NCBI GenBank assembly: GCA_016617855.1
Contig: JAECUM010003309.1
Span: 1-64,000, forward strand
Origin: Megalonaias nervosa
Lineage: Eukaryota; Mollusca; Bivalvia; Unionida; Unionidae
Direction: 5' to 3'
DNA length: 64,000 bases
Part shown: piece by piece, positions 1 through 64,000 of the stretch
How positions within the stretch are numbered: the first letter of the stretch is position 1
Layout: every line of letters starts with the position of its first letter
Made by a program: the position numbers and the translations under genes
Notes under the pieces: generated by a model
Seen by the model: only the letters and a program-made list of their open reading frames with translations
The model's database searches: none
Told to the model about the DNA's origin: nothing

Positions 1-56
<56 letters not shown>
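1..56. repeat. (TA)n microsatellite
   Basis: The window opens inside an uninterrupted TA dinucleotide run, so its true length is unknown. Confidence 0.97.
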
Positions 57-59
<3 letters not shown>

Positions 60-729
60 AGGTAATAAAGATGCTCCTACCCGTCTGTCGTCATCACTGA
101 CACAAGCGAAAGCGGCAAACATCATGTTATCGGGGTCATGTGGGAGGATCTTAAATCCCCATTTGATCCTGCCACGTTGTTGTAGCTGTTTGCTGTCCCA
201 TCTCATCAATCTGACATAAAACAAGTAATTGAAATGTAGGTCACAGAAGCTATCATTTTAAGTAATTAAAATGTAGGCCACAGAAGCTATCATTTTCATT
301 GATAATCAGAGTGCTAGTAGAAGCTATAATTACAAGAACTAACGTTGTTGGAAGACTATTTTTAGATGATGATGATAATGTACATTAGGATCGTCGTCCC
401 CTCCATCAGTTGTCACATTTATATTTCGTGTTCAAATTAACTGATCATGGTTTCATTAAACAAGTAATACAAACATTATTGTTTAATGTGAGGGACTAAT
501 TCACAAACTGTATGACTTGCTTCAAAATGCAGGTTAGAACTGGGTTGCCAGGATATACGTAAATATCTCGAGGGTAAGTGTGGGATCTGGGGTCTGTGGG
601 CCACTTTGGGGTCTCCAGGCGATCCAAATACCTGTTATAAGCATGAAATCCGGAAATGGAGGGGTAGGGGGTACTGGGTTAGGCGGTCAGGTCAACCCTG
701 CAAATACGGATGGAGAATGGTAATATGCA

Positions 730-792
<63 letters not shown>

Positions 793-1467
793 ATTAAAAA
801 TATGATGCCTTTTAAAGTGTTTGTATAAATCAATTTGATATACCAATGCGATTTGTATAAGAAATTGTGATCCGCCATGGCGTAATAATACGCATATATA
901 AACATTCTTGTAACTGTGTGCTATTGATTCTAGACCTATAGATCAATGATGAATTCCCACTCGTTAATCATTAGTGACATATGAAAATAACGGTAAAAAG
1001 TATAAATAATCCCCGTTTTCTAAATGAATTTAAAACGTTACATGATTTCATTGCAATCCTTCCTGCTTTCCCTTCCCCCTCCCCTCTCATGCATTAGGGA
1101 CAAAATAAGCAGAAATCTGAAGTGAGATAGAAAAAGAATTTGGGCTGGATGAAAACCTTGAAATTGAACTTACATCAAGTAACCTACAATAATAAACATA
1201 CAATAATATGGTTCGTCGTAACGGTATGTGTGCACTTACCTTGGGTTTTATCTACAGTGTTTATATAATCAATGTTACAGAGTTACAATAGGCTGTCGAC
1301 ACTATACGGTAAAGTTTGGGTTACGAGGCACACATACTGTAATTTAATGCCTTGTTTTTGTTGTTGGTGGTGGTGGTGGTGTTTCTTAAACCTATTATAA
1401 TTTTCTAAAAATCGATTATTATTAATTAATTTTGAAAATGTCCAAAGGCCTCCCCCACCCCCACCCG

Positions 1468-1509
<42 letters not shown>

Positions 1510-1590
1510 ACCATCATAGCAAGATAACATATAGGTGAAAATCAATGAAAAGACAATCGTAGAGGATTTTCGCTTTGCGTCAAACCGACC

Positions 1591-1644
<54 letters not shown>

Positions 1645-2184
1645 TTATGGTCGGTAGTAATGTTAATTAATGCAGAATAATGACTCAGATCAACTTTAAA
1701 TATATTAAAATATTTTAATTACCTCTTGTTGGTTCGTCATTTCGCTTAGTTTCTATTCCTCACTAATTTCTATGCGCCGGTACGTGAATGGCGGAGCGTT
1801 CAGTGTTCAAGAAGCTAATCATGTGTTTGTAGTGCTCTACTGTCTTCATTAAAACCATATTTCATGTTTAAATCATAAGTGTCTTATACTGATTTAATCA
1901 ATGTGAATACAAATAGAAACTCAAAAAACCCCAAACAATCAACTGATCAGTATGCAAAGGTGACTGAATAGCCACCAAAGGCACAGAACTACAATTTGTA
2001 GGGGACACACTCGGCAGGAATGTGAGGTTTTCATTCACTCGGTCATTATCAATCTTAACTACGCTCAAAGGGCAAATATTTATTTTTGTATGTTATATAA
2101 ATAAAATATATGTCTGGAATGTACGCTGTTTCAATGATATACGACTTGTTCTATAAATTTGTCATTAAAAGGAAACGAGGCAAT
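57..2184. other. Host non-coding stretch with simple repeats
   Basis: No coding region can be supported. It holds a (TG)n-TATA-(CA)n self-complementary tract at about 729-794, a (CT)n run at about 1470-1507 and a (GA)n run at about 1595-1641. The last two are complementary and only 90 bp apart, so they could pair as a long hairpin. A short direct duplication around 225-295 repeats a phrase beginning gtaggtcacagaagctatca. Confidence 0.8.
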
Positions 2185-2325
2185 ACTAACCTCTTAATGC
2201 TGAGCGCCTAGCGAGGGAGCTGTTAGCACCATTTTATAAGTCTTTGATATGACTCGCCCGGGGTTAGAACCAGTGACCTCCTTCATTCGAAGCGGACGCT
2301 CTAACCACTGGGCCACCAGAGCGAT
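2185..2325 (-). mobile_element. tRNA-derived SINE (family 1)
   Basis: On the minus strand this begins with a tRNA-like head: box A-like gtggcccagtggttagagcg and box B-like ggttctaacccc. A tail shared with copies at 62155-62295, 62365-62510 and 63600-63755 follows. The box-bearing end sits at the high coordinate. The similarity among four dispersed copies in one window supports a SINE rather than a tRNA gene; the anticodon arm does not fold as a functional tRNA. Confidence 0.8.
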
Positions 2326-2487
2326 ATGATACACTAATGACCAATAATGTGTGATACAGCACAGTAAAGAAAAGAGTTAATTAAAATTTCAAGGGATACA
2401 AATATGTGACGTTATACTTCTAATTTCTCGTAAATCGATGAATTTAAAATGTATCTCGATTGACAGGAGTAACTAAAACAAATATAA

Positions 2488-2522
<35 letters not shown>
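2488..2522. repeat. (AG)n microsatellite
   Basis: Simple AG dinucleotide run. The flanks to 3320 are AT-rich with no supported gene. A phrase around tagacactaataggaaccatcgc is imperfectly duplicated at about 2650-2725. Confidence 0.9.
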
Positions 2523-2526
<4 letters not shown>

Positions 2527-3324
2527 ATACGTATCGGATAGAAAATGGCAGCATTTGGAATCATGTACTTACTTCATGTAGTCATTGAGATGCATTATCT
2601 TGCGAGGTTTTATGGAGTACTCGCTTTTGAAGATATAAATATAACCCTTAGATACTAACAGGAACCATCGCCGCCCTGCAAAGATATAAATAAAGCCCGT
2701 AGACACTAATAGGAACCATCGCCGCTCTTAAAAGATATAAAAAATTACGTATCGTCAGTAGAGTATTATTTGCATAATCTCTTTTCCAAATAATTGTTCA
2801 AGTAATTTCTTCACTGAACTCAACAAAAGGCTTTAACTCAACCAGAGGTGACAGAAATCTACTTATTTCATTGAACATCGCAAGAACTACACGGTCAGTA
2901 ACTGTATAAGGATGTTGATTCATGTGTTTTAATGTGCATGACGAAATGACAAAAAGCAATAGGTTGCATGAAAGTTTTCAGTCTATCAACGCGCCCATCA
3001 ATGATTTTTGGGAACATGCTTATAATTGTTGCTAACACTAATTCTTCCATTTGAGTGAAAATATATTCTGGGAAATATAATGTGATCACCCTAATCACAA
3101 TGGATAATAAACCAAATTTTTCTTCAGTAAACATACTGCATTTTGTTTTGTTTTTCCAACTTGAAGTCTCTTTTCTTCAAATGCTGATACATTTAACTTC
3201 TCTAAAATATACTGTTCTAGCTAAAACCATTTTACAGTCAAGGTCAGTCTTTCTTTAGAAAGGAGGGTGAAAATATTTAAACTCTGCATTCAACTTGTTG
3301 ACCAAACAAGTTCATATACTAATT

Positions 3325-3585
3325 ATATTGTTGTTGTTGTCGTGGGATTAAAGCCATTTGTTGGCACATGAAAGGCTTTAAATGGCGGCTAGTATAACTG
3401 GTGGAGGAAGAACCGGAAAACCTCGGGAATAACCACTGACCCACGGATAGGTACTGGCAAGCTTGCTCACATACACATATAGGCCAAGCTTGAAACTCGA
3501 ACCCACGCGGACAGAAGTGAGATGGCAGTGATAAGTAAAGGCGAAAGCTTTGGACAACTCCGCCACCCGGGACCCCAATCATTTT
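3325..3585 (-). mobile_element. tRNA-Leu-like SINE (family 2)
   Basis: Read on the minus strand it starts with a tRNA-like head near 3580 (cccgggtggcggagttgtcc) and has a box B-like gggttcgagtttc. It ends at the low coordinate in a (CAACAA)n-type tail, seen on the plus strand as ttgttgttgttg. A second diverged copy lies at 7975-8235 and a third is cut by the window end at 63945. Open frames in this block are incidental to the SINE. Confidence 0.8.
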
Positions 3586-3677
3586 AAGTACACTTTGGGA
3601 TGTTTGGAAAAAATAATTTCATAAAAAGAGTACAGTAAAGAACAGGTGGTCAGCACTTAAACAATTAAACGCGAAAT

Positions 3678-3730
3678 GGTATGTATGTATGTATGTATGT
3701 ATGTATGTATGTATGTACGTATGTATGTAA
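3678..3730. repeat. (TATG)n microsatellite
   Basis: Tetranucleotide run abutting the 3' end of the LINE remnant described next. A similar (TACG/TATG)n run lies at about 5063-5148 at the other end of that remnant. Confidence 0.9.
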
Positions 3731-5070
3731 TAACAATAATACTTTATTCAGTAAATTAGGTCACCGGTCCATATTACAAAATTCAATACAAACAAATAAA
3801 ATGTACGCCATGGTTTAAAGAAGTTACATATGGTGTTCATCATGTGTATAGATACATAATTTCCAATAATCGGTGCATTATTTTGTAAAGATGTTACTAC
3901 CTCTAAGTCTATTATTCACCATTCGTTTGAGTTATCAAAGATTGTCTAAGATGAAAAGCCAAATTGATGTAGTAAGAAAGATTTTTTACAATAAATATAT
4001 TGCTATGACTCATTAGGGATACAAATTTTTCTACAGATAGAAAGAGATCATAAACTTCACTGAAGTATTTCTTTCTTATATGGTTCTAAGGCGGAAAAAC
4101 ACAAACAAAATGGAATCATCTTCTACCAAATAAACATTATTTTTCCGGTATAATTCAAAATACCTATTATTTCTCTCTATCCTGCTATGCCTACCTGTCT
4201 CTATTTTCAGCGTATGTGCTGAGCATCTAAATTTAGCTAGTAACTTCGTAAGAAAATATGATAATCCACATAAGAGGTATTTTTCCGGTCCTAATTCGGT
4301 TATACATACTATAATACCCACATTTATATGAGTTGTTAATATCACTTTGCCAGTTTTGTTGTGTTGAATACTTAATTCTTTACAAAAATAGTGCGAAAAA
4401 TTGTTTTTCGTCTCCAACTTCTTGATTTAGCCAAACATACCCAAAAACCGAAACGAAATAACGTGTCTTTAACTTTATTACCCCAGGTGACACGGTTAGT
4501 TTCATCTAATCTTTTCAACATTAGATAACATTGGTGTGGGTATCGAGTTGAAGGCATTCTTACCACCTTCAACCAGTATTTAATGCAACGTAAAAAATAC
4601 GAGGTACAAAGTGGGATTCTTTCCCTAACACAATTGCATTATTGGTAGATTTAGGAACACCAAAATATGTTTGGAAAAATTGTATTGCACAATTTCAATG
4701 TCTCTGCTAAATACATATCTCCAAATTTCTGACCCAAAGCAAGTAATTGGTTTTATTATCGAATCAAAAATTTAAATGCATCGTCTACACTAAAGCAGCC
4801 GAATCGTTTTGATAATTCAAAATCTTTGAAGTTTCTTTCATTAAACGTATCAAATACTCTTTTTACAAAATCTTTCATTACGACAGCTTTGCGCACAAAC
4901 ACGGTTACACCTCCCGAATTCCTACATTTACTCACCTTTTCATGAACACAACTGTAAGTGACATCATCTTGAAAGAAAATTGTCAAATTCCTCTACTGAT
5001 TTTCCCCACGTTTCATATAAACAAATGATATCAAATTTCTTACAATAATGAAGAAAAGAAACGTACGTAC
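3731..5070 (-). mobile_element. Dead, internally deleted LINE
   Basis: Minus-strand remnants of a non-LTR retrotransposon. Around 4964-5060 a frame contains FDIICLYETW, which fits the start of an APE-type endonuclease domain, and 4756-4950 reads GGVTVFVRKAV, a following endonuclease piece. Then 4076-4572 carries pieces such as MLKRLDETNRVTW and AKFRCSAHTLKIETGRH, which I recognise as the segment downstream of the reverse transcriptase in LINEs common in molluscs. The catalytic reverse transcriptase is missing between them, and the pieces are in different frames. The low-coordinate end runs into a tetranucleotide repeat, as LINE 3' ends often do. Family assignment is from pattern memory and needs a database search. 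Confidence 0.7.
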
Positions 5071-5279
5071 GTACGTATGTATGTATGTGTATGTATGTAT
5101 GCATGTGTATATGTGTGTGCGGGCGTGCATGCATGCATGTATGTATGTACACTTACATCGCATGAACTTGAACATGCGCTCCATTTGCCGCTGTACCCGT
5201 ACATATCCATAAATACTCGGAGAAAGCTGGAGGGCGTCTTGGGCCCCTGCAATGAAATTTTATTTACCTAATACCTGAT

Positions 5280-7974
5280 TACTGAAACAATAGACTGATG
5301 CTGCAGGAAACAAATTCTCTGCATTTCAAATATTTCTCTCCAGTTCTCTAGTTATTTACAAAAGTGATACTGATGTTGCAAGAAAAAATGACCATAGTGC
5401 AACAGTTACGCATGCAAGTGCGTACTTCATGTCCTGTAATAACTGTACTGTCAAATATGTTTGAATGAATGCGCAGTTTTGCATTGGTCAACTTAAGTTT
5501 TATATTGTCTGTATTTATGTGCGGTTTTTGTTCGAATCTGATAAGTCTTCTTTTTTAAAATATAAAAATTAGGCACATTTTTATCCGTTTGACGTTGTGA
5601 CTACAATGTCATCCTTCGGATGAAGATAATGTTATAATTCAAACTTAACTTATTTTAAAAGATTACAATAAAACAGTAGGCAAACATGCCAGCAAGTCGA
5701 GATATATCCCTGTTACTCTACCGTCTGTCATGCACGACATTGTTTTCACAAAATGCTGATTATAGTAAAACTAGAGGCACAAATTTACCTATTATTGTAC
5801 GTGTCTTCCAAGATGGCGTCGTTCGGGTTTGAAACACAGTTTTGCCTGCAATTTGACATCGAAAAAAATCTTTCGCGAAAATGATGAAGCACACCATAGC
5901 ACAGACGCGCGGGTGTAGTAGCTAGGGTGTTTTTTTTGTTTTTGTTTTTTTTCCTGAGTGGCTCTGTTATCTTACAACACTTCCACCAGTTGTGACTATT
6001 GGCAGGGACAAAAAGTCATTGCCAAGAAGAGTGAAAGATCCATTATTTTTGTGAATTAGGACTGTAAAATTGCATACAAATTTTGATCCTATAGTGACCG
6101 GTACTTGCAAACAGTAGTCTTACTGGAATCTTGCTTGATTCAAGAAACACAGATCTCCACCCTGGCACACTTTATCTTGTGTCGTCAATCAGTGTTATTT
6201 TTAATGATTAATGGATGATATAAATTTGCTATATCTTCTTTGATAAAAAGCCAACGGAAAAAATCTACGTGCCTCAAGCTATTTTATGGTAATATTAATT
6301 TAAAGTGACAATTCCATGCTTTTCCAAATGGTAGCAAACTATGGAGAGAATTAAGTAAGCCCCTTCCCCTTGCAGTTGCCATAGTAATGCACACGACACA
6401 AACAAAAAATACGTTCAACATATATTAATTTTCATTCCGAATAATGATAATAGTAAAACTTACCTATGTGTCTGAGGGGCCCACTAACTGAACTTTGTGA
6501 AGTCATTTTCCAGAAGGAATAATACAATTACTGTCATTTTTCTGCAAAACAAAACAGACAATCTACAATTTTGCTATTCATAGCTGCATACATTAAAATA
6601 AGTAGCAATGTGTTTCGCTACTGGCGATCAAAAGCCACATCAGGCAGCCTAGTATCGCTAAACTGACTTTAAAACGTGTCGGACTGTCCCACATTTATTT
6701 ATTTTTCGGCTAGGTATCTAGTCGAACTATGACGTTATTATCCGTTTGTGCCGATTAGGTTTCATGCAACCCTATTTGAACTTCTGCCTAACTAGCGTTT
6801 CTGGAAGACGCCGGATTTTGAAAAAATTTTTCTGAAGTCCTTGCCTTAATCCACTTTATCAGATCTCCCGATAGTCTTAGAATATATACAATCAAAAGGC
6901 AGTCTGCTTAAAGCAAATTATACAAACTAACTGCAGGCCTGGGAAAATGGTTTCTAGGGGTTATATGGATAACTGGGTCAAGTCTCTAATGATGGCAAGT
7001 GTGCTCAAGTCTGTCCTACACAAGATTTTTTATCCTTAAGAAAGTCGATGAAGTCTACAAAGAAGCAGAATAAATATTAGGGAACGTTTTCGAATATCAG
7101 ACTGAAAACGAGCAGTTAAAACAGAAGATACTGGTGTTAGAACCAAGGGAAAAGGCAAAGAAAACAGTGATTGGAGCTCTACAGACTCGGAGTAAAGCTT
7201 TACAAAAACAATTCGGCGAACAGGAACAATGCACAAGGACAAATAATAGAATTATTTCTTGCTTTGAGGATAGAAGAACAATGAGGCATTTGACATTTGT
7301 GTAGAAAGTGCGGTGGACATGCTCAAGAATAAATTGGGAATTTGGGATCTCAGTTGACGCATAGTTCATAGCTTGTGCCAATTTTCAAACTCATCCAACA
7401 GACCCGTGACCTGCCATTTCATTTCGAGGAGTAAATGGCAAATGTGAAAAGAAAACAAATTTAAAGGTTCGAGACTAGTAATCACCTTACTAAAGCAACA
7501 TCTGACTTTATGCAAAGACTGCAGTTTCAAGCATTCGTCAGATCAGCCTGGTATCTGACTGAAGAATGTTTGCAAAGTCTAGAAATAACAGTGAGCGTAG
7601 TAAAAATAAGGGACATTTCAAAATTGTGGAATAGTGTAATCGGACAGGGAATAAGTGGAGTTTAAATTTAACCTGATTTGATTCATGATCATTTGTCGAA
7701 TTTTTTTCTATGATTTAAAAAAAACAAAACAAAACGATCCTTTGATATTGTATATAGTTACTAGATTTAAGCACGCGGAACTACATTTCAATTCACTCGC
7801 ATTTCTCCTCACTCTCAGGTGTTGCTCGATTTTGTTAAACAAGGAAGGTAACTCTCGAACAACTGTTAATCCATAGAGTTTGTTTTAGCCCGACTTGCCC
7901 ATTTTTGTTAGCGACTTAATTTAGAATGTGTTTTTTGACCAGTAATGCCGTTAGCAATAAGCTCAATATATTGG
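5280..7974. other. Host non-coding stretch
   Basis: No gene can be supported over 2.7 kb. The only protein-like signal is on the plus strand at about 7040-7300, where a stop-interrupted reading is rich in Glu, Lys and Gln with heptad spacing (for example ENEQLKQKILVLE). This could be a decayed coiled-coil coding fragment of a transposon or retrogene, but no family is recognised. The rest is AT-rich unique sequence. Confidence 0.55.
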
Positions 7975-8235
7975 TTGGTTGGTGGTTGGTTGGTATGGGT
8001 TAAACTCCATTTTCAGCACATAACAGACTATACATGGCGGCCTGTAGATTTAGTGGTGAAAGTATCCGGGCAAAAACCCTGGAAGAACCACCGACCCACT
8101 GGAACCTACTGGTAAGCTTTCTCACACGGCCACGTTGGCCGAGCCCGAGACTCGAACCCAGGCAGACAGAGGTGAGATGTTAGTGATCTATAAAGGCAAG
8201 CGCCTTAGATGACTTGGCCTCTCGGGGCCTTCATG
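7975..8235 (-). mobile_element. tRNA-Leu-like SINE (family 2)
   Basis: Second copy of the 3325-3585 family. On the minus strand it begins ggccccgagaggccaagtca (box A region), has box B gggttcgagtctc, and continues through a shared tail to a phrase resembling ggttaaactccattttcagc at the low end. The copy cut by the window end at 63945 has the same tail. Confidence 0.82.
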
Positions 8236-8330
8236 ACAGGACGGGGGACCATACTTGACTCCTTTCATCTACATATAAATGGCTGACTACTAAGATGCAG
8301 AGAGAGCATTAACATCTATAAGATCATGAC

Positions 8331-8531
8331 TGTTGTGTTTCTTGTCCTAAACTATCTCAAGTGAGATGTATATATTGAAACAGACACAAGCGTGTTGCTA
8401 CCAAGACTTTATTTCTATGAGTGACTCATATAGGCAATCCACACAGCGGGTCCCTAACAGCGCATGCGTATATACATTGGAGAAAGATGTACACATGATG
8501 TAGATTGTATAGTCCATTTCATAATACAACA
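8331..8531 (-). repeat. LTR, 3' copy of the element
   Basis: A 201-bp LTR matching the right LTR, apart from a short extra segment (agatgtatatattgaaacag region) after position 8358 and a few substitutions. It contains gcatgcgtatatacattgg, which is shared with the other LTR and may be part of its core promoter. Confidence 0.88.
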
Positions 8532-8907
8532 TTTCCCTAGTTTTGACAAAAATAAATAAAGTTGTTTTATTTTGAAGGTAACATATAAAACAAGGTAACG
8601 AAATCTAAATAAGTCTGTAGAAATAGTTATTTTCGATGATAAAGATTTGACATGAAACTAAATAACATAATGACAATACATACGTAAGTAACGTCCAAAA
8701 CATATTTAATGCATTAATAATGTTGTTCATATGCATTTTGGATAGCCATTAACATTTTTTTTTTTTTTTACTATACCCTAAATAATCATCCTGCTTGTCA
8801 TGTATTCGTCAGTTGTTAACTGCCTCCGCCGTTCCACATAAACGGCACTCCGGGGATGTCATTTACACTCAAGTTTCAGTTCAGTTCTCTATCTCTAACT
8901 ATCAATG

Positions 8908-10193
8908 TTACTTAATCCATTCATCATTTACATAGAGTTTGTTAGGTTTCACCTCTCTTCCAGACCGTGTTATATATGGAGCATCTGACCTCAAAGTCTT
9001 AGCTCCTGAGTCTGGGACAGTGTTATTGAAATGGGGTTCTCTAGGGAAAACTGTTTGAAATGGAGTATTTTCACATTGCTGCTCGGGGTCAGCCAATACG
9101 CGCGCAGCAAATGGGGTCACATCTGACAGATTCTCCATGGTTTTATTAAGTAACCTTCGATTTCGGCGGTAAACACCGCCATCCCTAGTTTGTACAGAAT
9201 ATGACCTGCCGCTGTGAACTCTTATAACTTTGGCGGGTTTCTATGTTTTACCAAATTGAACCCTCACAGAATCATTTACAGAAAGGGGTTTAAGTACTTT
9301 TGCCGATTTGTCAAAATACTGTTTTTGTTTTAATTTCGACTGCTGCATTTTCTTTTGAACAATAGTTGGGTCAACGGTCTGTGGTTTGAGAAGTTTATTT
9401 GTAATCAGTATTACAGATTTTGTTCTTCAACCAAGTAACATTTGAGCTGGTGTATAGTCGCAATCCAAGGGTGTATTTCTATATTCTAACAAGGCTAAAT
9501 AAGGGTCCTGCTTACTGTGCCTTGCTTTGGTGAGCAACTTCTTGGCAATCGAGACTGCCTTTTCTGCCAAACCATTAGACATTGCATGTAATGGACTTGA
9601 CGTCCTGTGTTCGAAACACCATTCTTTCGCAAAGTTTGCGAATTCTTGAGATGAAAATTGCGGTCCATTGTCGCTGACACAGACATCACAAATACCGTTT
9701 CGTGACGTGTACTTTCAGTTTCCTGGTAATTGTGATATTGTGTGTGTCAGGCAATAAGTCTATCTAAAAAAATCAACTATAATAATCAACAGTTATGAGA
9801 TAATTTTTTCCATCAAATGCAAACAGGACAGTACCAATTTTTTGATAAGGCCTTTTTTGGGATGTCATGTGGGATTAAAGGTTCTTTAGCATTGGAGTCG
9901 CGGTGAGTGAGACATATCGAGCATTTTAACACATGGTCTGTGATTTCTTTGGACATGCCTGGCCAAAAGATGCTATCTTTCGCGCGTTCTAACGTCTTGT
10001 TTACTCCCAGATGACCAGTGTGCACAGCTTGTATCATCTCCTGTCGGAGATCTTTCGGTACAATTAACTTTTGACCTCTGAAAATTAAGTAATCTTCTAC
10101 AGATAGCTCATCCCTGTGATTCCAGAACTCAAGCACATCCGCATTGCAGTCAGCGCGTGAACTAGGCCATCCCTGAGTTATAGTCTTTATCAA
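8908..10193 (-). pseudogene. Integrase region of the Ty3/gypsy element
   Basis: The frame at 9813-10193 carries the integrase zinc-binding (H2C2) module: TGHLGVNKTLERAKDSIFWP followed by CSICL. The core follows in broken frames; 9495-9689 is an open frame in this stretch but shows no catalytic motif. The frame at 8908-9138 ends in a short basic tail with TRSGREVKPNKLY, typical of the C-terminal tail after the gypsy integrase core. Several stops and frame changes separate the pieces, so no functional enzyme is encoded. Known role of the family: inserts the cDNA into host DNA. Confidence 0.8.
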
Positions 10194-10678
10194 AGTTGCA
10201 TTTGCGGGTCAACTTTGATAACGCTCTTCAGACATTCTAACCGTCGATCTGTGGCAAACAACTGTTGTTTGATCGTATGTACGTGAAGGTCGAGTCCTTC
10301 GATCAATCTTGGGTATGTGTCCGGAAGTGATTGTCTTGATAAATAATCACTAATGGGCAAATCTTTCCCTCGTACATGATGCACTTCAATATCGTACTGC
10401 TGAAGTTGCAACATCATGCGTTGAAGGCGTGGAGGGGCTGCTGAAAGGGGCTTCCTCATGATCGATTCAATCGGCTTGTGATCTGAGTGCATCCTAACTG
10501 GTCTAGCAAAAACCAATTGATGAAAATGTTTACAGCCAAATAGTATAGCCAGCATTTCTTTTTCTATCTGAGCATACCCTATTTCGGTTTGTGTTAGGCT
10601 TTTGGATGCGAATGCTGTGGGGTGACTGTCTTGCATAAGGCATGCCTGAATCACATATTCGAGTCTGAAAGGGGACAC
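10190..10678 (-). pseudogene. RNase H (end of reverse transcriptase) of the Ty3/gypsy element
   Basis: The open frame carries gypsy RNase H landmarks: YAQIEKEMLAILFGCKHFHQ, then VRMHSDHKPIESIMRK (metal-binding Asp in HSDHK) and the end motif VHHVRGKDLPISDYLSR. The upstream reverse transcriptase palm with its catalytic aspartates is missing; the frame begins just at the RT/RNase H connection. This shows a deletion between gag and RNase H. Confidence 0.88.
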
Positions 10679-10852
10679 GCAGACACATCAGACCCAACAT
10701 CACAACGGTGCAAGGCCCGATCAGTTCACAACACACAAACCATGTGGGAATTGTGGAAACAGGAATCACCAGTCGAACAACTCGCAATGTCCAGCTAGAG
10801 GCTCAGATAGAAAAAGAAATGCTGGCTATACTATTTGGCTGCAAACGTCTTT
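10672..10852 (+). repeat. Inverted chimeric patch of gag and RNase H sequence
   Basis: Positions 10672-10803 are a near-exact reverse complement of the gag zinc-knuckle region 11137-11266, and 10804-10851 are a reverse complement of RNase H sequence at 10527-10574. The two donor parts are about 0.6 kb apart in this element but directly joined in the patch. The patch reads through in plus-strand frame (10708-11031), which is an artefact of the inversion. See the findings for interpretation. Confidence 0.85.
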
Positions 10853-11057
10853 TGTACAACGCTAGTGGAAGAATGTTTACTTGTGACCCGGTATCTATTT
10901 TAAATATATATGGGGTTTGGGAAGGCCAATACGTAACTGGACAAATGCACGGTCTGGAGATGAGAGAGATAAATGCCTTACCGTATCCATGTAAAATTCC
11001 TTGTCATTATGTGTATTCCGTGCATTGTTAACACTCCCGTTATAATCAAGTCCCTGG

Positions 11058-11919
11058 TCACTGTTCGATATTATGCACAGTTTTGGATCTGCACATTTTT
11101 GCAAAATGATTAAGTTTGCCACATTGTCTGCAGGTCACACCTCTAGCTGGACACTGCGAGTTGTTCGACTGGTGATTCCTGTTTCCACAATTCCCACATG
11201 GTTTGTGTGTTGTGAACTGATTGGGCCTTGCACCATTGTGATGTTGGGTCTGATGTGTCTGCGTTGACTTCAGGAATTGTTGCCAGTGATATCCCCTGGG
11301 CTTGTTTAAACCGCGGGCCTGCACTCTGTTTTTACTTTTATCGACAGCGTCTACATCCTTATTTGGCGAGCCGTTTGAAAGAGACATCGATTTCAATTGC
11401 TGCTGACAATATTCAAAGTTTTGAACGATCTGGATAGCTTTGTCTAATGTCAACTTGCCTCCTTCATTAATCAGTTTCTCTCGGACTCTCTGACTGTTCG
11501 TCCCAAATACAATTCTATCCCTTATCATATCATCGGCATCATGAAAGTTGCAGTCTCTGGCTTTCAGTCTTAGCCGTGTGACGTAGGAATCAATTGATTC
11601 CGCTCCTTGCACTTCCATATTGAAACGATATCGCGCAAATATGGGGTTTAACTTTGGTTGCACGTGTGCCTTGAAACGGTCATAAAATGTTTGGAGCTTC
11701 TTCGCATCTTCATTTGAATATCAGTCCACGTTTGGTAGATGTCTCTCCCTTTGTCCCCAACCCACAACAAAAGGTATGACACTTTTTCAGCTTCTGTTTT
11801 TTTTCTTTAAGCGGTCTATTAAAAATCAACGTGATATGTAATTTAAACTTTTCCCACTGTTCCGGCAAGTTCGTAGCCTCCCAGTCCATGACTGGTGGCG
11901 GAATACCGCTTAAATCCAT
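11058..11919 (-). pseudogene. Gag with CCHC zinc knuckles
   Basis: The start is at 11919 (MDLSGIPPPVMDWEATNLPE), an N-terminus typical of gypsy-type gag. The frame is broken around 11710-11663 and resumes at 11663 with capsid-like sequence (DSYVTRLRLKARDCNF). It ends in two zinc knuckles, CGNCGNRNHQSNNSQC (slightly irregular) and CRQCGKLNHFAKMC (canonical CX2CX4HX4C). It would bind the genomic RNA and build the particle. The break means it is not functional as it stands. Confidence 0.85.
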
Positions 11920-12027
11920 GGTTGATTTTTTTCAAATCTTGACTAATGCACACACTTTTTACTCTATGAGCAACTCCAAATTAATGCACTAATCCAACTT
12001 AATGCACCAATCCCACTTCTGACTCCA

Positions 12028-12656
12028 TGTTGTATTTCTTGTCCTAAACTATCTCAAGTGTTGCTTTCAAGACTTTATTCCTAAGAGTGACTCATATAGG
12101 CAATCCACACAGCGGGTCCCTAACAGCGCATGCGTATATATATTGGAGAAAGATGTACACATGGCCTCAGGTCACAATTAATAGTTCCGGTTCAGTAACC
12201 ACGAATGTAGTCCCAGTCTATTTTTAGATCATTTTTTCCTGTCTCCGTTTGGTGGTGATACAAGAGTTAGATTTAGGCATTCTTGGTAAGGATTTAAAGG
12301 CAATTGTTTATTCTTTAGAATATAAGCTTATGGTGTGGTTGTCTGTGTGTATTTCGGCGACAGTGCACAGTGAGTAATAAGGCCTTGGTGATGATCCGGA
12401 AGTGAAATCTGTGTTCCAGTGCATGGTGTTTTGTTTACAATTCAGCCTCTCAAAAATATGCAGGTCAACCCTTGACAAGAACTTCACCGTAAAGTCATCT
12501 TTGAAGGTATTTTAGATTAACATATGATTTGTATTGATTGTCACACAGTGGAAAGTTCAGTACTGAGAAACAAATGTAGAGAATATATATAGTAAAATTA
12601 ATTGTGCTCTATGGCCACATGATGTAGATTGTATAGTCCATTTCAATAATACAACA
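12028..12656 (-). repeat. LTR, 5' copy, split by an insertion
   Basis: The same LTR as at 8331, but interrupted at 12164-12616 by 453 bp of unrelated sequence. The LTR phrase gtacacatgatgtag is continuous in the left copy and split here, with acatg present on both sides (12159-12163 and 12617-12621). Confidence 0.88.
12164..12616. mobile_element. 453-bp insertion inside the LTR
   Basis: It is flanked by a 5-bp duplication of the target (acatg) and begins gcctcagg and ends ctatggcc. The ends are at most weakly inverted. No coding frame. It is probably a non-autonomous transposon that entered after the LTR element; family unknown. Confidence 0.65.
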
Positions 12657-13335
12657 AGAGCCTCATTCGCGCCAAGTAAATTATTCATCTGTTGGTAAAT
12701 GTAACCTACCACCTTCCCCTATCCCTCAGATTCTGATAATGTGCATCGTGAAAGGTAGTGAATTAGGAAATCTGTATTAATATCTTGCAATTATTCAAAA
12801 CTTTAGCTTATTCTGTTATGATTCTCATATTAATCATAATTGGATTTAATGCAGTTTTAGACCAGGGCCGCTGACTGTGTAGGACAACAAGGAGAAAATT
12901 CCGGAGGTCCACAACGGACAGGGAGACCACCACCTTCAGTTTGTAATTCATAGAGGCCTACTGGAGAATTTTTCCAAGGGCCCACAAATCCTGTCCGGGG
13001 TCCTGGCTCAGACAAAGGAATAATTTACGCGCTAGTGTTCATGTACACTATACTGTGTATAAATTTGCCAGAATGGAGAAAGGGAGATAACACAGTGTGC
13101 CATATGCAACAGCGGGCGTGGTTCTGTTAAATGTTTACTGGTTCTGTTAAATGTTTACTTACTGTTGATTCATACCCACGTTACACAAAATGCGAAAATT
13201 ATGTACATATTTCTTAGAAAAGTTACTGAAATGTTCATTTGGTCCAAATTTCTTGCTACGTCCAATTATGGACTCCATTTTAGAAATTGATTAGTATATC
13301 TGTACTGAAATATTTGATTTACAGCTGATGTGAGC
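12657..13335. other. Host non-coding stretch
   Basis: No gene seen. A 16-bp phrase (gttctgttaaatgtttact) is directly duplicated at about 13121-13159. Confidence 0.7.
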
Positions 13336-13816
13336 AAATGCTTAACAGCACTGTACATACAGAACTAGACTCGGGCCATCAGTGTCTCTAATGGGTCACC
13401 AAATGAATGCATCACGGCACTGTACATACACACAGGGACTCGGGCCATCAGTGTCTCTAATGGGTCACCAAATGAATGCATCACGGCACTGTACATACAC
13501 ACAGGGACTCGGGCCATCAGTGTCTCTAATGGGTCACCAAATGAATGCATCACGGCACTGTACATACACACAGGGACTCGGGCCATCAACGTCTCTAATG
13601 GGTCACCAAATGAATGCATCACGGCACTGTACATACACACAGGGACTCGGGCCATCAGTGTCTCTAATGGGTCACCAAATGAATGCATCACGGCACTGTA
13701 CATACACACAGGGACTCGGGCCATCAGTGTCTCTAATGGGTCACCAAATGAATGCATCACGGCACTGTACATACACACAGGGACTCGGGCCATCAACGTC
13801 TCTAATGTGTCACCAG
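13336..13816. repeat. 69-bp minisatellite, six full units plus partial ends
   Basis: Units start at 13377 and every 69 bp to 13791; the edges are degenerate. Units are almost identical except for cagtg versus caacg near the start, in the order A A A B A A B, which suggests that a three-unit block was duplicated. Because 69 is divisible by three, long frames stay open on both strands (143 and 157 codons). These are artefacts of the repeat length, not genes. Confidence 0.97.
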
Positions 13817-15146
13817 GTTCCTAGCCTGAGACGGCAAATGGCTAATGCAACCTAGTGTCTCGTTGGAATTTTGTTAGTTTTTTGTTGTTGAATTTTCATG
13901 TGAGGAAGAAAATGAAAATAAAAATTACAAATAACACTGATACTAATTCTCTATTAAAGGTACAAACAATAAAATATTCAATGATTTTTTTTAAAAGAGA
14001 CTGCTTGCAATGTTTTGATTAAGGTATTCAGTTCAATTCCTTTTACAACTAATAGCTTTTAAACTGAACCACTACCCCAACCCCTCTATGATAGAGTCAA
14101 TACCCGACAGTGAAGGGCTATTTTGAATGTTTTGCTTGACAATACGGCTCCAACAAACAATACGTAGTCTAGGAATGAATGAAGTCCACAGTTATCATAA
14201 TAGTTTGGCATGCCTCTCATTACCTATCTCAATTGTAAGATATTTACATCAGTAGCCGACGTACAGAAAAACGTAAACCAAATTTAGTAGACCGTTCATT
14301 TGAAGCCTATATTTTGCGTCTGAGATCCGCTGTTAGTCTGTCCCAGGCAGATATCAAACAAGTGAATACATTTTCAAGCCAAACTATGTAATTATAACCC
14401 AAGTTACAGTATGTGAGAATATATAAAACCAAAGTTCAAGGTTATTAACCTAAAGACGTCTACCTTAATTAAAAAGGTGACGTTGCGTGGGAGGGGAAAT
14501 CATTGTCAAAATACAAAACTGCCCAGCGAGACTTAACAGTAATATAGCTGCATTTAAATCACGTTGTCAGAACATGGCTAGAACGCGGTAATACAGTGTT
14601 AAATTGATATTTGAAGACCTACTAAAAGAAAGCATGATATGCTCCAGCTTTATCGTGCATGACTTAGTTTGCGCCATGCGAGTCATCGAGTTGGCAATTA
14701 CGCCATTGCAGACGTCATGGGAATCTACCATTTTGTTGTCATATTCTGCCTAAGCAGAGCTGGCCATCCTTGTTTGGCCACCCAGTGATGGCAATCATTG
14801 TTCGGCCACCCAGTGATGGCCATGCTTGTTTGGTCACCCAACGCACAAATAATTTACATTTTCCTACAAACAGCTTCCTTCACAATATATGGCTTTTGTT
14901 CATTCCGCAATGTCTTTTTTTTTCTTCAGTGTAGTCAATTTCATATCTGGAATATGTCCAAAGTATATTTTTTGAATTCTCATCGTAGCCTTCTTGCTTA
15001 TTTGACCCAAATCCCTTGTCGCATGGAACAGTCTATTATGGATCAATAGCTTTATTTTTCCCCAGCAAAACAAGTTACTTAGACTGACATCCGACGTTAA
15101 ATAATGCTATTTGTATCTCGAAGACGTATTGCAGCTGACATGTAAT
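13817..15146. other. Host non-coding stretch, left flank of Element A
   Basis: AT-rich unique sequence without a supported gene. At about 14755-14845 a roughly 32-bp phrase (tttggccacccagtgatggc) is repeated two to three times with changes. Confidence 0.7.
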
Positions 15147-15151
15147 ACAGT

Positions 15152-15398
15152 AGCAGCAGAGAGGGTGAACCCTACAACTTTGTAGAGACCTTATTTTTGA
15201 AAATTAAGGGTTCCTACGAAGGCTGAAAAAAAAAATTTTTTTTGTCTTAATAATGAAAACTTCTTTAATTGACCAGATTTTTTCACAATCTGGTCACTAC
15301 GCGTATGTCGCTCACCCTCTCTGCTGCTATAAATTAAACAGCCATATAGATATTATCAATAACGAGTATTGGAGAACCACACTCAGCTAAATTAGCTC
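15152..15398 (+). repeat. Element A left terminal inverted repeat
   Basis: Reverse complement of 30520-30765. The outer 178 bp is itself bounded by inverted copies of the tip (15152-15168 and about 15312-15329, agcagcagagagggtga). Within it a 9-bp stem GACCAGATT/AATCTGGTC with a 7-nt loop lies at 15271-15295. The inner part includes a start-less copy of the first codons of the gene that begins in the right TIR (ACG at about 15362 instead of ATG). Confidence 0.95.
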
Positions 15399-15415
15399 TA
15401 CTGCTGCTATGATTT

Positions 15416-16077
15416 TTATCCAAAAATTATATCAAGTCCGTTGCGATACCTTGACCTAGGATCATGTAAATTTATTGTTACAAAACCAAAGGGAGCAGCT
15501 TGTGCTTTTGAAAAGAAATTTTTAAATTTATTCATGTCCATGTCGCCTGAACACCAAGTATAATAAATATTCTGCAGCGTATGATTATCTACTCCGTTGA
15601 ACACAACTAAAATGTTACAGTTGTCTCTGATTACTTTTGGAATTTGTGTATATCTCTGTGTAACATAAATCACGTCTGTATTTTTATGTCTACCTCGAGA
15701 AAATATTCTAGCTGGATTTGATTGTTTGTCAGCATAACATCATCATACACTACTAAATTATTAATGAATCCATCCAGATCATCTACGGATGGAGCTTCAT
15801 CAATATCAGTAATAAAGTCTATGACATTGTCTTCATGTAACGATTTTGCGTTTTCATTAAAATCTTTAAGTACTTCGTAACATCGCTGATCATCTACAGA
15901 TGGCGCTACTAAATATAATTTATCCCACTTCAGCCATCGCATTATTAGATTAAGCAATAATTGCGTCTTCCCACTTCCAGATGGGCCTATTATAATCATT
16001 CTGATAGAATTCGGAAGCGCTGGATGGTGTTTTACTGGTTCTTGTTTTCGTGTCGCAGAAAAGTCAATTATATCCAT
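15416..16077 (-). pseudogene. FtsK/A32-like genome packaging ATPase (frameshifted)
   Basis: The P-loop ATPase that pumps viral DNA into capsids in Polintons, adintoviruses and NCLDV relatives. The N-terminal part (16077-15670, start MDIIDFSATRK) has an intact Walker A, IIIGPSGSGKTQLLLNLI, and a Walker B-like LVVYDDVM. The C-terminal part is in another frame (15673-15416) and has IYVTQRYTQIPKVIR, the conserved segment after Walker B, and ends DPRSRYRNGLDIIFG. The two parts meet around 15673-15710, so one small indel breaks the gene. It is divergent from the PLA2 gene with only 12 bp between start codons, a shared AT-rich promoter space. Confidence 0.9.
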
Positions 16078-16089
16078 ATAATTAATAAT

Positions 16090-16605
16090 ATGAGTCTATA
16101 TTGCATTCGATGCAGAGCACCTATCGATACTACTGAATTAACGACAGTAACAACAAAAAATAAAAGACGTGCACTTACAGGCAAGTGTGTGAAATGTGGT
16201 ACCAAGAAATATAAATTTGTCTCCATGACTAAGTCAGGAACAAAGACAGGTGGTGATATAGCCGCTTTATTAGGAAAATTACCAGGAACTCCATGGGCTA
16301 AATATCCCGGTGAGAAACATTTTCCCGGATATAATTATTGTGGCCCAGGAACTCGTCTCGATATCCGACTTGATGATCAAGATCAACCAAGACCCGGAGA
16401 GTATCCAGTAAATAAGATTGATCAAGCATGTCACGTTCATGATGTCGCGTATAAAAGTAAGGATTTGCAACACCGACATCTCGCAGATATAAAATTGATT
16501 CACGCGTTAAATTCTATACCTAATAAATCTCTCAGAGAAAAATTAGCTAGTTTTCTAGTAAAAACTGCTATGAAAGGTAAACTGGTGCTAGGGGCTGGCA
16601 ATTAA
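16090..16605 (+). CDS. Zinc-ribbon plus phospholipase A2 protein
   Basis: 171 residues. The start at 16090 is chosen because the upstream open frame is antisense to the ATPase and the sequence before ATG is AT-rich as at its neighbours. Residues 1-45 hold two CX2C pairs (YCIRC and CVKC), resembling the small viral zinc ribbon DUF5679. Residues about 75-120 hold an sPLA2-like core: YCGPGT as calcium loop and QACHVHDVAY with the catalytic His-Asp pair. PLA2 domains of this type are used by parvovirus capsids to breach endosomes, and similar domains occur in some adintovirus-like genomes. A virion or entry role is inferred. The ORF is intact. No signal peptide is visible, which argues against a secreted venom-type PLA2. 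Confidence 0.88.
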   Translation: MSLYCIRCRAPIDTTELTTVTTKNKRRALTGKCVKCGTKKYKFVSMTKSGTKTGGDIAALLGKLPGTPWAKYPGEKHFPGYNYCGPGTRLDIRLDDQDQPRPGEYPVNKIDQACHVHDVAYKSKDLQHRHLADIKLIHALNSIPNKSLREKLASFLVKTAMKGKLVLGAGN

Positions 16606-16621
16606 TTATATAACTATCATA

Positions 16622-17601
16622 ATGGAATCTGTTTATTATTCCCCGGGAGGATTCTGGAGAGGTAAGGCAGCGATTAGTAAACTCGCCGAAGCAGCAAAAG
16701 TTTCACGTGATGTCGCTGCATCATGGTTAGCACGACAGGCAATATGGCAAATCTTCCTAAGTCCACCTAAAAGAATTCATTACGCGCATTTTGATGTTAG
16801 TGTCCCTAATGAAGTTCATCAAGCATATATTTTGTTTTTACCACACGATACTATTAAAACACATGGACGAAAATCACGCACGTACAAATACGCGTTAACT
16901 GCTGTTGACGTTGCGAGTAGATATAAAGAAGCGGAGCCGCTATCAACAAAAACAGCATCTGAAGTTGCATCTGCGTTTGAGCGCATTTATCAACGTGGCG
17001 GTCTACGATGGCCACGGTTATTACAAGTTGATCCTGGGAAAGAATTTCTTGGAGTAGTATCATCGTTGATGAAGAAACGTAACGTTAAAATCAGACGAGG
17101 ACATACTGAAATTCATCGTGATCAGGCAATCGTTGAACGATTTAATAGAACTCTTGCCGAGCGGTTATTCGGATATCAATATGCAAAGGAAATATCTACT
17201 GACTTCAAAGATAGATCTCGTGAATGGGTTGCAAGATTACCGGGTGTGATAGCTGCGTTGAATAATGAAATTACTCGTGCAACTTCCATGAAACCTTCTA
17301 ATGCGATCAAAAAAAATATATACCCAATGGCTACGGACGACATGAATCTTTCTCTCAACCAGTATTAGGTAATGTTACAGTTAGATATTTATATGAACCT
17401 GGCGAACTTGAAGGCGGTAAAAAAAGAGCAACCGATCCTATCTGGAGCGTGACTACACATAAAATTTCTAGCGTGGTTAGATCCACTGGAAGACCTGCCA
17501 TATACAGACTAGATTCTGCTGCCCCTCAGCGTGGATTTGTACGTGAACAATTACAAGTAATTCCTGAGGATACGCAATTACCACCAAGCTCAATTTTGTA
17601 A
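16622..17601 (+). pseudogene. Retroviral-type (DDE) integrase, frameshifted and lacking the first Asp
   Basis: The enzyme that inserts the element, leaving the short target duplication. The start at 16622 is followed by a helical N-terminal region (AISKLAEAAKVSRDVAASWL) and the core: TAVDVASRYKEAEPL, then LLQVDPGKEF (second catalytic Asp) and AIVERFNRTL (catalytic Glu). Where the family has its first catalytic Asp, this copy reads HQAYILF, with Tyr in place of Asp (codon TAT, one change from GAT). The main frame stops at 17368, but a chromo/SH3-like C-terminal tail continues in another frame to 17601 (GNVTVRYLYEPGELEGGKK ... TQLPPSSIL). The shift is probably at the A8 run near 17309. Both lesions would inactivate it. 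Confidence 0.9.
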
Positions 17602-20600
17602 ACGTCCAGAGCCTCGACGTCGATTACACTCAAGACAAGTCAGCATTACATTTTCACGTGTATGACCAAGATCACTATTAATTCTGTCTACGGTAAATTG
17701 TCTTGGATTATTATTCGAATACTGCCATGACATATTACAATTGCAACTTGCGCAATTATTATTCTGTAGTTGTTTTAGTTTTATAATAAATTCAACATCA
17801 ATATCAAAATCACGATTATTTTTTTTGTCACACTGCTTATAACCAGATAGGTTTTTTCTTATTACGTCATTATTAACAGTTTGATCAGTATTTTCTATAA
17901 AATTCATAATAACCCTATGTAGTTGAGATATTCTCCTGACTCGAGATACGGCGAGATATACTAAATTTGACCACTCGATCCGATCATCTACAATCCAGAT
18001 TTTAGTATCAGTTATAGTTAATCCCTGTGACGAGTGAATCGTTATAGCGTATCCTAACGTCCACGGTGATTTATTCATACTCAGCGCATTCTCAACGACA
18101 TTAATATCGACTAAAATAATATCATTCAGTACAAGATTTTGTACTCGGATATTTTCAGCGTCTCCACCTGGTATTTCAACTTCAATATTCTGTCGTCGAG
18201 CATCTGCTGGGCGATAGCACAAAGGTACAGGTAACGTTGGAAACTTTTCTTTATGTAACGTAAATAATTTCTTTTGCAGTTCATCACGAACTATCCTTCT
18301 ACTCGCGACTATCAAATCAGCGGGATTCCATAAAATCCAAAAATCATTCATAGTTGTCTCTGGAATTACTTTACGCATTATCTCACATTGTATTTTATCT
18401 GGTTGTAGTCTGATTAATCTTTTAAATTCCTTCAGCGGTTCATCAATAGCTCTATGGTCATCATTTATTTCTTCATAATAATTTACGTTATTCTTTAGCC
18501 ATTCATGTGGAGACTCTCCAACAAAAGGTGGTGGTTGACCATGATCGCCGCACATAATCACAGCAGTATTCTTCAATAACAACCATTCAAGAAATGTTTT
18601 TAGTGTTTCTAACGACACCGTGCATATCTCGTCCCATATAATATATTTAGGTATATATTTTTCACCCATCCGCGATGGAGTCCACGTGTCTCCGCACCAT
18701 CTAAATAAACTGTGATATGTACATGATTTTACTCCTCGTTGCTTTATTTCTCTAGCAAGTTTATGTGTAGGTGTTAAAACAATCATATCTGATGTATTAT
18801 TTATAAATAAATTAATTACACGAGTTGTTTTACCTGACCCTCCACACCCATTAAGATAAACGGTCTTATACCTAGATACAGGATCGTACACAGATGGTGC
18901 AGATGACTTTGATGTTTGATTATTATTTCTGTAATATGTCTCCATAATTTCAACATCTGCAGATTCAGAATAACTAAATATATTTTCTTGTTTTATTCTC
19001 CATGTCCCCCATTCACCATTACCGAGGTTTAATAAATCTTTATATTTTTTATGTACATAAAATGAATCCGTAGCGACTCTGACAGCGTGACGAGGAAATT
19101 TATTTATCATCGATAGTAGGTTTATCGAAACATAAGCTAACATCGAAGATCTTAAATGAGTAAACTGCGGTGACTCGCCATCAAGGTAGCTCACAATGGT
19201 ACCTAGTTTCGTTCCATCTGATAAATAAGCATTACATCTGTTTATAAACATATTTTTCTCAGTTGTATCAGCGATTATAAAATCTAGTTCAGCGTCGTCC
19301 ATAATCAATCTTGTACACGCTCGTTTATAATCGTATGAACCACCTTGAGTAAATTTACCGATTATCTTTCTACCGAGATCTTTTGTAAATTTCTCATCGT
19401 ATTCGTTTCTGCATTTATTTATTTTAATAATATGATCTTCATCAATATCAGAGAATTCTTTTCTGGTATCATCGATATTAAATCTGTTCGGTTCTGGTAA
19501 CCAAACTTGTTTCTGTGAATTATACGATATAATCGCTTCAGTTACTCTCAACGATATTAAAAATCCAGCATCAAGCATATATCGCAATAGTACTATTGGA
19601 ACCCAATATTTTTTCTGAAAAATGTCTTCCAAACCAAGCATAAGTAATCGGATGGAGATTTTCTGCAAATTCGAATAATTCTACATGAGCAAATCCAGTT
19701 AAGTCAAAATCTGGTAAATGTCCGTTTATCGCAACCCTGGTCATGTCATGTGTAGGATGTCCGAATCTCTTAAAGTATTTAGAACATACTCCATATCCAA
19801 GAAAACTCCCAGGATAACACGCTACCATATCAACCGAGATAACATCACTATGGTTGTATTTGGTGTTCCATAACCCACCGTGACCATATTCTAAACAGCT
19901 TTTCTTGACATCTTCAAGGAATTCTGATCGTGTCGTTTTCCATGAATTTTTCTCCTGAGCGAAATGGGCAGCAACCGATGGTATGGTAAAGCAGTTATTC
20001 AGTAATTGTCCAGCTATGACATCATCAGAGGTATATTTCAATGCAAGATGTTCCATTTCTTCATGAAGAAATTCTGTACGATAAATATCACCGTTAGGCC
20101 GTACAAACTGATCGTAATGATCATATTCCGAACTCTGAAATAACCAAACAGACACAGGGTCGCTTTTGCTGATATTTTTAATAAAATCAAATATATCACC
20201 ATCATAAAACTTAACTTTTCTATCTCGTGGAAATATCGTTACAGCATTAGTCCATGCATGTGCATTATGATCAACGATTGTTATAGGGTTTCCATTTTTT
20301 ATATATTTTGGTTCGTATAATATCTCTCCGGTTAGTGTTTTTACTGTTATTGGAAATCTTAATAACTTTTCTAGTTCAGCAACATCCTTAATAGATGCAC
20401 CAGCATCTTTAACGACTCTGCCCATGTGTTTATTTTTTTATGTCTTAAATCTGTTAAGCCATTACCACATATCGCATTTGTAAAATGTTCTGTAACTCGT
20501 TCAGCTACGCAGTTTATTCTTGATATTTTCATCGGTTTGAGATCCGCAATATTAGGTTTATCATTCAGCGGAAATATTCCATATACAACTGCAGTTGCTG

Positions 20601-21030
20601 GATAACTTTGTATATAGTAAGGTTTATCAATGCCAGTAAGTATTCCGGGCTTAGATTTATTACTCAAAAGAGCAATATTACCCTCGGACTGCACACGGAC
20701 TGGATCACGCTTATCACGAATAATCCAAATATCTTCTTCCGTATTTACAATAAATTTTATTAAAATAAAATATTTTTGATTATCAAGGTGATTAATAATT
20801 ACTTTTCCTCGTTTGTCATTCATCATATTAGTAACATTTCCAACTCTGAATGTTGACCATACATGAACTGCACCATCGTCACGAAATTCCTTTTTTGCTT
20901 CACGAATACGTTCGGTTACATCCTCATCCGTTAATGCCAGATCTTGCATCGAAATACTAAGTTTATATTCTGATAGTCTGTCAAGATCGAATCTGGTTGC
21001 GTAGGGTTCAATCGCGGATAATTCTTCCAT
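17590..21030 (-). pseudogene. Family B DNA polymerase fused to SF1 helicase and HNH domain
   Basis: About 1,147 codons in three frames (21030-20371, 20425-19571, 19668-17590); the breaks lie near T/A homopolymers at about 20437 and 19605. The middle part has the polymerase motif A-like VDMVACYPGSFLGYG. The last part has a motif C-like RVATDSFYV, where the usual first Asp position is Ala. Downstream in the same frame is an SF1 helicase: Walker A GCGGSGKTTRVI, Walker B IIWDEICTV, GDHGQPPP (motif III) and YAITIHSSQGLTI (late SF1 motif), as in Pif1/RecD-like enzymes. The C-terminus is an HNH-like zinc module (CASCNCNMSW ... TVDRINSDLGHTRENVMLTC ... CNRRRG). It replicates the element and unwinds DNA. 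The single-polypeptide Pol-helicase-HNH arrangement is unusual for Polintons. Confidence 0.85.
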
Positions 21031-21080
21031 ATTATAATTAAGGCAAGTATATATTTAACTGAACATTAATCTTTTTGTAT

Positions 21081-21329
21081 ATGATTCAACCAAATCATTG
21101 CCACTGGCTAAAAATCGGTTATACGTCTCCGTGTAACAGATCATGCGTGAATGAATACTGTAGTTATCATATGCAATGTGTCAGAAATGGAAGTACAGGA
21201 CCAAAACCGTGTATCGTGTGTAGTGCTGGGGTGCGAGGAAAAACTCAATTATGCGCGCAATGCGGTGGTAAAAAGTACAGAGAGTTAAAACGATATTACG
21301 ATAAAAAAATAACGCTGACTCTCCTATAA
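21081..21329 (+). CDS. Small Cys-rich, probable zinc-binding protein
   Basis: About 82 residues from the ATG at 21081 (the frame is open slightly upstream, but only from a TTG). It contains CNRSCVNEYCSYH, then PCIVCSAGVRGKTQLCAQCG, which suggests two zinc sites. It lies divergent from the polymerase gene, with 50 bp between the starts. No enzyme motif is seen; a nucleic-acid-binding or regulatory role is inferred. An open tail of polar residues follows out of frame (EDYLARFSKNNDLNK, about 21340-21383), so the original protein may have been longer. Confidence 0.7.
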   Translation: MIQPNHCHWLKIGYTSPCNRSCVNEYCSYHMQCVRNGSTGPKPCIVCSAGVRGKTQLCAQCGGKKYRELKRYYDKKITLTLL

Positions 21330-21398
21330 AAACCGAAGAAGATTATTTGGCTAGATTTTCAAAAAACAATGATTTAAACAAATAAATATTATATATAA

Positions 21399-21902
21399 AT
21401 GGAACAAAATGAGTTTGTGTCACATCCAATCCTTACTAATTACGAAGCATCTCGAGAAGGTGTGATTAGAAACTGCAGATTGAAAAAACCAGTAGGTAGT
21501 GTTACCAATACTGGTTATCTTAGATTTACTGTTAATGGCAAGAAAAAAAATTATTTATCTCATATATTTACCTACGAGTGTTTTTTTGGAATAATCAAGG
21601 ATGGGTATGTGGTTGACCACATCAACGGCGATAAGCTTGATAATTCGATTTCTAATTTACGAGTTACTACACAGAGTCAAAATTGTAAATCCGGAAACAC
21701 AGGAAGGTGTAAATTATACAGAAAGAGAGCTATTAAATCTATAAATACAGAAACAGACCAAGAAATAACTTTCCCATCAATGAATGCGGCTGCCAAATAT
21801 TTTGACATAGCACCACAATCGGTACAATACATGGCAGAAAATATACAGAAATCTTCCCTTTCCAAAAGATTTACACAAAAAATAAATTTTCAATACGTTT
21901 AG
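21399..21902 (+). CDS. NUMOD4/HNH-type homing endonuclease-like protein
   Basis: 167 residues, intact. The N-terminus resembles NUMOD4 (HPILTNYEASREGVIRN ... GYLRFTVNGKKKNYLSH). The centre has the HNH core VVDHINGDKLDNSISNLRVT with the expected D-H and N residues. The C-terminus (FPSMNAAAKYFDIAPQSVQY) looks like a NUMOD1 helix-turn-helix DNA-binding repeat. Such genes are common free-riders in phages and giant viruses; here it is a stand-alone gene with its own AT-rich leader. It may be a selfish insertion or take part in element replication. Recognition site unknown. Confidence 0.88.
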   Translation: MEQNEFVSHPILTNYEASREGVIRNCRLKKPVGSVTNTGYLRFTVNGKKKNYLSHIFTYECFFGIIKDGYVVDHINGDKLDNSISNLRVTTQSQNCKSGNTGRCKLYRKRAIKSINTETDQEITFPSMNAAAKYFDIAPQSVQYMAENIQKSSLSKRFTQKINFQYV

Positions 21903-21953
21903 TCTACCGTATTTTTAATGTTACCAAATGATTACTTGATACCTACTGAAACG

Positions 21954-22301
21954 TTAATTTTCCCAAGGGTTTTGTTTAGCCATAATTACAGTCCCTGATT
22001 CTGTCAGGGGTCCACCTTCATCGTCGCTGCTCTCAGCATTGACAGAATCAGATAGCATAATCTTTCTTAATTGCATTACACGATTATCCACAATCTTTTT
22101 TCTTTCGTACTCGTGAGACAGTTCGGATTTAATATTTTCGATAGAACGTGCAAGAGGTGCAAATAGCTTTACCTGATTGTCGTTTACCATAGTTAGTGAT
22201 TCAAGCATGGATTGATAAATTAATTTTATAAATCTGTAGTTTGAAGATAGTGTATATTTATTATCAAATTTTCTCTGTTGCAGTAATTCAAAATCGCACA
22301 T
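21954..22301 (-). CDS. Hypothetical helical protein of Element A
   Basis: 115 residues, not recognised. It is mostly charged and helical with likely coiled coil at residues 45-80 (SIENIKSELSHEYERKKIVD), then an acidic patch ESSDDEGG. The start is at 22301 (MCDFELLQQRKF). It is the first minus-strand gene left of the virion block and convergent with the HNH gene. No function is proposed. Confidence 0.6.
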   Translation of the reverse strand: MCDFELLQQRKFDNKYTLSSNYRFIKLIYQSMLESLTMVNDNQVKLFAPLARSIENIKSELSHEYERKKIVDNRVMQLRKIMLSDSVNAESSDDEGGPLTESGTVIMAKQNPWEN

Positions 22302-22446
22302 AATTTTCTGAGGGTCGAGATTATCAGATATTTTTTATTCCGTTATGTTTTAGTGTTTTAATAGCACAGATAATATCATTGATGTTTTCATGGTTCATTA
22401 TATATATATATTTTTTATATTTAATATAAAAATAAACAAAAATATA

Positions 22447-22819
22447 CAGCGCGGGGTGACATTCGGTCTACCATTCCATAGTTGTATCAGATAAACCTAA
22501 TGAGGTTCCGAATCTTTGTTTAGACATTTACCCCCAAAGAGACCCCTAAATATCCATAACCGAAACTTTAGAGGCTCAGAGGGTTGTCTGTACGTGTAGG
22601 TCTTATTTTAGTGACCAATCAGATTCTGTTTATTGCCTTACAAGAATTCCTAGATATCCGTAACCGAAACTCTAAGAACTCAAAGGCTGATTGGTCTTTG
22701 TGACCTGGAATCTCATTAGGTTTATTTTTAGTTTTGCGATTGTGTCTTTTGGAATGGCCCTTGTGTGGGGTACCCTTTAGTGAAGTCACAAGGTCACGAC
22801 CTCATATCACCCCCCGCTG
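22447..22819. mobile_element. 373-bp MITE-like element
   Basis: Inverted ends CAGCGCGGGGTGA (left) and TCACCCCCCGCTG (right, complementary with one change). The flanking 4-bp duplication is TATA (22443-22446 and 22820-22823). Inside are inverted phrases (cctaatgaggttcc against ggaatctcattagg) and a repeated ccgtaaccgaaactct/ccataaccgaaacttt. No coding frame. It is a non-autonomous DNA transposon of unknown superfamily that landed in Element A after its integration or before its decay. Confidence 0.8.
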
Positions 22820-22828
22820 TATATTTTT

Positions 22829-23107
22829 GATGAGATGATATGATGATGATATGATGATGAAATGCCGTCTTCACGCCAGCACACCAACCCATAACGATCA
22901 ACCAATGGGTGATTCACAAAAGTGAATCCACCACGTGTTGACGTAGTGGATTGGTGTACTCTGAAGACGGGGGTGGCTGGAGCCCCAATAAATTATAAAT
23001 TTTGGCATAAAATCGCCCCCCGCAGACAATTTATCCTTCTTGGGTTTCGAACCATGACCCTCCGGATGAGAGTTTCTACACGCTATCAACTGAGCTATCG
23101 GACCTTG
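22829..23107 (-). mobile_element. tRNA-derived SINE (family 3)
   Basis: The minus strand begins at about 23107 with a tRNA-like head: ggtccgatagctcagttgat (box A) and tggttcgaaaccc (box B). A unique body follows, and a (ATCATC)n-like 3' tail at 22829-22862. The anticodon arm does not fold properly, so this is not a tRNA gene. It differs from the other two SINE families in the window. Confidence 0.72.
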
Positions 23108-23464
23108 TTATAAAAAAAAAAAAAAAAAGTTAGTATGTGTTTACCAATGTGTCAGTCATATCGTTATTCCTAAAAACTACAATATTCTTAACAAAAACCA
23201 CATTTTTCTGTCTAAAATGAGATTTTATATTTCTAGTTTCCAAAAAATATATAATTCTGTATAACACTGAGTCTATGCGTGGGCCGTAACAGCGGATATT
23301 GATTTAGTTATATAGCGGTTCTTAAAATAACGTTACGCACAGCTGTTATGGAATAATCAATATGCAGCCACAGCTTTCTAGATTTCATTGAGCACGGATT
23401 TTATGTAAACAAAAAGAATAATTATAAACATCCGGATATTTTTTTTTGTTATAATAAAAACGCT

Positions 23465-24929
23465 CTATGAGCGTACATACAGGTTTATATTTAGGGATTC
23501 GTTCCTCGTGTCCAAAATGTTTCCCGCCTGGTCAGTGAGTCTGAAATTTATTCTTGTCAGAAATGGATTATGAACTCGCAGGTAAACGGGATTAATTGGT
23601 TCAGTTACAATTAACCACCCTGGTGGATCTTTAGGGCTAAATGAATATAGTATATACCCTTGCTGAGCTTGGCTAGATTTAGAAAGATCTACCTGATAGC
23701 TACCTTCAATAACATCACATACTAGATTGTCTGCAATTGTTGTTGTTATATTTACAATGTCCGGCGATATATGTCTACCGGCACCAAAGGGATTGTTATT
23801 GTGTTTTAGTATAACCGGTGGTGGGGCTATTTTTCTCCACGATTCAATTACTCCCGGATAATATTCTTCAATAAGATCATTTAATGATTTCTTCATTTCA
23901 GCGTTATTTAAATCTGGTATAACAAATGTTTGTAAATCTTTTTCTGTTATTTTATAATGATCAAGAAATATTTGTTTAGATGTTGTATTTGTGTAATAAT
24001 TTCCATTGAGTTTAGTCGCAACGTTTATGATACTTCGATTGGCGATGTATAAATCGAATAAGATACCATTCAAGTGTTTTATTGACTCGATTATTTGCTG
24101 CTTTACGTTATCATCATAATATTGAGATAATGAAATAAGTAAATTTTTTAAATCATTAAACGTTTTATCGTATTCAGGTTTAAGATCATCAAAAAATTCT
24201 TTAATAAATCCTACATCAACATTTTCTCGATACCTCCCCCCCCTCTGGTGTAATTTTGAATGCTGATCTATTCATCTTGGGGATCCTTTTACCGTAAAAA
24301 TCGGTAAAGTGATATGTATCGTCGTTTGGATCAGATCTAAATAATATATGTCTCCATGGATATTTTTCTCGATATTCTGGATTTTTAATGAATTTTTCTT
24401 CACTCGTTTTAAACTCATTTTTAGTTGGTTCTGAAACTCCATTATAAACAGGTGCGACTTCAGGCCATCCTAAAACGGATCTGATCGAACTCTGATAAAT
24501 ATCTACGAGATAATCAGGAGAATTTATTTCAATCGCCGCTGATAGTGTTGGTTCATAAACAGTTATTGCTATTTTAGATTCTTTCCCTGTGATAGATTTA
24601 ATTCTGCGTTGGAACTCATCATTAATCTGTTCTATTTGATAACTGCCCGTTGAAATTCCAACAACTTGCCAATCAGGTGTTCCATCCGGTTTATTTTTAT
24701 TCGCGAATACCAGTGAATTATTTGCTAGTTGTCCACCAAACGGTTTTGATCTGATATTAGGCCAGCTATGATAAACTCGTAATTGCGCTAATGCTATTTC
24801 CTTTGCTGGAATTGCAGTCGGAAAATTAACGCTAAATTCAGGATTGGTTGAACTTAATGATATCATAGTAGTTTTTGACGGCGTTGTATTAGCTACGATC
24901 TGCTGAAGTAATTCGCGCGACTCTGACAT
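23465..24929 (-). pseudogene. Penton-like minor capsid protein (frameshifted)
   Basis: The N-terminal part (24929-24216, start MSESRELLQQIVANTTPSK) contains EIALAQLRVYHSWPNI, characteristic of the Polinton/adintovirus minor capsid (penton) protein. The C-terminal part (24073-23465) ends in a jelly-roll strand series, VYLRVHNPFLTRINF and QAGNILDTRNESLNINLYVR. The two halves are in different frames; the break follows a C8 run at about 24234, so a homopolymer indel or an assembly error is likely. The protein is expected to form the fivefold vertices that carry the fibre. The upstream sequence gataataataATG is typical of this element's gene starts. Confidence 0.83.
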
Positions 24930-25131
24930 TATTATTATCGTTATTATTTAATTCTCCATCTTTCCGTCACTAGAGAACGCGTCGCGTTCCACTATGAATG
25001 CTTCATCGTAGGTTTTCATTATCGTTACGAACTCCTCATCGATATTTTACCATCACTGAGATACGCTGAAATATACGAGCATAATTTAGTGTATGCGGCT
25101 GTTGCTGTGTGCAATTTCATTATATACTCGT

Positions 25132-25440
25132 TTAGTTTATCATTCGTACACGTAGATATTTTTTAGAGATAATACTGAAAATACCTGCGCATGTTGTTGC
25201 CGTTGAAACTATAATTGTTACAACTGCAGGCGCTGTCATCGTTATTGCTGATAGTAATAATCCAGTTCCAGCAATAACAGCAGAAACCGAGTATACCATT
25301 ATATCAATAACAACCATACGACGACGATATTTTTTTATCTTTATCGTGTAATCGTCGATGATATTTTTTAGTTTAGTTTGACACTCACATACTTGAGCGT
25401 ATCTGTGACGTTGAACGTCGATAAATGACTCTTGATTCAT
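25132..25440 (-). CDS. Small membrane protein with two hydrophobic segments
   Basis: 102 residues. N-terminal polar helix (VQRHRYAQVCECQTKLKN), then MVVIDIMVYSVSAVIAGTGL and APAVVTIIVSTATTCAGIF as two probable membrane segments, ending in a basic tail. Two-pass membrane proteins of this size occur beside capsid genes in many Polintons; a role in the virion membrane or host-cell exit is inferred only. Intact. Confidence 0.7.
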   Translation of the reverse strand: MNQESFIDVQRHRYAQVCECQTKLKNIIDDYTIKIKKYRRRMVVIDIMVYSVSAVIAGTGLLLSAITMTAPAVVTIIVSTATTCAGIFSIISKKYLRVRMIN

Positions 25441-25449
25441 TATACTTAT

Positions 25450-26546
25450 CTAGGTAACTAATTGAGGAGTTTCGGCTACAAACTCAATACACCACCAATA
25501 ATCTGCTGTGGTTAACTTTTTATCATCCGCTATCAGCATAAACGTTTCTTCAGTATCTTTGTTTAACACTATAGACACAATTCCAGAAAAATCATCGGTT
25601 GAATGACGCCATGGAAATGTGGTAAATATACTGAATTTTGCACTACTAAATACAGATAATCTGTATACACCAGTAACCTCTGCAGTGTGTTTAAAAGTGT
25701 TATTTTCCTGCGACCATGTTGCCTTTCCTGATGCGACTGTGTACACGATATTAATGATCTGCTTGTGAGGAATTTTAACGAGATTAGTTTTTTGAATAAT
25801 GTTAGGAATACCACTAATGATATCGTTGAGTCTTGCGTTAATGTCAGCGAGATTAATAATAACAGTTGGTGGAGTTCCAAAAAATCGTTAATAGATCTGT
25901 GTACATTTCTACGAAAATTTAGAAATGTTTGTACATGATTAAAATATTCAGTTCTAAATGCAGCAATTCCATCATTGATAGTCGTTAACGAAGTCGTTAT
26001 TGGAATTTCCCTATCGTCGACGTATTTCTTCGTTGCAGCGTCGAAATCTGTTTCTGGTGTTCTGAGATTATTAATACCATTATTATTCATGTCAAGAAAT
26101 GCACGCATTATACCACCGCGCACTGACACGTATTTGGATTCTTGATCATCGACGTATTTTTTTGTTGCTGCGTCTGTATCTGCGATTGGATCTCCAAGAT
26201 ACGTAATTTTTCTTCCTGACATAATAATGTCACCGGTAAATACATCACCAGTTTTCTTAACATAATCGTTAACCGATTTACCGGAATCCTGTATTTTACC
26301 CTGATCAGTGAAAGTAACGACATTATTAACAACCGCATTTGGAATTCGTACAAGAACATCTAGTAGTTGTATGTTACTCGTTTTTAATCGTCCTTGTTTG
26401 TCCTGAAAAACGACGACTTCATTCTGATCCACACTTGTTATATTTAATAAATCATCGATTTCATTTCTGAGCTGATCAAGAGTTGCATATTTAGATAAAT
26501 CGATCTTCTGAGCTCTACCTGATGATCTTCCGTAAATATCTACCAT
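25450..26546 (-). pseudogene. Fibre (receptor-binding spike) protein (frameshifted)
   Basis: The start is taken at 26546 (MVDIYGRSSGRAQKIDLSKY) because the open frame upstream of it is protease sequence. The shaft holds repeats of phage tail-fibre type: KKTGDVFTGDIIMSGRKI followed by DAATKKYVDD, and a second DAATKKYVDD. The C-terminal knob is in another frame (25746-25450): VYRLSVFSSAKFSIFTTFPW ... YWWCIEFVAETPQL, beta-rich. The break lies at about 25750-25880. It is likely a trimeric spike on the penton, by analogy with adenovirus and phage fibres. Confidence 0.8.
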
Positions 26547-26569
26547 TATATTTACTGATATCTGTTTAA

Positions 26570-26968
26570 GTGTTATGACGTAGCGTAGTGAACGCGTGTA
26601 CGACTTTATGAGGCGGTGCTGTTGATTTTGATACAGCATCAAGCATAGCGAGGGTTTCACGACCGCATATTGGAGGATCAGTTATTTTTTGTGTTGGTAG
26701 CGTTGAATACCAGATTGGAACAGTATTATGCTAACGTAATAAGAAATTCTTTTGGTGGTGCTAATCCATACGAGTCGAAATAAATAATTCCACGTGGATC
26801 AATTGCATATGCGACCCAGTGCGTGCCTGGGCCAGAATTTTTATCGAGATTAATAATACCGGTTTCATGTTGCATTGCAACGGTAGGTAATTGATCGCGC
26901 ATAAAAACACCTCTGAAATTTTTTATTTTTAATTGCTTAGCAGAATTAAGTAAATCAAACTTGGACAT
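26570..26968 (-). pseudogene. Adenain-like cysteine protease (broken near the C-terminus)
   Basis: The maturation protease of Polintons, adintoviruses and adenoviruses (Ulp1/C5 fold). The start is at 26968 (MSKFDLLNSAKQL), 8 bp after the stop of the upstream gene. The catalytic His is in GPGTHWVAYAI and the acidic partner in IIYFDSYGL. The frame stops at 26726, and the region that should carry the catalytic Cys continues in another frame (a DPPICGRETL stretch at about 26650-26680). It is therefore truncated by a frameshift; the C-terminal assignment is tentative. Confidence 0.8.
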
Positions 26969-26976
26969 GGGTGTTA

Positions 26977-27366
26977 TTAGTAAACTGTCCCTGGTAATCT
27001 TAGACCCTTTCCGTACCAGTATGGGGTCCCTGGTAATCTTAGACCCTTTCCGTACCACGAAGGCGGGGTTCCTGGTAATCTTAGACCCTTTCCCTTTTTT
27101 TTGATTCCTTGTCCAGTTGCTTTCTTTAACGCCATTCCAGCAGCTGTTCCAACAGCACCTAGCGCAGCTGCCTTTGCAACAGCTGGGGCTGCAGCTGCTA
27201 TTAATGCTGGTATTGCTGCAAGAAGCGGAAATATACCACCCGTTTTAGCGATGTCTTTGATGGCGCCCGCAGAAAGATTAAGTTTGACGCCTTTATTTGA
27301 TTTTTTAGCGTCATTGAAGTTTTTAAACTGACGCTCGGTCAACGACAGTTTATTTGCACCGGTCAT
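26977..27366 (-). CDS. Small basic/hydrophobic virion protein with GKGLRLPGT repeats
   Basis: 129 residues. Polar N-terminus, then a long Ala-rich hydrophobic stretch (IFPLLAAIPALIAAAAPAVA) and a basic linker. Three near-exact KGLRLPGTP-type repeats follow at the C-terminus, 13-15 residues apart. A hydrophobic stretch plus short Gly/Leu repeats resembles small capsid-lining or membrane-lytic precursors of adenovirus type (pX/pVI-like), and the repeats might be protease sites. This is inference. It lies directly upstream of the protease gene. Intact. Confidence 0.65.
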   Translation of the reverse strand: MTGANKLSLTERQFKNFNDAKKSNKGVKLNLSAGAIKDIAKTGGIFPLLAAIPALIAAAAPAVAKAAALGAVGTAAGMALKKATGQGIKKKGKGLRLPGTPPSWYGKGLRLPGTPYWYGKGLRLPGTVY

Positions 27367-27510
27367 CTGTTCTCGCTTTAGCGATATTTTTATTCCACAA
27401 TTATTTTTGATGCTGATTGCAGCCTTTTAATCTGACCAGGAGTCAGACTCACACTAACGTGATGATATGACATTATTAATATTATCCTGATTTTAAATCA
27501 GGTGATCTAA

Positions 27511-28899
27511 TTACATGTTTTCTACTGGAGCATCAATAACTCTCATTCGTCCACCAACACCTTCGAGTAACATCGATTTATCGCTGAGTATAACAGCAAT
27601 TGCTCTGTAATTAACAATAACTCCTGTTACCACACGAGCTCGAAGATGAATATCTACAACAGATTGTCTTGTTAAATCTAAATGTTCTAGAGAAAAGTAA
27701 TAAATCGGATACAGCGATGTAAAATCTAACTGCGATATTTGTAAACCAGTATCAACATTTTGATCACGACCCATGAACGACATTAATCGATGATAAGCCC
27801 GTGCTACATGATTTTGATCGAAATTTAACAAAATATCCTCGGATGGTTCTTAATGTCCATTTATCCTTAATGAAATCTCAGAAACACCGATTTTATCAAA
27901 TATGTGACTATGTGTTGGATTGTTTACTCGTACATCATTTTGAAACGCAATAAATATATGTCTTGGTGCAGAAACACCTTGCTGAGAAGCTATCTGCCAT
28001 GTAAATAAACCATCAATTGCACTCTGAACAACATCTGTGGTCATTGTTGACCATGACAACGTTGATTTACCGCCTTGACTCATAAAAGATAGTAACCGGT
28101 CTTCTTCGGATATTGACGGAGTCATCACTGGCATCCACAGGGAAAGTTGTGTTAGTATTACTTTACCAGAATCAACACCAGCGGGTCTCCATATTGCATC
28201 ATCATCATTGCCTTTTCGTACTAGTACAACTGTGTGTTTGGCTCCAAAAATAACCTTTCTGACATCTCTGCAGAATCCAAAGATATGTGACAGTGGAATT
28301 GCACATGAAAATCCTCTCCTATTACCGCTTAACATTGATCGACGTGCTGCAAATCCTAAGTTGAAATTTGGATTAGAACCATGAACCACAGGCCATACAT
28401 CAGCGTCAAGGTTGTTGGCGGCGTTTCTTGGTCGTCTCATATTGTATTGATTGTTATCAGGGTGGTTAGAAGTATCTTTTGAGAACATCATTGATGGACC
28501 AGCTGATCTTGAGTAATCGTCGCTGTATCTCGCAAGACCAAGTATTGTTGTGGCAACATCGACGTCTTTCTGAATTGATTCAATATTTTTTCCGTCAATC
28601 ATGTACGTAGCGCTGTCAAATAACGCCATAATACCATTATTAACAAAACCAACCATAATATCAGCTCCATATGCTACTGGTGCTAAAGGATTAGCGTTAT
28701 TTATAATTTCACCTTCGACTTCAATAAATGCCTCAGCCGGTAAGAAATATCTACTTGTATCCTGAACCTGTAGTTCAATTCGTCCACGCTGATCTGGAAT
28801 TCGTGCGTCATAAGAATAATATTGATAATCGCGCACAGACTCATCTTTGAGAACTGGTGCGTCTATGTCAAACGCGGTGTTAGAAATACGCTTGAACAT
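27511..28899 (-). pseudogene. Major capsid protein (double jelly roll) with an in-frame stop
   Basis: The first open part (28899-27850, 349 residues) starts MFKRISNTAFDIDAPVL. It carries FLPAEAFIEVEGEI, VNNGIMALFDSATYMIDGK and IPLSHIFGFCRDVRKVIFGA, landmarks of a major capsid family found in adintovirus-like elements of invertebrates. After the TAA at 27850-27852 the same frame stays open with no further stop to 27511. The extension holds ISQLDFTSLYPIYYFSLEHL, which fits the C-terminal jelly roll. One nonsense change thus splits the gene. The leader is aataataaagATG. Confidence 0.85.
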
Positions 28900-28907
28900 C
28901 TTTATTA

Positions 28908-29366
28908 TTATCGTCTTCGTCTAACATAAAGACCACTTCCTGCTATCAGACTAGCGGTTATATTTTTTTCCTTCTCCGACATCGGGACATCAGCTAACTC
29001 CGCTAGTTTTTGATTAGCGGCTTGATTTATTATTTTACTTACGCTTGCGGGCATCACTTCAGTGCTGGGCAATTTCACAGGTTGAGATCGGACCGGTCTG
29101 CGTATTAATCGTGCTAGTCTATCTTTGATCACTGAGAATGCTTTGCTAGCGAGATTACCAACAGCGCTTACACCTTTTTCACGAACAACATCAATAGCTT
29201 TCATTCCTAGTTGCTTTGCAATAGGTATTGCTTTTGGGGCTATTCTTGTAAACAGACCCTGAACAACATCACCTAATCCATCTCCGTAGGTTGCTCTGTA
29301 TATCGGTAATCGAGAGTTTATTACCCTGACCATGGTAGGTCCACGTTGAGTACCATGCACGATCAT
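28908..29366 (-). CDS. Basic pVI-like minor virion protein
   Basis: 152 residues, intact, 8 bp upstream of the capsid gene. Near the N-terminus is GDGLGDVVQGLFTRIAPKAI, an amphipathic segment of the type found in adenovirus pVI-like and Polinton minor capsid proteins. A basic middle (RLARLIRRPVRS) and a C-terminal NITASLIAGSGLYVRRRR follow. A role in capsid lining or membrane disruption is inferred from position and composition. Confidence 0.72.
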   Translation of the reverse strand: MIVHGTQRGPTMVRVINSRLPIYRATYGDGLGDVVQGLFTRIAPKAIPIAKQLGMKAIDVVREKGVSAVGNLASKAFSVIKDRLARLIRRPVRSQPVKLPSTEVMPASVSKIINQAANQKLAELADVPMSEKEKNITASLIAGSGLYVRRRR

Positions 29367-29400
29367 TGTTATTATTAATTGTTTTTATCACTAATTGTAT

Positions 29401-30556
29401 CTAATCACTATAATAATCGTCGGCGATTTCATTAATAAGAGACCGATATACATTAATATCCATGATGCCGCCACTAAATAATCGTTTACAAATATCAGCT
29501 GCTTCATTAATGATTTCTGGGGAATTATTACCAGCTCGTTTTCCTCCAATGAGGATTTCTAATCGATCGACATCAGCAAGGACATTATTGGGGCAAGTAA
29601 TAAGACCACTTCCTAAACCACTTCCAGTTGCGCCTGGAGCGTCTTGAAATTCTTCTTCTTCCTCTTCTCTTCGTTGTTGTGATGATTGAAATCGTTTTTT
29701 TTTCTTGTTCTAGTTTTTGCAGTTTTTGTTGTTGTTGTTCTTGTTTTCGTTGTTGTTGTTGTTGTTCTCGTTGTTGTTGTTGTTGTTCTCGTTGTTGTTG
29801 TTGTTCTCGTTGTTCTCGTTGATATTGTTGTTGTTTTATTATTTGTTGTTGTTGTTCTGGCGGTAATTGTATGAAGGCAATATAATTATCTATTGCATGA
29901 ATATACTCAATATATTTTGGATCACTATTTCTAGCCTGATCAACTTTATGGTGTATACGAAATATCCATCTGTACCAATCATCACGACCTACAGATTTAT
30001 CAGCATATTCAGTTTTTAAATACTGTTTTCGATTACTGAAACTTATCACAGCAAGTTTAGCTAAATCTCCTGAATTTTCAATTTTTTCAATATAATCAAT
30101 AGCACCTTCGATAAATTTGTCACTCAACGCAATTCTCTCCTTCGCTTCTTGTTCTTCTGGTTCTCCTGGTTCTTGTATACGACCCTTTATGTCACCTATT
30201 TCACCACGAACTTGTTCAATACCTTCAAGAATTTCCGGAACTGGCATCGCAGCAGCTATTTCGGCTGGAAGTTCACGTAAAATTTTTTTTGTCTTTTTTG
30301 TTCTTCTTGCTATTTTTTCAGTTCCTTCTGCTATTTTTCCAGTTACTTCAGCGGTTTTCTCCAACACAGGTTGAATACCTTTAGTGGTCTCAGTGATAGG
30401 TTTAAATAATTTTTTTGTATCCTCTTCAAATTCAACTTGAGATTCCTGACGCGATTGTAGTTGTTGCTTAACAGAATCACGAACAGGTAGATATTTTTTA
30501 ATTGCCTCTAGTCGCTCTCGAGCTAATTTAGCTGAGTGTGGTTCTCCAATACTCAT
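29401..30556 (-). pseudogene. Coiled-coil protein with poly-Gln tract, starting inside the TIR (frameshifted)
   Basis: The start is at 30556 (MSIGEPHSAKLARERLEAIK). The first 12 or so codons lie in the right TIR. Predicted coiled coils and a helical bundle (KPITETTKGIQPVLEKTAEV) are followed by an acidic linker and a CAA/Gln-rich tract (about 29700-29870, REQQQQ units). The main frame runs out at 29585, but the natural end seems to be in another frame to 29401 (NNVLADVDRLEILIGGKRAG ... YYSD); the shift is near an A/T homopolymer at 29695. It may be a scaffold or core protein; no family recognised. Confidence 0.68.
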
Positions 30557-30765
30557 TATTGATAATATCTTTATGGCTGTTTAATTTATAGCAGCAGAGA
30601 GGGTGAGCGACATACGCGTAGTGACCAGATTGTGAAAAAATCTGGTCAATTAAAGAAGTTTTCATTATTAAGACAAAAAATGTTTTTTTTTCAGCCTTCG
30701 TAGGAACCCTTAATTTTCAAAAATAAGGTCTCTACAAAGTTGTAGGGTTCACCCTCTCTGCTGCT
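30520..30765 (-). repeat. Element A right terminal inverted repeat
   Basis: Reverse complement of 15152-15398. It contains the start codon and the leader gatattatcaataATG of the poly-Gln gene. Followed by target duplication ACAGT at 30766-30770. Confidence 0.95.
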
Positions 30766-30770
30766 ACAGT

Positions 30771-33700
30771 CCATAACGGCTTATCTCAGATTTCCTTTGA
30801 CTTTAGATAATGTTAAATTTACTTTGACTTTAGAGAATGTTAATAAAGTAGGTGGTTATGAAGAAAGCTTTATCATAACCCCAAACTCGGGTTCGCATCT
30901 TAGTCTAGATAAACATATAAATGTCTCAAATGTAAACCACATATTTATCGGAATCGCTTTAATTCATATAACGTTTTGCAATATTATTTAATAATGCACT
31001 GTTCTAGATCAGCCCTGCTGCATCAGTCAGAAGGTAATCAAATTGCTTAGATTTACGGTTTTTCAGTTGGGCAGAGAATGTTTTATGGAAAACAAACTTT
31101 CCATTCCATAGGTTACACAGAGTTAGGAAATTTCTAAGTAGTATAATAATGTAGATTTGAGAGAGTCTCAAGTCTTTTTGCATCCCATGTCTGACACCAT
31201 TTATAGATTTTCTGTGACCTTTATGCACTGAGGATTTTCACCACCTAATATGACTTCAGAAAGCAAAGCTGGTCCTGTTCTTAGGATAGTCAGTGCATCA
31301 AAATGCTGAAGTTGGTTTTCAAGGGACTGACGGACGAAGTATGGGTAGGTGGTGTTTTGCAAATCATGTAACTAATTTCTATAAATGTTAATTTATACGA
31401 ATTATTTCAGGGAAGAAGAAAACAGTACCTCGCCAAAGAAATACCTCAGCGAGCACTTCGGTATTGAATAAAAGTGCTCATAGGTGCTACCTTAGCTGAT
31501 AAACACTAGACGGTCGAACAGCTTGTAGGTAGCATCATGTGGATGATGTGTAAGCAAATGGAACACATGTTCAGCCAAATCACAAAGAACGTCGTTGACA
31601 CCATGTTGATAAGCTTGGGATTTTCACGTCACTCTTAGAGGAAAAAATATTGCGAAAGTTTTGCAGCGCAGCCCTTTCATCTTATGAATGGCGGCGGTGA
31701 AGGCTAGTTAGCCGGCTATACCAGGTCTGCCAAAAGCTTTGTCACAAATAAGTAGTTGGTTTATATTGACAATTTAGAGGTGTCTTACCATTAACTATTA
31801 GCTAAAATTAGTACTGGCTGCTTTCTAATTAAAACCATAGTGCCTTTATTAACTTTCAGTTTTTGAGGAGTTGGATATAGACGCGGCTCATCAATACAAA
31901 ACTAAATAGCAATGTTGATAGTCCACGACCTTCTGCCACAAAGATGCCGACTATACCGAAAAAGGGCGATAGCCCGTGAGGTTTAGCTTCAGCTCTTAAG
32001 CTTGAATCTCCTAGATTCTCTATGATTTAGAAGATGATATAGAACACGTAAGGTTTTCACCGAGTTCTCACCCATCACCATACTCGCCCTTAAAATCCAA
32101 TTGGTGTTAGCAAATGTGGAATGTTATCTTATACTAAGTAGCGCATATGCCTGCAATTAGAGTCATACAGAAAATAAAACGGACAATTGGAGGGTGTGGC
32201 ATTTGCTATGTATATTTAATTTAATTGTTTGTTTGTTAGTTTTAAATTTTTTATTCCATTACATGTTACTGTAATGCAACATTGTTTATTGGAGTTGACA
32301 TTCAGTTCTGTTTGACCTGATTGATTTTTTAATTTTTTTTTATTTCATTGATGTAAATAACTAATAATAGAAACAATGTATCTAGTTGCTGACCTAGTTT
32401 CGAAACCAGCCAGTTTTGGTAAATAACTTTTAAATTTTTTTTTATCTTTCTCAGTGTAAGAATCATTAAGTTGAGTCAAGGTCATACCTGGACTACGTGA
32501 CAAGTATCACGTGTTAATTTATAACAAACTTCTATTTCTTCTAGAAGAATGAACTTTTGACCCTCATCCGGGAATCTGTTTTGCGTCTTAATTAGTCGTA
32601 TGACTGATGTTTCCTTTTTTTTTATTTTTTATTTTTTTTATAAAGGTTTGTCAGTTGTGCTCTAACATCTAGCACTATAAGCTGTGTTATGTTGTGACCA
32701 GTTTGGGCTGAATTTTTATTTTCCTCAAATTATTGAATTCAAGTGATTCTGTTCTCTGGAAGTACAAAAGTGCTCTGACAAAAAACTTGGATGAAGACAT
32801 TCATTAGAATTTATACTGAATACAAAACTGGAATAATATCTTCTGTGATTCAACAAGGGACTGTTGACACATCTGCACTTTGTAGGATATTACGGACGTC
32901 ATCGCCTTCAATTTCGGATTTCATCGGGACTTGAATTCAGTTTCATTCAGGACTTTATATTGCTAGGACTTCTATATTTAATTCTTGGATTAGTTTTGGA
33001 TTTAATTCGCAAAACCGTAAGTTCTTTTTTTCTCATTTTTCACTTTGTATTCTAGGGACATAAATTATTTGTTAAATTTTATAAAGCTTGTTGTCTTCAC
33101 TCTTTTCTGTTATTTATTTTAAGAGCATAGACTCGTAACACATTATTCTGGCACATTAAATACATCGACATAGAAAAAGACATTTAATGAATGAGTAGTA
33201 TTCCCTAGTATGTGATACTGGAATGGCATTGCAAATGGCTGTTACGTTGATTTGTGCATGTTAAAAAAGAACAAAGATGAAATCTTTTTCAAACCAATGA
33301 TCCATACCTCAGCACTCATTTGATACACCTTTGTTTTCGCTATGCATGCACATTACAAATATGGTTGTGTCTTTTCAGTGTTTAGTGGTATAGTTTGCCT
33401 TCTCATGAAACGATAATCTGGATCGAAAATGCATACCGTAGATGGTATTAGGAAACTCCACGCAGTCGCATGTTACTTAAGAAAGGATGGTAAAAAATTG
33501 GGAAAACACTGCTTTATATAGGGATAAAAAGGATTAAAACTACGGCTGTAGCGTTATATCGATATATCGCAATACACCTCTGACACAATAATATCGCGAT
33601 AAAATTTAGCTTATCGCGATATTTATCTCATGTGTATGTAGTATGAAACAGAATATCAAGACTTTGAAAGAGTTTTAAAATGAAAGCAATGGCGAAAATT

Positions 33701-33995
33701 GTAGAAGCTTTAAACTACAGAATTCAATTTACTCTGGTATAACCATGTCAGCAAGGAATTTATATGTCAAGAATTTATACGAACCCTATTTTCTATCAGC
33801 TAACTTACTTCTGTATGTTTATTTTAAAAACGAATCAAATAAATGACAAGGGATACTAAGTACATTGCTTTAACTTTAAATATCCAGCATTCTTTAACGG
33901 CAATTCTTTATTGAAAGCATTCCGCAAGATCTAAGATTCATGACAAATATATTAAAACCTAATGAAAAACAGAGTTCCTGAGTTCACTTTATACC
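30771..33995. other. Host spacer between the two virus-like elements
   Basis: 3.2 kb, AT-rich, with T-runs around 32320-32640. No gene supported. An ATG-poor minus-strand frame at 31004-31228 reads SAQLKNRKSKQFDYLLTDAA and might be a transposon remnant, but I cannot name it. The last 450 bp (about 33540-33995) carry TATCGATATATCGC-type phrases that also occur just beyond the right end of Element B. Confidence 0.65.
33540..33995. repeat. Left half of a possible older transposon split by Element B
   Basis: The phrase tgtagcgttatatcgatata and further atatcgcgat motifs here are mirrored in inverted form at about 56590-56670 (atatcgcgatatattgtgat ... gtatcgttgcagtcctag). Such tgcaacgata ends are reminiscent of hAT-type transposon ends. 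The match is partial, so this is only a candidate host element. Confidence 0.4.
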
Positions 33996-34005
33996 AGTAC
34001 TGAAG

Positions 34006-34165
34006 GGGGGCGATATAGCGGCAATTGCAAGATACATTACAGACACCCCACCCTCCGGGCCTGTATAGCGACAAGATTTATAGCGACAATGGAAAAATAC
34101 ATTACAAGACCCCACTGGGCCTGTATAGCGACAAAAAATGTTGGGTCTGTATAGCGACAATAGGA
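34006..34165. repeat. Tip repeats of the left TIR of Element B
   Basis: Short direct repeats of ctgtatagcgacaa separated by variable spacers (four copies between about 34060 and 34160), mirrored at about 55855-56005. Repeated sites at both tips could be binding sites for the integrase or for a terminal protein; this is inference. Confidence 0.75.
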
Positions 34166-34410
34166 ATGGAACAGGTGAGATGACGTCACGGTACTGGCAA
34201 CAATGTTTCAAGTGGCTGACCTGAATACGTGCGGCTACCTTAGGTAGGGACAAACACAATCGAGACAGAGACATAGAAACATGGTTAGAGACAGAGACAT
34301 ATACAACACAACCATAGACTGATGAACATCAATCATTCATACCTAAATTATACAACAGACTAAAACAAAATTTAGGCAAGAAAGAGTAAATCTTTTCGAG
34401 ATATAGGAGT

Positions 34411-34426
34411 GGCCCTGAAAAGGGCC
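34411..34426 (-). terminator. Histone-type 3' stem-loop (left TIR gene)
   Basis: On the minus strand GGCCCTTTTCAGGGCC, a perfect 6-bp stem with a TTTC loop. It fits the metazoan histone mRNA 3' stem-loop (consensus GGYYCTTHTCAGRRCC). A purine-rich cgaaaaga follows about 15 nt downstream, where the histone downstream element lies. Confidence 0.8.
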
Positions 34427-34577
34427 TTTGGGTTCTTCTTCTATGTTCTCCATTTCTTCCACCAGGTTCTCACATTCTGTATGATTCAATTCTTCTGCTT
34501 CTTCTTTTTGTTCTCTTGCATCCAGTCAGGATGTCCCATAGATCTAAATTTTTCTTGCACTTTCATCCAGTTGTTGT

Positions 34578-35030
34578 TCAGTATCTCAAAACTCTTCTTT
34601 TTTTCTTTCTGTTTTCCCTCTCCTTTTTCTCTTTTGTCCACGTCTCTTCGATTTTCTTTACCTCATCTTCCATTACCTTTCTCATCATGTCTTCAGCTTT
34701 CTTTAATTTCTCTAATCCCCACAGGACAAAAGACCACTCAGTGAAATTGGCTATGTCTTGCAAAAAGCACCTCACTTGTATGACATTATCAAGGGCCTCC
34801 TTCAATGTTCCCACTCTCACATGTTTAGGATGGATGAAGCCTCTTAATTTCTCTACTTGCTCCTCTATCATGCCTAGCACTAGATCCCTGGTTACCTTCA
34901 GGCTGGTGACTTGACTGGTCACAAAGTCTTTCGTAACTGGATATCTCCATTCTTTTTCAAGCCTTTCCATCATATAGGCTGCATCACCATCCAGTACCAA
35001 CTGTGTTTCAAATCGTTGAACAAATCCATG
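34578..35030 (-). pseudogene. TIR-borne coiled-coil gene, left copy (frameshifted)
   Basis: Copy of the intact gene at 54985-55509. The true start (MDLFN) is at about 35029, but one G is missing after the ctggatg near 35000, so the reading leaves frame. The conserved body (KEWRYPVTKDFVTSQVTSLK ... LWGLEKLKKAEDMMRKV) is open from 35000. A second indel in an A-rich run near 34600 truncates the C-terminus (NRKKKRRVLRY). Function unknown; see the right copy. Confidence 0.85.
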
Positions 35031-35034
35031 TTGT

Positions 35035-35110
35035 GTTAACTAGTCAACGCTGGGTAGCCAGACTGACGACCGCTCCGAGTTATATACGTGAAGCACGGAC
35101 GTGAAGTAAA
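35035..35110 (-). promoter_or_regulatory. TATA promoter and leader module (left TIR gene)
   Basis: On the minus strand: cacgtccgtgcttcacgtat, TATATAAC, then a leader with cagtctggctacccagcgtt directly before the gene. The same order (GTCCGTGC, TATA, CAGTCTGGCTACCC, TTGAC) occurs at 36420-36495 and 54911-54980, and a cut version at about 37163-37194. Confidence 0.78.
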
Positions 35111-35129
35111 GCATCCCTTACACTCACTT

Positions 35130-35770
35130 CATATATTATATACTATCCACACAGAAGGGGAGAAAAGAAAAAGCACACCATATCTACTATTCACACAGAA
35201 GGGAAGAGAAGAAAAACACACCATATCTACTATCCACACAGAAGGGAAGAGAAGAAAAAAACACCATAAATACTATCCACACAGATGGGGAGAGAACAAA
35301 AAAAACACACCATATCTGCTATTCACACAGAAGGGAAGAGATGAAAACACACACCATATGTACTATCTACACAGAAGGGAAGAGAAAGAAAAAGTACACC
35401 ATATCTACTATCCATACAAACGTACGCGAACGCATAAAACACACCATATATACTATCCACAGAAACAAACGCGAACGCATAAAACACACCCATATCTACT
35501 ATCCACACAGACGGGAAGAGAAAAAAAAACAAACAAACCCCACGCCATATCTACTATCCACACAGAACGGAAGAGTTGAAAAAACACACCATATCTACTA
35601 TCCACACAAACGTACGCGAACGCATAAAACACACCATATATGCTATCAACACAAACGTACGCGAACGCATAAAACACACCATATCTACTATCCACACAGA
35701 CTGGAAGAGAAGAAAAAACACAACATATCTACTATACGCACAAACGTACGCGAACGCATAAAACACACAC
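35130..35770. repeat. Minisatellite in the left TIR of Element B
   Basis: About 14-15 units of 40-50 bp built on ccatatctactatccacaca followed by either a gaagggaagagaag or a cgtacgcgaacgcata variant. The two kinds are interspersed. The inverse array lies at about 54170-54880. Long frames in both directions through these arrays are repeat artefacts. Confidence 0.95.
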
Positions 35771-35881
35771 ACATACACACACAGACATACATCAGTAAAT
35801 GAGTAAGTGTTTATAGTCACACTGCTCTACATTCACGCAAATTGGCAACTTGAATAGTGTCTCTTTTTTAGAGATCTGGTT

Positions 35882-35897
35882 AGCCCTGAGAAGGGCT
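35882..35897 (-). terminator. Histone-type 3' stem-loop (second coiled-coil gene)
   Basis: Minus strand AGCCCTTCTCAGGGCT: perfect 6-bp stem, loop TCTC. A purine-rich aaaaaagagac, containing the AAAGAG typical of histone downstream elements, starts about 13 nt after the stem. It lies about 160 nt after the stop of the gene at 36054-36416. Confidence 0.78.
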
Positions 35898-36053
35898 GTT
35901 TTTCCTTGGAACTTCAGATGCACCTGGCTAATGGTGACTTCTCCCAGGCCGGGCACCATAGACACATCTCCTACTCCAATCATTTGCCCAATTCACATTT
36001 GTGATTAGGAGCATAGAGGCCTCTTGAATGGCTTCAGATCCCCAACCTTCAGT

Positions 36054-36416
36054 TTATGGGATTCTGAAGACTACCCTCTGTCTACTCCTATGCCGGACCC
36101 GGGGATGTTGTTGTTGTTGTGGTTGCTCTCTCAAGCTATCAATTTTGGGAGCCTCAGGTCTTGGTGCAGGTATTGTTTGCGGTGCTGGTACTGGCTGTGG
36201 AGGTGTACTGACCATTGGCTTCACCTCACACACAGGACTTAGCATAAGGTGGGGCAGGATACTTTCCTCCTTCTCTTTCTTCTTTTTCCTCTTCTCTTTC
36301 GCCTCTTTTATTTCGGCTTCCTCCTGTATTGCCTCCATGGCCAGTTCGTCTAGCAGTCGCCTGGCATACTCCAGGTGCATCTGAAGTTCCAGTAACTTTG
36401 CAATTCTGTTACTCAT
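36054..36416 (-). CDS. Coiled-coil protein with Pro/Gln-rich tail
   Basis: The start at 36416 (MSNRIAKLLELQMHLEYARR) is chosen because the promoter/leader module ends just upstream; the frame is open further up, but through that module. About 120 residues: a Glu/Lys coiled coil (EAEIKEAKEKRKKKKEKEES), then a Pro-rich segment (STPPQPVPAPQTIPAPRP) and Gln/Arg-rich end. It shares promoter, leader and 3' stem-loop with the TIR gene and the next gene, so the three are probably co-regulated paralogues or at least one regulon. Function unknown. Confidence 0.68.
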   Translation of the reverse strand: MSNRIAKLLELQMHLEYARRLLDELAMEAIQEEAEIKEAKEKRKKKKEKEESILPHLMLSPVCEVKPMVSTPPQPVPAPQTIPAPRPEAPKIDSLREQPQQQQHPRVRHRSRQRVVFRIP

Positions 36417-36419
36417 CCT

Positions 36420-36500
36420 CAACGTTGATACGTCAACGATGGGTAGCCAGACTGACGATCGCTTCGCTTTATATCCCTGGAGCACGGACGTGAATGAAAA
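36420..36500 (-). promoter_or_regulatory. TATA promoter and leader module (second coiled-coil gene)
   Basis: Minus strand: tgttttcattcacgtccgtg, TATAAAG within gggatataaagcg, then cagtctggctacccatcgtt and tgacgtatcaacg, ending 3 bp before the ATG. It matches the module of the TIR gene base for base in its core. Confidence 0.8.
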
Positions 36501-36749
36501 CATCACCTTACACCAAAACTTACAACACCACAATTACTATTACATGGAACGCGCGAACCTAAAAGAAACACTCACGTTGACTTCTTTACTTACACAGACA
36601 CACACAATCGGACTAGATAGAGAAACGAAGTGTGGATTTTTACTGACAAAAGAAACAAAGTGCTTATAGATACACTTCTATTTTTTAAAACATAAACACA
36701 CATATTTTCTTGGCAATTGAATTAGTATGACTTTTCGAGAGTGTTGGGT

Positions 36750-36765
36750 AGTCCTGAAAAGGGCT
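36750..36765 (-). terminator. Histone-type 3' stem-loop, one mismatch (third coiled-coil gene)
   Basis: Minus strand AGCCCTTTTCAGGACT: 6-bp stem with one mismatch and a TTTC loop; downstream tctcgaaaagtc is the purine-rich element. The sequence after the stem is similar to that at the other copies. Confidence 0.68.
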
Positions 36766-36889
36766 GTTTTTGTTGACGGGGGAGTGATGGCAATCTTTTA
36801 TCGTCTAAGATTGCGTCCCCGTCAGGCAGCAAACTCTCCTACAGGATACGGTCTGCTTCTTCGGAAAGAGAAGGAGAACTCCTTGGTGT

Positions 36890-37162
36890 CTACTCGGCAG
36901 TCGACAAAACCTCTGTCTGGCTCCTTCTTCTGCTGCTGTTGTTGTTGTTGCTGATCTCTTTGCTGCTTCTGAAGTCTATACTTTCTGTCCACTCTTCTTG
37001 TTCTTTCTTGATTTCTTCTCTGAAGAGTTCTATCAGGTTTTCGGTCACTTTCACCATCCTGACATTCTCTATCTCTTCAGGCTTTGGTATCAGGTTTTGC
37101 CTGACACGATGTAAATTCACGTAAGCTTCGTTCAGCTTCTCTAGTCTTGAAGGCATGTTCAT
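36890..37162 (-). CDS. Third small coiled-coil protein
   Basis: The start at 37162 (MNMPSRLEKLNEAYVNLHRV) is the first ATG; a TTG upstream is not used as a start in eukaryotes. About 90 residues: helical, with LIELFREEIKKEQEEWTESI, then Asn/Ser/Arg-rich end. Its leader (tggccatccatggttgactc) is the end of the shared promoter module, but the TATA part is missing because foreign sequence begins at about 37195. Hence it probably lost its promoter. Function unknown. Confidence 0.6.
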   Translation of the reverse strand: MNMPSRLEKLNEAYVNLHRVRQNLIPKPEEIENVRMVKVTENLIELFREEIKKEQEEWTESIDFRSSKEISNNNNSSRRRSQTEVLSTAE

Positions 37163-37559
37163 AGGTGAACGAGTCAACCATGGATGGCCAGACTACTTAC
37201 TTAATTTGGATTAAGGTCGCTTTCGCCAACTTGGGCATGTGCGACCGATTAATGCCCCCATTGGAGACTGATTGATTTTTTCGAGGGGGACAGGATAGTG
37301 ACGCGTCCCCTCGCTTTAATGCACACTGAGTGTGCTGATAGATTTTGTTCGTATTCGGGACATTGAGTTCCACGAGACAAGTCGTGAGTGGGAATTGACC
37401 CTCACGCACTCACATGGTTAGGTTAAAAATGCCCGGTCGAGGCAAGGCAGGAAAGGTGGTCTTGAGGAAGGCGTTGTACATCCGGGTTCTTTTTGAATCC
37501 CTATTTTCCGAAAAATAAATGTTGGCGTGTAGACGTAATTATAATTTGACAATAGTATT

Positions 37560-38000
37560 TGTGCTGTTTATAGAAGTGGTAATGATATAGTGGGCCAACA
37601 TATGCTAAATGTTAATTTAAATTTATTTGAATTAGTTACTATTTAGTTGCTGATTGATGGCTGGGTTTTGCCACCTTATATACTTAATGCGCCACCTTGT
37701 GTGGCTGGACCTGATGGCTTTGGAGTTGAACCACCTTATACAGATAATCTGAGGTCTTATGAGGTCTTATGCTATGTCTATATTATGTAGATTCAAGATT
37801 TTTAACGCGCCGCATTGTGCGGCTGGTCCTAATGGCGTTTGGTTTTAAGCCACCTTATAAAGCCAATTTGGGGTCTTACGTTATATTTAGTTAATTAATT
37901 AGTCAAATTGTTGCCGCATTGTGCAGCTGGACCTGATGGTTGGGTTTAGTGAAACCTTATAATGACTAAGTGTAATGGCCAGTTTATTTTTTTTTTTATT
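37560..38000. repeat. Tandem repeats in the 3' region of the LINE
   Basis: Diverged units of about 110-150 bp share gcgccaccttgtgtggctgg/gccgcattgtgcggctgg and ccaccttata. Seen three times. A 3' untranslated region with repeats is common in LINEs; no coding. Confidence 0.7.
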
Positions 38001-38499
38001 TTAATGATCCACTGTATCACAAGATGTAGACATAGGATGAGTTGTTAGTAATTTTATTCAGGAAAAATTGTGATAGATGGTTGTCGACTTTGATACCGGT
38101 AGTCATATTGCATTGTTTGACGGATCACAATCCCAATGCCGTATATGGCAGTTGAATTGTAAGGTATAGAAAGTTAAGTTGGTAAATAATGAACCTAGAT
38201 ACATGCAGTCGCATTGCATTGCCCGACGAACCACACCTCTCAACTCAAAATCGTTCCATGAGATCCGAGATGAGACAAGGGCTCCAGCCCGCGCATAGGC
38301 TGGTACATACCCCTAAGTGGGCCGTAAACCGAAGCCTCCACCCCATCTCGCACCCCCTGGTTCGATCATTTGGTGTGGCTAACGTCAGGCAACTGTTTCT
38401 GCTACTGCTTGTTATGATTTACGGTGACGAATTGGAGTATGAATTAAATTTTCTCAATTTTATCAATCTCATTAAGGAAGAGCAATATTGACTCGTTGG

Positions 38500-39560
38500 T
38501 TATGTTCGGGTTAGGGTTACTGTGGTATAATAGGTCTGGATAGGAACATGGCGAATCAATTGCTTTAATGGAAGTGAATAGTTTTTCCCTTTGTTTTGGT
38601 ATTTGTGGCAGGTGTTAAACACGTGGTGTAGATCCTCAGTACTTGGGCAATAGGGGCAATTAGGATTTCGTTCTGTATTGGATTTTATGTATCTCGCCAT
38701 ACTGCCTGCCAGCAATGTTTTCTCCAGTTTTAATTCTATTTATGATACGTTGGTCATGTTTATTAAGAGTTGGTGGGGGTTTGATTTAGCATATTTTTTA
38801 GAAGCAATCTTGTTTCTTTTAAGAAATTTTCCCTTCCAGTTGTATTTCCGGTTTCCAGGGAGTATAAAACGCTAAGCGAATCGCTAATTATTAGCGTTTT
38901 GGGGAATTTACGATTGTCTGCCAATTTGATCGCTTCTAATATAGCCCAGAATTCTGCTGTGTATGTAGAGCAGTTATTAGGTAGTCTTGATCCATGTTCT
39001 TCATTTATCTTCGGTATGGTAAGGGCAGCAGCGGTTTTGTCTGGGTGGATTGTTTTTGATCCATCGGTGTAAATTTTGATATAGTCTTTGTACTTGGTGT
39101 CGATTATTGTTAACACTTTGGATCTTATTTCTAGCGGGCGGTCTAGTTTAGAGCCAAAGGTTTTCGCTAGGAGATAAATGGTGGTTTTGTTTCATGTCCA
39201 AGTGGTCGGGTCTGGATATTTGGTGGTTTCCGTTTGGAGCTCTTCTATATTTAGTTCTTTACTTAATTAATGTATCTTCTTTTCTGATGGAGGGTTCGGA
39301 ACGAGGTTCTTACTGAATGAGAATTGATGGTATCTCTCGTAGGGTGTGAGGGATCATGTACCGAGACTCTCACTGCATATCTTAATATCAACTCTTCTCT
39401 TCTTAATGCGAGTGGTGTCTCACCTGTGAGGAGTTGCATTTCTTCTTTGGATGTGTTTGGTAGGGAGCCTGTACATATTTTAACGCCTTGGTTTGGATTA
39501 TGTCCAAATGTTTAAGAAGGGTCTGTTTTGCTGATGCGTAAATCTGGCACCCGTAGTCCA
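38500..39560 (-). pseudogene. LINE reverse transcriptase end and RNase H
   Basis: At 39560-39200 the translation reads SKLDYGCQIYASAKQTLLKH and LTGETPLALRREELILRYAV, the thumb region that follows a LINE reverse transcriptase. At 39116-38763 is RNase H: IKIYTDGSKT (first catalytic Asp), AEFWAILEAIKLADN (Glu) and LIISDSLSVLYSLE (Asp). At 38715-38500 is a zinc-finger-like CPYCPSTEDLHHVFNTC, the tail of such ORF2 proteins. The frames differ, so it is dead. Confidence 0.82.
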
Positions 39561-39599
39561 GTTTCGATCTAATTGGCAGTATTGGTTTGTTACCAGCAT

Positions 39600-41957
39600 T
39601 GATTTTCCATTGTTACCTGCATTGATTACCGGCGGGATTGGTTTGTTACCAGCATTGCTTTTTCCATTGTTACTTGAATTGCTTATTGGTTTGTTATTCT
39701 TTCTTCTGTATGGTTCAAAGTTTGGTGATATACACACATGATGTTTGTCTATCTGCAAATTTGAGATTGAACCGCTGTTATCACTAGCATTGCTTTTTGG
39801 GGTGAATTTGTGCTCAGTTTGCTCACTAATCCTTTTGATTGGTGGTAAGATTGGGTTCTCTGTCAGCTCAAGGGGAGTAGGGTAAGTAGATTGCTGGGAG
39901 GGTACTGTTCCCCTGCTCTGCTGTGTATGCGGTAGTGGCGTCAACGATTTGGCTCTTAGATAGGTTAAACTTTTTTCCTCCATAAGACGGATTATTTCCT
40001 TTTGCCTTAGGGCGTATGGACAGGAATTCGATTTGGGGTGATGTGGTTCTAGGCAGTTTGTGCATTTTTGTCCCTGAAAAGTGCACTTGCTACTGTGACC
40101 GCTGCCACAAGTGTCTCATTTGTGCTTGTATTTGCACCTGCTGGCTTGGTGGCCACATGCTTTGCAGTTGCTGAAAAAGCGTGGTTTGTTAGTGTAGTCT
40201 TCGAGGGGGATGGAATGGCCACCGAAAAAGACAAGTGGAGGTGGAGTTGTATAGAATTCTAGCAGAATTACCGATGACATAAGATCACGGTTTATCCGCA
40301 GTCTGTATGCCTTGGAGATATCAGCTCCTTGGGTTAACAGTTCGTGGGCGATCACTGTGTTGCTGAAGTTGATATATTTCTTGTAAAACCTCACAAACTT
40401 TTTATAAACAACACTATGTTTGGTAGTTTCTGCTTTATTGGATGTTGACTTTTCTTCTTCTTTGGTGATCTTTGGTACTTCTTGCTGTTGTTTTTCCTGG
40501 TGTTTAAAATTCGTCTTCAGCGAGTTATGCCTTGATATATATATTTTGGTTTGTCCAATTTTCTCAATCTCCATATATTTGGCCACCTGTTTCAGAGTGC
40601 TGCATCTCACTATTACATAATATGTGTTTGGTCTTAAGATTTCAAAGGTAGCTGAGTGGGTTCTGGTCAAGACCGATGCGATGCTTTTGGTACTTAGATT
40701 GATTTTTTGGAGTTGCCACAGCTGATAAAGAGTGTATGTTCCTTACTGTGGTATATTCTCTTGTTGGTTTTTGTTGTTAATTGTTACTGTACTAGGACTT
40801 TCTTCTTATCATTGTGTTGTTTGATTATTCCTTTCTTGGTCTTTTGTGCCTTTGATTTTCCGTCAGCAGGTGTTTTCCCTTTGCCATCGTATGCTTCTGG
40901 TCGGTCTATGTCTACTAAGGGGTGATAAAGCGTGCATGAGCATACTAATGCTAGGTTCACCTGTTTCCAATAAGTCTTCCATCGTGATTTCCTTGGATGG
41001 TCCAGGTGTTTGACTTGAGTGTAATACCTCTTTTTGGGAGTTTTTCTTGGTTCTCTTGGTGATTTCCAGTGTGGGGCTGGTAAGCGATTGCGGTGGTAAT
41101 AACCCAGTTTGCTTAGCGCTTTGCCCCTTGGCACAGGAGGTTTTTGCAGTGATTAGACCTGGGGTGTCCACCACCGCAGCACCTTGATGATTTGACCATT
41201 GAATTTGGTGAGGGATTGGGGAAGTTGGTGAAAGTGGTAATAGGGATTACATGGAGGCGGGTATGTGATTAGGGATTGAATTGAAAAGGAAGGAACATTT
41301 GGGGAAGATGGTAAATAAGGGGCAAGCAATTGGTTTGGGGGTGAAGGGCGAGGAGTGGAGGTTTGGTTAGGATCCTTACCAGCTACTCCATCTTTTAATA
41401 GAGACATTGCCTTCGGGTCTAATAGGGGGTAATGGGTTGTTTCAATCACAACCCCTTCTGCGGATACCATTGCACTGCTGGTGAGAACCACTTGAATAGG
41501 TTTTTTCGTATTAGGGGACATGTTTAATGTGTCTAGCATACCTGCAGATTCCAAGGCTGATGCGGGTGTGGCAATCACTGATGCAATAGTTGACGCATTC
41601 AGGTTGTTTGATTCTCCAGGAGTGCTTGGTAAAAAGGGGATTATTGAGGGGTTCAACGTCCACTGGTATTTTGGAATTCACATCAAGCGGGCACTGAACG
41701 AGTACACGGGCGGTGGGGGAGGATGAAAAACTTCCCATTACAGTAAGAAAGGTAATGGGACTTTTGACTTTTTTGAGGGCTCTGCCGACACCATCATTGC
41801 TAACATTCAAGTTTTGTGGGACAGGTGAGTATGATGGGGTGGTATTTGGGGAGTTGCATTTACTTGCCAATTTTAAGATATTGTTGACATTTTGCCTGAA
41901 TGAATTCATTTTAACTTGTGATCTAATTATTCGTAACATTTTGAAAAATGGAGCCAA
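39600..41957 (-). pseudogene. LINE ORF1 (nucleic-acid-binding, CCHC)
   Basis: It starts near 41957 with a Ser/Pro-rich region, spread over several frames. At 40670-40116 is an RRM-like segment (LRPNTYYVIVRCSTLKQVAK) and the first zinc knuckle (CKACGHQASRCKYKH). More Cys-His knuckles continue in other frames to about 39980. The end has Asn/Gly-rich imperfect repeats around 39570-39660, where the deletion junction with ORF2 lies. ORF1 proteins bind the element RNA. Confidence 0.75.
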
Positions 41958-42719
41958 AATTTGAAAAATGTTAAGTAGGTCAGGAGGTTGGTTTTCAGTA
42001 GTTAACTACTACTTTTGTTGAATCGTGAGCCTAAATAAATATTTCTAATTTTGTAATCAACAGGTTTATTACGGACAATTAATACAATTAATACTAATAA
42101 TGATAGCTAATTTGAGAATGTGATCTACAGTCACTGGTAGAAAATCTTGCAATGATCTGCAAGGGCTTGCCGACCTGCGAGGATTCCAGCCAGGTATAAG
42201 TCAGTGTGATTCCTGACACCTGTTGTGAGTTCTAGTTCACTATTTATCTTCCTTATTGAAACACTGAAATATAGGCTTTATACCCGACTGTATAGTTAAT
42301 TAACAGTCATATACTAAATTGGGGGTGGGGGTGGTTTGTTAGTGGACTGAGATAAAGATAAGAATAAAGTGAATAAATAAACAGCACAAAAAATCACCAG
42401 AAGGTTTATAACTAAATTGTAAAAATTACCTTTTAGATTCCAATCCCTAAATTAGTTTTGAATTAAAGAGGTGATAGCGTATTTCCGTTCTCCTGCTGGG
42501 CGGGCTGCCAGACCACAGCGCTGGTCGAAAAGGTTGATGGGCTGCTAGTCCACTTCTACTGGTCGAAACCGCTTGGCGGGCTGCAATCTGCTAGGCGGGC
42601 TGCAGTTCTGTTCCTATTTGACGATTTGATTTGGTGGTAGTCCCTGACAATTGATGCTACAACTTTTTGCTTTATGAATCTGTACACTTCTAAAGAGTGA
42701 CAAGACCCAATGTACGTGT

Positions 42720-42800
42720 GCTCAGCTTCCAATCGTGAATCTTGAGACTAGAGACTGCCTCGCATTATATGGCTCAAACGCGGATGCGATAGAAAACATC
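42720..42800 (-). promoter_or_regulatory. Diverged TATA module at the right edge of the LINE
   Basis: Minus strand tggggatgttttctatcgca, TATAATG within ccatataatgcg, then aggcagtctctagtctcaag. The order matches the module of the coiled-coil genes. No gene follows it before LINE sequence, so it probably belonged to an Element B gene lost when the LINE arrived. Confidence 0.55.
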
Positions 42801-42974
42801 CCCACTGGGTTTTTGTTGAGTTGGAACGTTATGACATAACTAATGTCATGGTGAGGGATAGAGAGAAAGTCAAAGAGCATATATTCACAGTGTTTTTTGG
42901 GAAACAAACGACGGACACATTTTTATTTCAAAACACAACATTTTTTTATTCAACGAACAACTAACAACTAACAT

Positions 42975-43575
42975 TTAACAATAATATAAAAAAAACTTTT
43001 TTTGACAAGGTTGACAACGTTGTGAAATCATGTTAGATTTCCACTGATGAAAGTCATGAGGCCATTGATATACACTACGTTTCCTAGCTAAAGACAAAAG
43101 ATAGCCATAATGGTCACAAAACCATCGATCTACTTTCTCATCGTTTCTAGAAGAGTTACGATCAAAATAAGTCACTAAATGTTCTAAAGGATATCCAAGA
43201 CAGCGTTGATGAAGGAAATGCACACAATGTTGTCCACACACCATGGAATCTGTGCCTTGTAATTTCACATTATTGAATCGTGTCGTCTGGGCATTTCTTC
43301 TCATAAGGTCGATGATGTCGTTTTCCAAAAGGGGATAATCTATACGAATCAAAATACTCCACACAATCCTCTTTAGGGAAGTAAACGGCTACCCAGTGGG
43401 TTCCTGGGAGATGACTGTCGTTCGTGTTGATGACATAAGCTTGATGGTCTTGAGGCTTGCGATGAGGTAGTTCATCTTTAGAGCACACGACAGGATTCCA
43501 AGAAGCAGTATACGAACTGTTGTTCAAAGGTAATAAAGTTCCCAGGTATCCATTTTTCGTTTGTTTTTTTTTCAC
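42975..43575 (-). pseudogene. Adenain-like cysteine protease of Element B (frameshifted)
   Basis: The N-terminal part (43575-43270) contains the catalytic His in LPGTHWVAVYFP and the acidic residue in VEYFDSYRLSPFG. The C-terminal part (43364-42975) in another frame has the catalytic Cys region MVCGQHCVHFLHQRCLG and ends in a Cys-rich basic tail. All three catalytic positions are visible but in two frames that meet at about 43350. It would process virion precursors. The first ATG of the N-terminal part is unclear (KKKQTKNGYLGTLLPL). Confidence 0.88.
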
Positions 43576-43742
43576 AGGTAATGATAAGTCATCAATTCAA
43601 TTCTGACTTTTTGTTTGAAAATCTCTGACAAGTAACAGTTTTTTTGCTTCGTCACCGCACTCTGGGCTAATAGAGCTTCGATGCGATAAATCTTTAGAGT
43701 AGTCAATGGAGAGCAGGAATGATCACGCAAGCCTTTATACCA

Positions 43743-44072
43743 CTAATGCAACACTGCTTCTTCAGAGATGAGACTCCAAGCTTCGACCAGATACTCGTCC
43801 AATTCTTTTTCTTGGCTCATCATCAGACATTTATCGTGTTGAATTTGACTTGGATGATCGTTTTGACATCCATAGCAATCTTTCTTGGTCAATTCCGTAA
43901 TGTTATCCGCCAGGTGTTTGGCAAAACAGGACATTAAATGTTGTTCTTGTTCTGGCCATCTGGACGTGACCACTATGTCCTCGTTTTTGTCTTGGGGTTC
44001 TGCTTTCACGGTATCCTCCCATTCCATTTCCAAAGATTCTCTATTGTTCAAAGAGGGATAAGAATCTTCCAT
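43743..44072 (-). CDS. Conserved Polinton protein with CX2C and HPSQ motif
   Basis: 109 residues, intact, between the hexon and protease genes. Acidic N-terminus (MEDSYPSLNNRESLEMEWED), then CYGCQNDHPSQIQHDKCLM, a Cys/His cluster that probably binds zinc and that I recall from small proteins beside the capsid gene in many Polintons. A TATA-like tataaagg lies on the minus strand at about 43733-43740, which would serve the next gene to the left. Role unknown. Confidence 0.7.
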   Translation of the reverse strand: MEDSYPSLNNRESLEMEWEDTVKAEPQDKNEDIVVTSRWPEQEQHLMSCFAKHLADNITELTKKDCYGCQNDHPSQIQHDKCLMMSQEKELDEYLVEAWSLISEEAVLH

Positions 44073-44123
44073 AGTTTCTAATAGTCTAGAATGACTTCTC
44101 TCAAACTGTTGATTTCTATGGTA

Positions 44124-45395
44124 TTATCGAATTCGGCATACAAGATGACGTTCACCGTCTCGGCGAGAGCTTCTGCAAACTGAAGTTTCCACACGCAGTT
44201 GACTGGATTTTATAGGGTGGAAATGTCCCTCGTCGCTGCCTTGGTCTGGAGTGAAATCAAAGGTCCACAAAGTGTAACCTCCTACATAATCTTCGTACGA
44301 AATGCCATGACTGGTGTTGGTTTCTAGCTGTCCGGTAGCTTCGTACAGGGACAAGTACGATCTCAAGTAATTCTTCTGGACAAAGTTAGGTTCGAAGGGT
44401 CTAGTACACAAGGTCTTGCCATCGCGACTGACTTCGATCTTGGACACTCTGTAGTGGTGAAACTGGAAAGGATTTTGATCGTGCGCTCCGTTGAGGGCTG
44501 AATTGCGAACGATAACAACGATTAAACGTTTAGGTAACTGTCCTTGGAACAGATGATTTTCGATCTTGGATCGGAGTCCAGCAACAATGGTGAATGTTTT
44601 CACTTCTACGCGTCGTATCGGATACTTAGCGGTCGTTCTGCTCAATGTGTGACTGATGTCGTTTCACGCTTTGGTAACACTTCTACGCGGCACACGTAAA
44701 GTCTGCATCCTTGGATGATGGTTTTGTACTCGTTGGCATGTGCCATCAAATGGAAAGCGACACTGCTGCGATTCAGTCTCAGGTGAATATCCACTCCGTT
44801 GATCAAATACTTGTCTTGTGACCATATGTCCAAATGCAAACGATCCATCAATTCCAAACTACCGCCTTGCAGGATTTTCTTTCGACGGTCGTAAAAGTCC
44901 ACGTTGTGAGGATTGTCATCTGCTGTCAGGGTTGTGTCGTTAAACTTGTCCTCGCCTGAGGTGTCAGGTTTCCAAACCACGCAAGCATCCAGATGAGTGT
45001 TCCTGGCCCCTTTTCCGTATGTCAAGAGATTTTCCAGGTACGCTCAGTAAGGGTAAGTATCCATGCTATGCTGAATAGTTTGTTATTCAAGTACAAATCA
45101 ACTTCGCTAAACAAGGAATGCATGAAATTGTTGACGGGAGCTACTCTGGCATCGGTTCCCGGATAGGTGTTGTCCGTTTTGATCACTTTGAGTTTCAGGT
45201 ACAAGTAACTGCTATCCAGATCGATGTAATCTTCGTGCTGCTTTTTGTATTTCAAACTCGATGGGAGCTAAATCCGTCAAATAGGAGACGGGATGAAATT
45301 CGACCCATTGGGATTCTTGCATCGTCATCATGGTGGGTGGCATGGCTAACAAATCCAGTTCCGACTTGGAACAGACGCAAGACCCGGTGCATCAT
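44124..45395 (-). pseudogene. Polinton major capsid (hexon-like) protein, several frameshifts
   Basis: Pieces in order: an N-terminal region near 45390-45250 with KSELDLLAMPPT and WVEFHPVSYLTDLAPIEFEI; 45255-45022 with EDYIDLDSSYLYLKLKVIK and VNNFMHSLFSEVDLYLN; 45025-44642 with HLDIWSQDKYLINGVDIHL; and 44645-44124 with RRVEVKTFTIVAGL and GYTLWTFDFTPDQGSDEGH. Together these are the two jelly rolls of the Polinton hexon. At least three frame changes occur, so the copy is not functional. The penton and pVI-like genes precede it on the same strand, as is usual in Polintons. Confidence 0.92.
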
Positions 45396-45469
45396 TTTCT
45401 TTCTTTCTTTCTCTGATTTATCAATCAATTTTGTCTAAATCTCGGGCGGTTCTTCTTTTCTTAGTCTTC

Positions 45470-45859
45470 CTAGCTCTGGGTGTGTGCAGTCCTCTGAAGG
45501 GGTGTTTTCGTCGTTTCTTTCTGCCTTGTCCTTGCTGTGGCGTCAATAGAAATAGGAATGCCTGACTCGGGAGCGTCCGGGGAATTTATAGGAGTTTCTC
45601 GTTGTCCCCAAATCTCTTTGCCCGTTTGAAGTAAAACATTTTTGCCTGCTCTCAAGGAAGCTTCTTTGGGATTTTGTTTGTTAATGATGACATTTTAGAG
45701 AAATTCTTTGCCTTGCGTCAACGCGGCATCTTTCAAGGCGTGCAATCCCCGTATAACCATCGGTTTGAAAACGGGAGACACCGAACGAAAGGCTGATTTC
45801 AGCATATCTCCTAAACCATGTCCTAGCTGTCGAGCGACTCCTTGGTACACAGGATACAT
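45470..45859 (-). pseudogene. pVI-like minor capsid protein (frameshifted)
   Basis: It starts at 45859 (MYPVYQGVARQLGHGLGDML), with an amphipathic LKSAFRSVSPVFKPMVIRGL typical of the Polinton protein placed before the hexon. A stop at about 45697 interrupts the frame; the rest (SLRAGKNVLLQTGKEIWG) continues in another frame to 45470. Expected role: capsid lining and membrane disruption by analogy with adenovirus pVI. The start overlaps the end of the penton gene. Confidence 0.78.
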
Positions 45860-46767
45860 GACTGACAAGGGGTTAGGGTAATCGTTTTCGAAAATGGAGT
45901 TTCACTGACTTTCCCTTTGATGAATGAAATATTTTGTCCCAGATCTCCTTTGATAGTAATTTTGACAGTGTCGAAATACAACTTACTGACGGGCAAATAG
46001 TGAGGATGTACAAGTTCGAGGTGAACATTATAAGTATTTCCACCTTGCAGAATCCACTTTGAAAGGAATGACCCGTAGTATTCGTATGGAGGTGTGTCCC
46101 ACCACGTTGTACTGCACCACATCGGAGTACACAAAGATCAAATTCAGTCCTTGGTTCATTTCAACAGGGAATCGAAAATATTTCGCAAAATCCAAGTTGC
46201 CGGTAACGGCTGATATTTCGTTTTTAATCTTGATCAACTTGGGATCTCCACCCAAAATGTCATACAGTTCAGGACAAAATGTAATGGCCAATACTTTGTC
46301 CTCTGAAAATTTGATCAGTAGGGGACTAGCTATTTTATGGTACTCGAGGGTGACACTTTTTCTGTTTTTTTCTCCAAGACTTTGCCAAACACGGTATTGA
46401 ATTTGGTAGCAATCGCGTTCACCAAATATTGACCGCTAAAATAATAGCCTGCAGGAATGGTCAACAGATAGGTGAACCGCTTAGTTTTGGGGTCTTGTGT
46501 TTTCATAGAGCCACCTGCAGTGGTGCGTTCATCCAAGTTTAGTTGCACTTGCTCCTCATGAACTTCCACCGTAAAAGTGTTTTGATTTGGAAGGATATTT
46601 AGGATTTCTGTAGGGTGAATGATTTCCACTAGAGCCACTTCCCAATGGGCTTCGTGATCCAATTGGATGGCCTGAGGTAATTAGGCCGTGTAATAGCATA
46701 AGGTGTGTTTGGGAAACACCTCCATGGAACTGTCACTGGGTAACGTCAAGTAAAATTGGTTATTCAT
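45823..46767 (-). pseudogene. Polinton penton-like minor capsid protein (frameshifted)
   Basis: The start ATG at 46767 overlaps the stop of the upstream membrane gene (ATGA). The N-terminus NNQFYLTLPSDSSMEVFPK, then HWEVALVEIIHPTEILNI, later NLIFVYSDVVQYNVVGHTSI and LYFDTVKITIKGDLGQNISF are landmarks of the Polinton minor capsid protein. They are spread over at least four frames. It would form the pentameric vertices. Confidence 0.88.
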
Positions 46768-47168
46768 AATTCCAGAGTTCTAGTGTGCGAGGGGTCGCTG
46801 AAGGTCAGAGGAGTGTCTAAAAGAGGATTGTTATGGTGACTCTTGGGAGTGTGACTGATGTTGAATGCAAGGTTCCCGTTGTTGTTCCCGTTAGAGGAGT
46901 ATTTCAAGGAAGGATTGTGGAGAAGGTAACCAATGCAACTGCTGAGTAAAATGGTCCACAATTGGTTGTCTCCTTGTTGCAAACTCAAATTGACAATGGC
47001 AGCACCGATGACACAATACACCACAAAGATCTGGCACAAAAAGACGATTTGCGTTTTAGGCTCACGTTCTCCACACCACGCCCACATGGGTTGCTTTTGT
47101 AGACCTTGCAGAGAAGAACTGGGGGAAGGAGTGGTCACTGCAGTGGCTGAGGCTGTGTTGAAGGGCAT
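46764..47168 (-). CDS. Two-pass membrane protein of Element B
   Basis: The start at 47168 (MPFNTASATAVTTPSPSSSL) is the first ATG; a GTG upstream is not used. 134 residues: two hydrophobic segments, IVFLCQIFVVYCVIGAAIVN and WTILLSSCIGYLLHNPSL, with a short loop, then a polar tail. Membrane proteins with this pair of segments are common between integrase and penton in Polintons. It overlaps the penton gene by 4 bp, suggesting compact viral gene packing. Intact. Confidence 0.75.
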   Translation of the reverse strand: MPFNTASATAVTTPSPSSSLQGLQKQPMWAWCGEREPKTQIVFLCQIFVVYCVIGAAIVNLSLQQGDNQLWTILLSSCIGYLLHNPSLKYSSNGNNNGNLAFNISHTPKSHHNNPLLDTPLTFSDPSHTRTLEL

Positions 47169-47173
47169 GATGG

Positions 47174-48274
47174 TCACTGTTTTTTATGATCGATGATTTG
47201 CGAAGCGTCGATCCAAGAGTCAAAACTGGGAGGATATCCTTTCCAACGACTTTTTGACACGTCGTTCTCACACTTTTCGGGGTTCTTCGATCGAGAATGT
47301 TTTCGATCTCGTACACGTCGACTTCCTTTTTGGTCACACGTTGTAACTCGGGCAAGTAAAACGTTCCTTTAAACACTTCCCCGTTCATGTCTTCCAATTT
47401 ATAGACGGAAGGATAACGGCCACGCACTCGTTCAGTGACACGAAACAATTCAGTGGTCCAGTTGGGTGAGTAACCTTTATCGAAAGTGCGTTTGGTTTTG
47501 TCAATATGCACCCAATCTACTGCTGCCAACACTTCATCTTTCTTGGGGACAGTCACCGTTGGGGACATACCTAACAGGCGCTCGAAGACGGTCACTTCGT
47601 TATCAGGAGTCAATTCTTGGGCGCACGTCTGATGCTCCGATGGTAAGATTGGTTGTACGATTGGACCAGGTGCGGCAAGACGTCGATGTACTTGAGAGTG
47701 TGTTGATGCGTAAAATATTTCCACATGCGTTCTTTCAAGGTGCGTTGAAATCGTTCCACGATGCTGGCTTGGGTTCAGGGATTCTCAGTGGTGAAAAAAT
47801 GAATGTCACGTTTCTTCAATTCTTTTTGGAAAGCTTGTTTCAGAAATTCGGTGCCTTTGTTGGTTTGCCATCGAAGAGGGTGACGCCCGCTTTGTTCAAC
47901 ACCAGCTGGAGGGCTCGCACTAACTCACTGCTCGATTTGAAAGTCAATGGCACGACCCAGGCAAATTTGTAAAAGACGTCGATGACACAAAACAAACATT
48001 TGCAACCACGATTGTAGGTGGCCAAATGAGAGACATCGGCTAAATCGCCTTGCCATTGATGATTCATGCCCTCCACTCGGGTGCGATTTCTAGAAACTAT
48101 TCGTCAGTTGGGTTTGTGTAAGACGTACGTGGCTTGTTCTTGTAATCATCGTTGTACCTGAGGTAAACGGACACTTTTCAGTCGAGATTTGGCAGCACGA
48201 TATAATTTCTGAACTCCTCCGTAACCTGCAGGAAGGAATGGATCGTAGTAAATGCTGGCTAACAACTTCTCCAT
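47174..48274 (-). pseudogene. Retroviral-type integrase with chromodomain (frameshifted, second Asp lost)
   Basis: The start at 48274 is followed by LLASIYYDPFLPAGYGGVQK, the usual N-terminal segment. The core: NHQWQGDLADVSH (first catalytic Asp present) and LFCVIDVFYKFAWVVPL. The second catalytic position reads RWQTNKGTEFL, Asn in place of Asp. The Glu is in the ASIVERFQRTLKERM stretch at about 47730-47770. The C-terminal chromodomain has VYEIENILDRR and WKGYPPSFDSWIDAS. The reading changes frame several times. It made the 6-bp duplication when intact. Confidence 0.9.
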
Positions 48275-48277
48275 TTT

Positions 48278-48955
48278 TTAATAAGTTATCCACTCTTCAC
48301 TAATGGTACTCTGGATGGGGCGAAGGGGTGATTTAGAAACGGCTTTACGTGTCCGATGTGCCACGGGAGTAGAAGTCAAGGGTAGTAGTGGTGGTGGTGG
48401 TGACGGTAATGGGATGGCTTTGGTCTTCTTTTCTTTTATCACTTCTGGTTTCCCATCTTTCTTTTTGACTTCTGTCGAAGGGGGAATGGACATCATCTTT
48501 TTAACCCAAGCCTTAAGATCTTCTTGTTGGGGTGTAGGGGAAGGGGTCAACAAGGACGCTGAAATCTTACTAGGGATGGGAGCTGCTGACGGTGTTTGAA
48601 AGACTTCTCGTACGTCTTCTTCCTCAGGCATCCGTGGGGCTGCATCTGTCTTGACCGTTGGAGGTAGTGGTGGACTTTTCATCAGGGTCTTAAAATCTTT
48701 CAGAGTGGGTAGAGCTGTTTCGTCTAAAGCTTTCTGGTGAAAGAGTTGCAGTCGTTGCAACAGTTGACCGTACCGTTGAGATTTTTCCATTTCTGACAAA
48801 TCGCTGCGATCCATCAACGATTGCAATTCGTGTTGTAACTGGAACATCTCGGTCAAATGAGGATTGGGAGGTAAATGCGGGGTCCGTTATTCTTGCCAAC
48901 GATGGTATTCCATCCATCGTTTGTAAGGCACTAAATCCAGTTTTCGTCCTTCTAT
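48278..48955 (-). CDS. Coiled-coil/Pro-rich protein beside the integrase
   Basis: The main frame (48856-48278) has HELQSLMDRSDLSEMEKSQR and YGQLLQRLQLFHQKALDETA, a helical pair I recall from a Polinton protein of unknown role, then a long Pro/Ser/Lys linker. An upstream stretch in another frame (KLDLVPYKRWMEYHRWQE, about 48950-48895) looks like its N-terminus, so a frameshift near 48890 is probable. The end overlaps or abuts the integrase start. Function unknown; a core or scaffold role is possible. Confidence 0.62.
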
Positions 48956-49020
48956 CGGATTTCAATGGTCAAATCTGAGATCTTTTGATTCCAGAGGTCC
49001 CTTTATCTTTATTGATCCTG

Positions 49021-49415
49021 TTATCTTGGAGCTTTCGCGGGTAAAATATTTCCCAAGATACCCAACTTAGGTGCCGCTATTACTTTGGTAAGAAGTGGCA
49101 ACAGGGGTAAAATTCCTCCGGGTTGCACCAACATCTTTTTCTTTTGACGAATGAATATTTTCTTTTGGACCATTTGGCGAAGGATGTGTCGATGTTTGGC
49201 TAAGCATTCTTTCTGATGTTTTGGCAAGACATTCAGACAACATTTGCTCACGGTATCGATGACGTCTTTGGAGGCGGTTTGATGAGTTGTTTTCTCGTGG
49301 GTGGAGAAGCTTTGGACAGGACGGACATGTCCCAATGTTTGACTAAACGAGGATGCAGTCCTTTTGTCTTCTTTCCTTTGCGGGTAGAAGAAGGATGTCT
49401 CTTGGGGGATGACAT
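49021..49415 (-). pseudogene. Core-protein-like gene, copy 1
   Basis: The start at 49415 (MSSPKRHPSSTRKGKKTKGL) gives a basic N-terminus. The C-terminal part is in another frame (to 49021): ECLAKHRHILRQMVQKKIFI, then KKKMLVQPGGILPLLPLL. A basic stretch followed by Q-x-GG and a hydrophobic end is typical of a small Polinton core-type protein (pX-like, DNA condensing). A TATA-like gataaaagg is at 49492-49500. Copies 2-4 follow upstream. Confidence 0.68.
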
Positions 49416-49493
49416 CTTTGTTTGTTGGCTGGTTGGTTCCGGATCATACACCAAAAATACACTAACCTCGATGACTTGGCACACGGCCTTTTA

Positions 49494-49773
49494 TCATTTT
49501 TTTTGGACTATTGCTTCGTCAAAAAAGGTGACGATCTGTTTTCTAAAATCGCCAAAGAATCCTCCTCTTTGGCGGCTACACTTTTTCTTTGGACAAGTAT
49601 GTCTTTTCTGGAGGTGACGTCGATGTTTGCCTAAGTGTTTTTTCGGACGACGAGAATGTCTTTTTCTTTTTTTTTTCCTTTTTGGACAGAAGAAACACAA
49701 TGGTGACAGTGTGCACTTCTTCGAGCGGATATCTTTGAGCGTTTAGGAGCACACACAAATACACCTTAGTCAT
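49494..49773 (-). pseudogene. Core-protein-like gene, copy 2
   Basis: The start ATG at 49773 lies just after ataaaagg (49790-49797) and a ggacacgtgtcaagccaatg leader. The basic segment, in a shifted frame, reads RRPKKHLGKHRRHLQKRHTC and then KKKCSRQRGGFFGDFRK, homologous to copy 1 (KHRHILRQ ... QPGG). It would be a highly basic DNA-binding protein. The N-terminal and basic parts are offset by one base near an A-rich run. Confidence 0.62.
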
Positions 49774-49799
49774 TGGCTTGACACGTGTCCTTTTATCTT

Positions 49800-50070
49800 A
49801 ATTTTTTATTTTTGATAAGAGTTTTTATTCTATTCTTTTTGACTACATTTTCTATATCGCCAAAAAGTCGTCCCCTTTGTTTGCTTCTCCTTTTCTGGGG
49901 TGACATCTATCCTTGGCTAAGTGTTTTTTCGGATGACGTGACTGTCCTTTTCTTTTTCCTTTTTGGACAGGAGAACGACGATGGTGTGCACTTCATTGAG
50001 GGGATATGTTTTTTGGTTCAGGAGCAAAAAAATATACACTTAAGTCCTTGGCTTGACATGCGTCCTTTCA
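49800..50070 (-). pseudogene. Core-protein-like gene, copy 3
   Basis: Third tandem copy by sequence: leader gatgaaaggacgcatgtcaa, then LNEVHTIVVLLSKKEKEK, and a basic stretch SRHPKKHLAKDRCHPRKG in another frame. The TATA-like box has decayed (gatgaaagg instead of gataaaagg) and stops interrupt it. Confidence 0.58.
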
Positions 50071-50079
50071 TCTTATTTT

Positions 50080-50320
50080 TCTGATAAGGTTTAACAGAAA
50101 AAATCCTCCCTTTAGGTGGCTCCTCTTTTTCTTTGGACGAGTGTGTCTTCTCTGGGGGTGATGTCGATATTTGGCGAAGCGCTTTTTCGGATGACGTGAC
50201 TGTCCTTTTCTTTTTCATTTTCTTTTTGGACAGAAGAACGACGGTGTACACTTCTTTGAGGGGCCATCTTTGGGCGTTCAGGGGCACAAAAACACTGAAC
50301 CTATAGTTTACCTCAGGTCT
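50080..50320 (-). pseudogene. Core-protein-like gene, copy 4
   Basis: The ATG at about 50267 starts MAPQRSVHRRSSVQK; the basic part in the shifted frame reads HPKKRFAKYRHHPQRRHTRP and KKKRSHLKGGFFLLN. A TATA-like atataaaaaag lies at about 50312-50322. Spacing between the boxes of successive copies is about 300, 280 and 240 bp. Confidence 0.6.
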
Positions 50321-50382
50321 TTTTTATATTGGAATGCGTCGCCACTGATTGTCGGCTCGTCGTATCATTTTCATGGCAGGCA

Positions 50383-51214
50383 TCACATGTCGTGGAGGGG
50401 TTCGCAAGGACTCAATCGAGACAGTTCTTGCTTGGACAAATCAAGTAAACTCTTGAACACGTCCGATCTCTCTTGGACTTTGATTTTGGGGGCAGGTACT
50501 TTGTGAGCAGCGGCCACTACCGCTAAAGAGGAAGAGGGTGTCACATCTGGAGGAGTAGTTCATGGAGACGCGGGTTTCCAATATTTCATCAAATTAGGAA
50601 CGACGCGTGTCAAATCTGGTTTGGCAGGCATCACCAGCAACAGAGAAGTGGAAGAACCTGAGGCTACTGGAGATGCAGTCACCGTTGCGGCAGGTCGTGG
50701 TTTGCGAATGTAAGATTGCGTCCTGACTGCAGTGCCTCTCTTGCGGGTAGAAGCTGTTTTCTGTGGGCTTTTCTTTTTCTTTATCTGAGGCTGTGACCTG
50801 GTCTTGACACCGCTGCTCTTTTTCTTTTTCTTCTTGGTACCTCGGGAGTGGCTTTTTTCTTGGGGAGGACTTTGGAAGCATTAGGATCCCATTTTAAGAG
50901 GGAACGAATGATGACACCTCCTAGAGAACCGCTACCTCCAGGTTTCAAAATGATCTGCTTTTTGGTTTGGGTGTCGATGCGAGGATCGGCCAGTTGCGTC
51001 AAGGCTACTTTATTTCTGTTAAAAAAGCGTTTGGTTTGATGAAGAATGTGAATGATGCCTTGCAGTAATTGACGTGCTGTTACCGTAAACCCTCTTAAGA
51101 CTTCTTTCAGAATAGCTTCTAAGACACGAGCACGTATTTGTGGATTTTTTAGCGACTGATGCCGTACAAGACACGAATCAATTTGCCGGGAAGATGAGAC
51201 TGAAGGGACGTCAT
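50383..51214 (-). pseudogene. Larger core-like protein with Q-x-PGG motif (frameshifted)
   Basis: The start at 51214 (MTSLQSHLPGKLIRVLYGIS) runs into a stop within 20 codons. The body in another frame holds VLEAILKEVLRGFTVTARQL, FFNRNKVALTQLADPRID and KKQIILKPGGSGSLGGVIIR, the same basic-then-PGG-then-hydrophobic plan as the four tandem genes. A basic KRKRAAVSR-type region and SKKKKSPQKTASTRKRGTAV follow, then a helical end (FKSLLDLSKQELSRLSP) to 50383. It is probably the parental gene of the tandem array. A DNA-condensing role is inferred. Confidence 0.68.
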
Positions 51215-51322
51215 GTTGACGCTGTGTGAGACAGACCCAAAGAGACCGAGATTTGTATAGACTTTTTTTGATTGTTGTTGTGAAGTCGACGACGGGGACG
51301 TGTACACGACAGGCGCTCTGTC

Positions 51323-51994
51323 TTAGCACCAGTGGTGAAACAGATAATAATCGGTGGTGGTGGGTTTTAAATCCACGAGTAAATAAGTGTGTGGGGTTTG
51401 AGTGGCATCATCGTACGCATGAGTCAGCCAAGGCGTTCCTAACTGTTTGGCTCCGACTTGCACTTGCTATTTTTATCTCTAGGGCTTTTAAACAAGACCA
51501 CGTAATTAACATTGAGATTGATGGTGATGGGCTTTAATTTGCTGAAACAAATTTTGGTAGATGTAAATGACACTGGCATTACGATGATGCCCTTTGCGCG
51601 TAAACCACATTTTAATTTCTTTTTCGTCTTCTCCTAACATGTCGTCGAAGATGACCAGATGGGTTTGACTACGGTGAAACACGATTCCGTCATCTTCGCC
51701 CGGTATGCCTTATACAAATACGATGGAATCGCCTTGACTTTCTCGCAGAAGGCCGTACGCCGATGACCACTCTTTGTAACACCACACGATTCGTTGAGGT
51801 GGACGATCGATCAAATGATGTTTATGTTCGATCAAACGTTTGACAAATTCGATTTTCCCTAAACCGCTAGGTCCGGCAATGAGCATGTTAAAGGGATGGC
51901 GAAGATACAAGGCCTCCCAACTAGCACGATCTAAGTGTTCGTCGATGACTTTGAAAGTGGAGGAAGAATGATCAGAGACAGTAGTGGTAGCCAT
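51323..51994 (-). pseudogene. FtsK/A32-like packaging ATPase of Element B (damaged Walker A, frameshifted)
   Basis: The start at 51994 (MATTTVSDHSSSTFKVIDEH). Walker A reads LIAGPSGLGKIEFVKRL: the Ser/Thr after GK is replaced by Ile (ATC). Downstream in other frames: HLVIFDDMLGEDEKEI (Walker B), WFTRKGHHRNASVIYIYQNL, and a C-terminal QLGTPWLTHAYDDATQTPHT. It should pump DNA into the capsid. A TATA-like tataaaaac lies at about 52043-52051, 50 bp before the ATG. Confidence 0.88.
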
Positions 51995-52080
51995 AGTACT
52001 GTAAGGAATGTCACTTTTGACACGAAGACAGACAAGACAAAGAGTTTTTATACGTTTTCAGGACACGTTTATTGCCATCT

Positions 52081-52437
52081 TTAATTGTGAACAACACGAA
52101 AGACAAAAATACATAAAAGCCAAATGGTTAAGTACATGAATAAAAGACACATCAAAACGATCATAGTGGAACATAAACAAGTCTTTGTACAACATGTTTG
52201 GTGATCAAGATGGGGCATCGTATGGACAGTGTGTAATGTTCTTAGAGTCTCTATACTCCTTGGCACAGTCACACAGGGGTCCTCTCGGAATGGCCTTTCG
52301 GGGATGTCAATGGCGGTCCTGTCCTGTCCTGAAGGGAGTGGTTCTTCTTCTTCTTCTGGCGCTGTCACTAACACAGGTTTAAAAGTTACTTTTTTCACTG
52401 AACGTTTTAATTCTTTAGGATGACAAATCTTGGGCAT
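52081..52437 (-). CDS. Acidic protein with C-terminal membrane anchor
   Basis: 118 residues, start at 52437 (MPKICHPKELKRSVKKVTFK). Acidic linker APEEEEEPLPSG, then near the C-terminus a Cys pair (TCCTKTC) and a single strong membrane segment, MIVLMCLLFMYLTIWLLCIF. A type II or tail-anchored protein with the polar part in the cytosol or virion is likely. Not recognised; intact. Confidence 0.62.
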   Translation of the reverse strand: MPKICHPKELKRSVKKVTFKPVLVTAPEEEEEPLPSGQDRTAIDIPERPFREDPCVTVPRSIETLRTLHTVHTMPHLDHQTCCTKTCLCSTMIVLMCLLFMYLTIWLLCIFVFRVVHN

Positions 52438-52881
52438 AGTGTGCTACTTCTTTTTCCCAAGCCTCGAAACCCCAACTTTTCCAGTCACGTACATCTTTCC
52501 AGTGAGGTTGTAAGTCACAAGCTACACACACATCATCGTACACATCTTCAGCACCTAAAAGTTGACGAATCTTTCTTTCCTGTAGAGGTCGAGAAGTATC
52601 GAGATGAAAGCGCAAGGCTTTTAACAGAACGAGTTTTTCGTGTGCATTTAAAGGGACACTTTCATGTTTTGGTTGGTATGTACTGTTCGTAAAGAGTCCA
52701 CATGGAATCGGCTGGTAATCAAAATCCCAGAAAGCAAGTCACTAAGACACACACTACACGTCGACCCCAATTCAATGGACACAGTTCTCGTAAAATGCGA
52801 TGGTAATCCTCCACCGTTTGAATATTGTCATTGATTTCCTTCCACGGAATCTGTTGTATCTCGAATGATAAATATCGTGGC
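52415..52881 (-). pseudogene. Hypothetical Element B protein (frameshifted)
   Basis: It starts at about 52881 (MPRYLSFEIQQIPWKEINDN, then VEDYHRILRELCPLNWGRR). The frame is lost near 52700. The C-terminal part reads LVLLKALRFHLDTSRPLQER, KIRQLLGAEDVYDDVCVACD and FEAWEKEVAHYAQDLSS. Mostly helical; no family named. A TATA-like tataaaat lies at about 52893-52900. It overlaps the next gene's start by 22 bp. Confidence 0.6.
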
Positions 52882-52895
52882 ATGGCAGTCCGATT

Positions 52896-53351
52896 TTATA
52901 CCTCTTTTTGTCGGAGGCAATAAGTGTACTTTCTGCACAGAGATGATCGTACTCCAGTGGCGAATCTAAATTGTTTAGTCAATAACTTGCACATCACATA
53001 CCGTTCAGAAGTTTCCTCTTGAACTAAGTTTACATTGTGTAAAAGATTTTGGTAACCCTCTAACTCTTCTTCTGGAATTCGTTGCAGTATGTCTACCTTG
53101 TAGTAAAAAGAATCAGTAACAAACCAATCCTTCTTGCATAGGGGTAGTTGAACAATGTCTGACCATTGGAACGCTTTCATCAGAATCAGTGCTCTTATAG
53201 CATTTAGGTACCAGTGGTTTAAACATTGGTGACGTAACGGATGCAGTTGTTCTTTGCGTTTCACTTGTATTTTGACCAACTCTCGGTAAATGCGTTCTCT
53301 CAACTCCACAGGCAAAGCACGAATGTTCTCTTGTAATGTATCCATGACCAT
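52896..53351 (-). CDS. F-box-like protein, copy 1
   Basis: The start ATG is at 53351 (MVMDTLQENIRALPVELRER); a TTG upstream is not used. The N-terminus IRALPVELRERIYRELVKIQ resembles the first helices of an F-box (LP-x-EL-x-x-x-I). The rest is helical and rich in Leu, Arg and Cys (CNHWYLNAIRAL-type stretches). F-box proteins couple SKP1-cullin ubiquitin ligases to targets, so a host-modulating role is possible but unproven. It is a paralogue of the next gene. Intact. Confidence 0.6.
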   Translation of the reverse strand: MVMDTLQENIRALPVELRERIYRELVKIQVKRKEQLHPLRHQCLNHWYLNAIRALILMKAFQWSDIVQLPLCKKDWFVTDSFYYKVDILQRIPEEELEGYQNLLHNVNLVQEETSERYVMCKLLTKQFRFATGVRSSLCRKYTYCLRQKEV

Positions 53352-53356
53352 GTCAG

Positions 53357-53669
53357 TCAAACACTTCTCCTACAGCGAAAGTGACGGATGTAGTGAGTAA
53401 TTTCTGGCCACTGCCATTCCAGGAAACGGTCAAGAATGTCATAAAAATCTTCCAATGTAAACGGTCTAAAGCGGAATATTCGGAAAAACGCACACTTGAT
53501 CCAGAGAAATCTGAATTGTTTGTTGACTTTTGTCAATTTCCTTTTGTGAATTTCTCGACATAAAAGTTCCTCAGTCACCAAATGAGATTTTGCTCTGACA
53601 AGTCCCTGCCAAATTTCCTTGTAGATCTTCTCTTGCAATTCGTTTGGTAATCTTTGAATATTATTTTTT
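53357..53669 (-). pseudogene. F-box-like protein, copy 2 (no ATG)
   Basis: NIQRLPNELQEKIYKEIWQG aligns with the N-terminus of copy 1, followed by RAKSHLVTEELLCREIHKRK and FRPFTLEDFYDILDRFLEWQ. The frame has no ATG upstream of the F-box-like segment, so the start codon was lost or lies on another exon. A short AT-rich promoter-like stretch precedes it (agtatttaaacccc). Confidence 0.58.
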
Positions 53670-53754
53670 AAATGGGGTTTAAATACTTATCTAGGTGTTG
53701 TCCAACGTTTGACTCCTAGCCAAGCTGGTTTCTTACACGACATGGTATACCGCT

Positions 53755-54117
53755 TCAATGACGAGATCCCACTAAAGGTAGGTAGTGACAATCCGGAGAC
53801 CATCGAGCATGTTCCAGGTAAGCGGAATCTTTCTTCTCCCACTCGTGAAGTGACACACCGCAACTGAAGCACTTGACTTTATCCGCTTCGCTCAAGTAGA
53901 TAAATCCGGCTCTGGCTAATACTTTGGGGGTAGGTCCTCCCAGATATTTAGGCCATTTTCCTCGGAAGGTATGCAATCGACTTTCAAAGTCACAGTATTC
54001 AGGCAAACACACAGGGAACGAATATTCGTCTTTCACAGGTTCATTTCGATGAGGGTACGCTGAAATCCGAAAGAGTTTACTCTGTTTTGGATGACATCCG
54101 TATGGTGGTAGCCGCAT
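53755..54117 (-). CDS. BIR-domain (inhibitor-of-apoptosis-like) protein
   Basis: The start is taken at 54117 (MRLPPYGCHPKQSKLFRISA) because further upstream the frame is only minisatellite translation. About 120 residues with a single BIR: ESRLHTFRGKWPKYLGG, then LARAGFIYLSEADKVKCFSC (first two Cys), HEWEKKDSAYLEHARWSPDC (His and Cys). These four are the zinc ligands. BIR proteins bind caspases or pro-apoptotic partners; in a virus this would delay host-cell death. No RING is present. It sits immediately inside the right TIR, transcribed away from it, the position of an accessory gene. Confidence 0.88.
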   Translation of the reverse strand: MRLPPYGCHPKQSKLFRISAYPHRNEPVKDEYSFPVCLPEYCDFESRLHTFRGKWPKYLGGPTPKVLARAGFIYLSEADKVKCFSCGVSLHEWEKKDSAYLEHARWSPDCHYLPLVGSRH

Positions 54118-54169
54118 GGTTTCATAATGACATCCACCATGACAACCAGTAAAGTGAAAAGGTGAACGA

Positions 54170-54880
54170 TGTGGATAGTAGATATGGTGTGGTTTTAATC
54201 TTCTCTTCCCGTCCGTGTGGATAGTAGATATGGTGTGTTTTATGCCTTCGCGTTCGTTTGTGTGGATATTGTACCTTTGTGTGGATAGTAGATATGGGTG
54301 TGTTTTATGCATTCGCGTTCATTTGTGTGGATAGTATATATGTTGTGTTTCATGCGTTCGCGTACGTTTGTGTGGATAGTAGATATGGTGTTTCTTCTTC
54401 TCTTCCCTTCTGTGTGGATAGCAGACACGGTGTGTTTTTTTTCTTCTCTTCCCTTATGTATGGATAGTATATATGGTGCATGGTGTGTTTTTTTCTTCTC
54501 TTCCCGTATGTGTGGATAGTATATATGGTGTGTTTTATGCGTTCGTGTACATTTGTGTGGACAGTAGATATGGTGTTTCTTCATCTCTTCCCTTCTGTGT
54601 GATAGTAGATATGGTGTGTTTTTATGTTCTCTTCCCGTCTGTGTGGATAGTATATATGGTGTGTTTTATGCGTTCGCGTTCGTTTGTGTTGATAGTATAT
54701 ATGGTGTGTTTTATGCGTTCGCGTATGTTTGTATGGATAGTAGATATGGTGTGTTTTTTCTTCTATTCCCTTCTGTGTGGATAGTATATATGGTGTGTTT
54801 TTCTTCTCTTCCCTTCTGTGTAAATAGTAGATATGGTGTGTTTTTTCTTTTCTCCCCTTCTGTGTGGATAGTATATAATA
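54170..54880. repeat. Minisatellite in the right TIR of Element B
   Basis: Inverse of the array at 35130-35770. Units on tgtgtggatagtagatatgg with either cttctcttcccttc or gttcgcgtacgttt variants; the count and order of variants differ from the left array. It separates the BIR gene from the divergently transcribed TIR gene. Confidence 0.94.
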
Positions 54881-54910
54881 TATGAAGTGAATGTAAGGGA
54901 TGTTTTCCTT

Positions 54911-54984
54911 CACGTCCGTGCTTCACGTATATAACTCAGTGCGGTCATCAGTCTGGCTACCCAGCGTTGACTAGTCAACACAAC
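54911..54984 (+). promoter_or_regulatory. TATA promoter and leader module (right TIR gene)
   Basis: cacgtccgtgcttcacg, TATATAA at 54928-54934, an initiator-like tcatcagtctgg at 54945-54956, then gctacccagcgttgactagt and the ATG at 54985. TATA to initiator spacing is about 22 nt, a little shorter than usual. Confidence 0.8.
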
Positions 54985-55509
54985 ATGGATCTGTTCAACG
55001 AACTGAAACACAGTTGGTACTGGATGGGTGATGCAGCCTATGTGGTGGAAAGGCTTGAGAAAGAATGGAGATATCCAGTTACGAAAGACTTTGTGACCAG
55101 TCAAGTCACCAGCCTGAAGGTAGCCAGGGATCTAGTGTTAGGCATGATAGAGGAGCAAGTAGAGAAATTAAGAGGCTTCATCCATCCTAAATATGTGAGT
55201 GTGGGAACATTGAAGGAGGCCCTTGATAATGTCATACAAGTGAGGTGTTTTTTGCAAGACATATCCAATTTCACCGAGTGGTCTTTTGTCCTGTGGGGAT
55301 TAGAGAAATTAAAGAAAGCTGAAGACATGAGGAGAAAGGTAATGGAAGAAGAGGTAAAGAAAATCAAAGAGACCTGGACAAAAGAGAGAAATGAGAAGGC
55401 AAACAGAAAGAGAAAAGAAGAGTTCGAGATACTGAACAACAACTGGATGAAAGTGCAAGAAAAATTTAGATCTATGGGACATCCTGACTGGATGCAAGAG
55501 AAGGAATAG
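54985..55509 (+). CDS. TIR-borne coiled-coil protein, intact right copy
   Basis: 174 residues. The ATG at 54985 (MDLFNELKHSWYWMGDAAYV) is chosen over the frame's earlier ATG at 54967 because it matches the start of the left copy and follows the leader. The helical body FVTSQVTSLKVARDLVLGMI and LRGFIHPKYVSVGTLKEALD is followed by a Lys/Glu coiled coil (KKIKETWTKERNEKANRKRK) and MGHPDWMQEKE. No family recognised. As part of the TIR it is present twice per element; only this copy is intact. It ends with a histone-type stem-loop at 55590-55605. Confidence 0.8.
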   Translation: MDLFNELKHSWYWMGDAAYVVERLEKEWRYPVTKDFVTSQVTSLKVARDLVLGMIEEQVEKLRGFIHPKYVSVGTLKEALDNVIQVRCFLQDISNFTEWSFVLWGLEKLKKAEDMRRKVMEEEVKKIKETWTKERNEKANRKRKEEFEILNNNWMKVQEKFRSMGHPDWMQEKE

Positions 55510-55589
55510 AAGAAAAAGAAGAAGAATTGAATCATACAGAAAGGGAGAACCTGGTGGAAGAAATGGAGAATATAGAAGAAGAACCCAAA

Positions 55590-55605
55590 GGCCCTTTTCA
55601 GGGCC
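55590..55605 (+). terminator. Histone-type 3' stem-loop (right TIR gene)
   Basis: GGCCCTTTTCAGGGCC, perfect 6-bp stem, TTTC loop, 80 nt after the stop codon. It is followed by tatctcgaaaagattt, the purine-rich downstream element. Same as the left copy at 34411-34426. Confidence 0.82.
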
Positions 55606-56024
55606 ACTCCTATATCTCGAAAAGATTTACTCTTTCTTGCCTAAGAAATTTTTTAATCTCTTATATAATTTAGGTATGATAGATTGATGTTCATCAATCT
55701 ATGGTTGTGTATATGTCTCTGTCTCTAGCCATGTTTCTATGTCTCTGTCTCGATTGTGTTTGTCCCTACCTAAGGTAGCCACGCGTATTCAGGTCAGCCA
55801 CTTGCAAAATTGTTGCCAGTACCGTGACGTCATCCCAACTAGTCGATTCCAATTATCGCTATACAGACACAATATTTTTTGTCGCTATACAGGCCCAGTG
55901 GGGTCTTGTAATGTATTTTCCCATTGTCGCTATAAATCTTGTCGCTATACAGACACGCGGGATGGGGTGTCTGTAATGTATTTTCCCATTATTGCTGTAT
56001 CGCCCCCCATTCACTACTTATACC

Positions 56025-59000
56025 AGTTCGTTCAAGATGTCTGTCATGGAAACGGAATACGAAATAGTCCCAAATACTAAAGCAAAAAGTCACTTTTGAC
56101 ATTATATTGGGCTGAAAGAAACGGAACTGATGATATTAGTAGTATAGATGCCGTGTGCAAGCCGTTAAGAATATGGTGTCAAATACAACCCAAATATATC
56201 CAATCTAACTTGGTATCTGTCTGAACATAAACTCTCGGAGTGCTCAAGTGAAGGTGTAAAGGCTATAGTTCCATCTTCGATTGCACAGTTAAAAAAATAC
56301 TGTGCCGATAGTGACAGACACATGATATTATATTCTCGAAGAACAGAGCATTTAGTGTCGTGAATAATTATGGTTTTAGGAATTTTAATGTGTTGGACAC
56401 GATATATAATCCCTCCTTTTTAATTGTACATGTAGTTACCTTTGTGCTGATACATTTACAAGTTACTTTCCGTTACAGTTGTCAAATTTCACTACATTCT
56501 TAGGCATATGTATGACTTTCTTTTTTTAAATATAGCATATCAGTTTACTATAATTTGTACTAGTTCTAACATTAAATATAAAAGTTTCAAATATCGCAAT
56601 AATATTGCTATATAACATGAATATCGCGATATATTGTGATACGGCTGAGGGCGTATCGTTGCAGTCCTAGATTTGACATGTTACCAATAATAGCTATCTT
56701 TTCTCCCCAAGTTCAACCAACCACAGCTCGTCTTGTATCTCCGTCTAACACCGGATGCTAAAAGCGGAGACGATTCCAGTTTGGATATATTGGAAAACCA
56801 AGACAATTATCTACTTTATTGAAAGTTTTGAATTTCTTATTCAAATGGTCAATTGATTGTTAAGAAATAACAATAATTATTCCTGTATTAATAGTCCGAT
56901 TTACTTGTGACTTCTGTTTGACTTCATACTAATTGCTAAATATCTTCAAAGTACGTTCTCGACACATTGTGAAATGAATACTTTTATCATATTGCATGAT
57001 ATTGCTTAACTGACAATTTCAATTGTCCTACTTCTGTAACATGAATTCTGCTGTTATAAAGAACCCCTTTGAATAGTAGTCCCAAGTGGAACTTTGCAGT
57101 ATTGTGATAAGGATGGATTTTCAAGGACTGGCTGAAGCGTGGTCAGCTGAATATCACTTGTAAACGAATTGCAGAGAAGATTTAATAATGCGTCTTTGTG
57201 TAATACATCTGCTCCATCATAATCACTCGAATCATGTTGTCCATGGAAGCTCCATACTACAGTTTGCTTCTTACGGATGTAACATTGCTGTTGATGGCAA
57301 AAGAAAGGCATCCAGATGTCAAAGGCATAATATAGTCTACTTGCTCACGGAAGATAGAACATAAATTTCTTTGCAGACTATCGCAATATGGAAATCTAGC
57401 GGCTAACATGAATCATCATGGCGTGCATTAGAGAATGCTGTAACATGTATAAGAGCATCAACTAGTTTAATGAATCAATAAATATATCTTGATCAGTATT
57501 GTCCTTATAGTATATTGGAAATGGTGATAGTCTTCTTGTCTTTAATATGCATTTTAACCATATTAACTTTAATTTTACACAGTGAGTGAAGTTGTCTCTT
57601 ACCATAAAACAATAATTGACCTTGACTGGGTGACAGATCAGTGACGACCTTAATATATCATTCAGAGGCAAACTATAAATGTGATTGTAGTCCAGTCCAG
57701 TAGAACCACGCCCTCTACTGCCAAACAATGTACAATCTTCATCCGATTTTTTCTAAAGGCGCAAACACATTCTGGAAGACCTCATTCTCAGTGGCAGCCC
57801 TGACTTCCCCTCCATGGTCATCACGTGAGTAGCCAATATTTACCAGAATGTTAAATAAAAACTTTGACACAGAGCGGTAGTACTGTTACGATTATTGTGT
57901 AGTTTGATAGACAAGCATAAAATGGTTTCTGAAAATTGATGGTAGGGGTGGGCGGGTGTTAAATAAAGAATAAATTTGATCACAATATTGTTGAACTCGA
58001 AACGTAAAAAGAAATAGTCTTAACGTTTCTACGAATTAATAATTTATACATTATTGTTTGAAAAAATTAAAAATGGAGTAATCTGAAGACAGTTTGAAGA
58101 TCCATTTCCAACTTTGACATATCTCAAACAAAAATGGTGAGGAAGGTTGTGCATACTTCCAGACGAATCGGTGGACGTGCAAGATAAAATAGTCTCCAAA
58201 CTAGAAACCGTAAACAGAATAGCCTCCCTCCACCCACCTTAGAGTATCAGTCATACCTTCACTCCCTGTCCTGAAACTCCATACCAATCCTATAAACAAA
58301 GCAATAATTAAATTAAGTGGTACTTTTGACCCCTAGATTTCTAGTGTTCTAGCTTCAAATTCATCATACTTTAAATATCAGCTTGAATGTAAATTAAAAA
58401 TATTTGACATATTTAGCGTTTGAAACTGGAATGATTCAAAAGAATATCTGATGTATTCAAAAGTTTGACAAATCTCAACCACATTATCTACACGCAGAAC
58501 AATTCCAAGCAAATTAATCCACGTTTCAAATATGTTACGTGATTGTCATTACACGTCCATCATGCGAAATATTCCATTGGATAATAAATGTTTCATAATG
58601 AGTTCTTATCAGTAATGTTTTACTGTAATGGCGAAATTGCTACTTTATTCACCTAAACAGATGAGGCAAAGTCTTTAGTTTACCGACCAAACGTCTTTTT
58701 TTTTTTTTTGTATACAAAGCTATATAAGGGTATAATGACAAATTTTAAGGACAAATATCCTGCCGGAGGCTCAGCTGTTGGCGTACAGTTGTCTTAGGAT
58801 GTGTTAGTCCGGGAACCGCAGAAACTAACTACACATGAAAAGCGATCTTTGAACCTCACATTTTCCAGCGAACGGCGATTACCTCGAACGAACTATACTC
58901 GAGATAATCATGCTATCATAATACTGACAGGAAATTGACAGCCGTTCCCTGACCTGGGAACTATAATTCGTACCTGCACTGAGAGCAAGATTTCGGTTAT

Positions 59001-60325
59001 GGAAGCAAGTCTCAATAATAATGATTTGCTTGTCTGCAGTAAATTGCCGTTCGCTGTAAAACCTAACTTGTATCTAAAGCATATACAAAAGTTAACTTCA
59101 ATAGTCATCAACTGTGATTTCTTTAGGACCACACCAATACCAATTTCAATGAATTTCTCTTGCGTTTTTTACTGGGCACACAATTTGGAGCATCATTTTT
59201 TGTGTCATGAAACAAATTTGATATTATATCCGCATAGTTTTGGCAATTTAACGTGTATTTGAGATCACTTTGGATACATCTGAGATATTTTAGAGACAAG
59301 AAAGAATATACAATATTGTGGCAGGAGCAAGAAGACGCCTTACACTCTCCACGTTTGCACAATCTTTTGATTATAATGATATAACCAGAATAAAATAGTG
59401 TTTTGTTTCAATGTGACATTACGCAGTTTGCATGAGAAGGACATTACATTAGTGTCTTTCTTGTACATCGAAAATATATTTAACAAATAAGAATCTTAAA
59501 GTAAACAATAATACTTAAAACACCATATAGTTAATATATTCTTATAACAACTTTTGCAAAAAAAGGACTTCGACATGTCTAAAAGCTGTTTTAGGAAACT
59601 TTGATTTTTGTCCACCATAAAATGACTAGCTTTAGAAATTCTCCTTACTCCTATTGTAAAGTCTCCAGTTCACTACAACCATCAAACCTCAGTTAAGCGA
59701 CGAACTTTCGTCAAGCTCTCTAAATTGTCAAAGTTCTACAGATCACTGTATACATGTATAAGGTACATCAGCTGTTGCCCCTCCGGGTGTGAATAAGATA
59801 CACATAATGTTGTGCATCAAGTTGTATATGAAAGATACAATGTAAAGCAATTTATTATCTGAGCACTACATAGGTCTATGACGCGTTTGTAGGGTAAAGC
59901 GCTATTGTATAATTTATAGGAGACAATAAAGACGAGGCTTTCCATTACAATTATGGAATTAGCATCATTCGTATATACGTTTAAGACTGCAATACCTTGC
60001 AAAAATAATTTTTAAAAAGCTAATTATGGGTGGTGTGTGTGTTCTGTTGCAACTGTCACAGTAACCATTTTGATTTTGCGTTTGTGAAGAAACACCCTAG
60101 CTGTGTCACATGTTATTTCGTCTGTGTGACTGTGCGGGCCAATCTTCAGATTCCATCTTTAGTTGTTAAATCTGCTTCACATGGTTGCAAATTTAAAAAT
60201 TAAAATCTAAATTGACAGCCACAACATTTTCGCTAGAAACGGGAAGACCGGCTCTTTCGTAAGCTCTTCTAGCCAAATTTGATCCAATTGATCCGTAAAA
60301 TCATCAACCACTGTTTGTGGAAATC
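56025..60325. other. Host non-coding stretch right of Element B
   Basis: No gene supported. It starts with unique sequence; the phrases atatcgcgatatattgtgat and gtatcgttgcagtcctag at about 56625-56670 mirror the left flank of Element B. Short minus-strand frames (57054-57311, 57462-57728, 59123-59362) have Cys residues but no clear domain or splice structure. Confidence 0.6.
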
Positions 60326-60326
60326 C

Positions 60327-60402
60327 ACCATCCTTGAGGATTTTAGCACACCATCTTTGAGGATTTTAGCACACCATCCTTGAGGATTTTAGTACACCAT
60401 TT
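60327..60402. repeat. Short tandem repeat, about 25 bp x 3
   Basis: Three near-identical copies of ccatccttgaggattttagc with small changes. It abuts the exon-like frame described next. Confidence 0.9.
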
Positions 60403-60560
60403 TGTCTTTATCCAGAGTGTTTTCGTGAACGATGCGGTAAATTGAAGTTGTTAGATTGTCCCTTCTCCGTATCGTTGAAGCCAATGTGACATGTTCTAGA
60501 TTCTCACAAGACAAAATCTTCTTTACACTGCAAGGATCTCCAAAACAGTCGTCATGACCC
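60403..60560 (-). CDS. Possible host exon, Cys-rich extracellular (lectin-like?)
   Basis: On the minus strand a tcatcatctttcag acceptor is followed by an open frame GHDDCFGDPCSVKKILSCEN and ASTIRRRDNLTTSIYR, closing with a stop near 60390. The FGDPC...C pattern resembles the end of a rhamnose-binding (SUEL) lectin domain. It lies downstream, in transcription order, of the membrane exon at 62782-62919, which does not fit one simple receptor, so it may belong to another gene or be a last exon of a splice form. Tentative. Confidence 0.4.
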
Positions 60561-60603
60561 TGAAAGATGATGATCGTGTTATGTTTCTTGAAACTGATCA
60601 AGC

Positions 60604-61941
60604 ATCTAAATATATTAGATAGGGAAGCAAACTGCTGATGTATGAAAACTTCTAAACTGTTTATTGTACGGAAAGTTATACTCTTGTAGAAATGATATCC
60701 ACCATTGGCAGATAATTATACGCAGCTAATTTGATTGGAAGACTACAAAGGTTAGAGTGTGAAATACTGTATAAAGATAAGATTGTCGAAGATAGCAAAC
60801 GATACGTTTAACCATGCATCAGATATCGGAAGTAAACGTTGCAATAGGTATATGATGATAATCAAAACATGAAGTAAGATATTACAAGTTATCATATTTT
60901 TATTTTGTCATGTTTGCATAAGAAAAGGAAATTGGATTGCTTCAGTAGTTAGTGCCGTTTGCAAGCAGTCTGCATCATCATTTTGCTTACAACTGAAAGA
61001 ATGATAATGATATTGTTATACTGAATCAATATCTAGGTGAAAGAGATCAGAAACTGAAATATTCATTAGTTCGGATCATATCATGTAATAGTCACAATTA
61101 GGGCAGATTGACGATTCTTTAGCATGACATAACTAGAGCATTGACGATTCTTTAGCATGACATAACTAGAGCACTGTATGAATAAAGTGATCTATATGAT
61201 TATTGATAAGAAGCGAATTTTTTGTGTCTCGCAATCATTCAACTTGACAAAAAAATTTTATAAGAAATGATAGCGTTTGGTGAAAAGATTAAATGAAGAA
61301 ATGCTATCAAAGTTATTCTAAGTATTCAGTGAGTCTGCAATGACATGTCTGGCATCAATCCAGCAATAGTGTTATAGTGTTAATACGTCAAAATGAAATA
61401 TGGCAAATGTAGCATAAAACTAACATCAATGCATCAATTAAGGTGAATCCATCATTACGGTGTCAGTTATTTGTGCACAGTGGGGAACATGTTTGGTACT
61501 AGTAGCAACAAACAAGTAATATTACCAATTGGTATGAAGAAATCAGATTGAGATGAATCGAGATGTATTGGTTCTTACTGCATCTAAATAGTGTTCATTT
61601 ACTGACGACAAAATATATCACTTATTTGTTTACAAAAAATATTTTACTCACATCAGTCCATCTCTTTCAGGCTGAGGAATGCTATCGGAATATAAAACAT
61701 AGTTATAATGTCAAGCAATGATGATTTAAGATAAACCTTATTAATCGTGCATCAGTCGTCTTCATTTAATGGTGCCCTCAAAATTTAAACAAAGTTTATG
61801 ACACCTTATTCTTTCTGTAGTAACACTATTAATAAATGGCCTCAATCTGCAGGATTCTTTTATACAAAAATTGCTCTTAAACAATCTAAGTTGACAAAAC
61901 GCAATGCGCATTGAGCAAATCAGCTTTAAACTATAGAGCGT

Positions 61942-61945
<4 letters not shown>
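60604..61945. other. Host non-coding stretch
   Basis: AT-rich unique sequence. A 31-bp phrase (gattgacgattctttagcat) is duplicated in tandem at about 61109-61172. No gene. Confidence 0.7.

Positions 61946-61988
<43 letters not shown>
61946..61988. repeat. (GT)n microsatellite
   Basis: Simple GT run directly before the first SINE of the palindromic cluster. Confidence 0.95.
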
Positions 61989-61991
<3 letters not shown>

Positions 61992-61999
61992 GGAGTTTT

Positions 62000-62295
62000 A
62001 ACGTAGCTTTAACAACATTAAGTCATATCTCTATTATATCTGCAGTGTGGCAGTTTATAGTGATGCCTAGCACTGGGGCATCATGCCGCTGACATGTAGC
62101 ATCATGTCCCACCCAGTCACATTATCCCGATACCAGGCCGACCAGTCCTAACACTAACCCCTTAATACTGAGCGCCAAGCGATGCAGCTGCAAGTACCAT
62201 TTTTATAAGTCTTTTGTATGACTCAGCTGGGGTTCGAATCCGCGACCTCCCGCATCCGAGGCGGACGCTCTAACCACTAGGCCACTGGAGCGGTC
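62000..62295 (-). mobile_element. tRNA-derived SINE (family 1), near full length
   Basis: On the minus strand the head is at 62293: cgctccagtggcctagtggt (box A) and ggattcgaacccc-type box B. The tail runs to a ttaaagctacgttaaaactcc-type phrase at about 62000. About 290 bp. It forms an inverted pair with 62361-62665. Confidence 0.85.
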
Positions 62296-62360
62296 GTATT
62301 TTTTGTAGTCACAGAATCAAATATACGACACATATACATAATTTTACCATTGACTCCGAG

Positions 62361-62665
62361 ACCACTCTGATGGCCTAGTAGTTAGAGCGACCGCCTCGAA
62401 TGCGGGAAGTCGCGGGGTCGAACCCCAGCCGAGTCATACCAAAGACTTATAAAAAAAGTGGTACTAACAGCTGCCTCGCTAGGCGCACAACATTAAGAGG
62501 TTAGCGTTAGGAATGGTCGGCCTGGTGCCAGGATGATGTGACTGGGTGGAACATGATGCTACATGTCTGCTGCGTGATGCCCCAGTGCTAGACATCACTA
62601 TGAACTGTCAGACTGCGGACGTAGCGATATGACTAAAAAATGTTAAAGCTACGTTAAAATTCCAA
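62361..62665 (+). mobile_element. tRNA-derived SINE (family 1), inverted partner
   Basis: Head ggcctagtagttagagcgac and box B gggtcgaaccccagc, same tail as the minus copy, ending at ttaaagctacgttaaaattcc. With the minus copy it makes a roughly 300-bp palindrome with a 66-bp spacer (62296-62360). Confidence 0.85.
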
Positions 62666-62781
62666 ATCTCTCAGACACACTATTTACTGTGTCCTCGTTT
62701 CTAAGAATTAGAAAAGCATTCTTTATTAGTTTAGCAATGATATAAGCAGAGAGAAGAGATGGCATTAAATGGCATACTTAC

Positions 62782-62919
62782 GTTCAGTCTGTGTTCTGTC
62801 TTTCTGTAGCCGTATTTGGAAGAATATCAACAAGACAACAGCTAAAATGATGAATACTGCTGCCACTGATATACCAATCGAAGTTCCCAGTGAATTGTTT
62901 ACTTCAGTTATTTGTGGTA
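62782..62919 (-). CDS. Host exon encoding a transmembrane segment
   Basis: 138 bp between a tgtcttttag acceptor and a gtaagt donor; both introns are phase 1, the pattern usual in genes for modular cell-surface proteins. The translation has a short extracellular stretch (PQITEVNNSLGTSIGISVAA), a single membrane helix (AVFIILAVVLLIFFQIRL) and a polar start of a cytoplasmic tail (QKDRTQTE). It thus belongs to a single-pass receptor or adhesion protein, whose other exons lie outside the window or are not recognised. Transcription is on the minus strand. Confidence 0.7.
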
Positions 62920-62981
62920 CTAAAAGACAAATATGTACAACCAGTATAGGCGTAGGAAGTCTTACTTGAGACTGTTTCAAA

Positions 62982-63454
62982 TTTAGATGACCGATGCATA
63001 TTAAATACGGTAGGCAAACACTTCTCGAAAATTGGCACTAGTAGGTTGATACTACCAATAAATAATCTTATGTTCAAAGCACTATGGCCTAAATTTTTAA
63101 TATGGCACTGTGTACACTCATCATCGATTTAAAGCTTCAAGAAATTATGTTTTCAATGTCATTAATAAATGTCATCAGTGCAAATGAAATGTGTATTATC
63201 CTTGAATGAACCTCTCGTGTTTCAGAAGAATGCTCCTTCCGCTAATAAGCATAGCTATTAATTAAAATTCAGCATTTCCTCCTTCATGACAACTGACAAA
63301 CTATATGCATGTTGCAAAATGTAAAAATTGTTTTTGAAAACTCGGTTAGAAGAGTTTGATTATAAAGATATGGAATTTTAAAGGCGATACAATCACAGTT
63401 GGGTAGTGACTGGCTTAACTCGGAAAAAATTTCTCTTATCAAACAAAAACATGT
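62982..63454. other. Host intron sequence (inferred)
   Basis: Upstream in transcription of the membrane exon; AT-rich with no exon-like frame. Confidence 0.55.
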
Positions 63455-63755
63455 AATTTGGGTTTTTAAAGTAGCTTTAACAATTTTTCAGGCAGATCGC
63501 TAAAATATCTGCACTGTGGCAGTTTATAGTGATGTCTAGCACTGTGGCATCATGCCGCAGACATGCAGCATCATGCCCCATCCAGTCCCATTATCCTGAT
63601 ACCAGTCCTAACACTAACCTTGTAATGTTGATCGCCAAGCGAGGCAACTGTTAGTATAATTTTTATAAGTCTTTGGTATGACTCGGCTGGAGTTCGAATG
63701 CGCGACCTCCCGCATCCGAGGCGGACGCTCTAACCACTAGGTCACTGGAGCGGTT
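63455..63755 (-). mobile_element. tRNA-derived SINE (family 1), duplicated copy
   Basis: The same family and orientation as 62000-62295, and followed by the same 66-bp non-SINE sequence (gtagtcacagaatcaaatat ... cattgactccgag). The block was thus duplicated as a unit of SINE plus flank. Confidence 0.85.
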
Positions 63756-63822
63756 GTATTTTTTTGTAGTCACAGAATCAAATATACGACACATATACAT
63801 AATCTTACCATTGACTCCGAGG

Positions 63823-63935
63823 CCACATGATGTCCCACCCAGTCACATTATCATGACACCAGCCTAACCAGTTCTAACACTAACCTCTTAATGTTGATCG
63901 CCAAGCGAGGCAACTGTTAGTATCATTTTTATTGG
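63823..63935 (-). mobile_element. SINE (family 1) tail fragment
   Basis: Only the tail portion (gtcccacccagtcacattat ... aagcgaggcaactgttag) is present, in minus orientation; the head is absent. Confidence 0.78.
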
Positions 63936-63944
63936 TCTTTAGTT

Positions 63945-64000
63945 TCTGTTGTTGTTGTGGGGCTTAACGCCATTTTTCAGCACACGATAGGCTATACGTG
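63945..64000 (-). mobile_element. tRNA-Leu-like SINE (family 2), cut by window end
   Basis: It begins gttgttgttgtggggcttaa, the tail end of the family seen at 3325 and 7975; the rest lies beyond the window. Confidence 0.7.

Follow-up and report, generated by a model that had tools for sequence, protein, structure and literature searches.

PMC12775136 describes histone mRNAs as the only kind of metazoan mRNA to lack a poly(A) tail. At their 3' ends, replication-dependent histone mRNAs of metazoa combine a stem, a loop, an A-rich 5' flank and a purine-rich downstream element, all close to the stop codon. A second system, the Polintons (or Mavericks) of bivalves, is recognized by inverted terminal repeats, PolB, an rve integrase with a chromodomain, an FtsK/A32-type ATPase, an adenovirus-type protease and a capsid protein. 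Viral genes are linked to histones in bracoviruses, whose histone H4 genes are captured histone genes. I know of no earlier non-histone user of histone-type mRNA ends. Among the open-licensed PMC papers listed, no title or opening of an abstract links a histone stem-loop to a Polinton or to the own genes of a virus or transposon.

The locus described here is Element B of the bivalve Megalonaias nervosa. Its family shares the features listed with bivalve Polintons, and differs from them, as far as the papers listed show, by having five terminal genes whose 3' ends are of the histone type. These ends share with histone mRNAs every feature named above, although the genes are non-histone genes in a mobile element. 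The situation is thus different from that in bracoviruses, in that here it is non-histone genes that bear the histone RNA signal. There are differences of detail from histone mRNAs as well: the stems of two genes (g2 and g3) are closed by A-U, and in two (g3 and g4) the hairpin is often followed by a poly(A) hexamer.

Hairpins and small genes of Element B

The window (the whole stretch of DNA analysed, 64 kb) contains the following features.

34005..56008, no strand: Element B, a decayed Polinton/Maverick copy with a LINE-like insertion inside; ends are the outermost inverted arms found, inverted repeats I1-I4
34441..35029, minus: left-hand copy of gene 1, for a small helical/coiled-coil protein, frame broken; relatives P0001-P0006
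34411..34426, minus: histone-type hairpin 1, GGCCCTTTTCAGGGCC, 14 nt past the terminal stop of gene 1; RF00032 37.9 bits
34392..34396, minus: core of histone-downstream-type element, AAAAG in CGAAAAGA
35043..35066, minus: leader common to the genes, here of gene 1 left, TCAGTCTGGCTACCCAGCGTTGAC, downstream of TATATAA (35080-35086)
35928..36416, minus: gene 2, small Glu/Lys-rich protein, with an in-frame stop here; ends approximate
35882..35897, minus: histone-type hairpin 2, AGCCCTTCTCAGGGCT; RF00032 25.3 bits, below gathering
35863..35867, minus: downstream element core of gene 2, AAAAG in AAAAAAGAGAC
36432..36455, minus: shared leader of gene 2, one variable base apart from that of gene 1
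36798..37156, minus: gene 3, small protein, broken here; ends approximate
36750..36765, minus: histone-type hairpin 3, AGCCCTTTTCAGGACT, with a single mismatched pair in this copy; RF00032 21.4 bits, below gathering
36731..36735, minus: downstream element core of gene 3, AAAAG
37173..37196, minus: diverged shared leader of gene 3, 5 mismatches
54948..54971, plus: shared leader of the right-hand gene 1, with TATATAA at 54928
54985..55575, plus: right-hand copy of gene 1, interrupted by in-frame stops
55590..55605, plus: histone-type hairpin 4, the inverted-repeat copy of hairpin 1; RF00032 37.9 bits
55620..55624, plus: downstream element core of gene 1, right copy, AAAAG

The first-pass annotation had noticed four hairpins in Element B, and the observation is confirmed, down to the coordinates and strand of each. 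RF00032, the Rfam covariance model of the histone 3' stem-loop, run over the window, matches these four sites and no other at E ≤ 10 in 64 kb. With E-values that cover 4,227 families, the matches at 34387-34431 (minus) and 55585-55629 (plus) exceed the gathering score of 34 (E 1.6e-7), that at site 1 standing far above background, and those at 35858-35902 (minus) and 36724-36770 (minus) have E-values of 0.0083 and 0.25. Each site does lie 3' of a small gene, as had been claimed, but sites 1 and 4 belong to opposite arms of one terminal inverted repeat. They are not independent and represent one gene, so there are three such genes rather than four. A different hairpin gene, gR, occupies the right-hand position in ten other copies, and the window copy therefore seems to have duplicated its left end.

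Sites 1, 2 and 4 pass a strict grammar of the histone stem-loop; site 3, with its mismatched pair, fails it. Nothing else in the window passes, and 100 second-order Markov sequences gave a mean of 0.05 passing sites and at most 1. When up to 3 mismatches to the 16-mer are allowed, five places are found (the four sites and 40070-40085, taken for chance), whereas 100 shuffles give 0.11 on average. A purine-rich element, put earlier at about 12-16 nt past the stem, is indeed present, though the distance from the end of the stem to AAAAG proves to be 14 nt at each site.

Both window copies of gene 1 have in-frame stops, the left copy also frameshifts, and the C-terminus known from relatives is visible up to the stop 14 nt before the hairpin. 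That the small genes encode histones is ruled out: at E ≤ 0.1 Pfam finds no histone match for genes 1-3 of the window, nor for g1-g4 and gR of a sister copy, C371. The fold predicted for the gene-1 relative P0001 has five helices (mean pLDDT 81) and finds no match in the PDB below E 0.06. At the level of sequence, a weak ferritin match (E 0.045) led nowhere.

Sister copies and the host machinery

Element B itself retains a BIR gene and two fragments resembling frames of Element A, which I take to be protease and integrase. The full set of Polinton genes is found in C371: PolB (131.5 bits), rve (51.4 bits), Chromo (37.8 bits), the packaging ATPase as Pox_A32 (32.0 bits) and an adenovirus-type protease that is weak (Peptidase_C5, 17.4 bits against a cut-off of 21.3). 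Its probable capsid protein is named through relatives, one of them with PF21738. Capsid relatives are annotated as F54H12.2-like in Mercenaria, Ostrea, Crassostrea and Saccostrea. Together with the inverted arms of the window these genes mark a Polinton/Maverick, a virus-like mobile element of which the host genome contains thousands of copies: the g1/gR-type hairpin followed by AC occurs there in 5,811 exact copies (2.19 Gb), and a reversed control in 0.

In each of ten sister copies there are as many as five hairpin genes, with three of them at one end and two at the other, and the hairpins stand at the same places as in the window. At the place of site 3 (g3), eight of the ten have a hairpin that passes the grammar and two a mutated one. 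Over 20 element ends RF00032 gives 16 matches above gathering, of which 15 are among the 20 terminal hairpins of g1/gR and the last is a g4; hairpins of g2, of g3 and of all g4 but one fall below that score where scored. At E ≤ 1 it recovers 23 of 24 grammar hairpins (ten ends given). The hairpin lies 11-59 nt past the stop in 36 of 38 gene ends, over all five genes, and the remaining two lack a stop where one is expected; these 38, out of 48 hairpin sites, are those where the gene alignment reaches the C-terminus. Capsid-block genes had been said to have no such hairpin, and the middles of six other copies (54.4 kb) yield 0 matches. The capsid, protease, integrase, ATPase, polymerase and IAP genes are without the signal, and so the genes of the element would fall into two expression classes, those ended by a hairpin and those without one.

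The hairpin has a 6-bp stem, a 4-nt loop with U at positions 1 and 3, and an A-rich 5' flank. In 52 element hairpins the loop is TTTC, TCTC or TATC, pair 1 is either G-C (29) or A-U (23) and never mispaired, and pair 3 is C-G (39), U-G (10), U-A (1) or other (2). One pair is broken in three of them (site 3 of the window and g3 of L014 and L022). Base 2 of the stem is G in 51, and I take it for the G7 that SLBP reads (PMC12775136). Covariation is 0.262 versus 0.168, and 0 of 500 shuffles reach as high (19 distinct rows of the 37 given), while the number of pairs that show double changes is unremarkable (200 of 500 shuffles). The covariation reflects few events: g2 and g3 carry A-U, g1 and gR carry G-C, and g4 both. 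Across the host genome the paired form (A..T) occurs 3,001 times and the mispaired form (A..C) 250 times.

The host possesses the protein that would bind such hairpins. SLBP is present (PF15247, 67.6 and 39.5 bits, cut-off 27), with its RNA-binding motifs in two exons. RF00066, the U7 model, finds no match among the 65 of 657,865 candidates scored. A host H2A gene shares the downstream core of the element copies, AAAAGA; in one g1 copy (L029) the downstream element has been lost.

A probable histone-type 3' end and its rivals

I propose that the hairpins are histone mRNA 3'-end signals of the working type, placed on small genes at both ends of the Polinton and processed by the SLBP and U7 of the host, and I consider this very probable. 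The reading of the first-pass annotation, histone-type 3' ends on Polinton genes, is thereby supported, and that the genes have such ends is well supported at the level of sequence. Two of the outcomes named beforehand as refuting it, model scores at background and hairpins missing from related elements, did not occur. I infer the use of the promoter, the pairing with U7 and the cleavage; SLBP binding, the lack of poly(A) and coupling to S phase would follow only from the known pathway.

RNA polymerase II would start at a promoter resembling TATA/initiator, giving the leader common to genes 1-3. The hairpin just past the stop codon would be bound by host SLBP, and the U7 snRNP would pair with the purine-rich element some 14 nt past it, a candidate partner for the 5' end of U7 being CUAGAAAAGA. 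The histone cleavage complex would then cut a few bases past the stem, leaving a capped mRNA without poly(A). Levels of SLBP, and the stop-proximal hairpin needed for decay of histone mRNA, would confine these mRNAs to cells that are replicating their DNA. Since five small terminal genes end in the histone hairpin, their mRNAs are probably cleaved without being polyadenylated and coupled to replication of the host DNA.

The rival that survives best, though I judge it distinctly the less likely, is that the genes have dual ends: SLBP would bind the hairpin, yet many of the transcripts would receive their poly(A) tail downstream of it, the histone-type end being partial or conditional, as in some histone genes. 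Human H2AC18 is made both ways, as PMC9756948 reports. Counted from the first base of the hairpin, ATTAAA or AATAAA begins at 60-61 nt in 9 of 9 copies of g4 and at 55-85 nt in 6 of 10 copies of g3, making a second, polyadenylated form possible for these two genes. For g1, g2 and gR, however, a canonical hexamer lies within 250 nt in 0 of 29. Among the hairpin-less gene or frame ends of C371, only 2 of 9 have a hexamer within 400 nt, which makes hexamers a weak guide either way.

Might the hairpin instead be a passive relic without use, captured with the terminal modules from the 3' end of a host histone gene? The 16-nt hairpin of gene 1 is identical to that of the host H2A gene, which has a closely similar element downstream (AGAAAAGATGT..GATTGCC), and the downstream sequence of copy L048 is closely similar to it as well. 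(L048 is not a poly(A) retrocopy: after its A-run comes sequence that I take for terminal repeat.) It is too much to ask of a relic, however, that it appear on five genes per element with gene-specific flanks, on another gene in a distant Polinton, and conserved while synonymous sites changed. In g2, g3 and g4, which were not chosen by their own hairpin, differences per site within the hairpin are 0.022, 0.064 and 0.062 versus 0.20-0.26 at -100 to -41 (rows omit hairpin-less copies, one for g2 and one for g4), while median dS is 0.95, 0.32 and 0.20; in g2 conservation of the stretch at 46-110 nt downstream (0.075) comes close to that of the hairpin. I give the relic little credence.

Less probable still is that the hairpins, transcribed in their thousands, act mainly as decoys that titrate host SLBP and do not regulate the element's own genes. 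The 5,811 exact copies would suit a decoy, but many copies of gene 1 are broken (internal stops in many of 150 rows), and the five genes upstream of the hairpins show dN/dS of 0.20-0.33. A DNA-level device, some palindrome of replication, packaging or recombination that happens to resemble the histone hairpin, is very improbable. The sites do lie near the ends of the element, two of them here in inverted arms, but the hairpin is on the coding strand just past the stop, its loop and downstream element are strand-specific, and genes 2-4, further inside, have it too. Chance resemblance, to which the scores of sites 2 and 3 below gathering might point, is refuted by the sister copies, and the shuffle and Markov counts, the empty reversed control and the distant Polinton speak against it as well.

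Distant Polintons and the meaning of the hairpins

The signal extends beyond this family. One of seven distant Polinton contigs, two of which are only about 4 kb, has a histone hairpin: in L061 RF00032 scores 35.8 bits, with the hairpin 28 nt past the stop of a zinc-finger gene. The capsid of this distant Polinton is 32% identical. In viral contigs, one of two hairpin patterns had 0 matches and the other matched three stretches with no RF00032 in them. Searches of viral contigs with gene 1, the gene-1 alignment, the window capsid fragment, the C371 capsid and the capsid alignment led nowhere, as did a search of genome contigs with gene 1.

I lean slightly towards a more general view. In animal Polintons, and perhaps in related animal viruses, small terminal genes with histone hairpins may form an SLBP regulon, with virion and polymerase genes outside it, that couples early expression to S phase of the host and bypasses poly(A)-dependent control. 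Such a regulon would have arisen, or been kept, across elements whose capsids share about a third of their residues.

If the proposal of working histone-type ends is true, then Element B and its sisters would be, as far as I know, the first non-histone user of these ends, a mobile element with a whole set of genes so terminated. Poly(A)-selected RNA-seq would miss the element transcripts that end in the hairpin. The hairpins would show in concrete terms how a DNA element can read the replication of its host.

Hairpins and genes in the window

The Rfam histone 3' stem-loop model (RF00032), run over the 64-kb window, matched at four places, exactly those picked out by the first-pass annotation, with scores of 37.9 bits (twice), 25.3 and 21.4 against a gathering threshold of 34 bits. 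In random controls, comparable sites averaged 0.05 to 0.11 for each window. A purine-rich downstream element had been claimed at about 12-16 nt, and the distance from stem to AAAAG is indeed 14 nt at all four sites. The features are:

15147-30770: Element A, another Polinton-like element, distinct from Element B, that encodes an SF1-type helicase and a double-jelly-roll capsid protein; no RF00032 match
34005-35260 and 54754-56008: arms of Element B, the decayed Polinton that carries the hairpins, extended in this copy
34411-34426, minus strand: hairpin site 1
35882-35897, minus strand: hairpin site 2
36750-36765, minus strand: hairpin site 3
55590-55605, plus strand: hairpin site 4
35100-35800 and 54190-54900: ccatatctactatccacaca-type repeats separating gene 1 from its neighbours in both arms
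38763-42000, minus strand: RNase H match and gag-like frames within Element B, probably a LINE-type insertion

Sites 1 and 4 count once, because they lie in opposite arms of the inverted repeat of Element B. In the window copy a duplicate of the left end seems to have taken the place of the right end; it repeats that end, and the two right-end genes of other copies, g4 and gR, have no match in the window copy.

Public JGI and ENA proteins include six relatives of gene 1, 184-195 residues long and 49-60% identical to the window copy; five end in WWxxxR plus one residue, the sixth in WLKKWRK. That C-terminal tail is recognisable in the window, with its TAG 14 nt 5' of the hairpin. The frame is broken by in-frame stops in both copies, and by frameshifts too in the left one. 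The products of genes 2 and 3 are other small proteins. A leader, TCAGTCTGGCTACCCA, lies 3' of the TATA box in genes 1-3, diverged in gene 3; in the sister copies, a search allowing up to six mismatches did not find it at g4 or gR.

Sister copies and the limits of the hairpin set

Exact copies of the 18-mer GGCCCTTTTCAGGGCCAC in the 2.19-Gb genome number 2,873 on the forward and 2,938 on the reverse strand; the reversed control is absent from both. The gene 1 protein matches at least 150 places (all 150 scored, from 6,610 candidates). Among 100 GGCCCTTTTCAGGGCCAC places listed there are at least 14 hairpin pairs spaced 19-21.5 kb, and both ends of ten of these 14 make up our set of sister copies. 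They carry five hairpin genes, g1, g2 and g3 on one end and the divergent pair g4 and gR on the other. Since copies were chosen by exact g1/gR hairpins, those two are not counted as evidence of conservation. In a strict pattern search the unselected hairpins recur at the same places: g2 in 9/10, g4 in 9/10 (including two, in copies L026 and L031, assigned by position after automatic sorting had put them under g3) and g3 in 8/10, the remaining two having a mutated version.

Across ten element ends (60 kb), RF00032 matches at E<=1 number 23. No Rfam match at E<=5 came from the middles of six copies (54.4 kb), which bears out the claim that the capsid-block genes lack the hairpin. In C371, a sister copy with the full gene set, the genes without it encode a protease-like protein (Peptidase_C5, 17.4 bits, under the cut-off), an integrase with chromodomain, an FtsK/A32-type ATPase, an IAP (BIR), PolB (131.5 bits), a CCHC protein and what we take, with its relatives as a guide, to be the capsid protein. 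The nearest named capsid relatives belong to Mercenaria, Ostrea, Crassostrea and Saccostrea, which makes a bivalve host probable. The BIR inhibitor-of-apoptosis protein, encoded at 53755-54318 (minus strand, 76 bits) and in L054 at 7960-8604 (minus strand, 82 bits), is likely a host-survival gene. In L031 a CCHC zinc-knuckle gene without hairpin (3494-4000, plus strand, 52 bits) is convergent with g4.

Selection, covariation and more distant sequences

Among copies aligned over >60% of the gene, median dN/dS is 0.226 (g1), 0.227 (g2), 0.204 (g3), 0.334 (g4) and 0.258 (gR), at median dS of 0.90, 0.95, 0.32, 0.20 and 0.64. Over the 16 hairpin positions, differences per site are 0.022 in g2 (10 rows), 0.064 in g3 (11) and 0.062 in g4 (9), with one hairpin-less copy each of g2 and g4 omitted; at -100 to -41 they are 0.20-0.26. 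Conservation continues through the 45 nt downstream in both g2 and g4 (about 0.05-0.2) and reaches further in g2, where positions 46-110 downstream differ at 0.075. The conserved block is thus the entire 3' region rather than just the hairpin.

Stem pair 1 never mispairs in 52 hairpins (51 from the host genome, including three in the window, plus that of the distant contig L061): 29 have G-C there and 23 A-U. Pair 2 mispairs once, and pair 3 is C-G in 39, U-G in 10, U-A in one and something else in two. On 19 distinct rows out of 37, with 97.4% of cells pairing, the covariation score is 0.262 versus 0.168 in shuffles (0/500 as high); a bare count of doubly changed pairs does not stand out (200/500). 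Pair 1 is A-U in g2 and g3, G-C in g1 and gR, and both in g4, and because the compensatory changes mostly follow gene they represent few events. Genome-wide, with genes mixed in the counts, there are 3,001 A..T stems and 250 of the mispaired A..C form (controls 0).

Of 16 host loci scanned from histone queries, a set that excludes L049 and the seventeenth, element copy L048, and in which most canonical histone genes went unrecovered, RF00032 matches three at E<=1 and scores above gathering at one of them. The first of the three, a gene at C13988 which we take to be H2A, ends in GGCCCTTTTCAGGGCC, then ACCAAATAGCCAGAAAAGATGTGATATTTTGATTGCC; L048 reads ATTCATATGTCTAGAAAAGATGTCTATTTTCGATTGCC. At two H2B-like loci, one with an internal stop in its frame, the hairpin is the same or one base different. 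The host has SLBP, its RNA-binding motifs spread over two exons; the 65 of 657,865 U7 candidates scored gave no match.

A capsid alignment search found seven Polinton contigs, all in bacterial bins and presumably mis-binned animal or viral DNA. One of them, L061, has an RF00032 match (35.8 bits); the other six have none at E<=5, and two of these (L062, L063; ~4 kb) are too short to judge. L061, its capsid 32% identical, encodes integrase, TBP-like protein, capsid, PolB and presumably a protease. Its hairpin, GGCCCTTATCAGGGCC, lies 28 nt past the stop codon of a gene for a C2H2 zinc-finger protein of 89 residues and is followed by AAAAAAGAGA. The TATA-binding-protein homologue (1129-1692, plus strand, 95 bits) adjoins that gene.

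Proposed processing and its meaning

In the pathway described in PMC9756948 and PMC12775136, SLBP sits on the hairpin, the element downstream base-pairs with U7 snRNP, and the cut leaves an end that has no poly(A). PMC12775136 adds that SLBP reads G7 and an A-rich 5' flank, that its level in S phase climbs about 20-fold, and that decay requires a hairpin near the stop codon; the element hairpins show the sequence features it names. The anatomy of the element's 3' ends fits this pathway. We propose that SLBP would bind the element hairpin, that U7 snRNP would pair with the sequence downstream, and that cleavage would leave element transcripts with no poly(A). Histone-type processing of these mRNAs is very probable, their restriction to S phase fairly likely. 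ATTAAA/AATAAA lies beyond the hairpin in g4 (9/9) and g3 (6/10), so at least these two mRNAs may have a second, polyadenylated form.

No publication joining the histone stem-loop with Polintons was found in the openly licensed PMC literature. Histone-type 3' ends and Polintons are each already a known kind; what is new, as far as our searches reach, is the combination of a mobile element, a non-histone gene set and histone-type ends. Its purpose may be coupling to host replication, a high yield of small proteins while element DNA is synthesised, or escape from poly(A)-based control.
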